In this document: piece by piece, positions 1 through 49,682 of the stretch | Numbering within the stretch: position 1 is the stretch's first letter | How the letters are laid out: every line of letters starts with the position of its first letter | NCBI GenBank assembly: GCA_024637015.1 | Contig: JAGXGE010000027.1 | Span: 1-49,682 of the forward strand | Source: Aequorivita sp. | GTDB taxonomy: Bacteria > Bacteroidota > Bacteroidia > Flavobacteriales > Flavobacteriaceae | Reading direction: 5' to 3' | DNA length: 49,682 nt | Program-made: the position numbers and the translations under genes | Notes under the pieces: generated by a model | Databases searched by the model: none | What the model was told of the DNA's origin: nothing | Seen by the model: only the letters and a program-made list of their open reading frames with translations

Positions 1-25
1 CAGCATATGGCAAATAGCTAAAACT

Positions 26-131
26 AAGGTGGTTATAGCGACGGGGCTCACCTCTTACCTTTCCGAACAGAGAAGTTAAGCCCGTTTGCGCCGATGGTAC
101 TGCATCCTGTGGGAGAGTAGGTCGCCGCCTT
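26..131 (+). rRNA. rrf: 5S ribosomal RNA
   Basis: The sequence carries the conserved 5S core: CCGAACAGAGAAGTTAAGC in loop B/helix III, then GATGGTACTGC and TGGGAGAGTAGGTCGCCGCC. The termini close as helix I: AAGGTGGT (26-33) pairs with GCCGCCTT (124-131), including two G-U pairs. About 106 nt is close to the usual bacterial length; the exact ends may shift by a few bases. Bases 1-25 are the end of the 23S-5S spacer, so the 23S gene should lie just outside the window to the left. Confidence 0.95.
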
Positions 132-136
132 CCTTT

Positions 137-172
137 AAAGCTCCCTCCATGTATTTGGAGGGGGCTTTTTTT
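137..172 (+). terminator. Intrinsic terminator of the rRNA operon
   Basis: AAAGCTCCCTCC (137-148) pairs with GGAGGGGGCTTT around an 8-nt loop and is followed by a T run. It begins six bases after 5S, as expected for the end of an rrn operon. Confidence 0.9.
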
Positions 173-551
173 ATGGAAAAAGAGGACTGAAACTCCATTA
201 CGGTCTTAGCAAAGCCCTTTTTTCTAGTCTAATTGGTCTGCTACTCTAATGTGCTGATTTATTTAAAGGGCTATTAAAACCTATGGAACAAATCGTCATA
301 TATAAAACTTCCTTTCCTGTAGTATTTATCGAAAAGTAAAAGTCTATTACTGAGTGGATACTCAATGGTATGAATGTGAAGGGATGCCTTTGTTCTTTAA
401 GAATGATTTTCATACATCATTCATAGTGTATTGTAAATGAAATATTTACTATTAATTCTTCAGTTTTTAAAATCACTCCTGTTTTCCAAAATATCTTTCT
501 TGTTTCATATAACAATATTTTATATCTTAACTCAATATAAATAAGATAATT
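173..551. other. Gene-free gap between the rRNA operon and the first protein gene
   Basis: I see no convincing gene here. The stretch is AT-rich. It holds an 8-bp inverted repeat, AGCCCTTT (213-220) and AAAGGGCT (265-272), 44 bases apart, of unknown meaning. A weak promoter candidate for the gene at 552 is TTG at 500-502 with TATATCTT at 521-528, which matches the Bacteroidota -7 box TAnnTTTG poorly. Confidence 0.5.
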
Positions 552-1895
552 ATGAAAACCTTTACTTCACTTAAAAGTGTAATTTCACTACTTTTAATTT
601 TAATAGTTGTATCAGTATCTGCACAGGAACGGATTGCTGTTATACAGGACTCACAGGTGCGATTACTTGATACCGACAATGGCGATATAATTAATCCATC
701 ATTTATTTCTTTGGATTCTGGAACTCCAAAAGCATTAATTCAAGTGGCGGATGAAATTTGGATTGCATACCAATTGGCAGACAAAATAGAGCGGTATGAT
801 CTTGATGGAAATCTTTTGAGTACAATTAATACTGGTATGGACAATATTCGAGGTTTATCCATTGTGAATGGAACTGAGGTATGGTTGTGTAATTCTGGAA
901 CTAATAATGGCGCGCCTGGTGAAGCTATTATCCGCTTTGATTTTAGCGGTAATAACTTAGGTTTTTTTAATACAACACCCCAATCAGACTCACCATTTGA
1001 TATTATTGATAATGGTGATGGAGAAGTGTATATTTCATATAGTGGAACCAGTAATATTGAGAGACGGGATTACAATGGTGCTTTTTTGGGGAATATTGTT
1101 GAGCAGGGTGTAGTTAATTTTGTCCAACAAATAGAAATTGAAGAACCAGGTGTGATTTTGGCGGCCGTATTTAGTATTATAAGTGGCGGAAATCAGAATG
1201 GCTTATATCGTTTTTCTGAAACTGACGGTTCTATAATTGATTATTGGAGCTTAGGTAATTTAAGAGGAGTTGCCAAACTTGGAAACGGAGATATTTTGTG
1301 GTCTAGTGGTGCTGGAATAAGTAAATTAAATCCAGATACAGGCGTGAGTGTTTTAATAAATAGTGGTACGACACAATATTTTGGAAGACTCAATCTGGAC
1401 GGTTGTGTAACACCAGCTACTCCTACTGGGGATTCTATGCAAACTTTTGTGCAGGGAGCAACATTGGCCGATATTGTTGTAGATCCAACAGATGTTACTT
1501 GGTTTGCTACTGAAGCAGACGCAATGAACAACACCAATCCATTGCCTTTAAATACTCTTTTAGAGAACGGGCAAACCTATTACGCAGTAAATATTGTTGA
1601 CGGGTGTTTAAGCGATCCTTTTGCTGTAACTGTAACAGTTACTTTAAGCACTACCGAGTTTAACGATACTAATTTTAGCTATTACCCAAATCCTGCCCGC
1701 GATATATTGACACTAAAGCATACGGCTATAATTTCTGAAATTTCTGTCAATAATTTATTGGGACAGAATTTACTCAATACACATCCCCAGACTTCTGAAG
1801 TAGAACTGGACTTATCCTTTTTGCCTAAAGGTATTTACTTAATAACCCTGAGGGCTAGTGAAAATATGACAACAATTAAAATTATTAAAGAATAA
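552..1895 (+). CDS. T9SS type A sorting domain-containing secreted protein
   Basis: Predicted secreted protein of 447 aa. A Sec signal peptide covers about residues 1-25 (hydrophobic core, end SVSAQ). Residues about 27-280 contain repeated short blades of the form YDLDGN, FDFSGN and RDYNGAF, suggesting an NHL or SMP-30-like beta-propeller. Residues about 283-365 resemble the Ig-like modules of Bacteroidota surface proteins. The last 70 residues form a type A T9SS sorting domain, with YYPNPARD near the start and PKGIYLITLR near the end. Family knowledge says this tail directs export by the type IX system and is then removed. The ligand or substrate is not recognisable. It is followed by a strong terminator and stands alone as a transcription unit. 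Confidence 0.88.
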   Translation: MKTFTSLKSVISLLLILIVVSVSAQERIAVIQDSQVRLLDTDNGDIINPSFISLDSGTPKALIQVADEIWIAYQLADKIERYDLDGNLLSTINTGMDNIRGLSIVNGTEVWLCNSGTNNGAPGEAIIRFDFSGNNLGFFNTTPQSDSPFDIIDNGDGEVYISYSGTSNIERRDYNGAFLGNIVEQGVVNFVQQIEIEEPGVILAAVFSIISGGNQNGLYRFSETDGSIIDYWSLGNLRGVAKLGNGDILWSSGAGISKLNPDTGVSVLINSGTTQYFGRLNLDGCVTPATPTGDSMQTFVQGATLADIVVDPTDVTWFATEADAMNNTNPLPLNTLLENGQTYYAVNIVDGCLSDPFAVTVTVTLSTTEFNDTNFSYYPNPARDILTLKHTAIISEISVNNLLGQNLLNTHPQTSEVELDLSFLPKGIYLITLRASENMTTIKIIKE

Positions 1896-1914
1896 CCAAT
1901 ATATTGAATATTAT

Positions 1915-1949
1915 GAAAAAAGGCTGCCATTTACTGGCAGCTTTTTTTT
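1915..1949. terminator. Bidirectional intrinsic terminator
   Basis: GCTGCCA (1923-1929) pairs with TGGCAGC (1935-1941) around a 5-nt loop, with an A run before and a T8 run after. It lies between two convergent genes and can serve both. Confidence 0.92.
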
Positions 1950-2049
1950 ATACATACCCAGTCAAAAATTGTTGTAACCAATGCTAATGTAAAATATTGA
2001 AAACATTCAGTGTTCTCGTATTCTCTCGGAAATTATACAAAGCTTTAAA

Positions 2050-2718
2050 TTATAAAAAATAGGCTATAACCACTGCCACAACTACCGCTGTCATTTTGGT
2101 AAGATTGAATTTATGGTTTTTTGAACTTTCAAAAAGAATTGTGGTTGAAACGTGAAGAAATATACCAATAACAACTGCAGTTATTTCAGTTTCATAGTGA
2201 TGAACAATGTTGTAGTTTGTGGAAATAAAACTGCTTAATGGTGTCATCAAAGCAAAAAAGAATAGAAAGAATAGAGTTGTAGACCTACGATAGCCAGCCG
2301 TTATAAAAAAGAAAGATAAAATTATTGCTACCGGAATTTTATGAATTATTATGGCAAGCAACAAATTATTTTCTTCTGAAATTGGAAAACCTTCCATAAA
2401 GGCGTGAATGCTGAGACTCACAAACAATATCCAAGGGAAATGCTTTGCTTCGGAATGTAGATGAACATGCCCGTGCTCTGCGCCTTTGGAAAAGAACTCG
2501 AGGAATATCTGCAATAAAATACCTAGCATTATATAAACGCCAATACTTTTCGATGGTGTTTCAAAGACCTCCGGCAATAGCTCAAATACGGTAATTGATA
2601 GAAGAAATGCCCCACTGAAAGCAAGGAAAACTTCCATATTGCGCAATTCCTTTTTCTTTAGGAATAAAGCAATGAAATAGCCTATGGCTACAGCCAAAAA
2701 AAGCAATAAATAACTCAT
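2050..2718 (-). CDS. ZIP family metal transporter
   Basis: Inner-membrane protein of 222 aa with about seven or eight hydrophobic segments, likely importing zinc or another divalent cation. A histidine-rich cytoplasmic-type loop (EHGHVHLH, residues 81-88) and the TM4 signature HAFMEG (His105, Glu109, Gly110) fit the ZIP family. The TM5 signature, usually H-x-x-P-E-G, reads HKIPVA (126-131), so the usual glutamate is valine. A longer frame opens at TTG 2721, but ATG at 2718 is preferred; it shares one base with the stop of the upstream methyltransferase gene, which indicates translational coupling. Metal specificity cannot be read from the sequence. Confidence 0.85.
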   Translation of the reverse strand: MSYLLLFLAVAIGYFIALFLKKKELRNMEVFLAFSGAFLLSITVFELLPEVFETPSKSIGVYIMLGILLQIFLEFFSKGAEHGHVHLHSEAKHFPWILFVSLSIHAFMEGFPISEENNLLLAIIIHKIPVAIILSFFFITAGYRRSTTLFFLFFFALMTPLSSFISTNYNIVHHYETEITAVVIGIFLHVSTTILFESSKNHKFNLTKMTAVVVAVVIAYFL

Positions 2719-3449
2719 CAATTAAAAATTAGTATTAATCTTTCGGAAGTGTTTCTATCAAAATCATTGAGTTGATAATCACCGAAAATGTGTTTTAATT
2801 CAACTTTTGCTTCTTTAAAGTAGGCTTTAAAATCTTCCAAAGTCAAAGCTTTTACACGCTCTGTATAAAAATAGTCTTTTCCTTTATCATTAAAACGTAT
2901 GTCTTTTACGATATAACCATCTTCAACGTATTTTTCAATATGAAAATCAATATCGCCCACTTTCTTTTCCTCTGAAGGAACTAATTTCTTAATTGCTAAC
3001 TCAACGTTCAAAAAATCAATAACCCCATACCCAGTTGTTTTTAACTCAGCCTTTATAGATTTGATAGTTCGTAGATTATCAATTTCGCTTTCAAAGTACC
3101 CAAAGCTCGTAAAAAGATTAAAAACTGCATCAAACTGTTTCGGATAGGGCAAACACATATCGTGCACTTCAAAATGGAGCTTTGGTTGTTCATATTGCTT
3201 GGCATCGTTAATACTTTCTTTGGAAAGATCAACTCCGGTAACGTCAAAACCTTGCTTATATAAATATTTAGAATGTCGACCTCGCCCACAGGCAAGATCC
3301 AGAATAGTGTCATTTTTTTGCAGCTTCAAATAGTTAGTAAGTGTATTCATAAATAACGCCGCCTCCCTGTGGCCTCTATCTTTATAGAGCTGATGGTAAT
3401 AGGGCGTATTGAACCACGAAGCATACCAATTGTCCTTTTCTTTTTGCAT
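2718..3449 (-). CDS. Class I SAM-dependent methyltransferase
   Basis: Soluble protein of 243 aa. Motif I, DLACGRG (51-57), and the acidic residue of GVDLS (about 73) form the SAM-binding site of the Rossmann-type methyltransferase fold. The N-terminus (WYASWFNTPYYHQLYKDRGH) resembles small-molecule methyltransferases of COG2226 type found across Bacteroidota. The substrate is unknown. It is the first gene of a two-gene unit with the ZIP transporter. A possible -7 box TATTTTAG lies about 23 bases upstream of its start, in a region shared with the divergent THUMP gene. Confidence 0.85.
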   Translation of the reverse strand: MQKEKDNWYASWFNTPYYHQLYKDRGHREAALFMNTLTNYLKLQKNDTILDLACGRGRHSKYLYKQGFDVTGVDLSKESINDAKQYEQPKLHFEVHDMCLPYPKQFDAVFNLFTSFGYFESEIDNLRTIKSIKAELKTTGYGVIDFLNVELAIKKLVPSEEKKVGDIDFHIEKYVEDGYIVKDIRFNDKGKDYFYTERVKALTLEDFKAYFKEAKVELKHIFGDYQLNDFDRNTSERLILIFN

Positions 3450-3454
3450 ACTTA

Positions 3455-3486
3455 TTGTTTCACCCTGCTAAAATACTGTATTTTTG
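3455..3486 (+). promoter_or_regulatory. Bacteroidota-type promoter of the THUMP methyltransferase gene
   Basis: TTG at 3455-3457 and a perfect TAnnTTTG box, TATTTTTG, at 3479-3486 are 21 bases apart. The start site predicted about 5 bases beyond the box leaves a short leader before ATG 3508. The box covers the TTG codon at 3484, which rules out that codon as the start. Confidence 0.65.
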
Positions 3487-3507
3487 CAGGAAATCTGTTT
3501 ATATATT

Positions 3508-4665
3508 ATGGTAAAGAATTTTAAAATGGTTGCCAAAACCCTTTTTGGTATGGAAGAACTTCTCGCACAGGAACTTCGCCAATTGGGCGCTTCATCTATT
3601 GAAATCGGTATTAGAAACGTTTCTTTTGAAGGCGATACCGGATTTATGTACAAAGCAAATTTATGTTGCAGAACCGCTATTAAAATCCTGAAACCAATCA
3701 CTGCCTTCAATATTTTTACTGAAGAAGACCTTTACAAGAAAATATATGAAATGCCGTGGGAAAATTATATGGATGTGAAAGGAGCATTAGCGGTAAACGC
3801 TACAGTTTTTTCTGATGTCTTCACACATTCACAATATATCGCACTTAAAACTAAAGATGCAATCGTTGACCGTTTTCGCGATAGGGAAGGAGTGCGTCCA
3901 GATGTAGACTTGGACCATCCCACACTTCGCATCAATATTCACATTGATAGAAATATTTGTACCGTTTCACTGGACAGTTCTGGGGAATCCCTGCACAAGC
4001 GCGGTTATAAAGTAGAAAGCACACTTGCGCCTATAAATGAAGTTTTGGCTGCAGGAATTATTATGCTTTCAGGATGGCAAGGTCAATGTAATTTCCTGGA
4101 CCCAATGTGTGGCGGTGGAACTATGCTAACCGAAGCTGCAATGATTGCGTGCAACATTCCGCCAAACTTAAACCGCGACGAATTCGGTTTTGAAACTTGG
4201 CCTGATTTTGATGTAGATCTTTATGAAAAAATTGAAGAAGCCGCACTCGCAAAAGTTCGAGATTTTCCACATAAAATTTATGGTTTTGATACCGACCCAG
4301 TAGCAATTAACAAGGCTAAGGAAAACATTAAAAGTGCTAATCTGCAGGATTTTATTGAAGTTAAGCAACAAGATTTCTTCCAAAGCGAAAAGGAGCAGGA
4401 CAAACCATTATATATTGTTTTCAACCCACCTTATGACGAGCGAATTTCGGTTAATGATATTGAAGAATTTTATAGTTCTATTGGCAATACCTTGAAACGC
4501 GGTTATCCTGGCACACAGGCCTGGATGATTACATCAAATATGGAAGCTTTGAAATTTGTTGGACTTCATCCTTCAAAAAAGATTAAGCTCTTTAACGGAA
4601 AACTGGAAGCGAAATTAGTGCGTTACGAAATGTATGAGGGTAGCAGGAAAGCCTCTAAACAGTAG
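3508..4665 (+). CDS. THUMP domain-containing class I SAM RNA methyltransferase (RlmL N-terminal-like)
   Basis: Cytoplasmic protein of 385 aa, homologous to the N2-guanine methyltransferase half of RlmL (COG0116/UPF0020). The N-terminal third is a THUMP RNA-binding region. The SAM-binding motif DPMCGGGT starts at about residue 198, and the catalytic motif NPPYDER starts at about 306. An NPPY motif is typical of enzymes that methylate exocyclic amines, here most likely a guanine of 23S rRNA. E. coli RlmL has an additional RlmK half, which is absent. The frame is open from TTG 3484, but ATG 3508 gives the usual start MVKNFKMVAKTLFG. It converges with DUF6048 with no visible terminator between them. 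Confidence 0.88.
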   Translation: MVKNFKMVAKTLFGMEELLAQELRQLGASSIEIGIRNVSFEGDTGFMYKANLCCRTAIKILKPITAFNIFTEEDLYKKIYEMPWENYMDVKGALAVNATVFSDVFTHSQYIALKTKDAIVDRFRDREGVRPDVDLDHPTLRINIHIDRNICTVSLDSSGESLHKRGYKVESTLAPINEVLAAGIIMLSGWQGQCNFLDPMCGGGTMLTEAAMIACNIPPNLNRDEFGFETWPDFDVDLYEKIEEAALAKVRDFPHKIYGFDTDPVAINKAKENIKSANLQDFIEVKQQDFFQSEKEQDKPLYIVFNPPYDERISVNDIEEFYSSIGNTLKRGYPGTQAWMITSNMEALKFVGLHPSKKIKLFNGKLEAKLVRYEMYEGSRKASKQ

Positions 4666-4691
4666 CTATTATTCAATTACAGTTTGAAATT

Positions 4692-5432
4692 TTATGGATT
4701 TTCTGTTTCAATTTTTGAAATCTCGGTTCGCTTAAAAATTGGAATTAAATACGAAATAGAGTATCCATAGCCTACTCCAAACTTACTGTAGTCATAGGTT
4801 CTATTGAAACCGGGAATATATAGGTTGGCGAAATTTTCAGGTTGGTCTTCCGTGATTTTTCTTTTAATTTGGGCATTTATTGAAAGGTAAAGGTTGTTGA
4901 ATATTTCGGTTTTTACGCCAATAATCACTTCGGCCCAATGTGCAGTCAAACCACTAAACTCTTGTGGTTCAGTTATAAGCTGTGATGGAAATGCAGGATT
5001 GTCTGTATAGATTCTGTAACTCAAAAGCTCCTGTTTAAAAGTTGAAAAACCATAGCGAAGTCCCAGAGTGATGGCATTCTCCATTCCCAACCAGTTTTCA
5101 TAAGCGTTATAATCAAAACCTATTTTGGCGTAGCTTCCGCTGGTTTTTGAGGTAACATAAGGTTCTATCCAATCTTTCTCTTCATTACCAAGTTCCAACG
5201 CGGCATAAAACTTTTTCGTCACCCTAAAATCGCCCATAATTTCAAAACCGGAATACCCATTTTCAACCAGGGTTCTTAAGGGTTTTGCCAAATCCACACC
5301 CACTCGTATCCCATATTTTTCAATTTTTGGAATTGTATCGTTGGATGTTTCATTTTTCTTTTGCGCCAACAAAATTTGGGCGCTACAAAAAAGACTAATG
5401 AAGAATAGTAAGGTGGGCTTCATTTTCATCAT
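4692..5432 (-). CDS. DUF6048 family outer-membrane protein
   Basis: Protein of 246 aa with a signal peptide ending at about residue 24 (ILLAQ). The rest has alternating hydrophobic and polar stretches rich in aromatic residues (for example FYAALELGNEEKDW and YGFSTFKQELLSY), as in a small outer-membrane beta-barrel. The combination with DUF6452 behind rlmD is one I recognise from Flavobacteriaceae and supports the DUF6048 assignment. Its function is not known. Its start lies 38 bases inside the DUF6452 gene, so translation is probably coupled. The start reads MMKMKP; ATG two codons further in is an equally possible start. Confidence 0.8.
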   Translation of the reverse strand: MMKMKPTLLFFISLFCSAQILLAQKKNETSNDTIPKIEKYGIRVGVDLAKPLRTLVENGYSGFEIMGDFRVTKKFYAALELGNEEKDWIEPYVTSKTSGSYAKIGFDYNAYENWLGMENAITLGLRYGFSTFKQELLSYRIYTDNPAFPSQLITEPQEFSGLTAHWAEVIIGVKTEIFNNLYLSINAQIKRKITEDQPENFANLYIPGFNRTYDYSKFGVGYGYSISYLIPIFKRTEISKIETENP

Positions 5433-5892
5433 TAATTGTGTCTCTATTTGTTATAATTTCTTGAATCCAGTTTTCAGTTCCTTCTTCCTCCAAAGTTGTT
5501 TCCAGATTGTCAAATTCTGTTTTAAACCCGCAGGCACGGGTTACATAACTATTATTGCGCTGGTAAACAAACACAATACTATCTACATTTATAATAGTAT
5601 CTGTAGTTGTTATTGTAGTTCGAATAAACTTGTATTTTGTTGTGTCAGAATTTGTGTTAAGCGGAATAGCAATGGAATCTGTGGTAGTTCGTGCTAAAAC
5701 CTCGACCGAATCCGTATAATTTGTTATAATACTTAAACCAACCACTTGTTTGCGGTTTGCAGGATTCACAATATCATTAAAAGTAATTATCAAATTAGGC
5801 GTAGTGGCCGTTCCTTCTGGACAGATATCATCCTTTGTACAGCCTTTGAAGGCGAAGATTATAAGGATGAGTACAATTATTCTTTTAATCAT
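5395..5892 (-). CDS. DUF6452 family lipoprotein
   Basis: Protein of 165 aa with a lipoprotein signal: hydrophobic stretch and Cys18 in the lipobox AFKGC. The mature part begins CTKDDICPEG and contains a threonine-rich beta region with two further cysteines expected to lie in the periplasm or at the outer membrane. It sits 26 bases downstream of rlmD and overlaps DUF6048 by 38 bases, forming a three-gene unit. The role is unknown; pairing with a barrel protein suggests the two work as an envelope complex, which is inference. Confidence 0.8.
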   Translation of the reverse strand: MIKRIIVLILIIFAFKGCTKDDICPEGTATTPNLIITFNDIVNPANRKQVVGLSIITNYTDSVEVLARTTTDSIAIPLNTNSDTTKYKFIRTTITTTDTIINVDSIVFVYQRNNSYVTRACGFKTEFDNLETTLEEEGTENWIQEIITNRDTINDENEAHLTILH

Positions 5893-5918
5893 ATTTTAAT
5901 TTTCGTTTTCAGAAAAAA

Positions 5919-7328
5919 TCAGCGCTTCTCCAAAAGTACAACATTTTCCACGTGATGCGTCTGCGGAAACATATCTACTGGTTGCACCTTTATCACTTTA
6001 TATTTTGAATCCAATAGCGCTAAGTCACGTGCTTGGGTCGCGCTGTTGCAACTTACATACACAATTTTTTCAGCACCCAAATTCAATAATTGCGTAACAA
6101 CATCAGCATGCATGCCATCTCGCGGTGGGTCTGTAATAACAACGTCTGGTTTTCCGTGGGTATTTATGAATTCTTCATTGAAAACCTTTTTCATATCGCC
6201 CACGTAGAATTCAACGTTTTCAATATTATTTAATTGCGCGTTTTGTTTTGCAGCTACAATTGCGTCCGGCACAGCTTCAACACCAATTACTTTCTTCGCT
6301 TTTTTAGCGACGAATTGCGCAATAGTTCCGGTTCCCGTGTAAAGATCATAAACCAGTTCATTTCCGCTTAAGCCTGCAAAATCGCGGGTTATTTTATAAA
6401 GCTCATACGCTTGCTCGCTATTGGTTTGGTAAAACGATTTGGCGTTTATTTTAAATTTCAAGCCTTCCATTTCTTCAAAAATATGATCCCTTCCGTAGAA
6501 AAGTTCTATTTCCTGATCATACAGGGTATCGTTTCCTTTGGAATTGATTACATATAAAAGAGAAGTAATCTGCGGAAATTCTTCAGCAACAGCTTTCAGC
6601 AATAATTTTCTATTCGCTTCATCTTCGTGAAAAAACTGCAACAAAACCATCACTTGGCCAGTAGAAGTGGTGCGGATCATCAAAGTCCGTAAAAACCCCT
6701 CCTGATTCCTAGTATTGAAGAAAGATAGTTTTAATTCTTCCGCTTTTGCTTTAATAAAATCACGGATTGCATTACTTGGATCGGCTTGAAGGTAGCAGAT
6801 TTCCAAATCCAAAATTTTGTCCCACATTCCAGGAATGTGGAAACCTAAAGCATTTCGGTTTTCTATTACTTCATCGCTTTTAATCTGTTCCAGCGTCAGC
6901 CATTTGTTGTCGCTAAAGGAAAACTCCATTTTGTTGCGATAGAAATATTGCTTTTCGGAACCGAGGATTAGTTGAAACTCGGGCAATTCTATTTTACCGA
7001 TGCGCTGCAGGTTTTGTTCAATTTCTTTTTGCTTATAAAAAAGCTGATGTTCATAGCCAAGATTTTGCCATTTGCAGCCACCACAAGTCCCGAAATGTGG
7101 ACAAACAGGCTCTACTCTTTTTTCGGAATATTTTGAAACCGAAAGTACGGAAGCTTCATAAAACGCTTTTTTCTTTTTGAAAGTTTGTACCGTTACAACA
7201 TCGCCCGGAACGGCATTATTAATAAAAACAATCCTTCCGTCAGGAGCTTTGGCAACGGCTTTCCCTTTTGCCCCAGCATCAATCACTTCGAGGTTCTCAA
7301 AAATCACTCTGTTATTTTTTCTAGCCAT
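5919..7328 (-). CDS. rlmD: 23S rRNA (uracil(1939)-C(5))-methyltransferase RlmD
   Basis: Enzyme of 469 aa (RumA/TrmA family) that methylates C5 of a uridine in 23S rRNA using SAM. An N-terminal TRAM domain spans about residues 5-62. Cys76, Cys82 and Cys85 (CPHFGTCGGC) with a later cysteine form the iron-sulfur cluster site. The C-terminal domain has the SAM motif YDLYTGTGTIAQ, the DPPRDG motif and the catalytic cysteine in YVSCNSATQARDL. Other TrmA-type uracil methyltransferases are possible targets within the same family. It heads an operon with DUF6452 and DUF6048. A perfect -7 box lies five bases before its ATG, predicting a leaderless transcript. Confidence 0.9.
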   Translation of the reverse strand: MARKNNRVIFENLEVIDAGAKGKAVAKAPDGRIVFINNAVPGDVVTVQTFKKKKAFYEASVLSVSKYSEKRVEPVCPHFGTCGGCKWQNLGYEHQLFYKQKEIEQNLQRIGKIELPEFQLILGSEKQYFYRNKMEFSFSDNKWLTLEQIKSDEVIENRNALGFHIPGMWDKILDLEICYLQADPSNAIRDFIKAKAEELKLSFFNTRNQEGFLRTLMIRTTSTGQVMVLLQFFHEDEANRKLLLKAVAEEFPQITSLLYVINSKGNDTLYDQEIELFYGRDHIFEEMEGLKFKINAKSFYQTNSEQAYELYKITRDFAGLSGNELVYDLYTGTGTIAQFVAKKAKKVIGVEAVPDAIVAAKQNAQLNNIENVEFYVGDMKKVFNEEFINTHGKPDVVITDPPRDGMHADVVTQLLNLGAEKIVYVSCNSATQARDLALLDSKYKVIKVQPVDMFPQTHHVENVVLLEKR

Positions 7329-7333
7329 AGGCG

Positions 7334-7341
7334 CAAAAATA
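7334..7341 (-). promoter_or_regulatory. -7 box (TATTTTTG) directly before rlmD
   Basis: A perfect match to TAnnTTTG ends five bases before the rlmD start codon, so the predicted transcription start falls at or next to the ATG. No clear TTG -33 element is seen at the expected distance. Confidence 0.5.
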
Positions 7342-7412
7342 GCATAATTGTTAAGTTTAAATCCTGTTAAGGCTTCAAAAATTGTGGGATTAATTTAGTA
7401 ATTTGCAAGCCA

Positions 7413-7429
7413 CGGAGGATTCCGCTCCG
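7413..7429 (+). promoter_or_regulatory. Small hairpin in the rocD leader
   Basis: CGGAG (7413-7417) and CTCCG (7425-7429) enclose a 7-base loop about 45 bases before the rocD start. The right half contains ATTCCGCTCCG, which recurs in inverted orientation in the cysteine desulfurase leader at 12708-12718. It may be a regulatory RNA element or a short dispersed repeat. Confidence 0.35.
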
Positions 7430-7474
7430 AAAAGCAGGAATCAATTATATTTTACTTCAAATTATTACAATCTT

Positions 7475-8752
7475 ATGTCAGTTTTAGAGCAAACAGCTTC
7501 ACAAAAAGCTATTGAATTGGAAAACAAATACGGAGCCCACAACTATCATCCGTTGCCTGTGGTTTTGAACAGGGGGGAAGGCGTGCATGTTTGGGATGTT
7601 GACGGCAAGAAATATTACGATTTTCTTTCGGCATACTCTGCGGTAAACCAAGGTCATTGCCACCCAAAAATTGTGGACGCAATGAATGAACAAGCAAAAA
7701 CGCTAACACTTACGTCACGTGCCTTTCATAATGATATGCTTGGAAAGTATGAAAAATTTGCTTGCGAGTTTTTCAATTACGATAAATTGCTTCCAATGAA
7801 TACGGGTGCCGAAGCTGTGGAAACTGCTTTAAAAATTTGTAGAAAGTGGGCGTATGAAAAGAAAGGCATCGATGAAAACGAAGCCGAAATTATAGTTTGT
7901 GAAAACAACTTCCACGGAAGAACTACTACTATTATATCCTTCAGTAACGATCCTGTAGCGAGAAAGCATTTTGGTCCCTACACCAAAGGATTCATAAAAA
8001 TAGAATACGACAATATAGAACAGCTACAACAACATTTGGAAAGCAATAAAAACATTGCTGGTTTTCTTGTGGAACCTATTCAAGGGGAAGCGGGCGTGTT
8101 TGTTCCTTCCGAAGGATATTTAAAAAAGGCCAAAGCACTTTGCGAAAAGCACAACGTACTTTTTATAGCAGATGAAGTGCAAACAGGAATTGCTCGAACA
8201 GGTCGCCTGTTGGCAACTTGTGGAGATTGCAGTTGTCCTGAAAAAAATTGTAGTGGAACGCCAGATGTAAAAGCTGATATTTTAATTCTTGGAAAGGCGA
8301 TGAGCGGTGGCGCTTATCCTGTTTCTGCAGTTCTTGCGAATGACAATGTGATGAGTGTTATAAAACCCGGAACACACGGTTCTACTTTTGGTGGAAATCC
8401 TGTGGCTGCTGCCGTTGCTATTGCGGCACTCAGCGTAGTTCGTGATGAAAATCTTGCTGAAAATGCGGAGCGGCTAGGAAAAATATTCCGAAGTGAATTG
8501 AACAAGTATATCGAGACAAGTAACATTGCAAAATCTGTCCGAGGAAAAGGCTTGCTTAATGCGGTTTTAATTAACGATTCCGAAGACAGCGACACAGCTT
8601 GGAACATCTGTTTAAAACTTCGCGATAACGGTTTGCTGGCAAAACCTACGCACGGAAATATTATCCGCTTTGCACCGCCATTGGTTATGAACGAGGAACA
8701 ACTTAGGGATTGTGTTTCAATAATTATTAAAACTTTAAAGGAGTTTGAATAG
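7475..8752 (+). CDS. rocD: Ornithine--oxo-acid transaminase
   Basis: Class III PLP-dependent aminotransferase of 425 aa that converts ornithine and 2-oxoglutarate to glutamate semialdehyde and glutamate in arginine/proline metabolism. Near the N-terminus GVHVWDVDGKKYYDFLSAYSA is typical of ornithine aminotransferases. NTGAEAVETA binds the PLP phosphate, DEVQTGIARTG follows, and Lys274 in LGKAMSGG is the Schiff-base lysine. An unusual loop with Cys249, Cys252, Cys254 and Cys259 lies just before that lysine. The frame stays open upstream to TTG 7403, but ATG 7475 (MSVLEQ) matches the usual start. It stands alone, divergent from rlmD and convergent with the next gene. Confidence 0.93.
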   Translation: MSVLEQTASQKAIELENKYGAHNYHPLPVVLNRGEGVHVWDVDGKKYYDFLSAYSAVNQGHCHPKIVDAMNEQAKTLTLTSRAFHNDMLGKYEKFACEFFNYDKLLPMNTGAEAVETALKICRKWAYEKKGIDENEAEIIVCENNFHGRTTTIISFSNDPVARKHFGPYTKGFIKIEYDNIEQLQQHLESNKNIAGFLVEPIQGEAGVFVPSEGYLKKAKALCEKHNVLFIADEVQTGIARTGRLLATCGDCSCPEKNCSGTPDVKADILILGKAMSGGAYPVSAVLANDNVMSVIKPGTHGSTFGGNPVAAAVAIAALSVVRDENLAENAERLGKIFRSELNKYIETSNIAKSVRGKGLLNAVLINDSEDSDTAWNICLKLRDNGLLAKPTHGNIIRFAPPLVMNEEQLRDCVSIIIKTLKEFE

Positions 8753-8779
8753 ATATAAAAAATAGTTTTAGATGTCCGT

Positions 8780-8872
8780 TCGAGCCCTTCAGCTTTGCTA
8801 AGGATAAACTAAAGTCGAGAACTGCAAGTTCCTGACTCTAATTAAGGTCTCGACTGCGCTAGACCAGACAAA
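8780..8872. repeat. Possible short intergenic repeat element
   Basis: GC-richer than its surroundings, this spacer carries motifs such as GTTCGAGC and GGTCTCGACTGCGCTAGACC. The latter folds as a 5-bp stem (GGTCT 8846-8850, AGACC 8861-8865). Similar TCGACT/CGCT-containing spacers are common between convergent genes in Flavobacteriaceae. Membership in a repeat family is a guess from the sequence character. Confidence 0.3.
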
Positions 8873-8874
8873 TT

Positions 8875-8909
8875 AAAACGGCCCCGAGAATATCGGGGCC
8901 GTTTTTTTT
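8875..8909. terminator. Bidirectional intrinsic terminator
   Basis: CGGCCCCGA (8879-8887) pairs perfectly with TCGGGGCCG (8893-8901) around a 5-nt loop, flanked by AAAA and T8. It separates rocD from the convergent T9SS gene. Confidence 0.95.
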
Positions 8910-8951
8910 ATTATGGGAAAATTTAAACCCTCAGATGAGAGAGCTTAATTC

Positions 8952-10907
8952 TTATTGATTGTGAACAATAGCTTTGTAGTCTATTGCGATATCATCAGCT
9001 GTCATCAGTTTCACTAAATACACACCGTCACTTAAGTTACCGGTGTAGAAACTGTATTTGTTGTTGTCGCCTATGTTTGATTCAGAAATAACCAATTTAC
9101 CGCTCATATCATAAACTGCAGCAGATTTGATAGTGTAACCTTCTGGGTTGCTTACTTCCAATTGCTGCTGTGGATTGTTTTGGAAAAAGGTTACGTTTTC
9201 AAGAACAATAGCTCTTGTTTCCAACTCGGTTTTTGGCGTATCTTTCTTAATGTTTGGATTGCGGAAAACAATATAGAATCTACGATCGTATTTGCCAGCA
9301 GGAAGGCTAAGTGTAGAGCCAGCGGCAGTGGCTGCAGTTAATTCTTTATACGTGTTTTCTTGACTGTCAAAAAGGTACACGTGCTGGTATGGTTTTTTAA
9401 TTTCTTCTTTTAAGAGAAGTTGAATAGTAGTTGGTTTATTAAGTTTGAAAGCAATAGGTATTTGTTTATTCTGCGCATATTGTATACCGTTGATAACAAA
9501 AGGTCTACGAGCATTGTCATTACCAATAGGAAAATACGCATCGGTTTTTAAATCCTGTGCACTCACTCCGTCTAAACCGCGATCATAGCCATCAGTAGCT
9601 TGGTCGTAAAATGCTATTACCATATCTCTCGTTACAGCCTCGTCAAAAACAGCCCATAAACGCAACATAGGTGTGCGGGTATCTATTGTTTCTGCAGCAG
9701 TTGAAAGTGTTGGGTCTCCATTTAGATTTTCTTCAACGGCAGTATCGTCACCGTCAGGTCTTTGGAATACAGAGCCAGCAGTTCCTTCTTTTATAAAAAT
9801 ACGATGTGAATTTTTGATCTTAACGTACCCATCTGGAAGTGGTGGGGTAACGCTAAATGTATCACCAACAAACATGATGCCTTGACCAATGGGAGCGTAT
9901 CTTTTGTTTTGATCATTACTACCAGTTCCTTGTCCTGTTCCCCCGTTCCCACCTCCTGCATAATAAAAGTAAAAAGGAGCTGCAGTATATGTTCCTGATG
10001 GATTGTTGTCGCTTAAATTACTAACATCTTGAGTACCTGGGACCCAAACACCATAACCAAATGGTTTTTCGGAGTAATAGTGGGAAGGTACTGTGCGGTC
10101 TTCATCATAATACCATAAAGCTGCAAGTTCCTCATTGTCGGCATCGTAAAATAGTTGATTAAGGTCCAACGCAGAAGGGTATGGATTGCCCGCAAGGGTC
10201 ATTTGGGGGAATGGTGACATTGGGTCAGCAGGATTAAATAAAGGCTCTCCAACTGGAATAGAAAAGGTCCCGCTATTTGGTCTTCCTCTGAATTCATATA
10301 CTTGGTCGCTACCTGGAGCGGCCAATCCTAATCCTTTCATAATAAAACCAAAGCCTGCCGGTGCAGCATTGTTACTATTCATTCTAGCGTAATTTCCAGC
10401 CGCTTCGGTTCCAGGAGTCTTGAAGGTATATAGCCATCTCGTAGAAATTGTCATGCTAGGAATTAATGTTCCTTCCCGACCTGTTGTGGTGAGTGATTGA
10501 AGAGCTGCAGTAACACTTGTTGCTGGCAATGGTTCGTATAAGTGCTGTACTCCAAAACTTCGGTTTCCAGCGACTGCAGCCGGATGCGTAATGGGAGAGC
10601 ACCAATAGTAATAGGCCCATGCGTTCGTTTCTGGCGTATTTTGTTGTACAGAAAGTTGGCCATTTCCACTGTTGGTAGATGTAGTACCTCCTTGTATTAA
10701 CTGGGCGTTGTTTCGCAAGTATATACTTGCTTCTTTATCGCTAAGATTACTGTTTCGAGTAAGGTTTATTTCTTGTGTTACATAAACTATTTGGTCACTT
10801 ACATACACAAAAGAATCTTCCCCGCCCGAAGTTGGTTTTACGGTCAACTGTGCAAAAGCGCCAAAAGATGTTAAAAGTAATGTAGAAAAGAGTAGTAGGT
10901 TTTTCAT
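8952..10907 (-). CDS. T9SS type A sorting domain-containing secreted protein (large)
   Basis: Secreted or surface protein of 651 aa. The signal peptide covers residues 1-20 (end GAFAQ). The long central part has no motif I can name; it is rich in Gly, Asn, Thr, Pro and aromatic residues, with FKTPGTEAAGNYARMNSNN and a Gly-rich stretch GGGNGGTGQGTGSNDQNKR near residue 330. Similar proteins in flavobacteria are cell-surface proteins of unknown role. The last 80 residues form a type A sorting domain: a YTIKSAAVYDMSGKLV strand pair and LSDGVYLVKLMTAD near the end. A -7 box TAGATTTG lies about 100 bases upstream, implying a long 5' leader. Confidence 0.85.
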   Translation of the reverse strand: MKNLLLFSTLLLTSFGAFAQLTVKPTSGGEDSFVYVSDQIVYVTQEINLTRNSNLSDKEASIYLRNNAQLIQGGTTSTNSGNGQLSVQQNTPETNAWAYYYWCSPITHPAAVAGNRSFGVQHLYEPLPATSVTAALQSLTTTGREGTLIPSMTISTRWLYTFKTPGTEAAGNYARMNSNNAAPAGFGFIMKGLGLAAPGSDQVYEFRGRPNSGTFSIPVGEPLFNPADPMSPFPQMTLAGNPYPSALDLNQLFYDADNEELAALWYYDEDRTVPSHYYSEKPFGYGVWVPGTQDVSNLSDNNPSGTYTAAPFYFYYAGGGNGGTGQGTGSNDQNKRYAPIGQGIMFVGDTFSVTPPLPDGYVKIKNSHRIFIKEGTAGSVFQRPDGDDTAVEENLNGDPTLSTAAETIDTRTPMLRLWAVFDEAVTRDMVIAFYDQATDGYDRGLDGVSAQDLKTDAYFPIGNDNARRPFVINGIQYAQNKQIPIAFKLNKPTTIQLLLKEEIKKPYQHVYLFDSQENTYKELTAATAAGSTLSLPAGKYDRRFYIVFRNPNIKKDTPKTELETRAIVLENVTFFQNNPQQQLEVSNPEGYTIKSAAVYDMSGKLVISESNIGDNNKYSFYTGNLSDGVYLVKLMTADDIAIDYKAIVHNQ

Positions 10908-11004
10908 ATTTTTACGGTTTTAAAAGCTTTCATGTGGGGCGTCAAAGCTTTTTTTCACGGATTAAATTTAAAAATAAAATTCAATATATTATTATAGATT
11001 GATG

Positions 11005-11012
11005 CAAATCTA
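11005..11012 (-). promoter_or_regulatory. -7 box (TAGATTTG) of the large T9SS protein gene
   Basis: Perfect TAnnTTTG match on the minus strand about 100 bases before the start codon at 10907. No clear TTG was found at the -33 distance. It would give a leader of roughly 90 nt. Confidence 0.4.
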
Positions 11013-11035
11013 CGTAAAATTTTCGTTATTAGGGG

Positions 11036-11050
11036 TTTAACTAAGTTAAA
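11036..11050. promoter_or_regulatory. 15-bp dyad in a divergent intergenic region
   Basis: TTTAACTAAGTTAAA is symmetric around its central base. It lies between the divergent promoters of the T9SS gene and the Smr gene, just upstream of the minus-strand -7 box, so it could be an operator. AT-rich DNA gives such dyads by chance, hence low confidence. Confidence 0.3.
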
Positions 11051-11098
11051 TCAATTAATTATTCGAGTTATTAAAAGCAGCTATAAATAGTTTAAGAA

Positions 11099-11647
11099 AT
11101 GAAGATAGGCGATAAAGTTTCGGTGTTAGATGATGCCATTTCGGGCGTGGTTACAGGGATTAGTGGCAATGAGGTTACTATCAAGACAGCTGATGGTTTT
11201 GAGCTGGATTTTTTGAAAAGCGAGCTTATTGTCATGGATGGCTCCATATCAAAAAAAGAATTGTCAGAAATGGATGTTTTTTCCATTGTGTCAGAAAAGA
11301 ATTACAAAAAGCCTGGAAAAACCCAACGCGTAAAGCCGAAGGAGCGAAATTTGCCGCCTATGGAGGTTGATTTGCACATAAATCAATTAGTGCCAAAAAC
11401 CCGCGGACTTAACAATTATGAAATGCTTAACATTCAGTTGGACACCGCCAAAAGGCAATTGGAATTTGCCATGTCCAAACGCATCCAAAAAGTGGTTTTC
11501 ATCCATGGCGTGGGCGAAGGTGTTTTGCGCACTGAGCTGGAATATCTTTTTAACCGCTACGACAATGTAAAGTTCTATGATGCAGATTTTCAAAAATATG
11601 GGCGTGGGGCTACTGAAGTGTATATTTTTCAGAATAGTGGTAGTTAG
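11099..11647 (+). CDS. Smr/MutS-related protein with C-terminal Smr domain
   Basis: Cytoplasmic protein of 182 aa. Residues 1-48 (MKIGDKVSVLDDAISGVVTG...) look like a small SH3/KOW-like beta-barrel. Residues about 92-180 are an Smr domain: the start MEVDLHINQL gives the LDLH-type motif, and VVFIHGVGEGVLR the conserved HGxGxGxL motif. Smr domains bind and nick nucleic acid in several families; the clamp and ATPase parts of MutS2 are absent, so this is a stand-alone Smr protein. The DUF2027-type architecture is common in Bacteroidota. It is a single gene, convergent with the lipoprotein gene downstream. Confidence 0.85.
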   Translation: MKIGDKVSVLDDAISGVVTGISGNEVTIKTADGFELDFLKSELIVMDGSISKKELSEMDVFSIVSEKNYKKPGKTQRVKPKERNLPPMEVDLHINQLVPKTRGLNNYEMLNIQLDTAKRQLEFAMSKRIQKVVFIHGVGEGVLRTELEYLFNRYDNVKFYDADFQKYGRGATEVYIFQNSGS

Positions 11648-11716
11648 TATTTAGTACTTAGTAGTGAGTATTGAAATGTGGGGTGTGAAAAGTTTTTTTA
11701 TTATTCGTTTTTCACT
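11644..11716. repeat. TTAGTA-type short tandem repeats and weak hairpin between convergent genes
   Basis: Degenerate copies of TAGTA/TTAGTA follow the Smr gene (about 11644-11672). GTGAAAA (11685-11691) can pair with TTTTCAC (11709-11715), but the loop is long and the stem AT-rich, so termination is only possible. A related string, GTATTGAGTATT, appears at about 13932-13943 behind the cysteine desulfurase gene. Confidence 0.35.
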
Positions 11717-11718
11717 AT

Positions 11719-12606
11719 TTAAAACTCCGGTCTAATGGTTTTGTCTTTTGTTTCCACGTTTTCGATAGTTCCCATAGTCAGGGTTTCTTGAGTTATTTCC
11801 TCTTCACCATTTATTAGCACCAAATTTTTCAGTGTAATCTTAACGCTTTTAAAAATTTTATAAGTGTGTATGCGATATTGGGTGATTTCATACGTATCAG
11901 CCACAGCAGGATTCAAATAATCTGGTCCCACTGAAGTATCTGTTACATCATTGGTGGGGTCTAAGTCCCCGTTTTCGTCCTCGTTACGAGTCAGCACGCC
12001 GTCTCCATCATCATCATCGTCAAGATAATCGGGTATTCCATCGCCATCAGTATCTTTAGGATTTGTAAAAGGATCATTATCACCATCTGCGTTTTCAGTG
12101 TCCAGCTCGCGAGCGGTGGGCACATTGTCTCCATCATCATCCAAATCATACACATCTGGAAGGCCGTCACCATCAGTATCGCCATCTACTTCAATATTGG
12201 CAGGAACGCCGTCATTGTCCTCATAAACAAAAGTAGTAACAAATTCTGCGGTACCGGAGGCCGCGAGATAATCTTCCGTTACATTTGGCGATGTAGGCGG
12301 GATGCTACTGCAAAAATAGGAAGTGCCCAAAGCACCATCATAGGTTCGGTAGTTTACGAAATTTGTAGTGCCATTCAAAGTGTAGGATTTGGTTTCTGCG
12401 GTTTTATAAATGCTATCCGTAACACCCAGTTTTAAGGAAAGGCTTTCCAGCGCTTCTGGGTTCACTTTGTAAAAAACATAATTGCCAAGGTTGCCGCAGG
12501 TTTTCAGTTCGGCATTGTCAAAATTGAAGGTTGTTATAATGATATCGCCGTCATTGCAACTCTGCAAAAGAAGGGTAGCTATAAAAAGGAAAAGAATTTT
12601 TTTCAT
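11719..12606 (-). CDS. Lipoprotein with thrombospondin type 3-like calcium-binding repeats
   Basis: Envelope lipoprotein of 295 aa. Cys17 in LLLQSC is the lipid attachment site. Residues about 138-215 are a run of Asp/Asn-rich repeats of the DGDTDGDGLPD, DLDDDGDNVP and DTDGDGIPDYLDDDDDGDG type, the pattern of thrombospondin type 3/EF-hand-like calcium loops often found in Bacteroidota surface proteins. The N-terminal part (about 25-125) and C-terminal 70 residues are not recognised; two cysteines there may form a disulfide. Its function is unknown. It is transcribed away from the cysteine desulfurase gene across a 169-base gap. Confidence 0.83.
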   Translation of the reverse strand: MKKILFLFIATLLLQSCNDGDIIITTFNFDNAELKTCGNLGNYVFYKVNPEALESLSLKLGVTDSIYKTAETKSYTLNGTTNFVNYRTYDGALGTSYFCSSIPPTSPNVTEDYLAASGTAEFVTTFVYEDNDGVPANIEVDGDTDGDGLPDVYDLDDDGDNVPTARELDTENADGDNDPFTNPKDTDGDGIPDYLDDDDDGDGVLTRNEDENGDLDPTNDVTDTSVGPDYLNPAVADTYEITQYRIHTYKIFKSVKITLKNLVLINGEEEITQETLTMGTIENVETKDKTIRPEF

Positions 12607-12686
12607 CGGGAATTAAAAAATCGTCAACGGTTACAAAGTAACGCATTTCTTTTTAACTGAAACGCGGGCAAAACTGTTTTAATATG

Positions 12687-12694
12687 TATTTTTG
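12687..12694 (+). promoter_or_regulatory. -7 box (TATTTTTG) of the cysteine desulfurase gene
   Basis: Perfect TAnnTTTG match about 80 bases before ATG 12776. The resulting leader contains a hairpin of GGAGC (12709-12713) with GCTCC (12721-12725). No clear -33 TTG is present. Confidence 0.45.
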
Positions 12695-12775
12695 CAAACC
12701 AAAACAGCGGAGCGGAATTTGCTCCAAATGTAATAGAAATCGGTTGCATGCCGTTTTTTATTAAAAATCTTGTCA

Positions 12776-13921
12776 ATGAAGAAAGTTTATTTTGATAGTG
12801 CGGCTACTACGCAACTTAGAGATGATGTAATTACTTGTATTACTGAAGTCTTAAAAACCGAATATGGAAACCCCTCATCTACACATTCTTACGGCAGGTC
12901 TTCCAAATCGTTACTTGAAAATGCCCGAAAGGAAATTGCAAAGTTTTTAAACGTTAGCGCCAGTGAAATTATATTCACTTCTGGGGGCACTGAGGCTGAT
13001 AATCTTATACTTATTAGCGCGGTTCGCGACCTGGGCGTAAAGCGAATTATTTCGAGTAAAATAGAACACCATGCTGTATTGCATACCTTAGAATGGCTTC
13101 AAAAAGAATACAATACTCAAGTAGATTTTGTGAAGCTGAATGATTGTGGCCAAGTGGACCATGAAAATTTGGAAAGTTTGTTGTCAGCTACTTCAGAAAA
13201 AACGCTGGTAAGCTTGATGCACGTAAACAATGAAGTGGGTAATTTGTTGGATTTAAAGGAGGTTGCATTGCTTTGTAAAAAACACCAAGCACTTTTTCAT
13301 AGTGATACTGTTCAGTCCGTTGGGCATTTTGAACTTGATTTTAAGGAAATACCTATAGATTTTGCCGCCTCGGCAGCACATAAATTCCACGGGCCAAAGG
13401 GTGCGGGGTTCGCTTTTATACGAAAGAATTCTGGGCTTCGGTCTCTGATTCACGGAGGAGAACAAGAAAGAGGGCTTCGTGCTGGAACTGAAGCTGTGTA
13501 TGCAATAGCAGGAATGGCGGAAGCTTTAAAAATATCATATCAAAATCTTGAAAAAGAAAGAAATTATATCACCGAGGTGAAAAACTATTTTAAGGAACAG
13601 CTTTCTGCAAACGTTCCTGGGGTAAAATATAACGGCAGTTGTGGCGATAATGAAAGTAGCACTTACACGTTGTTGAACGTTTGTTTGCCTATTTCCGCAG
13701 AAAAAGCGATGCTACTTTTGTTCCAGTTGGATTTAAAAGGAATTGCCTGTTCTAAAGGTAGTGCATGCCAAAGCGGGGCTGAAGGAGGTTCGCATGTTTT
13801 GAACGCTATCCTTAGCAAAGAAGATCTTCAAAAACCTTCCATTCGTTTTTCATTTTCCAGTTTCAACAAAAAGGAAGAAGTTGATTATGTGGTGGAAGTG
13901 CTGAAAGAGTTTATCGGTTAG
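12776..13921 (+). CDS. Cysteine desulfurase (NifS/IscS-like)
   Basis: PLP enzyme of 381 aa that takes sulfur from cysteine as a persulfide for iron-sulfur cluster or tRNA thiolation pathways. YFDSAATT at the N-terminus, SGGTEADNL for PLP binding, IEHHAVL, and Lys203 in AAHKFHGPKGAGF as the Schiff-base lysine are diagnostic. Cys331 in SKGSACQSG is the sulfur-carrying cysteine, in the extended loop of the NifS/IscS group. No iscU, sufE or fdx gene is adjacent, so the exact pathway cannot be told. The frame is open from TTG 12770; ATG 12776 gives the family's usual start MKKVYFD. Confidence 0.9.
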   Translation: MKKVYFDSAATTQLRDDVITCITEVLKTEYGNPSSTHSYGRSSKSLLENARKEIAKFLNVSASEIIFTSGGTEADNLILISAVRDLGVKRIISSKIEHHAVLHTLEWLQKEYNTQVDFVKLNDCGQVDHENLESLLSATSEKTLVSLMHVNNEVGNLLDLKEVALLCKKHQALFHSDTVQSVGHFELDFKEIPIDFAASAAHKFHGPKGAGFAFIRKNSGLRSLIHGGEQERGLRAGTEAVYAIAGMAEALKISYQNLEKERNYITEVKNYFKEQLSANVPGVKYNGSCGDNESSTYTLLNVCLPISAEKAMLLLFQLDLKGIACSKGSACQSGAEGGSHVLNAILSKEDLQKPSIRFSFSSFNKKEEVDYVVEVLKEFIG

Positions 13922-13974
13922 TTTCTGTATTGGGTATTGAGTATTCATTTTACCAACTTAGAAACTAGAACACA

Positions 13975-16440
13975 TTAAAACCTCGAAGTAATTTTTAAGT
14001 TGAAAACACGGGGCGACAAATAGTTTGGAATTGAATATTGCACCTTGGTGTAAACGTCCCTTACAAAAGTATTTGTAATAGAGTTCTGCACATCAAACAA
14101 GTTGAATATCTCTGCGCCAATAGTTAGTTCCTTAAATGGTTTTAACCAACCGCTTTCCCTTAATTTTGTATCATCCACAATCACATAGCTAACGCCAAGA
14201 TCGGCACGTTTGTAATCTGGCAAACGCACTTGATATTTATACGGATCTGCATAACTGGGCGAACCACCGGGAAGACCTGTGTTATAAGTAAGATTTAAAT
14301 ACATTTTAAGAGAAGGAATCACTTTCACATAATCCTGAAAAAGCATTCCAAACTTCAGGCGTTGGTCTGTTGGGCGGAAGATGTAACCACGGTCGTTAAT
14401 ATTTTCTTCAGTCTTCAAATAACCAAAACTCAACCAACTTTCCGTGCCGGGAACAAATTCTCCCGCCAAACGCAAGTCGAGCCCGTAAGCATAGGCAACT
14501 GCATTGTTTGTGGCGCGGTAACGAATGCGGACGTTTTCTAAAGTATAAGGGTTTACGTCTGTTAAATGCTTGTAATATATTTCAGAATTCAATCTAAAAG
14601 CACGGTCCCACATTTTAAAACTGTAATCGTTGCCAAAAACAATATGGATTGATTTCTGCGCTTTTACACCAGGACGAACTGTACCTGAGGAATCGCGTAG
14701 CTCTCTATAAAAAGGAGGTTGGTGATAAACCCCGCCAGAAAGACGGAAAAGCATATCCATTTCCCAATCCGGTTTTAAGGATACCTGCGCTCTTGGGCTG
14801 AAAACAGTTTGTGTGGTACTTGTAATGCCTTTTCCGCTAACGGTCCAGTTATGGGCACGAACACCTGCGTTTAGCCACAAATCACTATTGCCAAGGCTTG
14901 TTTTTCTGCTCCATTGTGCATACCCCGAAATTCGGTCTATTTGTGCGTCGTTAATTGCCCTTACATTGGTATAGGGTTCAATAGGAGAAGTGTATGGTTC
15001 GTATGGCTGATTGTTCGGTGGAAAGATAGGAGGGCGAATGGAAAAACCTGCTGAATCAATAATTTCATACTCCTGCACGCGATCGCGAATATCCTCGCGG
15101 GTATATTTAATGCCGTACTCAATATTATTTTCATCAATATTCACATTTCCTTTGTGTTCTAGATTTAGAATCAAGGCATCCAAGTCATTTCTGGCGTGTG
15201 TAAGCTGTCCGCCAATGCCTTCGGTAAATTCCACTTCACCTAAATTCTCATCACCAATGCTTGTGTTTACTTCCCCCAACCGGTATTCGGCTAAAATATC
15301 ATAATATTCCTGTTCGGTGGTTTGGTAAAGGGAAGCAATAAATTTTGCGGTATAATTATCGGAAACTACCCAAGTAGATTTCAACGCACCAAAATAGGTA
15401 TTGTATCGGTCTTCTTCACGGCCCTCATAAAATACAAGTAGCGCGATTGGGTCTGTTATAGTACCGAAATTTGTTTGACGTGTTAATGGTCTATAATTGT
15501 ATTCGTTTATGGAAACATTCCCCAAAAAGCTAAGCTCAAATTTATTGGTGAATTTATAAGTAAGATAGGTTTGTGCATCGGCAAATTTTGGTCTGTAGTT
15601 GGTTTCGGTCTCTTTGGCATTTACCAAAAGACTGTTGTCCCGATAACGAAGCCCTACAATTCCTGAAAAACGTCCATTTTTTGAAATGCCTTCCACAGAA
15701 CCGCTTGCGCCCAAAAAGCTCAAATCCAGTGAAGCGCCAAAATCAACGGGACGGCGATAGGTGATATCCAAAACGGAGGAAAGCTTGTCGCCATATTTCG
15801 CTTGAAACCCTCCTGCGGAAAAATCGACATTGCTGGTAAGATCGCTATTTACGAAGCTTAAACCTTCTTGTTGGCCACTTCTGATAAGGAAAGGTCGATA
15901 TACTTCAATTTCGTTTACATACACTAAGTTTTCGTCATAGTTTCCTCCACGCACGGCATACTGCGTACTCAATTCGTCATTACCATTAACGCCGGGAAGC
16001 GATTTTAATAGGTTTTCTACACCAGCGTTTGCGCCCACCATTTTGCGGATTACTTCGGGCTGAATATTTACTAGGCCTTCAATACGTTTGTTTTCGCGAC
16101 CGGAAATTACTACTTCTGGGATTTGTTCCACATCAATTTTTAAAACTGGATTTAACTCATAATCCTCGTTTGGACTTAAATTAAAACGCAGTTTTGCAAA
16201 CTTGTGGCCTACGTGCGAAAAGGTAACTATAACCTCTTGGTTGGAAGGAATTTCCAGCAGGTAATATCCGTTCAAGTCTGATATGGTTCCAATATCATCA
16301 TAAGTAACATTTACTCCAGATAGCGGAATGTTGTTTTCGTCCAAAATAACTCCTCTTATTGTAGCTTTTTGAGCAAATACAATGGTTGTGAAAAAAAAGA
16401 ATAGGAGTGTAAGCGGTAGTTTAATTGTTTTCAAAAGCAA
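13975..16440 (-). CDS. TonB-dependent receptor with carboxypeptidase-like regulatory domain
   Basis: Outer-membrane receptor of 821 aa. A signal peptide ends at about residue 24 (IVFAQ). A CarboxypepD_reg-like domain follows (about 26-110: IRGVILDENNIPLSGVNV, SDLNGYYLLEIP). A plug domain (about 125-240) contains LLKSLPGVNG and YAVRGGNYDENLVYVNEIEV. The remainder is an aromatic-rich beta-barrel ending in Phe. No SusD partner is adjacent, so it is not a standard SusCD glycan pair; the cargo is unknown. No ATG exists near the N-terminus; the start is TTG at 16440 or, giving the more usual MKTIKLPL, TTG at 16434. It follows the M23 gene after three bases and is surely cotranscribed with it. Confidence 0.9.
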   Translation of the reverse strand: MLLKTIKLPLTLLFFFFTTIVFAQKATIRGVILDENNIPLSGVNVTYDDIGTISDLNGYYLLEIPSNQEVIVTFSHVGHKFAKLRFNLSPNEDYELNPVLKIDVEQIPEVVISGRENKRIEGLVNIQPEVIRKMVGANAGVENLLKSLPGVNGNDELSTQYAVRGGNYDENLVYVNEIEVYRPFLIRSGQQEGLSFVNSDLTSNVDFSAGGFQAKYGDKLSSVLDITYRRPVDFGASLDLSFLGASGSVEGISKNGRFSGIVGLRYRDNSLLVNAKETETNYRPKFADAQTYLTYKFTNKFELSFLGNVSINEYNYRPLTRQTNFGTITDPIALLVFYEGREEDRYNTYFGALKSTWVVSDNYTAKFIASLYQTTEQEYYDILAEYRLGEVNTSIGDENLGEVEFTEGIGGQLTHARNDLDALILNLEHKGNVNIDENNIEYGIKYTREDIRDRVQEYEIIDSAGFSIRPPIFPPNNQPYEPYTSPIEPYTNVRAINDAQIDRISGYAQWSRKTSLGNSDLWLNAGVRAHNWTVSGKGITSTTQTVFSPRAQVSLKPDWEMDMLFRLSGGVYHQPPFYRELRDSSGTVRPGVKAQKSIHIVFGNDYSFKMWDRAFRLNSEIYYKHLTDVNPYTLENVRIRYRATNNAVAYAYGLDLRLAGEFVPGTESWLSFGYLKTEENINDRGYIFRPTDQRLKFGMLFQDYVKVIPSLKMYLNLTYNTGLPGGSPSYADPYKYQVRLPDYKRADLGVSYVIVDDTKLRESGWLKPFKELTIGAEIFNLFDVQNSITNTFVRDVYTKVQYSIPNYLSPRVFNLKITSRF

Positions 16441-16443
16441 GGG

Positions 16444-18135
16444 TTAGGGGTGTTTTCTGAAAAATTTTGCTTCAAATGTAGCACTATTTCCAACATTATC
16501 TATAACAATAAGTTTCAAATTATTTTCAGATTCCAGATTCACATTATCATTGAAATTATATGTTAGAACGTTTTTTTTGTAATCATATTCCATCAAAATG
16601 AATTTTCCGTTGATTGTTGCGCGGTACGAACTGATTCCGCTAAGATCATCGGTAATTTTCACTTTCAGGAAGTTTTGGTTACTGATCCATTTTCCCTCAG
16701 AAAAATTAACTGGTTTTATCTTTGGAGGCGTAGTGTCTGAAGCTACTGTGTAATCTCCAAAGGTTCGAGTTTTTCCCGTTAGTTTGTCGCCATTGCGCGT
16801 CGTTGAATTGTAATAAGGCTGTCCTCTGTAGTTTAACCTTCCGATAAAAAGTTTATCCTTGTCAGCTTCATTATATGCTGAAATATCTGCAGTGATTGAA
16901 ATATTTGTGTGAATTGGAATTACATCTTCGTGAAACTTCAGCGTATCACCTTTTGCTTCAATATTTAAATAGGTGTCTTCGTATAAACTATTTGCAGGAA
17001 TATAGATGCTGAACTTTCCTTTGGTTATTGAAGTGGCGTGGTCTGCATAAATGTAGTCATCGGTCTTTTCAACATTTTTCGGATCCAATATTTCAAGTTT
17101 CTTCCCTTCAATGGGGATGGAAACCAAAATGTTATTTCCGTTAAAATCGTCTACTTCTACTGTGTAAATTGAATTAAGGCTGTCTGCAATTGTGATAAAG
17201 CCATTTTCGTCCTCATTTGTAATAATGCTCAACGGGTTGTTTTTTTCCCTGAAAAGCTTTTGAACCATACTTTTATTGGTTTCGTAGTAGTTGTAATCTG
17301 TATAACGGTTTAAATAGCGTGTTTCAGAGAAGGAGAATTTGTTGAATAATACTTCAAATTTTTCGGTACCGTTATAGGTTGTCTTAATTTTATAGGAACC
17401 GTTTTTATTGGAAGCACCATTTTGTTGGTCATAGGTTGTGATTCCAAAACCAATTTTTCCAAAAGCAGTAAGGTTTTCTGCTTTATAACTGCCGTCTTTT
17501 TGTTTTGTCAGTCTTAGCTTTGTTCTGTTTTGGCTTTGGTTTATCTGGGCGTCCTCACTTATAGGATACGCAAATAGCGCACTGATTATAGGTGTTTTTG
17601 AGTCTGGAATTTCTATTCCAAAGAGGAGTGGGTTCATAGGCCGTTGTGAGGAATCGCGGACTTCAAAATGCAAATGTGGGCCACCGCTGCCACCCGTGTT
17701 TCCAGAATAGGCGATTATATCCCCTTTTTTAACTGGCAAAAGGGTTTTGTCGGGAAAAAGCTCAACTTCAAAAGTTTCCTTTTTGTATTGAGTATCTTTT
17801 ATATATTTTTCAATTTCGCCAGCATAACTCCGTAAATGACCATAAACAGTAGTATATCCGTTTGGGTGAAGAATGTAGAGCGCTTTTCCGTAACCATAAT
17901 GCTGCACTTGTATTCGGCTAACGTAACCATCAGCTGGAGCATATACCGGAAGCCCTTCTTTTTGTTGTGTTTTTAAATCGAGGCCACTGTGAAAGTGGTT
18001 GGCGCGCATTTCGCCAAAATTTCCCGCAAGCACTAAATCAATATCCAGTGGGTTCGAAAAATAATCCGTTGGAATGTCTGTCTGTGATTGTACAATACCT
18101 CCCCAAAAAAGGAGCAACATAAAAATTTTATTCAT
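16444..18135 (-). CDS. M23 family metallopeptidase
   Basis: Secreted peptidase of 563 aa. The signal peptide ends near residue 18 (IVQSQ). The LytM-type catalytic domain begins with HSGLD (His49, Asp53) and includes the HLH motif (His154, His156) in GGSGGPHLHFEV, so all zinc ligands of an active M23 enzyme are present; the usual target is peptidoglycan cross-bridges or stem peptides. The rest of the protein (about 170-563) is beta-rich without a motif I can name and is long for the family; the end resembles an Ig-like fold (SDTTPPKIKPVNF). It is the first gene of a unit with the TonB-dependent receptor. A -7 box four bases before ATG predicts a leaderless mRNA. Confidence 0.9.
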   Translation of the reverse strand: MNKIFMLLLFWGGIVQSQTDIPTDYFSNPLDIDLVLAGNFGEMRANHFHSGLDLKTQQKEGLPVYAPADGYVSRIQVQHYGYGKALYILHPNGYTTVYGHLRSYAGEIEKYIKDTQYKKETFEVELFPDKTLLPVKKGDIIAYSGNTGGSGGPHLHFEVRDSSQRPMNPLLFGIEIPDSKTPIISALFAYPISEDAQINQSQNRTKLRLTKQKDGSYKAENLTAFGKIGFGITTYDQQNGASNKNGSYKIKTTYNGTEKFEVLFNKFSFSETRYLNRYTDYNYYETNKSMVQKLFREKNNPLSIITNEDENGFITIADSLNSIYTVEVDDFNGNNILVSIPIEGKKLEILDPKNVEKTDDYIYADHATSITKGKFSIYIPANSLYEDTYLNIEAKGDTLKFHEDVIPIHTNISITADISAYNEADKDKLFIGRLNYRGQPYYNSTTRNGDKLTGKTRTFGDYTVASDTTPPKIKPVNFSEGKWISNQNFLKVKITDDLSGISSYRATINGKFILMEYDYKKNVLTYNFNDNVNLESENNLKLIVIDNVGNSATFEAKFFRKHP

Positions 18136-18139
18136 TGGT

Positions 18140-18147
18140 CAAAAATA
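18140..18147 (-). promoter_or_regulatory. -7 box (TATTTTTG) directly before the M23 gene
   Basis: Perfect TAnnTTTG match ending four bases before the start codon at 18135. No good TTG -33 element is seen. Predicted transcription starts at about the A of ATG. Confidence 0.5.
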
Positions 18148-18227
18148 AGAATACGCTATAACTAAATGGGGAGAGGGGCGATTTATTGTATGCAATATTC
18201 AATATTACAAAAAATAATGGAAAACAG

Positions 18228-18258
18228 TTTGCTTATTAGGGATGGTATGCTAACTTTG
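18228..18258 (+). promoter_or_regulatory. Promoter of the coiled-coil/zapA operon
   Basis: TTTG at 18228-18231 and a perfect -7 box TAACTTTG at 18251-18258 are 19 bases apart, the best complete Bacteroidota-type promoter in the arm. The start codon at 18286 follows 27 bases later. Confidence 0.7.
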
Positions 18259-18285
18259 TGAAAGAAGTATTGAATATAAACTTTA

Positions 18286-18576
18286 ATGAGTAATCTTTCT
18301 GAAATAGTTGATTCTCTTGAAAATAGGATTAGCAAGCTGCTCAACAGGCACGAAAAATTAAAAAAGGCTAATGCAGAATTGGAAGAAGAACTTGCAGTTT
18401 TAAAATCGAACCAGCAAAAAATTCAAAAAGAAATTGAAATTTGGAACGAAAAGTGCAACTCATTAAAATTAGCAAATTCAATGCTTGGCAGCGACCAGCA
18501 TAAACGAGAAACTAAACTCAAGATAAACGCTCTCATTCGGGAAATTGACCAGTGTATTACCCAGCTTTCCGAATAA
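18286..18576 (+). CDS. Small coiled-coil protein upstream of zapA
   Basis: Protein of 96 aa, almost entirely a predicted coiled coil: heptads run from LSEIVDSLENRISKLLNRHE through ELEEELAVLKSNQQKIQKEI to the C-terminus, with no signal peptide. It lies ten bases before zapA. The same arrangement is common in Bacteroidota, where the protein is usually left as hypothetical. Its size, coiled-coil nature and zapA linkage suggest a divisome factor comparable to ZapB; this is inference from context and I see no diagnostic ZapB motif. Confidence 0.8.
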   Translation: MSNLSEIVDSLENRISKLLNRHEKLKKANAELEEELAVLKSNQQKIQKEIEIWNEKCNSLKLANSMLGSDQHKRETKLKINALIREIDQCITQLSE

Positions 18577-18586
18577 AAATATAACA

Positions 18587-18877
18587 ATGGCCGAACCATT
18601 AAAAATTAAAATATCAATTGCGGACAGGGTTTATCCCTTGACTATCAATCCTTCTCAGGAAGAGGGATTGCGGTTGGCTTCAAAAAAGATAGAAGAGATG
18701 ATTAAGAAGTTCGAGCAAAGTTATGCCGTACGTGACAAACAGGATGTATTGGCCATGTGTGCCCTCCAGTTTGCCGCCCAGGTAGAGCAAAAACAAATTG
18801 ATAAATCCAGCGAAACGCATGAAACAGAAGCAAAGCTTAAAGCTTTGGATCGTTTATTGCAGGAGCAGTTATCATAA
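18587..18877 (+). CDS. zapA: Cell division protein ZapA
   Basis: Protein of 96 aa that by family knowledge binds FtsZ and stabilises filament bundles in the Z ring. The start MAEPLKIKISIADRVYPLTI is the ZapA beta-strand head, and the C-terminal half (EEGLRLASKKIEEMIKKFEQ, then CALQFAAQVEQKQ) is the helical dimerisation and coiled-coil part. The frame is open from TTG 18545 inside the preceding gene; ATG 18587, ten bases after that gene's stop, is chosen because it gives the family's normal N-terminus. A 6S-like RNA follows directly. Confidence 0.9.
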   Translation: MAEPLKIKISIADRVYPLTINPSQEEGLRLASKKIEEMIKKFEQSYAVRDKQDVLAMCALQFAAQVEQKQIDKSSETHETEAKLKALDRLLQEQLS

Positions 18878-18902
18878 ACGTTCTTTAAATTAAATAAGGT
18901 TA

Positions 18903-19075
18903 CTGCCTACATTAATATTCATTTTTGGTAAACTCAACACGAATTCTTTAAAAAGGGTGAGTTGAAGTTGTAAAAGCGAGCCGTCTTTGAGCGGATACTT
19001 GATCAGCTTGTTAGCCCTAAACATTCATTTTAAGGAGTTTATTCAAAATAAATATATTGATGTAGGCTTTTTTTA
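18903..19075 (+). ncRNA. ssrS: 6S RNA (6S-Flavo type)
   Basis: The gap between zapA and rny can fold into one long rod. GCCTACAT (18905-18912) pairs with ATGTAGGC (19060-19067) and is followed directly by a T7 run, like an intrinsic terminator closing the whole RNA. Inner helices include AACTCA (18931-18936) with TGAGTT (18958-18963), and AAGTTG (18965-18970) with CAGCTT (19004-19009), which encloses a small GCCG/CGG hairpin at about 18980-18994. 6S RNA mimics an open promoter and binds RNA polymerase, and is often found next to zapA in bacteria; a flavobacterial variant (6S-Flavo) is described. The ends are estimates, and a covariance search was not possible here. Confidence 0.65.
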
Positions 19076-19095
19076 TACATATAAATCAACGAAAA

Positions 19096-20658
19096 ATGGA
19101 AATAATAATACCTGTAATAGGCGTAGTCGTTGGTATTGCGATTGGTTTTTTTATTGCAAAAATACTGGAGCGCAAAAATGCATCCCAGCTTATATTAAGA
19201 GCAAAAAAGAGCGCATCATCAATACTAAAAGAAGCAAAATCTGAAGCTGAAACACTGAAAAAAGATAAGATACTTCAAGCCAAAGAGAAATTTTTGGAAC
19301 TAAAGTCAGAGCACGAAAAAGTAATATTGAACCGTGATAAAAAGATTTCAGAAGCTGAAAAAAGAACACGAGATAAAGAATCACTAGTATCCAGTGAACT
19401 GGCAAAATCAAAAAAATTAAATTCAGAATTAGAAGAAAAACAAGCCGATTACAGCGAAAGGATTTCGATACTGGAAAAGAAGCAAAGCGATGTGGATAAA
19501 CTTCACCGTAGCCAGATAGAACAATTAGAAGTAATCAGCAGTCTTTCAGCAGAAGATGCGAAGTCACAGCTAATGGAAAGCTTGAAAGACGAAGCTAAAA
19601 CCCAGGCTATGGCTTTTATTCAAACCTCTATGGAAGAGGCAAAAATGACCGCTCAGCAGGAAGCCAAAAAGATAATTATCAACACCATTCAGCGTATTGG
19701 GACAGAAGAGGCTGTTGAAAACTGCGTTTCAGTTTTCAACCTTGAAAGTGATGATGTTAAAGGTAGAATCATTGGCCGCGAGGGTAGAAACATTCGCGCT
19801 ATTGAAGCTGCCACTGGTGTTGAGATTATTGTGGACGACACGCCGGAAGCCATTATTCTTTCGTGCTTTGATTCCGTAAGAAGAGAAATTGCACGTTTGT
19901 CGCTTCACAAATTAGTGACTGATGGCCGTATTCACCCCGCACGTATTGAAGAAGTAGTTCAAAAAACTACCAAGCAAATTGAAGAAGAAATTATTGAAGT
20001 TGGAAAGCGTACCGTTATCGATTTAGGAATTCACGGTCTGCACCCAGAGCTTATTAAAGCGGTGGGACGAATGAAATATCGTTCCTCTTACGGACAAAAC
20101 CTTTTACATCACTCACGAGAAGTTGCACGACTTTGCGGTGTTATGGCAGCTGAACTAGGCTTAAATGCCAAATTAGCAAAACGCGCTGGATTGCTTCACG
20201 ATATTGGAAAGGTTCCAGAAATGGAAACTGAAATGCCTCACGCACTCTTAGGAATGCAATGGGCCGAAAAGTATGGTGAAAAACCTGAAGTTTGCAATGC
20301 CATTGGTGCTCACCACGACGAGATTGAAATGACTAACTTACTTTCGCCAATAGTTCAAGTTTGTGATGCTATTAGCGGGGCGAGACCTGGGGCAAGACGT
20401 CAAGTATTAGACTCTTACATACAGCGATTGAAGGACTTAGAGGATATTGCTTTCGGTTTTGCAGGGGTGAATAAGGCTTATGCAATTCAAGCTGGACGAG
20501 AACTTCGTGTAATGGTTGAAAGCGAAAAAGTAAGTGATGAAAAGGCAGCACAGCTTTCTTTTGAAATCTCTCAAAAAATACAAACGGATATGACCTATCC
20601 TGGGCAAGTGAAAGTTACCGTTATACGTGAAACACGTGCGGTGAACATAGCGAAATAA
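19096..20658 (+). CDS. rny: Ribonuclease Y
   Basis: Membrane-anchored endoribonuclease of 520 aa that starts mRNA decay. An N-terminal membrane helix (about residues 3-23, [19 protein letters not shown]) is followed by a long Lys/Glu-rich coiled coil to about residue 200. A KH RNA-binding domain has IIGREGRN at 225-232. The HD metal-dependent nuclease domain has His368-Asp369 in LLHDIGK and a later AHHDEIE. The length is that of standard RNase Y. It is followed by a terminator and ends the cluster that begins at 18286. Confidence 0.95.
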
Positions 20659-20710
20659 AAAAGGCCCACTAAGCCCCACAGGGGAAATTGTTACTATTGT
20701 AAAAAAAAGT

Positions 20711-20735
20711 AAAAAGCTCCTGTTGGAGCTTTTTG
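20711..20735. terminator. Intrinsic terminator after rny
   Basis: AAAAAGCTCC (20711-20720) pairs with GGAGCTTTTT (20725-20734) around TGTT. The symmetric A and T flanks let it act for both rny and the convergent aldo/keto reductase gene. Confidence 0.88.
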
Positions 20736-20781
20736 CATTTTGGTAATTAGAAAGAGTTCCCACTTTGGGGGCGGAAGGGGA

Positions 20782-21729
20782 CTATTCGTCATAAATATTC
20801 TTATAGCCTTTGGAAGGCTCTTCAAAAAACTTTCCAGTAATATATCTGTAGTGGTGGTCTAATTTGGTTATTTTTTCCATGTCAGCATCTGATAGCGATA
20901 CATCAGCAGCTTTAAAATTTGCGATAATGTGATCCTTAGTTGTTGATTTTGGAATAGTGGCACATTCTCTCTGATTGTTCCAAGAAATAAGAACCTGTGG
21001 CACAATGGCGTTGTGTTCTTTAGCTATTTCTTTTAAAACATCAAGATTCAGCATATTTGGTTCATCCTGTGCTTTCATAGAATCAGATCGATCTCCCGAT
21101 CCAAGCGGGGAATAGGCAGTAACATTAATATTTTCGCTTTTGCAATAATCAAGCAAAGCATCTTGCTGAAGCAATGGATGGAGCTCCACTTGATTCATTT
21201 CAGGTTTAATAGTAGCTTTTGAAACGAGATCTTTAAGTTTCTTTTCGCTGAAATTGGAAACGCCAATATGTTTGGCCAAACCATCTTTTTTAGCTTTCTC
21301 CATTTGTTTCCAGGTTTCTATAATTGGGGCTTCCTCAGGAGTTAAGTAATCCTCGGGTTTCTTTGGAAAGTCTACACCATTTCTAAATGCTACTGGCCAA
21401 TGGATTAAATATAAATCCAAATAATCTAGCTGCAACTTTTTGAGTGAATCCTGCAAAGCTGGAATAACCTGTCCTTCAGCGTGTGAATCGTTCCATAATT
21501 TGGAAGTAATAAATACATCTTCGCGGAATATTTCGCCTTCGGCAAAAATTTCTTTGAGGGCTTCACCGATTATTTCTTCGTTTCCATAGGCTGCAGCGGT
21601 ATCTATATGACGGTAACCTGCGTGAAGGGCATCTTTTACAGCTTGTTTTACATCGCCGCCAGTGGCTTTCCAAGTTCCAAGGCCGATTGCGTGCATAGTG
21701 TCTCCATTACTAAATTTTAATTTTTTCAT
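20782..21729 (-). CDS. Aldo/keto reductase
   Basis: NADPH-dependent oxidoreductase of 315 aa with a TIM-barrel fold, cytoplasmic. The catalytic tetrad is complete: Asp43 and Tyr48 in HIDTAAAYGNE, Lys77 in ITSKLWND, His110 in LIHWPVA. GVSNFSEKKL and IPKSTTKDHI are the family's later signatures, the last for the cofactor phosphate. The physiological substrate (carbonyl compound or sugar) cannot be inferred. It is preceded on the same strand by xerC/D at 170 bases, so it probably has its own promoter. Confidence 0.9.
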   Translation of the reverse strand: MKKLKFSNGDTMHAIGLGTWKATGGDVKQAVKDALHAGYRHIDTAAAYGNEEIIGEALKEIFAEGEIFREDVFITSKLWNDSHAEGQVIPALQDSLKKLQLDYLDLYLIHWPVAFRNGVDFPKKPEDYLTPEEAPIIETWKQMEKAKKDGLAKHIGVSNFSEKKLKDLVSKATIKPEMNQVELHPLLQQDALLDYCKSENINVTAYSPLGSGDRSDSMKAQDEPNMLNLDVLKEIAKEHNAIVPQVLISWNNQRECATIPKSTTKDHIIANFKAADVSLSDADMEKITKLDHHYRYITGKFFEEPSKGYKNIYDE

Positions 21730-21898
21730 AATTTTCGATTTGAAATTTTTCTTTTTTAAAATACGAAAGGTTGGTTACGCTGTAAAGAAATTTAGCGGGT
21801 TTAGCTTTTATTTAACCTGAGGAAGCCTTAGAAGAATCGATTAGTTTATGAGTTGAGACAGGTTTAGCACTATGCGTATCTACTTCTAAACATCTTGA

Positions 21899-22795
21899 CT
21901 ATTTTCTGGGATGGAAGCGGTTTATTACTTCAGTTAGGTGTTTACGGTTTATATGTGTGTAGATTTCTGTGGTGGTGATACTTTCATGACCAAGCATTTG
22001 CTGGATGGCACGGAGGTCTGCACCGTTTTCCAGTAGGTGCGTGGCGAAAGAATGACGAAAGGTGTGCGGACTAATTGTTTTGCGAATTCCTGTTTTTTTC
22101 GCCAGGCGTTTCACGATTGTAAAAATCATTGCACGAGTCAATTGTCTGCCGTGTTGGTTTAGGAAGAGCGTATCTTTTGCTGTGGCATCAATTTCTTGGT
22201 GCACGCGAATTTCCTTCCTATAAATAGTAATGTATTTTTCTGTAGTTGGGCCAATAGGAACCAAACGCTGTTTATCTCCTTTTCCAGTTACCTTAATAAA
22301 ACCTTCGTCAAAATAAAGATCTGAAATCTTTAGAGATGTAAGTTCTGAGACACGGAGTCCGCAGCCATATAATGTTTCAAGAATGGCACGGTTTCGTTCT
22401 CCTTGTTTTGAGCCTAAATCTATGGCATTTATAAGGGCGTCAATTTCTTCAACGGCCAATGTATCCGGAAGCTTTCTGCCCAGTTTTGGGGATTCAATGA
22501 GTTCCAAAGGATTTGTTTTTCGGTAATCTTCAAAAATCAGGTAATTAAAAAAACCTTTTAATCCAGAAATGAGGCGGCTCTGTGACCTCGGATTCACTGC
22601 TTTTGCGATTTCATAAATAAATTGCTGCAACGTTTCTTCAGAGATTTCAATTGGAGAAACCTGCATTTCATTGGTTTCCAGCCACCGCATCAGTTTCTTT
22701 ACATCCAAAGAATAGTTGATAATGGAATTTTCAGAAAGCCCACGTTCCAAACGGAGGTAGTTTTGATAATCCTTTAAACTCTGTTGCCACTTCAT
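21899..22795 (-). CDS. xerD: Tyrosine recombinase XerC/XerD
   Basis: Site-specific recombinase of 298 aa, the length of chromosomal Xer proteins, resolving chromosome dimers at dif. An N-terminal SAM-like DNA-binding domain (1-100) precedes the catalytic domain, which has Arg148 (GCGLRVSEL), Lys172 (GKGDKQR), His244 and Arg247 (HTFRHSF), His270 (LGHESITTT) and Tyr279 (IYTHINRKHL); all are present. Family features favour XerD, but XerC cannot be excluded. Nothing around it looks mobile: no attachment sites, cargo or phage genes were seen, so this is the host enzyme. Confidence 0.9.
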   Translation of the reverse strand: MKWQQSLKDYQNYLRLERGLSENSIINYSLDVKKLMRWLETNEMQVSPIEISEETLQQFIYEIAKAVNPRSQSRLISGLKGFFNYLIFEDYRKTNPLELIESPKLGRKLPDTLAVEEIDALINAIDLGSKQGERNRAILETLYGCGLRVSELTSLKISDLYFDEGFIKVTGKGDKQRLVPIGPTTEKYITIYRKEIRVHQEIDATAKDTLFLNQHGRQLTRAMIFTIVKRLAKKTGIRKTISPHTFRHSFATHLLENGADLRAIQQMLGHESITTTEIYTHINRKHLTEVINRFHPRK

Positions 22796-22865
22796 ACTGC
22801 TATATTACCACTAAAAACAATAGTTAACAAAAAACTAAATGTATTTTAAGGCATAAGATTAAAGG

Positions 22866-22873
22866 TATATTTG
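22866..22873 (+). promoter_or_regulatory. -7 box (TATATTTG) of the first outer-membrane barrel gene
   Basis: Perfect TAnnTTTG match, 34 bases before ATG 22908. No clear TTG lies at the -33 distance. Confidence 0.5.
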
Positions 22874-22907
22874 CGTTTTAATATAAAACTAAAAAAATCC
22901 AATTATT

Positions 22908-23450
22908 ATGAAAAAATTGATTGTAGCAGTAATAACAGTATTTATAGGAACGACCGCTTTTTCACAGGAAATTGATCTTGGTGTCAAAGCTGGGGCGAAC
23001 TTTGCGAATATTTCCGATGTGGATAACCTTTCAAGCAAAACGGGCTTTCAGGCTGGTATTTTTGCCGGAATCAAGTTTACCGATAAGGTCGGTATTCAAG
23101 CTGATTTGCTTTACTCACAGCAAGGGGCAAAATTTGATGCTGGGGAATTTGATTTAACGTATGTCAATGTTCCAATTGTTTTGAAATACTATTTAGTACA
23201 AGGGCTAAATATTCAGGCCGGACCACAATTTGGTTTTATAGTGGATGATAAAATTTCTGATGTTTTTGGAGATATATATGCTGCCGAAAAATCAGATGTT
23301 TCTGGAATTGTAGGCGCGGGTTATGATTTCCCTTTCGGAATTAGATTGGATGCGCGATATAATTTTGGCTTTACGGATGTTTCCAAAGAAGTTGATGGAA
23401 AAAACAAAAACAACGTTTTTTCAGTAGCACTTGGATATTCCTTCCTATAA
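22908..23450 (+). CDS. Porin family outer-membrane beta-barrel protein (first of two)
   Basis: Protein of 180 aa. Signal peptide 1-20 (end TAFSQ). The mature part begins IDLGVKAGANFANIS and shows alternating amphipathic strands, ending in VALGYSFL; this is the OMP_b-brl_2 type of small eight-stranded barrel. It is similar in plan to the next gene (opening GxKAGxN, central GLxxxxGPxxGxxV) and so a distant paralogue. Function unknown: such barrels are structural or adhesion proteins in some families. It has its own -7 box and terminator. Confidence 0.87.
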   Translation: MKKLIVAVITVFIGTTAFSQEIDLGVKAGANFANISDVDNLSSKTGFQAGIFAGIKFTDKVGIQADLLYSQQGAKFDAGEFDLTYVNVPIVLKYYLVQGLNIQAGPQFGFIVDDKISDVFGDIYAAEKSDVSGIVGAGYDFPFGIRLDARYNFGFTDVSKEVDGKNKNNVFSVALGYSFL

Positions 23451-23472
23451 AAAAATATAAAATATTGATTTT

Positions 23473-23501
23473 AAAAGCCGTCCAATTGGGACGGCTTTTT
23501 T
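23473..23501. terminator. Intrinsic terminator after the first barrel gene
   Basis: AAAAGCCGTCC (23473-23483) pairs with GGACGGCTTTT around a 5-base loop, with a T6 tail ending at 23501. Confidence 0.92.
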
Positions 23502-23644
23502 ATTTAATACAATGTATTGTAGTGGTTACCGTAGGTTATTTTTTTAGAATAAAAAATTTTTTAACGACTGAAATACAACAGTTTATAAGACTTGAAGTTG
23601 AGAAAATGGTTACATATAATCTAGATTTTGTTACATACGTGTTA

Positions 23645-23674
23645 TTTGCAGTTTAAAAATTTATGTTATATTTA
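23645..23674 (+). promoter_or_regulatory. Promoter of the second outer-membrane barrel gene
   Basis: TTTG at 23645-23648 and TATATTTA at 23667-23674 (one mismatch to TAnnTTTG) are 18 bases apart. A perfect dyad starts four bases downstream, over the predicted transcription start. Confidence 0.55.
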
Positions 23675-23677
23675 ATA

Positions 23678-23691
23678 TGACAATATTGTCA
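23678..23691. promoter_or_regulatory. Candidate operator: 14-bp perfect palindrome
   Basis: TGACAATATTGTCA is a perfect 14-bp palindrome at the expected transcription start of the gene at 23720. A regulator bound here would block initiation. Which protein binds is unknown, and the site was seen only once per arm. Confidence 0.45.
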
Positions 23692-23719
23692 ACCAAATTA
23701 ATTTTAAAACTTTTTTATT

Positions 23720-24301
23720 ATGAAAAAACTTTTACTTTTTACAGCAGTTGCAATTTTTGCATTTGTGAATGCAAACGCCCAAGGTGAATTTAGAATTGGT
23801 TTTAAAGCCGGTGTTAACATAGCTTCTATTGGAGGAGATTATACCTATGGAGTAGGTAGTTTCGGCTCGCGAACGGGTTTCCATTTGGGTGCGCTCGTTG
23901 AAGTGCCAATAAATGATAAATTTTCAGTCCAACCCGAGATTTTGTATTCCGCAAAAGGTAGTAATTATGATTTTTCCTCGGGAGATTCAGATTTAAAATT
24001 AGACTATATAGATTTGCCAATTTTGGGAAAATACCACATTATACAAGGCCTAAGTGCTGAATTAGGTCCCGTTATTGGGATATTGGTTAAGGCAGATTAT
24101 GGTGATGATGACTACAAAGATGAATTCAAAAGCATAGATGTTGGAATTGGCATTGGCGCTTCATACCGCCTTCCAATGGGTGTTTTCTTTAGTTTGCGCT
24201 ATAATAAAGGGTTAATTGACGTTAATGATAGTGATGATCCTTTCTTGAATTATAAAAAGCAGAACAACGTTTTCCAAGCATCAGCGGGATATTCGTTCTA
24301 A
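23720..24301 (+). CDS. Porin family outer-membrane beta-barrel protein (second of two)
   Basis: Protein of 193 aa with signal peptide 1-21 (end NANAQ). The mature part starts EFRIGFKAGVNIASIGGDY and ends in FQASAGYSF, with alternating barrel strands (FSVQPEILYSAKGSNY, YIDLPILGKYHIIQGLSAELGP). Same small-barrel family as the gene upstream. An acidic run DYGDDDYKDE (about 130-139) looks like a surface loop that may bind cations. It has a separate promoter with a dyad and its own terminator, so it is regulated apart from its paralogue. Confidence 0.87.
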   Translation: MKKLLLFTAVAIFAFVNANAQGEFRIGFKAGVNIASIGGDYTYGVGSFGSRTGFHLGALVEVPINDKFSVQPEILYSAKGSNYDFSSGDSDLKLDYIDLPILGKYHIIQGLSAELGPVIGILVKADYGDDDYKDEFKSIDVGIGIGASYRLPMGVFFSLRYNKGLIDVNDSDDPFLNYKKQNNVFQASAGYSF

Positions 24302-24323
24302 ATTGATCAACACTATATTTTAT

Positions 24324-24355
24324 AAAAGCAGGAGCGCTATGTTCCTGCTTTTTTT
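24324..24355. terminator. Intrinsic terminator after the second barrel gene
   Basis: AAAAGCAGGA (24324-24333) pairs with TCCTGCTTTT around a 9-base loop, with a T7 tail. The aroQ -7 box begins six bases after its end. Confidence 0.9.
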
Positions 24356-24361
24356 ATTTTC

Positions 24362-24369
24362 TATATTTG
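24362..24369 (+). promoter_or_regulatory. -7 box (TATATTTG) directly before aroQ
   Basis: Perfect TAnnTTTG match ending four bases before ATG 24374. The -33 region falls inside the preceding terminator hairpin and has no TTG. A leaderless aroQ transcript is predicted. Confidence 0.5.
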
Positions 24370-24373
24370 CCCT

Positions 24374-24790
24374 ATGAAAATTATAATCATCAATGGCCCA
24401 AACCTAAACCTGCTCGGCAGGCGGGAAAATAATATCTACGGAAATGAAACTTTCAATGATTTTTTTGAAAGATTACAAAAGAAATATGCAAACCAAGAAG
24501 TTTCCTATTTTCAATCTAACATTGAAGGCGAATTAATCGATAAAATTCAGGAAGTAGGGTACAAATTTGATGGAATTATTTTAAATGCTGCTGCTTACAC
24601 ACATACATCTATAGGTATTGCCGATGCGGTGAAAGCTATAACCACACCCGTAGTTGAGGTCCACATTTCCAATACATTTTCAAGGGAAGATTTTAGACAC
24701 AAAAGCTATATTTCGCCTAATGCAAAAGGTGTGATCGTTGGCTTTGGACTGCAGAGTTACGAATTGGCTTTGCAGAGTTTTTTGAAGTAA
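24374..24790 (+). CDS. aroQ: 3-dehydroquinate dehydratase, type II
   Basis: Shikimate-pathway enzyme of 138 aa that dehydrates 3-dehydroquinate, forming a dodecamer in known members. INGPNLNLLGRRE at the N-terminus, the catalytic Tyr22 in NIYGNE, the substrate-binding Asn71 in LNAAAYTHTS, and the catalytic His97 in VEVHISNTFSRE are all present. The length is slightly below the usual 140-150. It is separated from the fold of the inverted repeat by only 51 bases. The A/G-rich spacer contains AGCGAAAAG twice (24791-24799 and 24812-24820). Confidence 0.95.
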   Translation: MKIIIINGPNLNLLGRRENNIYGNETFNDFFERLQKKYANQEVSYFQSNIEGELIDKIQEVGYKFDGIILNAAAYTHTSIGIADAVKAITTPVVEVHISNTFSREDFRHKSYISPNAKGVIVGFGLQSYELALQSFLK

Positions 24791-24827
24791 AGCGAAAAGG
24801 AATTAGCGAAGAGCGAAAAGAGAAAAT

Positions 24828-24855
24828 AAAAAAACCGCACTAGTGCGGTTTTTTT
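24828..24855. terminator. Palindromic aroQ terminator at the exact centre of the window
   Basis: A7 (24828-24834), CCGCAC, TA, GTGCGG and T7 (24849-24855) form a perfect 28-bp palindrome whose axis lies between 24841 and 24842, the axis of the whole window. As RNA it folds with a CCGCA/TGCGG stem and a CTAG loop, followed by a U run. It would terminate aroQ in either orientation. This is probably the last genuine feature before the fold. Confidence 0.88.
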
Positions 24856-24892
24856 ATTTTCTCTTTTCGCTCTTCGCTAATTCCTTTTCGCT

Positions 24893-25309
24893 TTACTTCA
24901 AAAAACTCTGCAAAGCCAATTCGTAACTCTGCAGTCCAAAGCCAACGATCACACCTTTTGCATTAGGCGAAATATAGCTTTTGTGTCTAAAATCTTCCCT
25001 TGAAAATGTATTGGAAATGTGGACCTCAACTACGGGTGTGGTTATAGCTTTCACCGCATCGGCAATACCTATAGATGTATGTGTGTAAGCAGCAGCATTT
25101 AAAATAATTCCATCAAATTTGTACCCTACTTCCTGAATTTTATCGATTAATTCGCCTTCAATGTTAGATTGAAAATAGGAAACTTCTTGGTTTGCATATT
25201 TCTTTTGTAATCTTTCAAAAAAATCATTGAAAGTTTCATTTCCGTAGATATTATTTTCCCGCCTGCCGAGCAGGTTTAGGTTTGGGCCATTGATGATTAT
25301 AATTTTCAT
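24893..25309 (-). CDS. aroQ: 3-dehydroquinate dehydratase, type II (mirror copy)
   Basis: Identical 138-aa protein to 24374-24790, in opposite orientation. The two copies face each other tail to tail across the shared central terminator. Confidence 0.95.
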   Translation of the reverse strand: MKIIIINGPNLNLLGRRENNIYGNETFNDFFERLQKKYANQEVSYFQSNIEGELIDKIQEVGYKFDGIILNAAAYTHTSIGIADAVKAITTPVVEVHISNTFSREDFRHKSYISPNAKGVIVGFGLQSYELALQSFLK

Positions 25310-25313
25310 AGGG

Positions 25314-25321
25314 CAAATATA
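25314..25321 (-). promoter_or_regulatory. -7 box before aroQ (mirror copy)
   Basis: TATATTTG on the minus strand, four bases before the start codon at 25309; copy of 24362-24369. Confidence 0.5.
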
Positions 25322-25327
25322 GAAAAT

Positions 25328-25359
25328 AAAAAAAGCAGGAACATAGCGCTCCTGCTTTT
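25328..25359. terminator. Terminator after the second barrel gene (mirror copy)
   Basis: Copy of 24324-24355, serving the minus-strand gene that ends at 25382. Confidence 0.9.
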
Positions 25360-25381
25360 ATAAAATATAGTGTTGATCAAT

Positions 25382-25963
25382 TTAGAACGAATATCCCGCT
25401 GATGCTTGGAAAACGTTGTTCTGCTTTTTATAATTCAAGAAAGGATCATCACTATCATTAACGTCAATTAACCCTTTATTATAGCGCAAACTAAAGAAAA
25501 CACCCATTGGAAGGCGGTATGAAGCGCCAATGCCAATTCCAACATCTATGCTTTTGAATTCATCTTTGTAGTCATCATCACCATAATCTGCCTTAACCAA
25601 TATCCCAATAACGGGACCTAATTCAGCACTTAGGCCTTGTATAATGTGGTATTTTCCCAAAATTGGCAAATCTATATAGTCTAATTTTAAATCTGAATCT
25701 CCCGAGGAAAAATCATAATTACTACCTTTTGCGGAATACAAAATCTCGGGTTGGACTGAAAATTTATCATTTATTGGCACTTCAACGAGCGCACCCAAAT
25801 GGAAACCCGTTCGCGAGCCGAAACTACCTACTCCATAGGTATAATCTCCTCCAATAGAAGCTATGTTAACACCGGCTTTAAAACCAATTCTAAATTCACC
25901 TTGGGCGTTTGCATTCACAAATGCAAAAATTGCAACTGCTGTAAAAAGTAAAAGTTTTTTCAT
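25382..25963 (-). CDS. Porin family outer-membrane beta-barrel protein, second (mirror copy)
   Basis: Same 193-aa small barrel protein as 23720-24301, with signal peptide and acidic DYGDDDYKDE loop unchanged. Confidence 0.87.
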   Translation of the reverse strand: MKKLLLFTAVAIFAFVNANAQGEFRIGFKAGVNIASIGGDYTYGVGSFGSRTGFHLGALVEVPINDKFSVQPEILYSAKGSNYDFSSGDSDLKLDYIDLPILGKYHIIQGLSAELGPVIGILVKADYGDDDYKDEFKSIDVGIGIGASYRLPMGVFFSLRYNKGLIDVNDSDDPFLNYKKQNNVFQASAGYSF

Positions 25964-25991
25964 AATAAAAAAGTTTTAAAATTAATTTGGT

Positions 25992-26005
25992 TGACAATAT
26001 TGTCA
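25992..26005. promoter_or_regulatory. Candidate operator palindrome (mirror copy)
   Basis: TGACAATATTGTCA; being a palindrome it reads the same in both arms. Copy of 23678-23691. Confidence 0.45.
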
Positions 26006-26008
26006 TAT

Positions 26009-26038
26009 TAAATATAACATAAATTTTTAAACTGCAAA
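26009..26038 (-). promoter_or_regulatory. Promoter of the second barrel gene (mirror copy)
   Basis: TTTG, an 18-base spacer and TATATTTA on the minus strand; copy of 23645-23674. Confidence 0.55.
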
Positions 26039-26181
26039 TAACACGTATGTAACAAAATCTAGATTATATGTAACCATTTTCTCAACTTCAAGTCTTATAA
26101 ACTGTTGTATTTCAGTCGTTAAAAAATTTTTTATTCTAAAAAAATAACCTACGGTAACCACTACAATACATTGTATTAAAT

Positions 26182-26210
26182 AAAAAAGCCGTCCCAATTG
26201 GACGGCTTTT
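26182..26210. terminator. Terminator after the first barrel gene (mirror copy)
   Basis: Copy of 23473-23501 with the AAGCCGTCC/GGACGGCTT stem. Confidence 0.92.
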
Positions 26211-26232
26211 AAAATCAATATTTTATATTTTT

Positions 26233-26775
26233 TTATAGGAAGGAATATCCAAGTGCTACTGAAAAAACGTTGTTTTTGTTTTTTCCATCAACTTCTTTGG
26301 AAACATCCGTAAAGCCAAAATTATATCGCGCATCCAATCTAATTCCGAAAGGGAAATCATAACCCGCGCCTACAATTCCAGAAACATCTGATTTTTCGGC
26401 AGCATATATATCTCCAAAAACATCAGAAATTTTATCATCCACTATAAAACCAAATTGTGGTCCGGCCTGAATATTTAGCCCTTGTACTAAATAGTATTTC
26501 AAAACAATTGGAACATTGACATACGTTAAATCAAATTCCCCAGCATCAAATTTTGCCCCTTGCTGTGAGTAAAGCAAATCAGCTTGAATACCGACCTTAT
26601 CGGTAAACTTGATTCCGGCAAAAATACCAGCCTGAAAGCCCGTTTTGCTTGAAAGGTTATCCACATCGGAAATATTCGCAAAGTTCGCCCCAGCTTTGAC
26701 ACCAAGATCAATTTCCTGTGAAAAAGCGGTCGTTCCTATAAATACTGTTATTACTGCTACAATCAATTTTTTCAT
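26233..26775 (-). CDS. Porin family outer-membrane beta-barrel protein, first (mirror copy)
   Basis: Same 180-aa protein as 22908-23450. Its -7 box TATATTTG is at 26810-26817 on the minus strand. Confidence 0.87.
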   Translation of the reverse strand: MKKLIVAVITVFIGTTAFSQEIDLGVKAGANFANISDVDNLSSKTGFQAGIFAGIKFTDKVGIQADLLYSQQGAKFDAGEFDLTYVNVPIVLKYYLVQGLNIQAGPQFGFIVDDKISDVFGDIYAAEKSDVSGIVGAGYDFPFGIRLDARYNFGFTDVSKEVDGKNKNNVFSVALGYSFL

Positions 26776-26887
26776 AATAATTGGATTTTTTTAGTTTTAT
26801 ATTAAAACGCAAATATACCTTTAATCTTATGCCTTAAAATACATTTAGTTTTTTGTTAACTATTGTTTTTAGTGGTAATATAGCAGT

Positions 26888-27784
26888 ATGAAGTGGCAAC
26901 AGAGTTTAAAGGATTATCAAAACTACCTCCGTTTGGAACGTGGGCTTTCTGAAAATTCCATTATCAACTATTCTTTGGATGTAAAGAAACTGATGCGGTG
27001 GCTGGAAACCAATGAAATGCAGGTTTCTCCAATTGAAATCTCTGAAGAAACGTTGCAGCAATTTATTTATGAAATCGCAAAAGCAGTGAATCCGAGGTCA
27101 CAGAGCCGCCTCATTTCTGGATTAAAAGGTTTTTTTAATTACCTGATTTTTGAAGATTACCGAAAAACAAATCCTTTGGAACTCATTGAATCCCCAAAAC
27201 TGGGCAGAAAGCTTCCGGATACATTGGCCGTTGAAGAAATTGACGCCCTTATAAATGCCATAGATTTAGGCTCAAAACAAGGAGAACGAAACCGTGCCAT
27301 TCTTGAAACATTATATGGCTGCGGACTCCGTGTCTCAGAACTTACATCTCTAAAGATTTCAGATCTTTATTTTGACGAAGGTTTTATTAAGGTAACTGGA
27401 AAAGGAGATAAACAGCGTTTGGTTCCTATTGGCCCAACTACAGAAAAATACATTACTATTTATAGGAAGGAAATTCGCGTGCACCAAGAAATTGATGCCA
27501 CAGCAAAAGATACGCTCTTCCTAAACCAACACGGCAGACAATTGACTCGTGCAATGATTTTTACAATCGTGAAACGCCTGGCGAAAAAAACAGGAATTCG
27601 CAAAACAATTAGTCCGCACACCTTTCGTCATTCTTTCGCCACGCACCTACTGGAAAACGGTGCAGACCTCCGTGCCATCCAGCAAATGCTTGGTCATGAA
27701 AGTATCACCACCACAGAAATCTACACACATATAAACCGTAAACACCTAACTGAAGTAATAAACCGCTTCCATCCCAGAAAATAG
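26888..27784 (+). CDS. xerD: Tyrosine recombinase XerC/XerD (mirror copy)
   Basis: Same 298-aa recombinase as 21899-22795 with all six catalytic residues. Two identical chromosomal xer genes in one genome would be unusual, which adds to the doubt about the second arm. Confidence 0.9.
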   Translation: MKWQQSLKDYQNYLRLERGLSENSIINYSLDVKKLMRWLETNEMQVSPIEISEETLQQFIYEIAKAVNPRSQSRLISGLKGFFNYLIFEDYRKTNPLELIESPKLGRKLPDTLAVEEIDALINAIDLGSKQGERNRAILETLYGCGLRVSELTSLKISDLYFDEGFIKVTGKGDKQRLVPIGPTTEKYITIYRKEIRVHQEIDATAKDTLFLNQHGRQLTRAMIFTIVKRLAKKTGIRKTISPHTFRHSFATHLLENGADLRAIQQMLGHESITTTEIYTHINRKHLTEVINRFHPRK

Positions 27785-27953
27785 TCAAGATGTTTAGAAG
27801 TAGATACGCATAGTGCTAAACCTGTCTCAACTCATAAACTAATCGATTCTTCTAAGGCTTCCTCAGGTTAAATAAAAGCTAAACCCGCTAAATTTCTTTA
27901 CAGCGTAACCAACCTTTCGTATTTTAAAAAAGAAAAATTTCAAATCGAAAATT

Positions 27954-28901
27954 ATGAAAAAATTAAAATTTAGTAATGGAGACACTATGCACGCAATCGG
28001 CCTTGGAACTTGGAAAGCCACTGGCGGCGATGTAAAACAAGCTGTAAAAGATGCCCTTCACGCAGGTTACCGTCATATAGATACCGCTGCAGCCTATGGA
28101 AACGAAGAAATAATCGGTGAAGCCCTCAAAGAAATTTTTGCCGAAGGCGAAATATTCCGCGAAGATGTATTTATTACTTCCAAATTATGGAACGATTCAC
28201 ACGCTGAAGGACAGGTTATTCCAGCTTTGCAGGATTCACTCAAAAAGTTGCAGCTAGATTATTTGGATTTATATTTAATCCATTGGCCAGTAGCATTTAG
28301 AAATGGTGTAGACTTTCCAAAGAAACCCGAGGATTACTTAACTCCTGAGGAAGCCCCAATTATAGAAACCTGGAAACAAATGGAGAAAGCTAAAAAAGAT
28401 GGTTTGGCCAAACATATTGGCGTTTCCAATTTCAGCGAAAAGAAACTTAAAGATCTCGTTTCAAAAGCTACTATTAAACCTGAAATGAATCAAGTGGAGC
28501 TCCATCCATTGCTTCAGCAAGATGCTTTGCTTGATTATTGCAAAAGCGAAAATATTAATGTTACTGCCTATTCCCCGCTTGGATCGGGAGATCGATCTGA
28601 TTCTATGAAAGCACAGGATGAACCAAATATGCTGAATCTTGATGTTTTAAAAGAAATAGCTAAAGAACACAACGCCATTGTGCCACAGGTTCTTATTTCT
28701 TGGAACAATCAGAGAGAATGTGCCACTATTCCAAAATCAACAACTAAGGATCACATTATCGCAAATTTTAAAGCTGCTGATGTATCGCTATCAGATGCTG
28801 ACATGGAAAAAATAACCAAATTAGACCACCACTACAGATATATTACTGGAAAGTTTTTTGAAGAGCCTTCCAAAGGCTATAAGAATATTTATGACGAATA
28901 G
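27954..28901 (+). CDS. Aldo/keto reductase (mirror copy)
   Basis: Same 315-aa oxidoreductase as 20782-21729, with the Asp43, Tyr48, Lys77, His110 tetrad. Confidence 0.9.
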   Translation: MKKLKFSNGDTMHAIGLGTWKATGGDVKQAVKDALHAGYRHIDTAAAYGNEEIIGEALKEIFAEGEIFREDVFITSKLWNDSHAEGQVIPALQDSLKKLQLDYLDLYLIHWPVAFRNGVDFPKKPEDYLTPEEAPIIETWKQMEKAKKDGLAKHIGVSNFSEKKLKDLVSKATIKPEMNQVELHPLLQQDALLDYCKSENINVTAYSPLGSGDRSDSMKAQDEPNMLNLDVLKEIAKEHNAIVPQVLISWNNQRECATIPKSTTKDHIIANFKAADVSLSDADMEKITKLDHHYRYITGKFFEEPSKGYKNIYDE

Positions 28902-28947
28902 TCCCCTTCCGCCCCCAAAGTGGGAACTCTTTCTAATTACCAAAATG

Positions 28948-28972
28948 CAAAAAGCTCCAACAGGAGCTTTTT
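28948..28972. terminator. Terminator after rny (mirror copy)
   Basis: Copy of 20711-20735, between the convergent aldo/keto reductase and rny copies. Confidence 0.88.
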
Positions 28973-29024
28973 ACTTTTTTTTACAATAGTAACAATTTCC
29001 CCTGTGGGGCTTAGTGGGCCTTTT

Positions 29025-30587
29025 TTATTTCGCTATGTTCACCGCACGTGTTTCACGTATAACGGTAACTTTCACTTGCCCAGGATAGGTCATATCCGTT
29101 TGTATTTTTTGAGAGATTTCAAAAGAAAGCTGTGCTGCCTTTTCATCACTTACTTTTTCGCTTTCAACCATTACACGAAGTTCTCGTCCAGCTTGAATTG
29201 CATAAGCCTTATTCACCCCTGCAAAACCGAAAGCAATATCCTCTAAGTCCTTCAATCGCTGTATGTAAGAGTCTAATACTTGACGTCTTGCCCCAGGTCT
29301 CGCCCCGCTAATAGCATCACAAACTTGAACTATTGGCGAAAGTAAGTTAGTCATTTCAATCTCGTCGTGGTGAGCACCAATGGCATTGCAAACTTCAGGT
29401 TTTTCACCATACTTTTCGGCCCATTGCATTCCTAAGAGTGCGTGAGGCATTTCAGTTTCCATTTCTGGAACCTTTCCAATATCGTGAAGCAATCCAGCGC
29501 GTTTTGCTAATTTGGCATTTAAGCCTAGTTCAGCTGCCATAACACCGCAAAGTCGTGCAACTTCTCGTGAGTGATGTAAAAGGTTTTGTCCGTAAGAGGA
29601 ACGATATTTCATTCGTCCCACCGCTTTAATAAGCTCTGGGTGCAGACCGTGAATTCCTAAATCGATAACGGTACGCTTTCCAACTTCAATAATTTCTTCT
29701 TCAATTTGCTTGGTAGTTTTTTGAACTACTTCTTCAATACGTGCGGGGTGAATACGGCCATCAGTCACTAATTTGTGAAGCGACAAACGTGCAATTTCTC
29801 TTCTTACGGAATCAAAGCACGAAAGAATAATGGCTTCCGGCGTGTCGTCCACAATAATCTCAACACCAGTGGCAGCTTCAATAGCGCGAATGTTTCTACC
29901 CTCGCGGCCAATGATTCTACCTTTAACATCATCACTTTCAAGGTTGAAAACTGAAACGCAGTTTTCAACAGCCTCTTCTGTCCCAATACGCTGAATGGTG
30001 TTGATAATTATCTTTTTGGCTTCCTGCTGAGCGGTCATTTTTGCCTCTTCCATAGAGGTTTGAATAAAAGCCATAGCCTGGGTTTTAGCTTCGTCTTTCA
30101 AGCTTTCCATTAGCTGTGACTTCGCATCTTCTGCTGAAAGACTGCTGATTACTTCTAATTGTTCTATCTGGCTACGGTGAAGTTTATCCACATCGCTTTG
30201 CTTCTTTTCCAGTATCGAAATCCTTTCGCTGTAATCGGCTTGTTTTTCTTCTAATTCTGAATTTAATTTTTTTGATTTTGCCAGTTCACTGGATACTAGT
30301 GATTCTTTATCTCGTGTTCTTTTTTCAGCTTCTGAAATCTTTTTATCACGGTTCAATATTACTTTTTCGTGCTCTGACTTTAGTTCCAAAAATTTCTCTT
30401 TGGCTTGAAGTATCTTATCTTTTTTCAGTGTTTCAGCTTCAGATTTTGCTTCTTTTAGTATTGATGATGCGCTCTTTTTTGCTCTTAATATAAGCTGGGA
30501 TGCATTTTTGCGCTCCAGTATTTTTGCAATAAAAAAACCAATCGCAATACCAACGACTACGCCTATTACAGGTATTATTATTTCCAT
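29025..30587 (-). CDS. rny: Ribonuclease Y (mirror copy)
   Basis: Same 520-aa enzyme as 19096-20658: membrane helix, coiled coil, KH domain and HD nuclease domain. Confidence 0.95.
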
Positions 30588-30607
30588 TTTTCGTTGATTT
30601 ATATGTA

Positions 30608-30780
30608 TAAAAAAAGCCTACATCAATATATTTATTTTGAATAAACTCCTTAAAATGAATGTTTAGGGCTAACAAGCTGATCAAGTATCCGCTCAAAGAC
30701 GGCTCGCTTTTACAACTTCAACTCACCCTTTTTAAAGAATTCGTGTTGAGTTTACCAAAAATGAATATTAATGTAGGCAG
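30608..30780 (-). ncRNA. ssrS: 6S RNA, 6S-Flavo type (mirror copy)
   Basis: Copy of 18903-19075 on the minus strand, again between zapA and rny. The closing helix joins 30771-30778 with 30616-30623. Confidence 0.65.
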
Positions 30781-30805
30781 TAACCTTATTTAATTTAAAG
30801 AACGT

Positions 30806-31096
30806 TTATGATAACTGCTCCTGCAATAAACGATCCAAAGCTTTAAGCTTTGCTTCTGTTTCATGCGTTTCGCTGGATTTATCAATTTGTTTTTGCTCTA
30901 CCTGGGCGGCAAACTGGAGGGCACACATGGCCAATACATCCTGTTTGTCACGTACGGCATAACTTTGCTCGAACTTCTTAATCATCTCTTCTATCTTTTT
31001 TGAAGCCAACCGCAATCCCTCTTCCTGAGAAGGATTGATAGTCAAGGGATAAACCCTGTCCGCAATTGATATTTTAATTTTTAATGGTTCGGCCAT
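30806..31096 (-). CDS. zapA: Cell division protein ZapA (mirror copy)
   Basis: Same 96-aa protein as 18587-18877; the preferred ATG is at 31096, although the frame stays open to 31138. Confidence 0.9.
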   Translation of the reverse strand: MAEPLKIKISIADRVYPLTINPSQEEGLRLASKKIEEMIKKFEQSYAVRDKQDVLAMCALQFAAQVEQKQIDKSSETHETEAKLKALDRLLQEQLS

Positions 31097-31106
31097 TGTT
31101 ATATTT

Positions 31107-31397
31107 TTATTCGGAAAGCTGGGTAATACACTGGTCAATTTCCCGAATGAGAGCGTTTATCTTGAGTTTAGTTTCTCGTTTATGCTGGTCGCTGCCAAGC
31201 ATTGAATTTGCTAATTTTAATGAGTTGCACTTTTCGTTCCAAATTTCAATTTCTTTTTGAATTTTTTGCTGGTTCGATTTTAAAACTGCAAGTTCTTCTT
31301 CCAATTCTGCATTAGCCTTTTTTAATTTTTCGTGCCTGTTGAGCAGCTTGCTAATCCTATTTTCAAGAGAATCAACTATTTCAGAAAGATTACTCAT
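31107..31397 (-). CDS. Small coiled-coil protein upstream of zapA (mirror copy)
   Basis: Same 96-aa coiled-coil protein as 18286-18576, ten bases before the zapA copy. Confidence 0.8.
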   Translation of the reverse strand: MSNLSEIVDSLENRISKLLNRHEKLKKANAELEEELAVLKSNQQKIQKEIEIWNEKCNSLKLANSMLGSDQHKRETKLKINALIREIDQCITQLSE

Positions 31398-31424
31398 TAA
31401 AGTTTATATTCAATACTTCTTTCA

Positions 31425-31455
31425 CAAAGTTAGCATACCATCCCTAATAAGCAAA
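31425..31455 (-). promoter_or_regulatory. Promoter of the coiled-coil/zapA operon (mirror copy)
   Basis: TTTG, a 19-base spacer and TAACTTTG on the minus strand; copy of 18228-18258. Confidence 0.7.
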
Positions 31456-31535
31456 CTGTTTTCCATTATTTTTTGTAATATTGAATATTGCATACAATAA
31501 ATCGCCCCTCTCCCCATTTAGTTATAGCGTATTCT

Positions 31536-31543
31536 TATTTTTG
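31536..31543 (+). promoter_or_regulatory. -7 box before the M23 gene (mirror copy)
   Basis: TATTTTTG, four bases before ATG 31548; copy of 18140-18147. Confidence 0.5.
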
Positions 31544-31547
31544 ACCA

Positions 31548-33239
31548 ATGAATAAAATTTTTATGTTGCTCCTTTTTTGGGGAGGTATTGTACAATCACA
31601 GACAGACATTCCAACGGATTATTTTTCGAACCCACTGGATATTGATTTAGTGCTTGCGGGAAATTTTGGCGAAATGCGCGCCAACCACTTTCACAGTGGC
31701 CTCGATTTAAAAACACAACAAAAAGAAGGGCTTCCGGTATATGCTCCAGCTGATGGTTACGTTAGCCGAATACAAGTGCAGCATTATGGTTACGGAAAAG
31801 CGCTCTACATTCTTCACCCAAACGGATATACTACTGTTTATGGTCATTTACGGAGTTATGCTGGCGAAATTGAAAAATATATAAAAGATACTCAATACAA
31901 AAAGGAAACTTTTGAAGTTGAGCTTTTTCCCGACAAAACCCTTTTGCCAGTTAAAAAAGGGGATATAATCGCCTATTCTGGAAACACGGGTGGCAGCGGT
32001 GGCCCACATTTGCATTTTGAAGTCCGCGATTCCTCACAACGGCCTATGAACCCACTCCTCTTTGGAATAGAAATTCCAGACTCAAAAACACCTATAATCA
32101 GTGCGCTATTTGCGTATCCTATAAGTGAGGACGCCCAGATAAACCAAAGCCAAAACAGAACAAAGCTAAGACTGACAAAACAAAAAGACGGCAGTTATAA
32201 AGCAGAAAACCTTACTGCTTTTGGAAAAATTGGTTTTGGAATCACAACCTATGACCAACAAAATGGTGCTTCCAATAAAAACGGTTCCTATAAAATTAAG
32301 ACAACCTATAACGGTACCGAAAAATTTGAAGTATTATTCAACAAATTCTCCTTCTCTGAAACACGCTATTTAAACCGTTATACAGATTACAACTACTACG
32401 AAACCAATAAAAGTATGGTTCAAAAGCTTTTCAGGGAAAAAAACAACCCGTTGAGCATTATTACAAATGAGGACGAAAATGGCTTTATCACAATTGCAGA
32501 CAGCCTTAATTCAATTTACACAGTAGAAGTAGACGATTTTAACGGAAATAACATTTTGGTTTCCATCCCCATTGAAGGGAAGAAACTTGAAATATTGGAT
32601 CCGAAAAATGTTGAAAAGACCGATGACTACATTTATGCAGACCACGCCACTTCAATAACCAAAGGAAAGTTCAGCATCTATATTCCTGCAAATAGTTTAT
32701 ACGAAGACACCTATTTAAATATTGAAGCAAAAGGTGATACGCTGAAGTTTCACGAAGATGTAATTCCAATTCACACAAATATTTCAATCACTGCAGATAT
32801 TTCAGCATATAATGAAGCTGACAAGGATAAACTTTTTATCGGAAGGTTAAACTACAGAGGACAGCCTTATTACAATTCAACGACGCGCAATGGCGACAAA
32901 CTAACGGGAAAAACTCGAACCTTTGGAGATTACACAGTAGCTTCAGACACTACGCCTCCAAAGATAAAACCAGTTAATTTTTCTGAGGGAAAATGGATCA
33001 GTAACCAAAACTTCCTGAAAGTGAAAATTACCGATGATCTTAGCGGAATCAGTTCGTACCGCGCAACAATCAACGGAAAATTCATTTTGATGGAATATGA
33101 TTACAAAAAAAACGTTCTAACATATAATTTCAATGATAATGTGAATCTGGAATCTGAAAATAATTTGAAACTTATTGTTATAGATAATGTTGGAAATAGT
33201 GCTACATTTGAAGCAAAATTTTTCAGAAAACACCCCTAA
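31548..33239 (+). CDS. M23 family metallopeptidase (mirror copy)
   Basis: Same 563-aa secreted peptidase as 16444-18135, with HSGLD and HLH zinc-ligand motifs intact. Confidence 0.9.
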   Translation: MNKIFMLLLFWGGIVQSQTDIPTDYFSNPLDIDLVLAGNFGEMRANHFHSGLDLKTQQKEGLPVYAPADGYVSRIQVQHYGYGKALYILHPNGYTTVYGHLRSYAGEIEKYIKDTQYKKETFEVELFPDKTLLPVKKGDIIAYSGNTGGSGGPHLHFEVRDSSQRPMNPLLFGIEIPDSKTPIISALFAYPISEDAQINQSQNRTKLRLTKQKDGSYKAENLTAFGKIGFGITTYDQQNGASNKNGSYKIKTTYNGTEKFEVLFNKFSFSETRYLNRYTDYNYYETNKSMVQKLFREKNNPLSIITNEDENGFITIADSLNSIYTVEVDDFNGNNILVSIPIEGKKLEILDPKNVEKTDDYIYADHATSITKGKFSIYIPANSLYEDTYLNIEAKGDTLKFHEDVIPIHTNISITADISAYNEADKDKLFIGRLNYRGQPYYNSTTRNGDKLTGKTRTFGDYTVASDTTPPKIKPVNFSEGKWISNQNFLKVKITDDLSGISSYRATINGKFILMEYDYKKNVLTYNFNDNVNLESENNLKLIVIDNVGNSATFEAKFFRKHP

Positions 33240-33242
33240 CCC

Positions 33243-35708
33243 TTGCTTTTGAAAACAATTAAACTACCGCTTACACTCCTATTCTTTTTTTTCACAACCA
33301 TTGTATTTGCTCAAAAAGCTACAATAAGAGGAGTTATTTTGGACGAAAACAACATTCCGCTATCTGGAGTAAATGTTACTTATGATGATATTGGAACCAT
33401 ATCAGACTTGAACGGATATTACCTGCTGGAAATTCCTTCCAACCAAGAGGTTATAGTTACCTTTTCGCACGTAGGCCACAAGTTTGCAAAACTGCGTTTT
33501 AATTTAAGTCCAAACGAGGATTATGAGTTAAATCCAGTTTTAAAAATTGATGTGGAACAAATCCCAGAAGTAGTAATTTCCGGTCGCGAAAACAAACGTA
33601 TTGAAGGCCTAGTAAATATTCAGCCCGAAGTAATCCGCAAAATGGTGGGCGCAAACGCTGGTGTAGAAAACCTATTAAAATCGCTTCCCGGCGTTAATGG
33701 TAATGACGAATTGAGTACGCAGTATGCCGTGCGTGGAGGAAACTATGACGAAAACTTAGTGTATGTAAACGAAATTGAAGTATATCGACCTTTCCTTATC
33801 AGAAGTGGCCAACAAGAAGGTTTAAGCTTCGTAAATAGCGATCTTACCAGCAATGTCGATTTTTCCGCAGGAGGGTTTCAAGCGAAATATGGCGACAAGC
33901 TTTCCTCCGTTTTGGATATCACCTATCGCCGTCCCGTTGATTTTGGCGCTTCACTGGATTTGAGCTTTTTGGGCGCAAGCGGTTCTGTGGAAGGCATTTC
34001 AAAAAATGGACGTTTTTCAGGAATTGTAGGGCTTCGTTATCGGGACAACAGTCTTTTGGTAAATGCCAAAGAGACCGAAACCAACTACAGACCAAAATTT
34101 GCCGATGCACAAACCTATCTTACTTATAAATTCACCAATAAATTTGAGCTTAGCTTTTTGGGGAATGTTTCCATAAACGAATACAATTATAGACCATTAA
34201 CACGTCAAACAAATTTCGGTACTATAACAGACCCAATCGCGCTACTTGTATTTTATGAGGGCCGTGAAGAAGACCGATACAATACCTATTTTGGTGCGTT
34301 GAAATCTACTTGGGTAGTTTCCGATAATTATACCGCAAAATTTATTGCTTCCCTTTACCAAACCACCGAACAGGAATATTATGATATTTTAGCCGAATAC
34401 CGGTTGGGGGAAGTAAACACAAGCATTGGTGATGAGAATTTAGGTGAAGTGGAATTTACCGAAGGCATTGGCGGACAGCTTACACACGCCAGAAATGACT
34501 TGGATGCCTTGATTCTAAATCTAGAACACAAAGGAAATGTGAATATTGATGAAAATAATATTGAGTACGGCATTAAATATACCCGCGAGGATATTCGCGA
34601 TCGCGTGCAGGAGTATGAAATTATTGATTCAGCAGGTTTTTCCATTCGCCCTCCTATCTTTCCACCGAACAATCAGCCATACGAACCATACACTTCTCCT
34701 ATTGAACCCTATACCAATGTAAGGGCAATTAACGACGCACAAATAGACCGAATTTCGGGGTATGCACAATGGAGCAGAAAAACAAGCCTTGGCAATAGTG
34801 ATTTGTGGCTAAACGCAGGTGTTCGTGCCCATAACTGGACCGTTAGCGGAAAAGGCATTACAAGTACCACACAAACTGTTTTCAGCCCAAGAGCGCAGGT
34901 ATCCTTAAAACCGGATTGGGAAATGGATATGCTTTTCCGTCTTTCTGGCGGGGTTTATCACCAACCTCCTTTTTATAGAGAGCTACGCGATTCCTCAGGT
35001 ACAGTTCGTCCTGGTGTAAAAGCGCAGAAATCAATCCATATTGTTTTTGGCAACGATTACAGTTTTAAAATGTGGGACCGTGCTTTTAGATTGAATTCTG
35101 AAATATATTACAAGCATTTAACAGACGTAAACCCTTATACTTTAGAAAACGTCCGCATTCGTTACCGCGCCACAAACAATGCAGTTGCCTATGCTTACGG
35201 GCTCGACTTGCGTTTGGCGGGAGAATTTGTTCCCGGCACGGAAAGTTGGTTGAGTTTTGGTTATTTGAAGACTGAAGAAAATATTAACGACCGTGGTTAC
35301 ATCTTCCGCCCAACAGACCAACGCCTGAAGTTTGGAATGCTTTTTCAGGATTATGTGAAAGTGATTCCTTCTCTTAAAATGTATTTAAATCTTACTTATA
35401 ACACAGGTCTTCCCGGTGGTTCGCCCAGTTATGCAGATCCGTATAAATATCAAGTGCGTTTGCCAGATTACAAACGTGCCGATCTTGGCGTTAGCTATGT
35501 GATTGTGGATGATACAAAATTAAGGGAAAGCGGTTGGTTAAAACCATTTAAGGAACTAACTATTGGCGCAGAGATATTCAACTTGTTTGATGTGCAGAAC
35601 TCTATTACAAATACTTTTGTAAGGGACGTTTACACCAAGGTGCAATATTCAATTCCAAACTATTTGTCGCCCCGTGTTTTCAACTTAAAAATTACTTCGA
35701 GGTTTTAA
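33243..35708 (+). CDS. TonB-dependent receptor with carboxypeptidase-like domain (mirror copy)
   Basis: Same 821-aa receptor as 13975-16440, three bases behind the M23 copy. TTG start codons at 33243 or 33249. Confidence 0.9.
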   Translation: MLLKTIKLPLTLLFFFFTTIVFAQKATIRGVILDENNIPLSGVNVTYDDIGTISDLNGYYLLEIPSNQEVIVTFSHVGHKFAKLRFNLSPNEDYELNPVLKIDVEQIPEVVISGRENKRIEGLVNIQPEVIRKMVGANAGVENLLKSLPGVNGNDELSTQYAVRGGNYDENLVYVNEIEVYRPFLIRSGQQEGLSFVNSDLTSNVDFSAGGFQAKYGDKLSSVLDITYRRPVDFGASLDLSFLGASGSVEGISKNGRFSGIVGLRYRDNSLLVNAKETETNYRPKFADAQTYLTYKFTNKFELSFLGNVSINEYNYRPLTRQTNFGTITDPIALLVFYEGREEDRYNTYFGALKSTWVVSDNYTAKFIASLYQTTEQEYYDILAEYRLGEVNTSIGDENLGEVEFTEGIGGQLTHARNDLDALILNLEHKGNVNIDENNIEYGIKYTREDIRDRVQEYEIIDSAGFSIRPPIFPPNNQPYEPYTSPIEPYTNVRAINDAQIDRISGYAQWSRKTSLGNSDLWLNAGVRAHNWTVSGKGITSTTQTVFSPRAQVSLKPDWEMDMLFRLSGGVYHQPPFYRELRDSSGTVRPGVKAQKSIHIVFGNDYSFKMWDRAFRLNSEIYYKHLTDVNPYTLENVRIRYRATNNAVAYAYGLDLRLAGEFVPGTESWLSFGYLKTEENINDRGYIFRPTDQRLKFGMLFQDYVKVIPSLKMYLNLTYNTGLPGGSPSYADPYKYQVRLPDYKRADLGVSYVIVDDTKLRESGWLKPFKELTIGAEIFNLFDVQNSITNTFVRDVYTKVQYSIPNYLSPRVFNLKITSRF

Positions 35709-35761
35709 TGTGTTCTAGTTTCTAAGTTGGTAAAATGAATACTCAATACCCAATACAGAAA

Positions 35762-36907
35762 CTAACCGATAAACTCTTTCAGCACTTCCACCACATAATC
35801 AACTTCTTCCTTTTTGTTGAAACTGGAAAATGAAAAACGAATGGAAGGTTTTTGAAGATCTTCTTTGCTAAGGATAGCGTTCAAAACATGCGAACCTCCT
35901 TCAGCCCCGCTTTGGCATGCACTACCTTTAGAACAGGCAATTCCTTTTAAATCCAACTGGAACAAAAGTAGCATCGCTTTTTCTGCGGAAATAGGCAAAC
36001 AAACGTTCAACAACGTGTAAGTGCTACTTTCATTATCGCCACAACTGCCGTTATATTTTACCCCAGGAACGTTTGCAGAAAGCTGTTCCTTAAAATAGTT
36101 TTTCACCTCGGTGATATAATTTCTTTCTTTTTCAAGATTTTGATATGATATTTTTAAAGCTTCCGCCATTCCTGCTATTGCATACACAGCTTCAGTTCCA
36201 GCACGAAGCCCTCTTTCTTGTTCTCCTCCGTGAATCAGAGACCGAAGCCCAGAATTCTTTCGTATAAAAGCGAACCCCGCACCCTTTGGCCCGTGGAATT
36301 TATGTGCTGCCGAGGCGGCAAAATCTATAGGTATTTCCTTAAAATCAAGTTCAAAATGCCCAACGGACTGAACAGTATCACTATGAAAAAGTGCTTGGTG
36401 TTTTTTACAAAGCAATGCAACCTCCTTTAAATCCAACAAATTACCCACTTCATTGTTTACGTGCATCAAGCTTACCAGCGTTTTTTCTGAAGTAGCTGAC
36501 AACAAACTTTCCAAATTTTCATGGTCCACTTGGCCACAATCATTCAGCTTCACAAAATCTACTTGAGTATTGTATTCTTTTTGAAGCCATTCTAAGGTAT
36601 GCAATACAGCATGGTGTTCTATTTTACTCGAAATAATTCGCTTTACGCCCAGGTCGCGAACCGCGCTAATAAGTATAAGATTATCAGCCTCAGTGCCCCC
36701 AGAAGTGAATATAATTTCACTGGCGCTAACGTTTAAAAACTTTGCAATTTCCTTTCGGGCATTTTCAAGTAACGATTTGGAAGACCTGCCGTAAGAATGT
36801 GTAGATGAGGGGTTTCCATATTCGGTTTTTAAGACTTCAGTAATACAAGTAATTACATCATCTCTAAGTTGCGTAGTAGCCGCACTATCAAAATAAACTT
36901 TCTTCAT
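35762..36907 (-). CDS. Cysteine desulfurase (mirror copy)
   Basis: Same 381-aa enzyme as 12776-13921, with Lys203 and Cys331. Its -7 box is at 36989-36996 on the minus strand. Confidence 0.9.
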   Translation of the reverse strand: MKKVYFDSAATTQLRDDVITCITEVLKTEYGNPSSTHSYGRSSKSLLENARKEIAKFLNVSASEIIFTSGGTEADNLILISAVRDLGVKRIISSKIEHHAVLHTLEWLQKEYNTQVDFVKLNDCGQVDHENLESLLSATSEKTLVSLMHVNNEVGNLLDLKEVALLCKKHQALFHSDTVQSVGHFELDFKEIPIDFAASAAHKFHGPKGAGFAFIRKNSGLRSLIHGGEQERGLRAGTEAVYAIAGMAEALKISYQNLEKERNYITEVKNYFKEQLSANVPGVKYNGSCGDNESSTYTLLNVCLPISAEKAMLLLFQLDLKGIACSKGSACQSGAEGGSHVLNAILSKEDLQKPSIRFSFSSFNKKEEVDYVVEVLKEFIG

Positions 36908-37076
36908 TGACAAGATTTTTAATAAAAAACGGCATGCAACCGATTTCTATTACATTTGGAGCAAATTCCGCTCCGCTGTTTTGGTTTGCAAAAATACATA
37001 TTAAAACAGTTTTGCCCGCGTTTCAGTTAAAAAGAAATGCGTTACTTTGTAACCGTTGACGATTTTTTAATTCCCG

Positions 37077-37964
37077 ATGAAAAAAATTCTTTTCCTTTTT
37101 ATAGCTACCCTTCTTTTGCAGAGTTGCAATGACGGCGATATCATTATAACAACCTTCAATTTTGACAATGCCGAACTGAAAACCTGCGGCAACCTTGGCA
37201 ATTATGTTTTTTACAAAGTGAACCCAGAAGCGCTGGAAAGCCTTTCCTTAAAACTGGGTGTTACGGATAGCATTTATAAAACCGCAGAAACCAAATCCTA
37301 CACTTTGAATGGCACTACAAATTTCGTAAACTACCGAACCTATGATGGTGCTTTGGGCACTTCCTATTTTTGCAGTAGCATCCCGCCTACATCGCCAAAT
37401 GTAACGGAAGATTATCTCGCGGCCTCCGGTACCGCAGAATTTGTTACTACTTTTGTTTATGAGGACAATGACGGCGTTCCTGCCAATATTGAAGTAGATG
37501 GCGATACTGATGGTGACGGCCTTCCAGATGTGTATGATTTGGATGATGATGGAGACAATGTGCCCACCGCTCGCGAGCTGGACACTGAAAACGCAGATGG
37601 TGATAATGATCCTTTTACAAATCCTAAAGATACTGATGGCGATGGAATACCCGATTATCTTGACGATGATGATGATGGAGACGGCGTGCTGACTCGTAAC
37701 GAGGACGAAAACGGGGACTTAGACCCCACCAATGATGTAACAGATACTTCAGTGGGACCAGATTATTTGAATCCTGCTGTGGCTGATACGTATGAAATCA
37801 CCCAATATCGCATACACACTTATAAAATTTTTAAAAGCGTTAAGATTACACTGAAAAATTTGGTGCTAATAAATGGTGAAGAGGAAATAACTCAAGAAAC
37901 CCTGACTATGGGAACTATCGAAAACGTGGAAACAAAAGACAAAACCATTAGACCGGAGTTTTAA
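37077..37964 (+). CDS. Lipoprotein with thrombospondin type 3-like repeats (mirror copy)
   Basis: Same 295-aa lipoprotein as 11719-12606, lipobox Cys17 and Asp-rich repeats unchanged. Confidence 0.83.
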   Translation: MKKILFLFIATLLLQSCNDGDIIITTFNFDNAELKTCGNLGNYVFYKVNPEALESLSLKLGVTDSIYKTAETKSYTLNGTTNFVNYRTYDGALGTSYFCSSIPPTSPNVTEDYLAASGTAEFVTTFVYEDNDGVPANIEVDGDTDGDGLPDVYDLDDDGDNVPTARELDTENADGDNDPFTNPKDTDGDGIPDYLDDDDDGDGVLTRNEDENGDLDPTNDVTDTSVGPDYLNPAVADTYEITQYRIHTYKIFKSVKITLKNLVLINGEEEITQETLTMGTIENVETKDKTIRPEF

Positions 37965-38035
37965 ATAGTGAAAAACGAATAATAAAAAAACTTTTCACAC
38001 CCCACATTTCAATACTCACTACTAAGTACTAAATA

Positions 38036-38584
38036 CTAACTACCACTATTCTGAAAAATATACACTTCAGTAGCCCCACGCCCATATTTTTGAAAATCTG
38101 CATCATAGAACTTTACATTGTCGTAGCGGTTAAAAAGATATTCCAGCTCAGTGCGCAAAACACCTTCGCCCACGCCATGGATGAAAACCACTTTTTGGAT
38201 GCGTTTGGACATGGCAAATTCCAATTGCCTTTTGGCGGTGTCCAACTGAATGTTAAGCATTTCATAATTGTTAAGTCCGCGGGTTTTTGGCACTAATTGA
38301 TTTATGTGCAAATCAACCTCCATAGGCGGCAAATTTCGCTCCTTCGGCTTTACGCGTTGGGTTTTTCCAGGCTTTTTGTAATTCTTTTCTGACACAATGG
38401 AAAAAACATCCATTTCTGACAATTCTTTTTTTGATATGGAGCCATCCATGACAATAAGCTCGCTTTTCAAAAAATCCAGCTCAAAACCATCAGCTGTCTT
38501 GATAGTAACCTCATTGCCACTAATCCCTGTAACCACGCCCGAAATGGCATCATCTAACACCGAAACTTTATCGCCTATCTTCAT
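38036..38584 (-). CDS. Smr-domain protein (mirror copy)
   Basis: Same 182-aa protein as 11099-11647. The TTAGTA-type repeat follows at about 38011-38039, and the 15-bp dyad upstream is at 38633-38647. Confidence 0.85.
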   Translation of the reverse strand: MKIGDKVSVLDDAISGVVTGISGNEVTIKTADGFELDFLKSELIVMDGSISKKELSEMDVFSIVSEKNYKKPGKTQRVKPKERNLPPMEVDLHINQLVPKTRGLNNYEMLNIQLDTAKRQLEFAMSKRIQKVVFIHGVGEGVLRTELEYLFNRYDNVKFYDADFQKYGRGATEVYIFQNSGS

Positions 38585-38775
38585 TTCTTAAACTATTTAT
38601 AGCTGCTTTTAATAACTCGAATAATTAATTGATTTAACTTAGTTAAACCCCTAATAACGAAAATTTTACGTAGATTTGCATCAATCTATAATAATATATT
38701 GAATTTTATTTTTAAATTTAATCCGTGAAAAAAAGCTTTGACGCCCCACATGAAAGCTTTTAAAACCGTAAAAAT

Positions 38776-40731
38776 ATGAAAAACCTACTACTCTTTTCTA
38801 CATTACTTTTAACATCTTTTGGCGCTTTTGCACAGTTGACCGTAAAACCAACTTCGGGCGGGGAAGATTCTTTTGTGTATGTAAGTGACCAAATAGTTTA
38901 TGTAACACAAGAAATAAACCTTACTCGAAACAGTAATCTTAGCGATAAAGAAGCAAGTATATACTTGCGAAACAACGCCCAGTTAATACAAGGAGGTACT
39001 ACATCTACCAACAGTGGAAATGGCCAACTTTCTGTACAACAAAATACGCCAGAAACGAACGCATGGGCCTATTACTATTGGTGCTCTCCCATTACGCATC
39101 CGGCTGCAGTCGCTGGAAACCGAAGTTTTGGAGTACAGCACTTATACGAACCATTGCCAGCAACAAGTGTTACTGCAGCTCTTCAATCACTCACCACAAC
39201 AGGTCGGGAAGGAACATTAATTCCTAGCATGACAATTTCTACGAGATGGCTATATACCTTCAAGACTCCTGGAACCGAAGCGGCTGGAAATTACGCTAGA
39301 ATGAATAGTAACAATGCTGCACCGGCAGGCTTTGGTTTTATTATGAAAGGATTAGGATTGGCCGCTCCAGGTAGCGACCAAGTATATGAATTCAGAGGAA
39401 GACCAAATAGCGGGACCTTTTCTATTCCAGTTGGAGAGCCTTTATTTAATCCTGCTGACCCAATGTCACCATTCCCCCAAATGACCCTTGCGGGCAATCC
39501 ATACCCTTCTGCGTTGGACCTTAATCAACTATTTTACGATGCCGACAATGAGGAACTTGCAGCTTTATGGTATTATGATGAAGACCGCACAGTACCTTCC
39601 CACTATTACTCCGAAAAACCATTTGGTTATGGTGTTTGGGTCCCAGGTACTCAAGATGTTAGTAATTTAAGCGACAACAATCCATCAGGAACATATACTG
39701 CAGCTCCTTTTTACTTTTATTATGCAGGAGGTGGGAACGGGGGAACAGGACAAGGAACTGGTAGTAATGATCAAAACAAAAGATACGCTCCCATTGGTCA
39801 AGGCATCATGTTTGTTGGTGATACATTTAGCGTTACCCCACCACTTCCAGATGGGTACGTTAAGATCAAAAATTCACATCGTATTTTTATAAAAGAAGGA
39901 ACTGCTGGCTCTGTATTCCAAAGACCTGACGGTGACGATACTGCCGTTGAAGAAAATCTAAATGGAGACCCAACACTTTCAACTGCTGCAGAAACAATAG
40001 ATACCCGCACACCTATGTTGCGTTTATGGGCTGTTTTTGACGAGGCTGTAACGAGAGATATGGTAATAGCATTTTACGACCAAGCTACTGATGGCTATGA
40101 TCGCGGTTTAGACGGAGTGAGTGCACAGGATTTAAAAACCGATGCGTATTTTCCTATTGGTAATGACAATGCTCGTAGACCTTTTGTTATCAACGGTATA
40201 CAATATGCGCAGAATAAACAAATACCTATTGCTTTCAAACTTAATAAACCAACTACTATTCAACTTCTCTTAAAAGAAGAAATTAAAAAACCATACCAGC
40301 ACGTGTACCTTTTTGACAGTCAAGAAAACACGTATAAAGAATTAACTGCAGCCACTGCCGCTGGCTCTACACTTAGCCTTCCTGCTGGCAAATACGATCG
40401 TAGATTCTATATTGTTTTCCGCAATCCAAACATTAAGAAAGATACGCCAAAAACCGAGTTGGAAACAAGAGCTATTGTTCTTGAAAACGTAACCTTTTTC
40501 CAAAACAATCCACAGCAGCAATTGGAAGTAAGCAACCCAGAAGGTTACACTATCAAATCTGCTGCAGTTTATGATATGAGCGGTAAATTGGTTATTTCTG
40601 AATCAAACATAGGCGACAACAACAAATACAGTTTCTACACCGGTAACTTAAGTGACGGTGTGTATTTAGTGAAACTGATGACAGCTGATGATATCGCAAT
40701 AGACTACAAAGCTATTGTTCACAATCAATAA
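38776..40731 (+). CDS. T9SS type A sorting domain-containing secreted protein, large (mirror copy)
   Basis: Same 651-aa cargo protein as 8952-10907. The -7 box TAGATTTG is at 38671-38678. Confidence 0.85.
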   Translation: MKNLLLFSTLLLTSFGAFAQLTVKPTSGGEDSFVYVSDQIVYVTQEINLTRNSNLSDKEASIYLRNNAQLIQGGTTSTNSGNGQLSVQQNTPETNAWAYYYWCSPITHPAAVAGNRSFGVQHLYEPLPATSVTAALQSLTTTGREGTLIPSMTISTRWLYTFKTPGTEAAGNYARMNSNNAAPAGFGFIMKGLGLAAPGSDQVYEFRGRPNSGTFSIPVGEPLFNPADPMSPFPQMTLAGNPYPSALDLNQLFYDADNEELAALWYYDEDRTVPSHYYSEKPFGYGVWVPGTQDVSNLSDNNPSGTYTAAPFYFYYAGGGNGGTGQGTGSNDQNKRYAPIGQGIMFVGDTFSVTPPLPDGYVKIKNSHRIFIKEGTAGSVFQRPDGDDTAVEENLNGDPTLSTAAETIDTRTPMLRLWAVFDEAVTRDMVIAFYDQATDGYDRGLDGVSAQDLKTDAYFPIGNDNARRPFVINGIQYAQNKQIPIAFKLNKPTTIQLLLKEEIKKPYQHVYLFDSQENTYKELTAATAAGSTLSLPAGKYDRRFYIVFRNPNIKKDTPKTELETRAIVLENVTFFQNNPQQQLEVSNPEGYTIKSAAVYDMSGKLVISESNIGDNNKYSFYTGNLSDGVYLVKLMTADDIAIDYKAIVHNQ

Positions 40732-40773
40732 GAATTAAGCTCTCTCATCTGAGGGTTTAAATTTTCCCATAAT

Positions 40774-40808
40774 AAAAAAAACGGCCCCGATATTCTCGGG
40801 GCCGTTTT
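40774..40808. terminator. Bidirectional terminator between the T9SS gene and rocD (mirror copy)
   Basis: Copy of 8875-8909 with the CGGCCCCGA/TCGGGGCCG stem. The possible intergenic repeat of the left arm recurs at 40811-40903. Confidence 0.95.
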
Positions 40809-40930
40809 AATTTGTCTGGTCTAGCGCAGTCGAGACCTTAATTAGAGTCAGGAACTTGCAGTTCTCGACTTTAGTTTATCCTTAGCAAAGCTGAAGGGCT
40901 CGAACGGACATCTAAAACTATTTTTTATAT

Positions 40931-42208
40931 CTATTCAAACTCCTTTAAAGTTTTAATAATTATTGAAACACAATCCCTAAGTTGTTCCTCGTTCATAACC
41001 AATGGCGGTGCAAAGCGGATAATATTTCCGTGCGTAGGTTTTGCCAGCAAACCGTTATCGCGAAGTTTTAAACAGATGTTCCAAGCTGTGTCGCTGTCTT
41101 CGGAATCGTTAATTAAAACCGCATTAAGCAAGCCTTTTCCTCGGACAGATTTTGCAATGTTACTTGTCTCGATATACTTGTTCAATTCACTTCGGAATAT
41201 TTTTCCTAGCCGCTCCGCATTTTCAGCAAGATTTTCATCACGAACTACGCTGAGTGCCGCAATAGCAACGGCAGCAGCCACAGGATTTCCACCAAAAGTA
41301 GAACCGTGTGTTCCGGGTTTTATAACACTCATCACATTGTCATTCGCAAGAACTGCAGAAACAGGATAAGCGCCACCGCTCATCGCCTTTCCAAGAATTA
41401 AAATATCAGCTTTTACATCTGGCGTTCCACTACAATTTTTTTCAGGACAACTGCAATCTCCACAAGTTGCCAACAGGCGACCTGTTCGAGCAATTCCTGT
41501 TTGCACTTCATCTGCTATAAAAAGTACGTTGTGCTTTTCGCAAAGTGCTTTGGCCTTTTTTAAATATCCTTCGGAAGGAACAAACACGCCCGCTTCCCCT
41601 TGAATAGGTTCCACAAGAAAACCAGCAATGTTTTTATTGCTTTCCAAATGTTGTTGTAGCTGTTCTATATTGTCGTATTCTATTTTTATGAATCCTTTGG
41701 TGTAGGGACCAAAATGCTTTCTCGCTACAGGATCGTTACTGAAGGATATAATAGTAGTAGTTCTTCCGTGGAAGTTGTTTTCACAAACTATAATTTCGGC
41801 TTCGTTTTCATCGATGCCTTTCTTTTCATACGCCCACTTTCTACAAATTTTTAAAGCAGTTTCCACAGCTTCGGCACCCGTATTCATTGGAAGCAATTTA
41901 TCGTAATTGAAAAACTCGCAAGCAAATTTTTCATACTTTCCAAGCATATCATTATGAAAGGCACGTGACGTAAGTGTTAGCGTTTTTGCTTGTTCATTCA
42001 TTGCGTCCACAATTTTTGGGTGGCAATGACCTTGGTTTACCGCAGAGTATGCCGAAAGAAAATCGTAATATTTCTTGCCGTCAACATCCCAAACATGCAC
42101 GCCTTCCCCCCTGTTCAAAACCACAGGCAACGGATGATAGTTGTGGGCTCCGTATTTGTTTTCCAATTCAATAGCTTTTTGTGAAGCTGTTTGCTCTAAA
42201 ACTGACAT
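40931..42208 (-). CDS. rocD: Ornithine--oxo-acid transaminase (mirror copy)
   Basis: Same 425-aa enzyme as 7475-8752, including the four-cysteine loop before Lys274. The leader hairpin recurs at 42254-42270. Confidence 0.93.
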   Translation of the reverse strand: MSVLEQTASQKAIELENKYGAHNYHPLPVVLNRGEGVHVWDVDGKKYYDFLSAYSAVNQGHCHPKIVDAMNEQAKTLTLTSRAFHNDMLGKYEKFACEFFNYDKLLPMNTGAEAVETALKICRKWAYEKKGIDENEAEIIVCENNFHGRTTTIISFSNDPVARKHFGPYTKGFIKIEYDNIEQLQQHLESNKNIAGFLVEPIQGEAGVFVPSEGYLKKAKALCEKHNVLFIADEVQTGIARTGRLLATCGDCSCPEKNCSGTPDVKADILILGKAMSGGAYPVSAVLANDNVMSVIKPGTHGSTFGGNPVAAAVAIAALSVVRDENLAENAERLGKIFRSELNKYIETSNIAKSVRGKGLLNAVLINDSEDSDTAWNICLKLRDNGLLAKPTHGNIIRFAPPLVMNEEQLRDCVSIIIKTLKEFE

Positions 42209-42341
42209 AAGATTGTAATAATTTGAAGTAAAATATAATTGATTCCTGCTTTTCGGAGCGGAATCCTCCGTGGCTTGCAAATTACTAAATTAATCCCACA
42301 ATTTTTGAAGCCTTAACAGGATTTAAACTTAACAATTATGC

Positions 42342-42349
42342 TATTTTTG
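42342..42349 (+). promoter_or_regulatory. -7 box before rlmD (mirror copy)
   Basis: TATTTTTG ending five bases before ATG 42355; copy of 7334-7341. Confidence 0.5.
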
Positions 42350-42354
42350 CGCCT

Positions 42355-43764
42355 ATGGCTAGAAAAAATAACAGAGTGATTTTTGAGAACCTCGAAGTGA
42401 TTGATGCTGGGGCAAAAGGGAAAGCCGTTGCCAAAGCTCCTGACGGAAGGATTGTTTTTATTAATAATGCCGTTCCGGGCGATGTTGTAACGGTACAAAC
42501 TTTCAAAAAGAAAAAAGCGTTTTATGAAGCTTCCGTACTTTCGGTTTCAAAATATTCCGAAAAAAGAGTAGAGCCTGTTTGTCCACATTTCGGGACTTGT
42601 GGTGGCTGCAAATGGCAAAATCTTGGCTATGAACATCAGCTTTTTTATAAGCAAAAAGAAATTGAACAAAACCTGCAGCGCATCGGTAAAATAGAATTGC
42701 CCGAGTTTCAACTAATCCTCGGTTCCGAAAAGCAATATTTCTATCGCAACAAAATGGAGTTTTCCTTTAGCGACAACAAATGGCTGACGCTGGAACAGAT
42801 TAAAAGCGATGAAGTAATAGAAAACCGAAATGCTTTAGGTTTCCACATTCCTGGAATGTGGGACAAAATTTTGGATTTGGAAATCTGCTACCTTCAAGCC
42901 GATCCAAGTAATGCAATCCGTGATTTTATTAAAGCAAAAGCGGAAGAATTAAAACTATCTTTCTTCAATACTAGGAATCAGGAGGGGTTTTTACGGACTT
43001 TGATGATCCGCACCACTTCTACTGGCCAAGTGATGGTTTTGTTGCAGTTTTTTCACGAAGATGAAGCGAATAGAAAATTATTGCTGAAAGCTGTTGCTGA
43101 AGAATTTCCGCAGATTACTTCTCTTTTATATGTAATCAATTCCAAAGGAAACGATACCCTGTATGATCAGGAAATAGAACTTTTCTACGGAAGGGATCAT
43201 ATTTTTGAAGAAATGGAAGGCTTGAAATTTAAAATAAACGCCAAATCGTTTTACCAAACCAATAGCGAGCAAGCGTATGAGCTTTATAAAATAACCCGCG
43301 ATTTTGCAGGCTTAAGCGGAAATGAACTGGTTTATGATCTTTACACGGGAACCGGAACTATTGCGCAATTCGTCGCTAAAAAAGCGAAGAAAGTAATTGG
43401 TGTTGAAGCTGTGCCGGACGCAATTGTAGCTGCAAAACAAAACGCGCAATTAAATAATATTGAAAACGTTGAATTCTACGTGGGCGATATGAAAAAGGTT
43501 TTCAATGAAGAATTCATAAATACCCACGGAAAACCAGACGTTGTTATTACAGACCCACCGCGAGATGGCATGCATGCTGATGTTGTTACGCAATTATTGA
43601 ATTTGGGTGCTGAAAAAATTGTGTATGTAAGTTGCAACAGCGCGACCCAAGCACGTGACTTAGCGCTATTGGATTCAAAATATAAAGTGATAAAGGTGCA
43701 ACCAGTAGATATGTTTCCGCAGACGCATCACGTGGAAAATGTTGTACTTTTGGAGAAGCGCTGA
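42355..43764 (+). CDS. rlmD: 23S rRNA (uracil(1939)-C(5))-methyltransferase RlmD (mirror copy)
   Basis: Same 469-aa enzyme as 5919-7328, with the Fe-S cysteines and catalytic SCN motif; heads the same three-gene unit. Confidence 0.9.
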   Translation: MARKNNRVIFENLEVIDAGAKGKAVAKAPDGRIVFINNAVPGDVVTVQTFKKKKAFYEASVLSVSKYSEKRVEPVCPHFGTCGGCKWQNLGYEHQLFYKQKEIEQNLQRIGKIELPEFQLILGSEKQYFYRNKMEFSFSDNKWLTLEQIKSDEVIENRNALGFHIPGMWDKILDLEICYLQADPSNAIRDFIKAKAEELKLSFFNTRNQEGFLRTLMIRTTSTGQVMVLLQFFHEDEANRKLLLKAVAEEFPQITSLLYVINSKGNDTLYDQEIELFYGRDHIFEEMEGLKFKINAKSFYQTNSEQAYELYKITRDFAGLSGNELVYDLYTGTGTIAQFVAKKAKKVIGVEAVPDAIVAAKQNAQLNNIENVEFYVGDMKKVFNEEFINTHGKPDVVITDPPRDGMHADVVTQLLNLGAEKIVYVSCNSATQARDLALLDSKYKVIKVQPVDMFPQTHHVENVVLLEKR

Positions 43765-43790
43765 TTTTTTCTGAAAACGAAAATTAAAAT

Positions 43791-44288
43791 ATGATTAAAA
43801 GAATAATTGTACTCATCCTTATAATCTTCGCCTTCAAAGGCTGTACAAAGGATGATATCTGTCCAGAAGGAACGGCCACTACGCCTAATTTGATAATTAC
43901 TTTTAATGATATTGTGAATCCTGCAAACCGCAAACAAGTGGTTGGTTTAAGTATTATAACAAATTATACGGATTCGGTCGAGGTTTTAGCACGAACTACC
44001 ACAGATTCCATTGCTATTCCGCTTAACACAAATTCTGACACAACAAAATACAAGTTTATTCGAACTACAATAACAACTACAGATACTATTATAAATGTAG
44101 ATAGTATTGTGTTTGTTTACCAGCGCAATAATAGTTATGTAACCCGTGCCTGCGGGTTTAAAACAGAATTTGACAATCTGGAAACAACTTTGGAGGAAGA
44201 AGGAACTGAAAACTGGATTCAAGAAATTATAACAAATAGAGACACAATTAATGATGAAAATGAAGCCCACCTTACTATTCTTCATTAG
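43791..44288 (+). CDS. DUF6452 family lipoprotein (mirror copy)
   Basis: Same 165-aa lipoprotein as 5395-5892, overlapping the next gene by 38 bases. Confidence 0.8.
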   Translation: MIKRIIVLILIIFAFKGCTKDDICPEGTATTPNLIITFNDIVNPANRKQVVGLSIITNYTDSVEVLARTTTDSIAIPLNTNSDTTKYKFIRTTITTTDTIINVDSIVFVYQRNNSYVTRACGFKTEFDNLETTLEEEGTENWIQEIITNRDTINDENEAHLTILH

Positions 44289-44991
44289 TCTTTTTTGTAG
44301 CGCCCAAATTTTGTTGGCGCAAAAGAAAAATGAAACATCCAACGATACAATTCCAAAAATTGAAAAATATGGGATACGAGTGGGTGTGGATTTGGCAAAA
44401 CCCTTAAGAACCCTGGTTGAAAATGGGTATTCCGGTTTTGAAATTATGGGCGATTTTAGGGTGACGAAAAAGTTTTATGCCGCGTTGGAACTTGGTAATG
44501 AAGAGAAAGATTGGATAGAACCTTATGTTACCTCAAAAACCAGCGGAAGCTACGCCAAAATAGGTTTTGATTATAACGCTTATGAAAACTGGTTGGGAAT
44601 GGAGAATGCCATCACTCTGGGACTTCGCTATGGTTTTTCAACTTTTAAACAGGAGCTTTTGAGTTACAGAATCTATACAGACAATCCTGCATTTCCATCA
44701 CAGCTTATAACTGAACCACAAGAGTTTAGTGGTTTGACTGCACATTGGGCCGAAGTGATTATTGGCGTAAAAACCGAAATATTCAACAACCTTTACCTTT
44801 CAATAAATGCCCAAATTAAAAGAAAAATCACGGAAGACCAACCTGAAAATTTCGCCAACCTATATATTCCCGGTTTCAATAGAACCTATGACTACAGTAA
44901 GTTTGGAGTAGGCTATGGATACTCTATTTCGTATTTAATTCCAATTTTTAAGCGAACCGAGATTTCAAAAATTGAAACAGAAAATCCATAA
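44251..44991 (+). CDS. DUF6048 family outer-membrane protein (mirror copy)
   Basis: Same 246-aa barrel-like protein as 4692-5432. Confidence 0.8.
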   Translation: MMKMKPTLLFFISLFCSAQILLAQKKNETSNDTIPKIEKYGIRVGVDLAKPLRTLVENGYSGFEIMGDFRVTKKFYAALELGNEEKDWIEPYVTSKTSGSYAKIGFDYNAYENWLGMENAITLGLRYGFSTFKQELLSYRIYTDNPAFPSQLITEPQEFSGLTAHWAEVIIGVKTEIFNNLYLSINAQIKRKITEDQPENFANLYIPGFNRTYDYSKFGVGYGYSISYLIPIFKRTEISKIETENP

Positions 44992-45017
44992 AATTTCAAA
45001 CTGTAATTGAATAATAG

Positions 45018-46175
45018 CTACTGTTTAGAGGCTTTCCTGCTACCCTCATACATTTCGTAACGCACTAATTTCGCTTCCAGTTTTCCGTTAAAGAGCTTAA
45101 TCTTTTTTGAAGGATGAAGTCCAACAAATTTCAAAGCTTCCATATTTGATGTAATCATCCAGGCCTGTGTGCCAGGATAACCGCGTTTCAAGGTATTGCC
45201 AATAGAACTATAAAATTCTTCAATATCATTAACCGAAATTCGCTCGTCATAAGGTGGGTTGAAAACAATATATAATGGTTTGTCCTGCTCCTTTTCGCTT
45301 TGGAAGAAATCTTGTTGCTTAACTTCAATAAAATCCTGCAGATTAGCACTTTTAATGTTTTCCTTAGCCTTGTTAATTGCTACTGGGTCGGTATCAAAAC
45401 CATAAATTTTATGTGGAAAATCTCGAACTTTTGCGAGTGCGGCTTCTTCAATTTTTTCATAAAGATCTACATCAAAATCAGGCCAAGTTTCAAAACCGAA
45501 TTCGTCGCGGTTTAAGTTTGGCGGAATGTTGCACGCAATCATTGCAGCTTCGGTTAGCATAGTTCCACCGCCACACATTGGGTCCAGGAAATTACATTGA
45601 CCTTGCCATCCTGAAAGCATAATAATTCCTGCAGCCAAAACTTCATTTATAGGCGCAAGTGTGCTTTCTACTTTATAACCGCGCTTGTGCAGGGATTCCC
45701 CAGAACTGTCCAGTGAAACGGTACAAATATTTCTATCAATGTGAATATTGATGCGAAGTGTGGGATGGTCCAAGTCTACATCTGGACGCACTCCTTCCCT
45801 ATCGCGAAAACGGTCAACGATTGCATCTTTAGTTTTAAGTGCGATATATTGTGAATGTGTGAAGACATCAGAAAAAACTGTAGCGTTTACCGCTAATGCT
45901 CCTTTCACATCCATATAATTTTCCCACGGCATTTCATATATTTTCTTGTAAAGGTCTTCTTCAGTAAAAATATTGAAGGCAGTGATTGGTTTCAGGATTT
46001 TAATAGCGGTTCTGCAACATAAATTTGCTTTGTACATAAATCCGGTATCGCCTTCAAAAGAAACGTTTCTAATACCGATTTCAATAGATGAAGCGCCCAA
46101 TTGGCGAAGTTCCTGTGCGAGAAGTTCTTCCATACCAAAAAGGGTTTTGGCAACCATTTTAAAATTCTTTACCAT
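45018..46175 (-). CDS. THUMP domain-containing class I SAM RNA methyltransferase (mirror copy)
   Basis: Same 385-aa enzyme as 3508-4665; ATG at 46175 is preferred over the TTG at 46199, which lies in the -7 box. Confidence 0.88.
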   Translation of the reverse strand: MVKNFKMVAKTLFGMEELLAQELRQLGASSIEIGIRNVSFEGDTGFMYKANLCCRTAIKILKPITAFNIFTEEDLYKKIYEMPWENYMDVKGALAVNATVFSDVFTHSQYIALKTKDAIVDRFRDREGVRPDVDLDHPTLRINIHIDRNICTVSLDSSGESLHKRGYKVESTLAPINEVLAAGIIMLSGWQGQCNFLDPMCGGGTMLTEAAMIACNIPPNLNRDEFGFETWPDFDVDLYEKIEEAALAKVRDFPHKIYGFDTDPVAINKAKENIKSANLQDFIEVKQQDFFQSEKEQDKPLYIVFNPPYDERISVNDIEEFYSSIGNTLKRGYPGTQAWMITSNMEALKFVGLHPSKKIKLFNGKLEAKLVRYEMYEGSRKASKQ

Positions 46176-46196
46176 AATATATAAACAGATTTCCTG

Positions 46197-46228
46197 CAAA
46201 AATACAGTATTTTAGCAGGGTGAAACAA
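46197..46228 (-). promoter_or_regulatory. Promoter of the THUMP methyltransferase gene (mirror copy)
   Basis: TTG, a 21-base spacer and TATTTTTG on the minus strand; copy of 3455-3486. Confidence 0.65.
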
Positions 46229-46233
46229 TAAGT

Positions 46234-46965
46234 ATGCAAAAAGAAAAGGACAATTGGTATGCTTCGTGGTTCAATACGCCCTATTACCATCAGCTCTATA
46301 AAGATAGAGGCCACAGGGAGGCGGCGTTATTTATGAATACACTTACTAACTATTTGAAGCTGCAAAAAAATGACACTATTCTGGATCTTGCCTGTGGGCG
46401 AGGTCGACATTCTAAATATTTATATAAGCAAGGTTTTGACGTTACCGGAGTTGATCTTTCCAAAGAAAGTATTAACGATGCCAAGCAATATGAACAACCA
46501 AAGCTCCATTTTGAAGTGCACGATATGTGTTTGCCCTATCCGAAACAGTTTGATGCAGTTTTTAATCTTTTTACGAGCTTTGGGTACTTTGAAAGCGAAA
46601 TTGATAATCTACGAACTATCAAATCTATAAAGGCTGAGTTAAAAACAACTGGGTATGGGGTTATTGATTTTTTGAACGTTGAGTTAGCAATTAAGAAATT
46701 AGTTCCTTCAGAGGAAAAGAAAGTGGGCGATATTGATTTTCATATTGAAAAATACGTTGAAGATGGTTATATCGTAAAAGACATACGTTTTAATGATAAA
46801 GGAAAAGACTATTTTTATACAGAGCGTGTAAAAGCTTTGACTTTGGAAGATTTTAAAGCCTACTTTAAAGAAGCAAAAGTTGAATTAAAACACATTTTCG
46901 GTGATTATCAACTCAATGATTTTGATAGAAACACTTCCGAAAGATTAATACTAATTTTTAATTGA
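46234..46965 (+). CDS. Class I SAM-dependent methyltransferase (mirror copy)
   Basis: Same 243-aa protein as 2718-3449, with the DLACGRG motif. Confidence 0.85.
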   Translation: MQKEKDNWYASWFNTPYYHQLYKDRGHREAALFMNTLTNYLKLQKNDTILDLACGRGRHSKYLYKQGFDVTGVDLSKESINDAKQYEQPKLHFEVHDMCLPYPKQFDAVFNLFTSFGYFESEIDNLRTIKSIKAELKTTGYGVIDFLNVELAIKKLVPSEEKKVGDIDFHIEKYVEDGYIVKDIRFNDKGKDYFYTERVKALTLEDFKAYFKEAKVELKHIFGDYQLNDFDRNTSERLILIFN

Positions 46966-47633
46966 TGAGTTATTTATTGCTTTTTTTGGCTGTAGCCATA
47001 GGCTATTTCATTGCTTTATTCCTAAAGAAAAAGGAATTGCGCAATATGGAAGTTTTCCTTGCTTTCAGTGGGGCATTTCTTCTATCAATTACCGTATTTG
47101 AGCTATTGCCGGAGGTCTTTGAAACACCATCGAAAAGTATTGGCGTTTATATAATGCTAGGTATTTTATTGCAGATATTCCTCGAGTTCTTTTCCAAAGG
47201 CGCAGAGCACGGGCATGTTCATCTACATTCCGAAGCAAAGCATTTCCCTTGGATATTGTTTGTGAGTCTCAGCATTCACGCCTTTATGGAAGGTTTTCCA
47301 ATTTCAGAAGAAAATAATTTGTTGCTTGCCATAATAATTCATAAAATTCCGGTAGCAATAATTTTATCTTTCTTTTTTATAACGGCTGGCTATCGTAGGT
47401 CTACAACTCTATTCTTTCTATTCTTTTTTGCTTTGATGACACCATTAAGCAGTTTTATTTCCACAAACTACAACATTGTTCATCACTATGAAACTGAAAT
47501 AACTGCAGTTGTTATTGGTATATTTCTTCACGTTTCAACCACAATTCTTTTTGAAAGTTCAAAAAACCATAAATTCAATCTTACCAAAATGACAGCGGTA
47601 GTTGTGGCAGTGGTTATAGCCTATTTTTTATAA
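46965..47633 (+). CDS. ZIP family metal transporter (mirror copy)
   Basis: Same 222-aa transporter as 2050-2718. Here the overlap reads TGATG: the stop of the methyltransferase and the ATG share one base. Confidence 0.85.
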   Translation: MSYLLLFLAVAIGYFIALFLKKKELRNMEVFLAFSGAFLLSITVFELLPEVFETPSKSIGVYIMLGILLQIFLEFFSKGAEHGHVHLHSEAKHFPWILFVSLSIHAFMEGFPISEENNLLLAIIIHKIPVAIILSFFFITAGYRRSTTLFFLFFFALMTPLSSFISTNYNIVHHYETEITAVVIGIFLHVSTTILFESSKNHKFNLTKMTAVVVAVVIAYFL

Positions 47634-47733
47634 TTTAAAGCTTTGTATAATTTCCGAGAGAATACGAGAACACTGAATGTTTTCAATATTTTACATTAGC
47701 ATTGGTTACAACAATTTTTGACTGGGTATGTAT

Positions 47734-47768
47734 AAAAAAAAGCTGCCAGTAAATGGCAGCCTTTTTTC
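47734..47768. terminator. Bidirectional terminator (mirror copy)
   Basis: Copy of 1915-1949, between the convergent ZIP and T9SS gene copies. Confidence 0.92.
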
Positions 47769-47787
47769 ATAATATTCAATATATTGG

Positions 47788-49131
47788 TTATTCTTTAATA
47801 ATTTTAATTGTTGTCATATTTTCACTAGCCCTCAGGGTTATTAAGTAAATACCTTTAGGCAAAAAGGATAAGTCCAGTTCTACTTCAGAAGTCTGGGGAT
47901 GTGTATTGAGTAAATTCTGTCCCAATAAATTATTGACAGAAATTTCAGAAATTATAGCCGTATGCTTTAGTGTCAATATATCGCGGGCAGGATTTGGGTA
48001 ATAGCTAAAATTAGTATCGTTAAACTCGGTAGTGCTTAAAGTAACTGTTACAGTTACAGCAAAAGGATCGCTTAAACACCCGTCAACAATATTTACTGCG
48101 TAATAGGTTTGCCCGTTCTCTAAAAGAGTATTTAAAGGCAATGGATTGGTGTTGTTCATTGCGTCTGCTTCAGTAGCAAACCAAGTAACATCTGTTGGAT
48201 CTACAACAATATCGGCCAATGTTGCTCCCTGCACAAAAGTTTGCATAGAATCCCCAGTAGGAGTAGCTGGTGTTACACAACCGTCCAGATTGAGTCTTCC
48301 AAAATATTGTGTCGTACCACTATTTATTAAAACACTCACGCCTGTATCTGGATTTAATTTACTTATTCCAGCACCACTAGACCACAAAATATCTCCGTTT
48401 CCAAGTTTGGCAACTCCTCTTAAATTACCTAAGCTCCAATAATCAATTATAGAACCGTCAGTTTCAGAAAAACGATATAAGCCATTCTGATTTCCGCCAC
48501 TTATAATACTAAATACGGCCGCCAAAATCACACCTGGTTCTTCAATTTCTATTTGTTGGACAAAATTAACTACACCCTGCTCAACAATATTCCCCAAAAA
48601 AGCACCATTGTAATCCCGTCTCTCAATATTACTGGTTCCACTATATGAAATATACACTTCTCCATCACCATTATCAATAATATCAAATGGTGAGTCTGAT
48701 TGGGGTGTTGTATTAAAAAAACCTAAGTTATTACCGCTAAAATCAAAGCGGATAATAGCTTCACCAGGCGCGCCATTATTAGTTCCAGAATTACACAACC
48801 ATACCTCAGTTCCATTCACAATGGATAAACCTCGAATATTGTCCATACCAGTATTAATTGTACTCAAAAGATTTCCATCAAGATCATACCGCTCTATTTT
48901 GTCTGCCAATTGGTATGCAATCCAAATTTCATCCGCCACTTGAATTAATGCTTTTGGAGTTCCAGAATCCAAAGAAATAAATGATGGATTAATTATATCG
49001 CCATTGTCGGTATCAAGTAATCGCACCTGTGAGTCCTGTATAACAGCAATCCGTTCCTGTGCAGATACTGATACAACTATTAAAATTAAAAGTAGTGAAA
49101 TTACACTTTTAAGTGAAGTAAAGGTTTTCAT
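47788..49131 (-). CDS. T9SS type A sorting domain-containing secreted protein (mirror copy)
   Basis: Same 447-aa protein as 552-1895 with signal peptide, propeller-like region, Ig-like module and sorting tail. Confidence 0.88.
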   Translation of the reverse strand: MKTFTSLKSVISLLLILIVVSVSAQERIAVIQDSQVRLLDTDNGDIINPSFISLDSGTPKALIQVADEIWIAYQLADKIERYDLDGNLLSTINTGMDNIRGLSIVNGTEVWLCNSGTNNGAPGEAIIRFDFSGNNLGFFNTTPQSDSPFDIIDNGDGEVYISYSGTSNIERRDYNGAFLGNIVEQGVVNFVQQIEIEEPGVILAAVFSIISGGNQNGLYRFSETDGSIIDYWSLGNLRGVAKLGNGDILWSSGAGISKLNPDTGVSVLINSGTTQYFGRLNLDGCVTPATPTGDSMQTFVQGATLADIVVDPTDVTWFATEADAMNNTNPLPLNTLLENGQTYYAVNIVDGCLSDPFAVTVTVTLSTTEFNDTNFSYYPNPARDILTLKHTAIISEISVNNLLGQNLLNTHPQTSEVELDLSFLPKGIYLITLRASENMTTIKIIKE

Positions 49132-49510
49132 AATTATCTTATTTATATTGAGTTAAGATATAAAATATTGTTATATGAAACAAGAAAGATATTTTGGAAA
49201 ACAGGAGTGATTTTAAAAACTGAAGAATTAATAGTAAATATTTCATTTACAATACACTATGAATGATGTATGAAAATCATTCTTAAAGAACAAAGGCATC
49301 CCTTCACATTCATACCATTGAGTATCCACTCAGTAATAGACTTTTACTTTTCGATAAATACTACAGGAAAGGAAGTTTTATATATGACGATTTGTTCCAT
49401 AGGTTTTAATAGCCCTTTAAATAAATCAGCACATTAGAGTAGCAGACCAATTAGACTAGAAAAAAGGGCTTTGCTAAGACCGTAATGGAGTTTCAGTCCT
49501 CTTTTTCCAT
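49132..49510. other. Gene-free gap before the right-hand rRNA terminator (mirror copy)
   Basis: Copy of 173-551. Nothing is seen beyond the AGCCCTTT/AAAGGGCT inverted repeat, here at 49411-49418 and 49463-49470. Confidence 0.5.
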
Positions 49511-49546
49511 AAAAAAAGCCCCCTCCAAATACATGGAGGGAGCTTT
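49511..49546 (-). terminator. rRNA operon terminator (mirror copy)
   Basis: Copy of 137-172 downstream of the right-hand 5S gene. Confidence 0.9.
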
Positions 49547-49551
49547 AAAGG

Positions 49552-49657
49552 AAGGCGGCGACCTACTCTCCCACAGGATGCAGTACCATCGGCGCAAACG
49601 GGCTTAACTTCTCTGTTCGGAAAGGTAAGAGGTGAGCCCCGTCGCTATAACCACCTT
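49552..49657 (-). rRNA. rrf: 5S ribosomal RNA (mirror copy)
   Basis: Copy of 26-131 on the minus strand; the 23S gene would lie beyond the right end of the window. Confidence 0.95.
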
Positions 49658-49682
49658 AGTTTTAGCTATTTGCCATATGCTG

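Follow-up and report, generated by a model that had tools for sequence, protein, structure and literature searches.

A perfectly mirrored contig in an Aequorivita genome assembly is very probably a foldback at the aroQ terminator

The whole stretch of DNA analysed here (49,682 bases, below called the window) makes up all of contig C1 in an Aequorivita genome assembled into 39 contigs (3,220,656 bases, completeness listed as 99.98%). Its two halves mirror each other exactly. Judged from the sequence and from the gene order in relatives, this palindrome is very probably an assembly foldback, that is, it is present in the sequence but not in the organism. The turning point is the terminator of aroQ, and the true continuation of the chromosome is very probably found where another contig, C27, begins.

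The window was compared with its own reverse complement position by position. The claim of the preliminary description that it forms a perfect palindrome proved exact: there are no mismatches over 49,682 positions, no N and no spacer, and the axis falls between positions 24841 and 24842. The inner 500 bases of the arm have two mirrored matches in the own genome and one 30-base partial match on C31 (E <= 0.001). Outside the two copies there is no unique sequence: they reach to both contig ends and stop there at one rRNA node. Natural spacer-free perfect palindromes of at least 20 bases were collected from 507,441 bases, a part of the own genome that excludes the right arm of C1. Their lengths are 20-38 bases, and a chance origin of the mirror is thus excluded. 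Some natural palindromes lie inside contigs with no break, among them C15:194278-194315 (38 bases), C27:10066-10099 (34 bases) and C15:53747-53778 (32 bases).

The features of the window are listed in Table 1. Between the 5S rRNA and aroQ the arm is filled with ordinary chromosomal genes, as seen in an NCBIfam scan of 20 of the 23 arm ORFs of at least 100 amino acids, two of which matched nothing. The gene names aroQ, xerD, rny (RNase Y) and rlmD, assigned earlier without database searches, hold, as all four score over the curated NCBIfam cut-offs. The closest named match of aroQ is from A. soesokkakensis (96% identity). A 6S-Flavo RNA was found at positions 18932-19040, immediately upstream of the RNase Y gene. 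Two adjacent genes encoding TDE1717-type beta-barrel proteins occupy positions 22908-24301 between xerD and aroQ, the first of them scoring below the family cut-off. In relatives this place is matched repeatedly by several stretches (e.g. in L118, L127 and L129), and thus the number of TDE1717-type genes between xerD and aroQ seems to vary.

Table 1. Coordinates of the features of contig C1
Feature	Positions	Strand	Basis
Arm, ordinary chromosomal segment from 5S rRNA to the aroQ terminator, taken as real	1..24841	+	collinear relatives
Exact mirror of the arm, taken as spurious	24842..49682	-	0 mismatches; aroQ single-copy elsewhere
141 bases common to the start of C18, including 5S rRNA (25-133)	1..141	+	exact match
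Mirror of those 141 bases; C1 ends where it began	49542..49682	-	exact match
aroQ, type II 3-dehydroquinate dehydratase	24374..24790	+	NCBIfam TIGR01088, above cut-off
aroQ, mirror copy	24893..25309	-	sequence
Axis, aroQ terminator hairpin CCGCA-CTAG-TGCGG between A and T runs (38 bases marked; natural extent on the right side presumed)	24823..24860	.	sequence; homologous terminators in relatives

The preliminary description had preferred a foldback artefact and had proposed that relatives be consulted for the real neighbour of aroQ. This comparison supports the preference. An aroQ match was found in 55 of the 58 other genomes, exactly one in each, and only the own genome has two. In the same genus, 23 of 25 loci have a convergent lpdA gene after aroQ (1.5-kb flank), within 435 bases in 22 of them and at a distance of 1.4 kb in L028; it was not found in this flank of the remaining two, L024 and L029. 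In a wider range, lpdA occurs in the aroQ flank of 54 of 80 named loci. It was not found in the flank of the other 26, of which 18 have the full 10 kb and eight have less than 10 kb. A second aroQ on the opposite strand was seen in none of the 109 loci of relatives, within the flanking stretch examined.

The own genome does contain an lpdA orthologue (97% identity), on the minus strand at C27:118-1491, with the stop codon at C27:115-117. Contig C27 opens with a 109-base array of GCCTAAA directly at its start. In all four relatives compared, G020, G027, G016 and G001, of which the last two are single-contig genomes, the end of the arm and the start of C27 align in order on one contig. The gap between them is 42 bases in G020 (arm end L123:1316, C27 start 1359), 74 in G027 (arm base 24789 at L128:6188, C27 start at L128:6263), 101 in G016 (L120:5774 and 5876) and 129 in G001 (L118:6045 and 6175). 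Past this junction C27 is collinear with relatives, with gaps, for many kilobases. On the other side, the arm is largely collinear, in the stretches compared, with two single-contig genomes, over arm positions 1782-24789 in G016, where there are insertions, and 2046-24786 in G015; in G001, the alignment within the stretch compared was limited to arm 12644-24789. The collinearity across the junction in four of four relatives argues that the arm very probably continues into C27 in the chromosome. The assembly yielded no stretch connecting C1 with C27: searches for the hairpin, allowing up to three mismatches, and for its right half gave only C1.

Arrays of the kind that opens C27 were then counted in the same 507,441 bases. 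Exact heptamer arrays of at least 93 bases were observed only at contig ends, namely at seven of the 76 ends other than those of C1 (C7E, C11E, C16S, C24S, C27S, C31S and C39S; the C27S array is L139:1-109), and the longest exact heptamer array away from contig ends has 84 bases. For the last 49 bases of C18, the sequence was taken from the comparison of contig ends. Thus long heptamer arrays break this assembly. By period, there are 22 exact arrays of period 7 and six of period 8; none were found of periods 5, 6, 9, 10 and 11. The 7-base tandem arrays vary in unit and length by place and species, and often lie between convergent genes. The GCCTAAA unit itself stands between the terminator and lpdA in L012 (G027), and other heptamer arrays separate aroQ from lpdA in L008, L010, L016, L018, L019, L030 and L039. 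PMC4679880 describes a different intergenic heptamer, TAACTGA, from five Bacteroidetes.

The axis coincides with a short natural palindrome, the terminator hairpin of aroQ, whose loop CTAG is self-complementary. Homologous terminators follow aroQ in relatives. Those in L009 and L017 are likewise spacer-free, with 26 bases, and those in L010 and L016 have an identical right half and a loop longer by one base. The preliminary description had reckoned with 28 bases here; judged from relatives such as L012, L018 and L019, the natural palindrome may be longer and reach 36-38 bases. A hairpin of this kind does not by itself fold a contig. The suggestion that any spacer-free hairpin does so was rejected, since seven of the eight distinct palindromes of at least 22 bases (up to 38) in the 507,441 bases were assembled straight through.

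Both ends of C1 lie at one node of the assembly graph. They start with the same 141 bases as C18, and the identity stops at base 142. Overlaps of 15-600 bases were listed for all 78 contig ends. Fifteen of the 21 overlaps are exactly 141 bases long, and two of the fifteen join C18 to either end of C1. The others comprise two of 140 bases, one each of 108, 91 and 26 bases, and the mirror of C1 with itself. Overlaps of 141 bases are expected from a de Bruijn graph with k = 141, and in such a graph a contig that turns at a palindrome and returns to its starting node is a normal non-branching path. One methods passage of PMC9927493 describes a MEGAHIT run with a largest k of 141; MEGAHIT may have been used for the own assembly. 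A search of that assembly gave no 16S or 23S rRNA, even though both C1 and C18 start at a 5S gene; these genes may have been collapsed and left unbinned. In G016, a 16S gene lies upstream of the region equivalent to the arm, at a distance that would fit an rRNA operon. The stretch expected to hold the 5S gene is N in both G016 and G015, and the upstream rRNA operon is only partly confirmed in the single-contig relatives.

The behaviour of such a locus was followed in a toy assembler, a simplified model and not the real program, in which k was increased and a 38-base hairpin was set between random flanks. When the right side of the hairpin was lost, a whole-length palindrome appeared in seven of nine runs (settings B, 2 of 3; B2, 2 of 3; D, 3 of 3) and no fold in the other two. 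When the right side was present, no whole-length palindrome appeared in any of 12 runs (settings A, A2, C and D2, three each). In settings B and B2, which had no fold reads, the fold occurred in four of six runs. Chimeras from amplification, put forward earlier as a cause, are thus not required: losing the right-hand exit is enough in this model.

In the best supported order, where the adjacency of C27 rests on relatives, the real chromosome would read from the 5S end of an rRNA operon through the 24.8-kb arm, aroQ and its terminator into the GCCTAAA array and lpdA of C27. The short piece that separates the terminator from C27 was probably dropped by the assembler owing to the array. Because the terminator is a perfect palindrome, the only exit left in the double-stranded k-mer graph would have been the reverse strand of the arm. 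The contig would then have run back out to the rRNA node where it started, which would explain why the mirror is exact, without spacer or mismatch, and why the two ends are identical. Chimeric (fold-back) reads may have contributed to this, and are not required for it.

One possibility is that fold-back chimeras, made at the bench by copying primed from a hairpin while the DNA was amplified or the library prepared, gave real reads across the axis, which the assembler followed. The contig would still be an artefact, so this variant is compatible with the assembly foldback and is counted inside our confidence in it; we regard it as doubtful, with perhaps some part to play. Contigs C22 and C8 share an overlap of 141 bases, and the start of C8 falls exactly on the edge of a maximal spacer-free palindrome of 26 bases. 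Such a pattern is expected from fold reads where both sides are present, and the C22/C8 junction is perhaps a second fold scar. In setting C of the toy assembler, which combined fold reads with a retained right side, the contig broke at the hairpin in two of three runs, and a small palindromic contig appeared in all three. Palindromic reads from MDA, inverted copies in the sequencing data that can promote misassembly, are described in PMC13265396. Those are long reads of tardigrade mitogenomes, and nothing here indicates that the DNA behind C1 was amplified. Moreover, the toy assembler folds without such reads, and the seven palindromes of 22-38 bases were assembled without a break; fold reads are therefore a secondary possibility.

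Mirrored contigs as artefacts are of a kind already described. Exactly mirrored contigs in single-cell assemblies of Synechococcus are considered very likely assembly artefacts (PMC12755884, eLife 2025). That material consists of single amplified genomes of a cyanobacterium, and the passage on these contigs names no cause at the axis. Palindromic contigs of Mycobacterium bovis with duplicate sets of identical genes are considered a likely assembly error (PMC9455707, Microb Genom 2022). They resemble C1 in duplicating identical genes; the organism is a different one, and the passage concerned connects them with neither a hairpin nor a tandem array.

That the chromosome really carries a perfect 24.8-kb inverted duplication in head-to-head orientation is very improbable. 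The mirror form of the sequence is all that speaks for such a duplication, and the true neighbour of aroQ on C27 speaks against it, as do the ends of C1, both of which stop at the rRNA node common to C18. Long perfect palindromes are unstable in bacteria. The two copies show no difference across 24,841 bases, and two aroQ genes were seen in none of the other genomes. Nor do we give any real credence to a mixed population, in which a fraction of the sampled cells would carry a real perfect 24.8-kb inverted duplication turning at the aroQ terminator beside the normal arrangement. A hairpin-ended linear replicon in its replicated form, again suggested by the mirror form alone, is the least probable reading. 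The arm carries chromosomal genes, whose neighbours are the same in single-contig relatives, and terminators like the one at the axis occupy the same place in relatives. No telomere-resolvase or replication-initiator family was found among the 20 of 23 arm ORFs covered by the NCBIfam scan, two of which had no match.

Given the assembly foldback, the arm should be kept once, and C27 should be placed after aroQ. If this reading is right, C1 burdens a genome listed as 99.98% complete with 24.8 kb of spurious sequence, including spurious duplicates of aroQ, xerD, rny, rlmD and other genes. Such contigs would be recognisable by sequence alone: they are identical to their reverse complement, they have a natural hairpin at the axis, and the true neighbour is found at the end of another contig.
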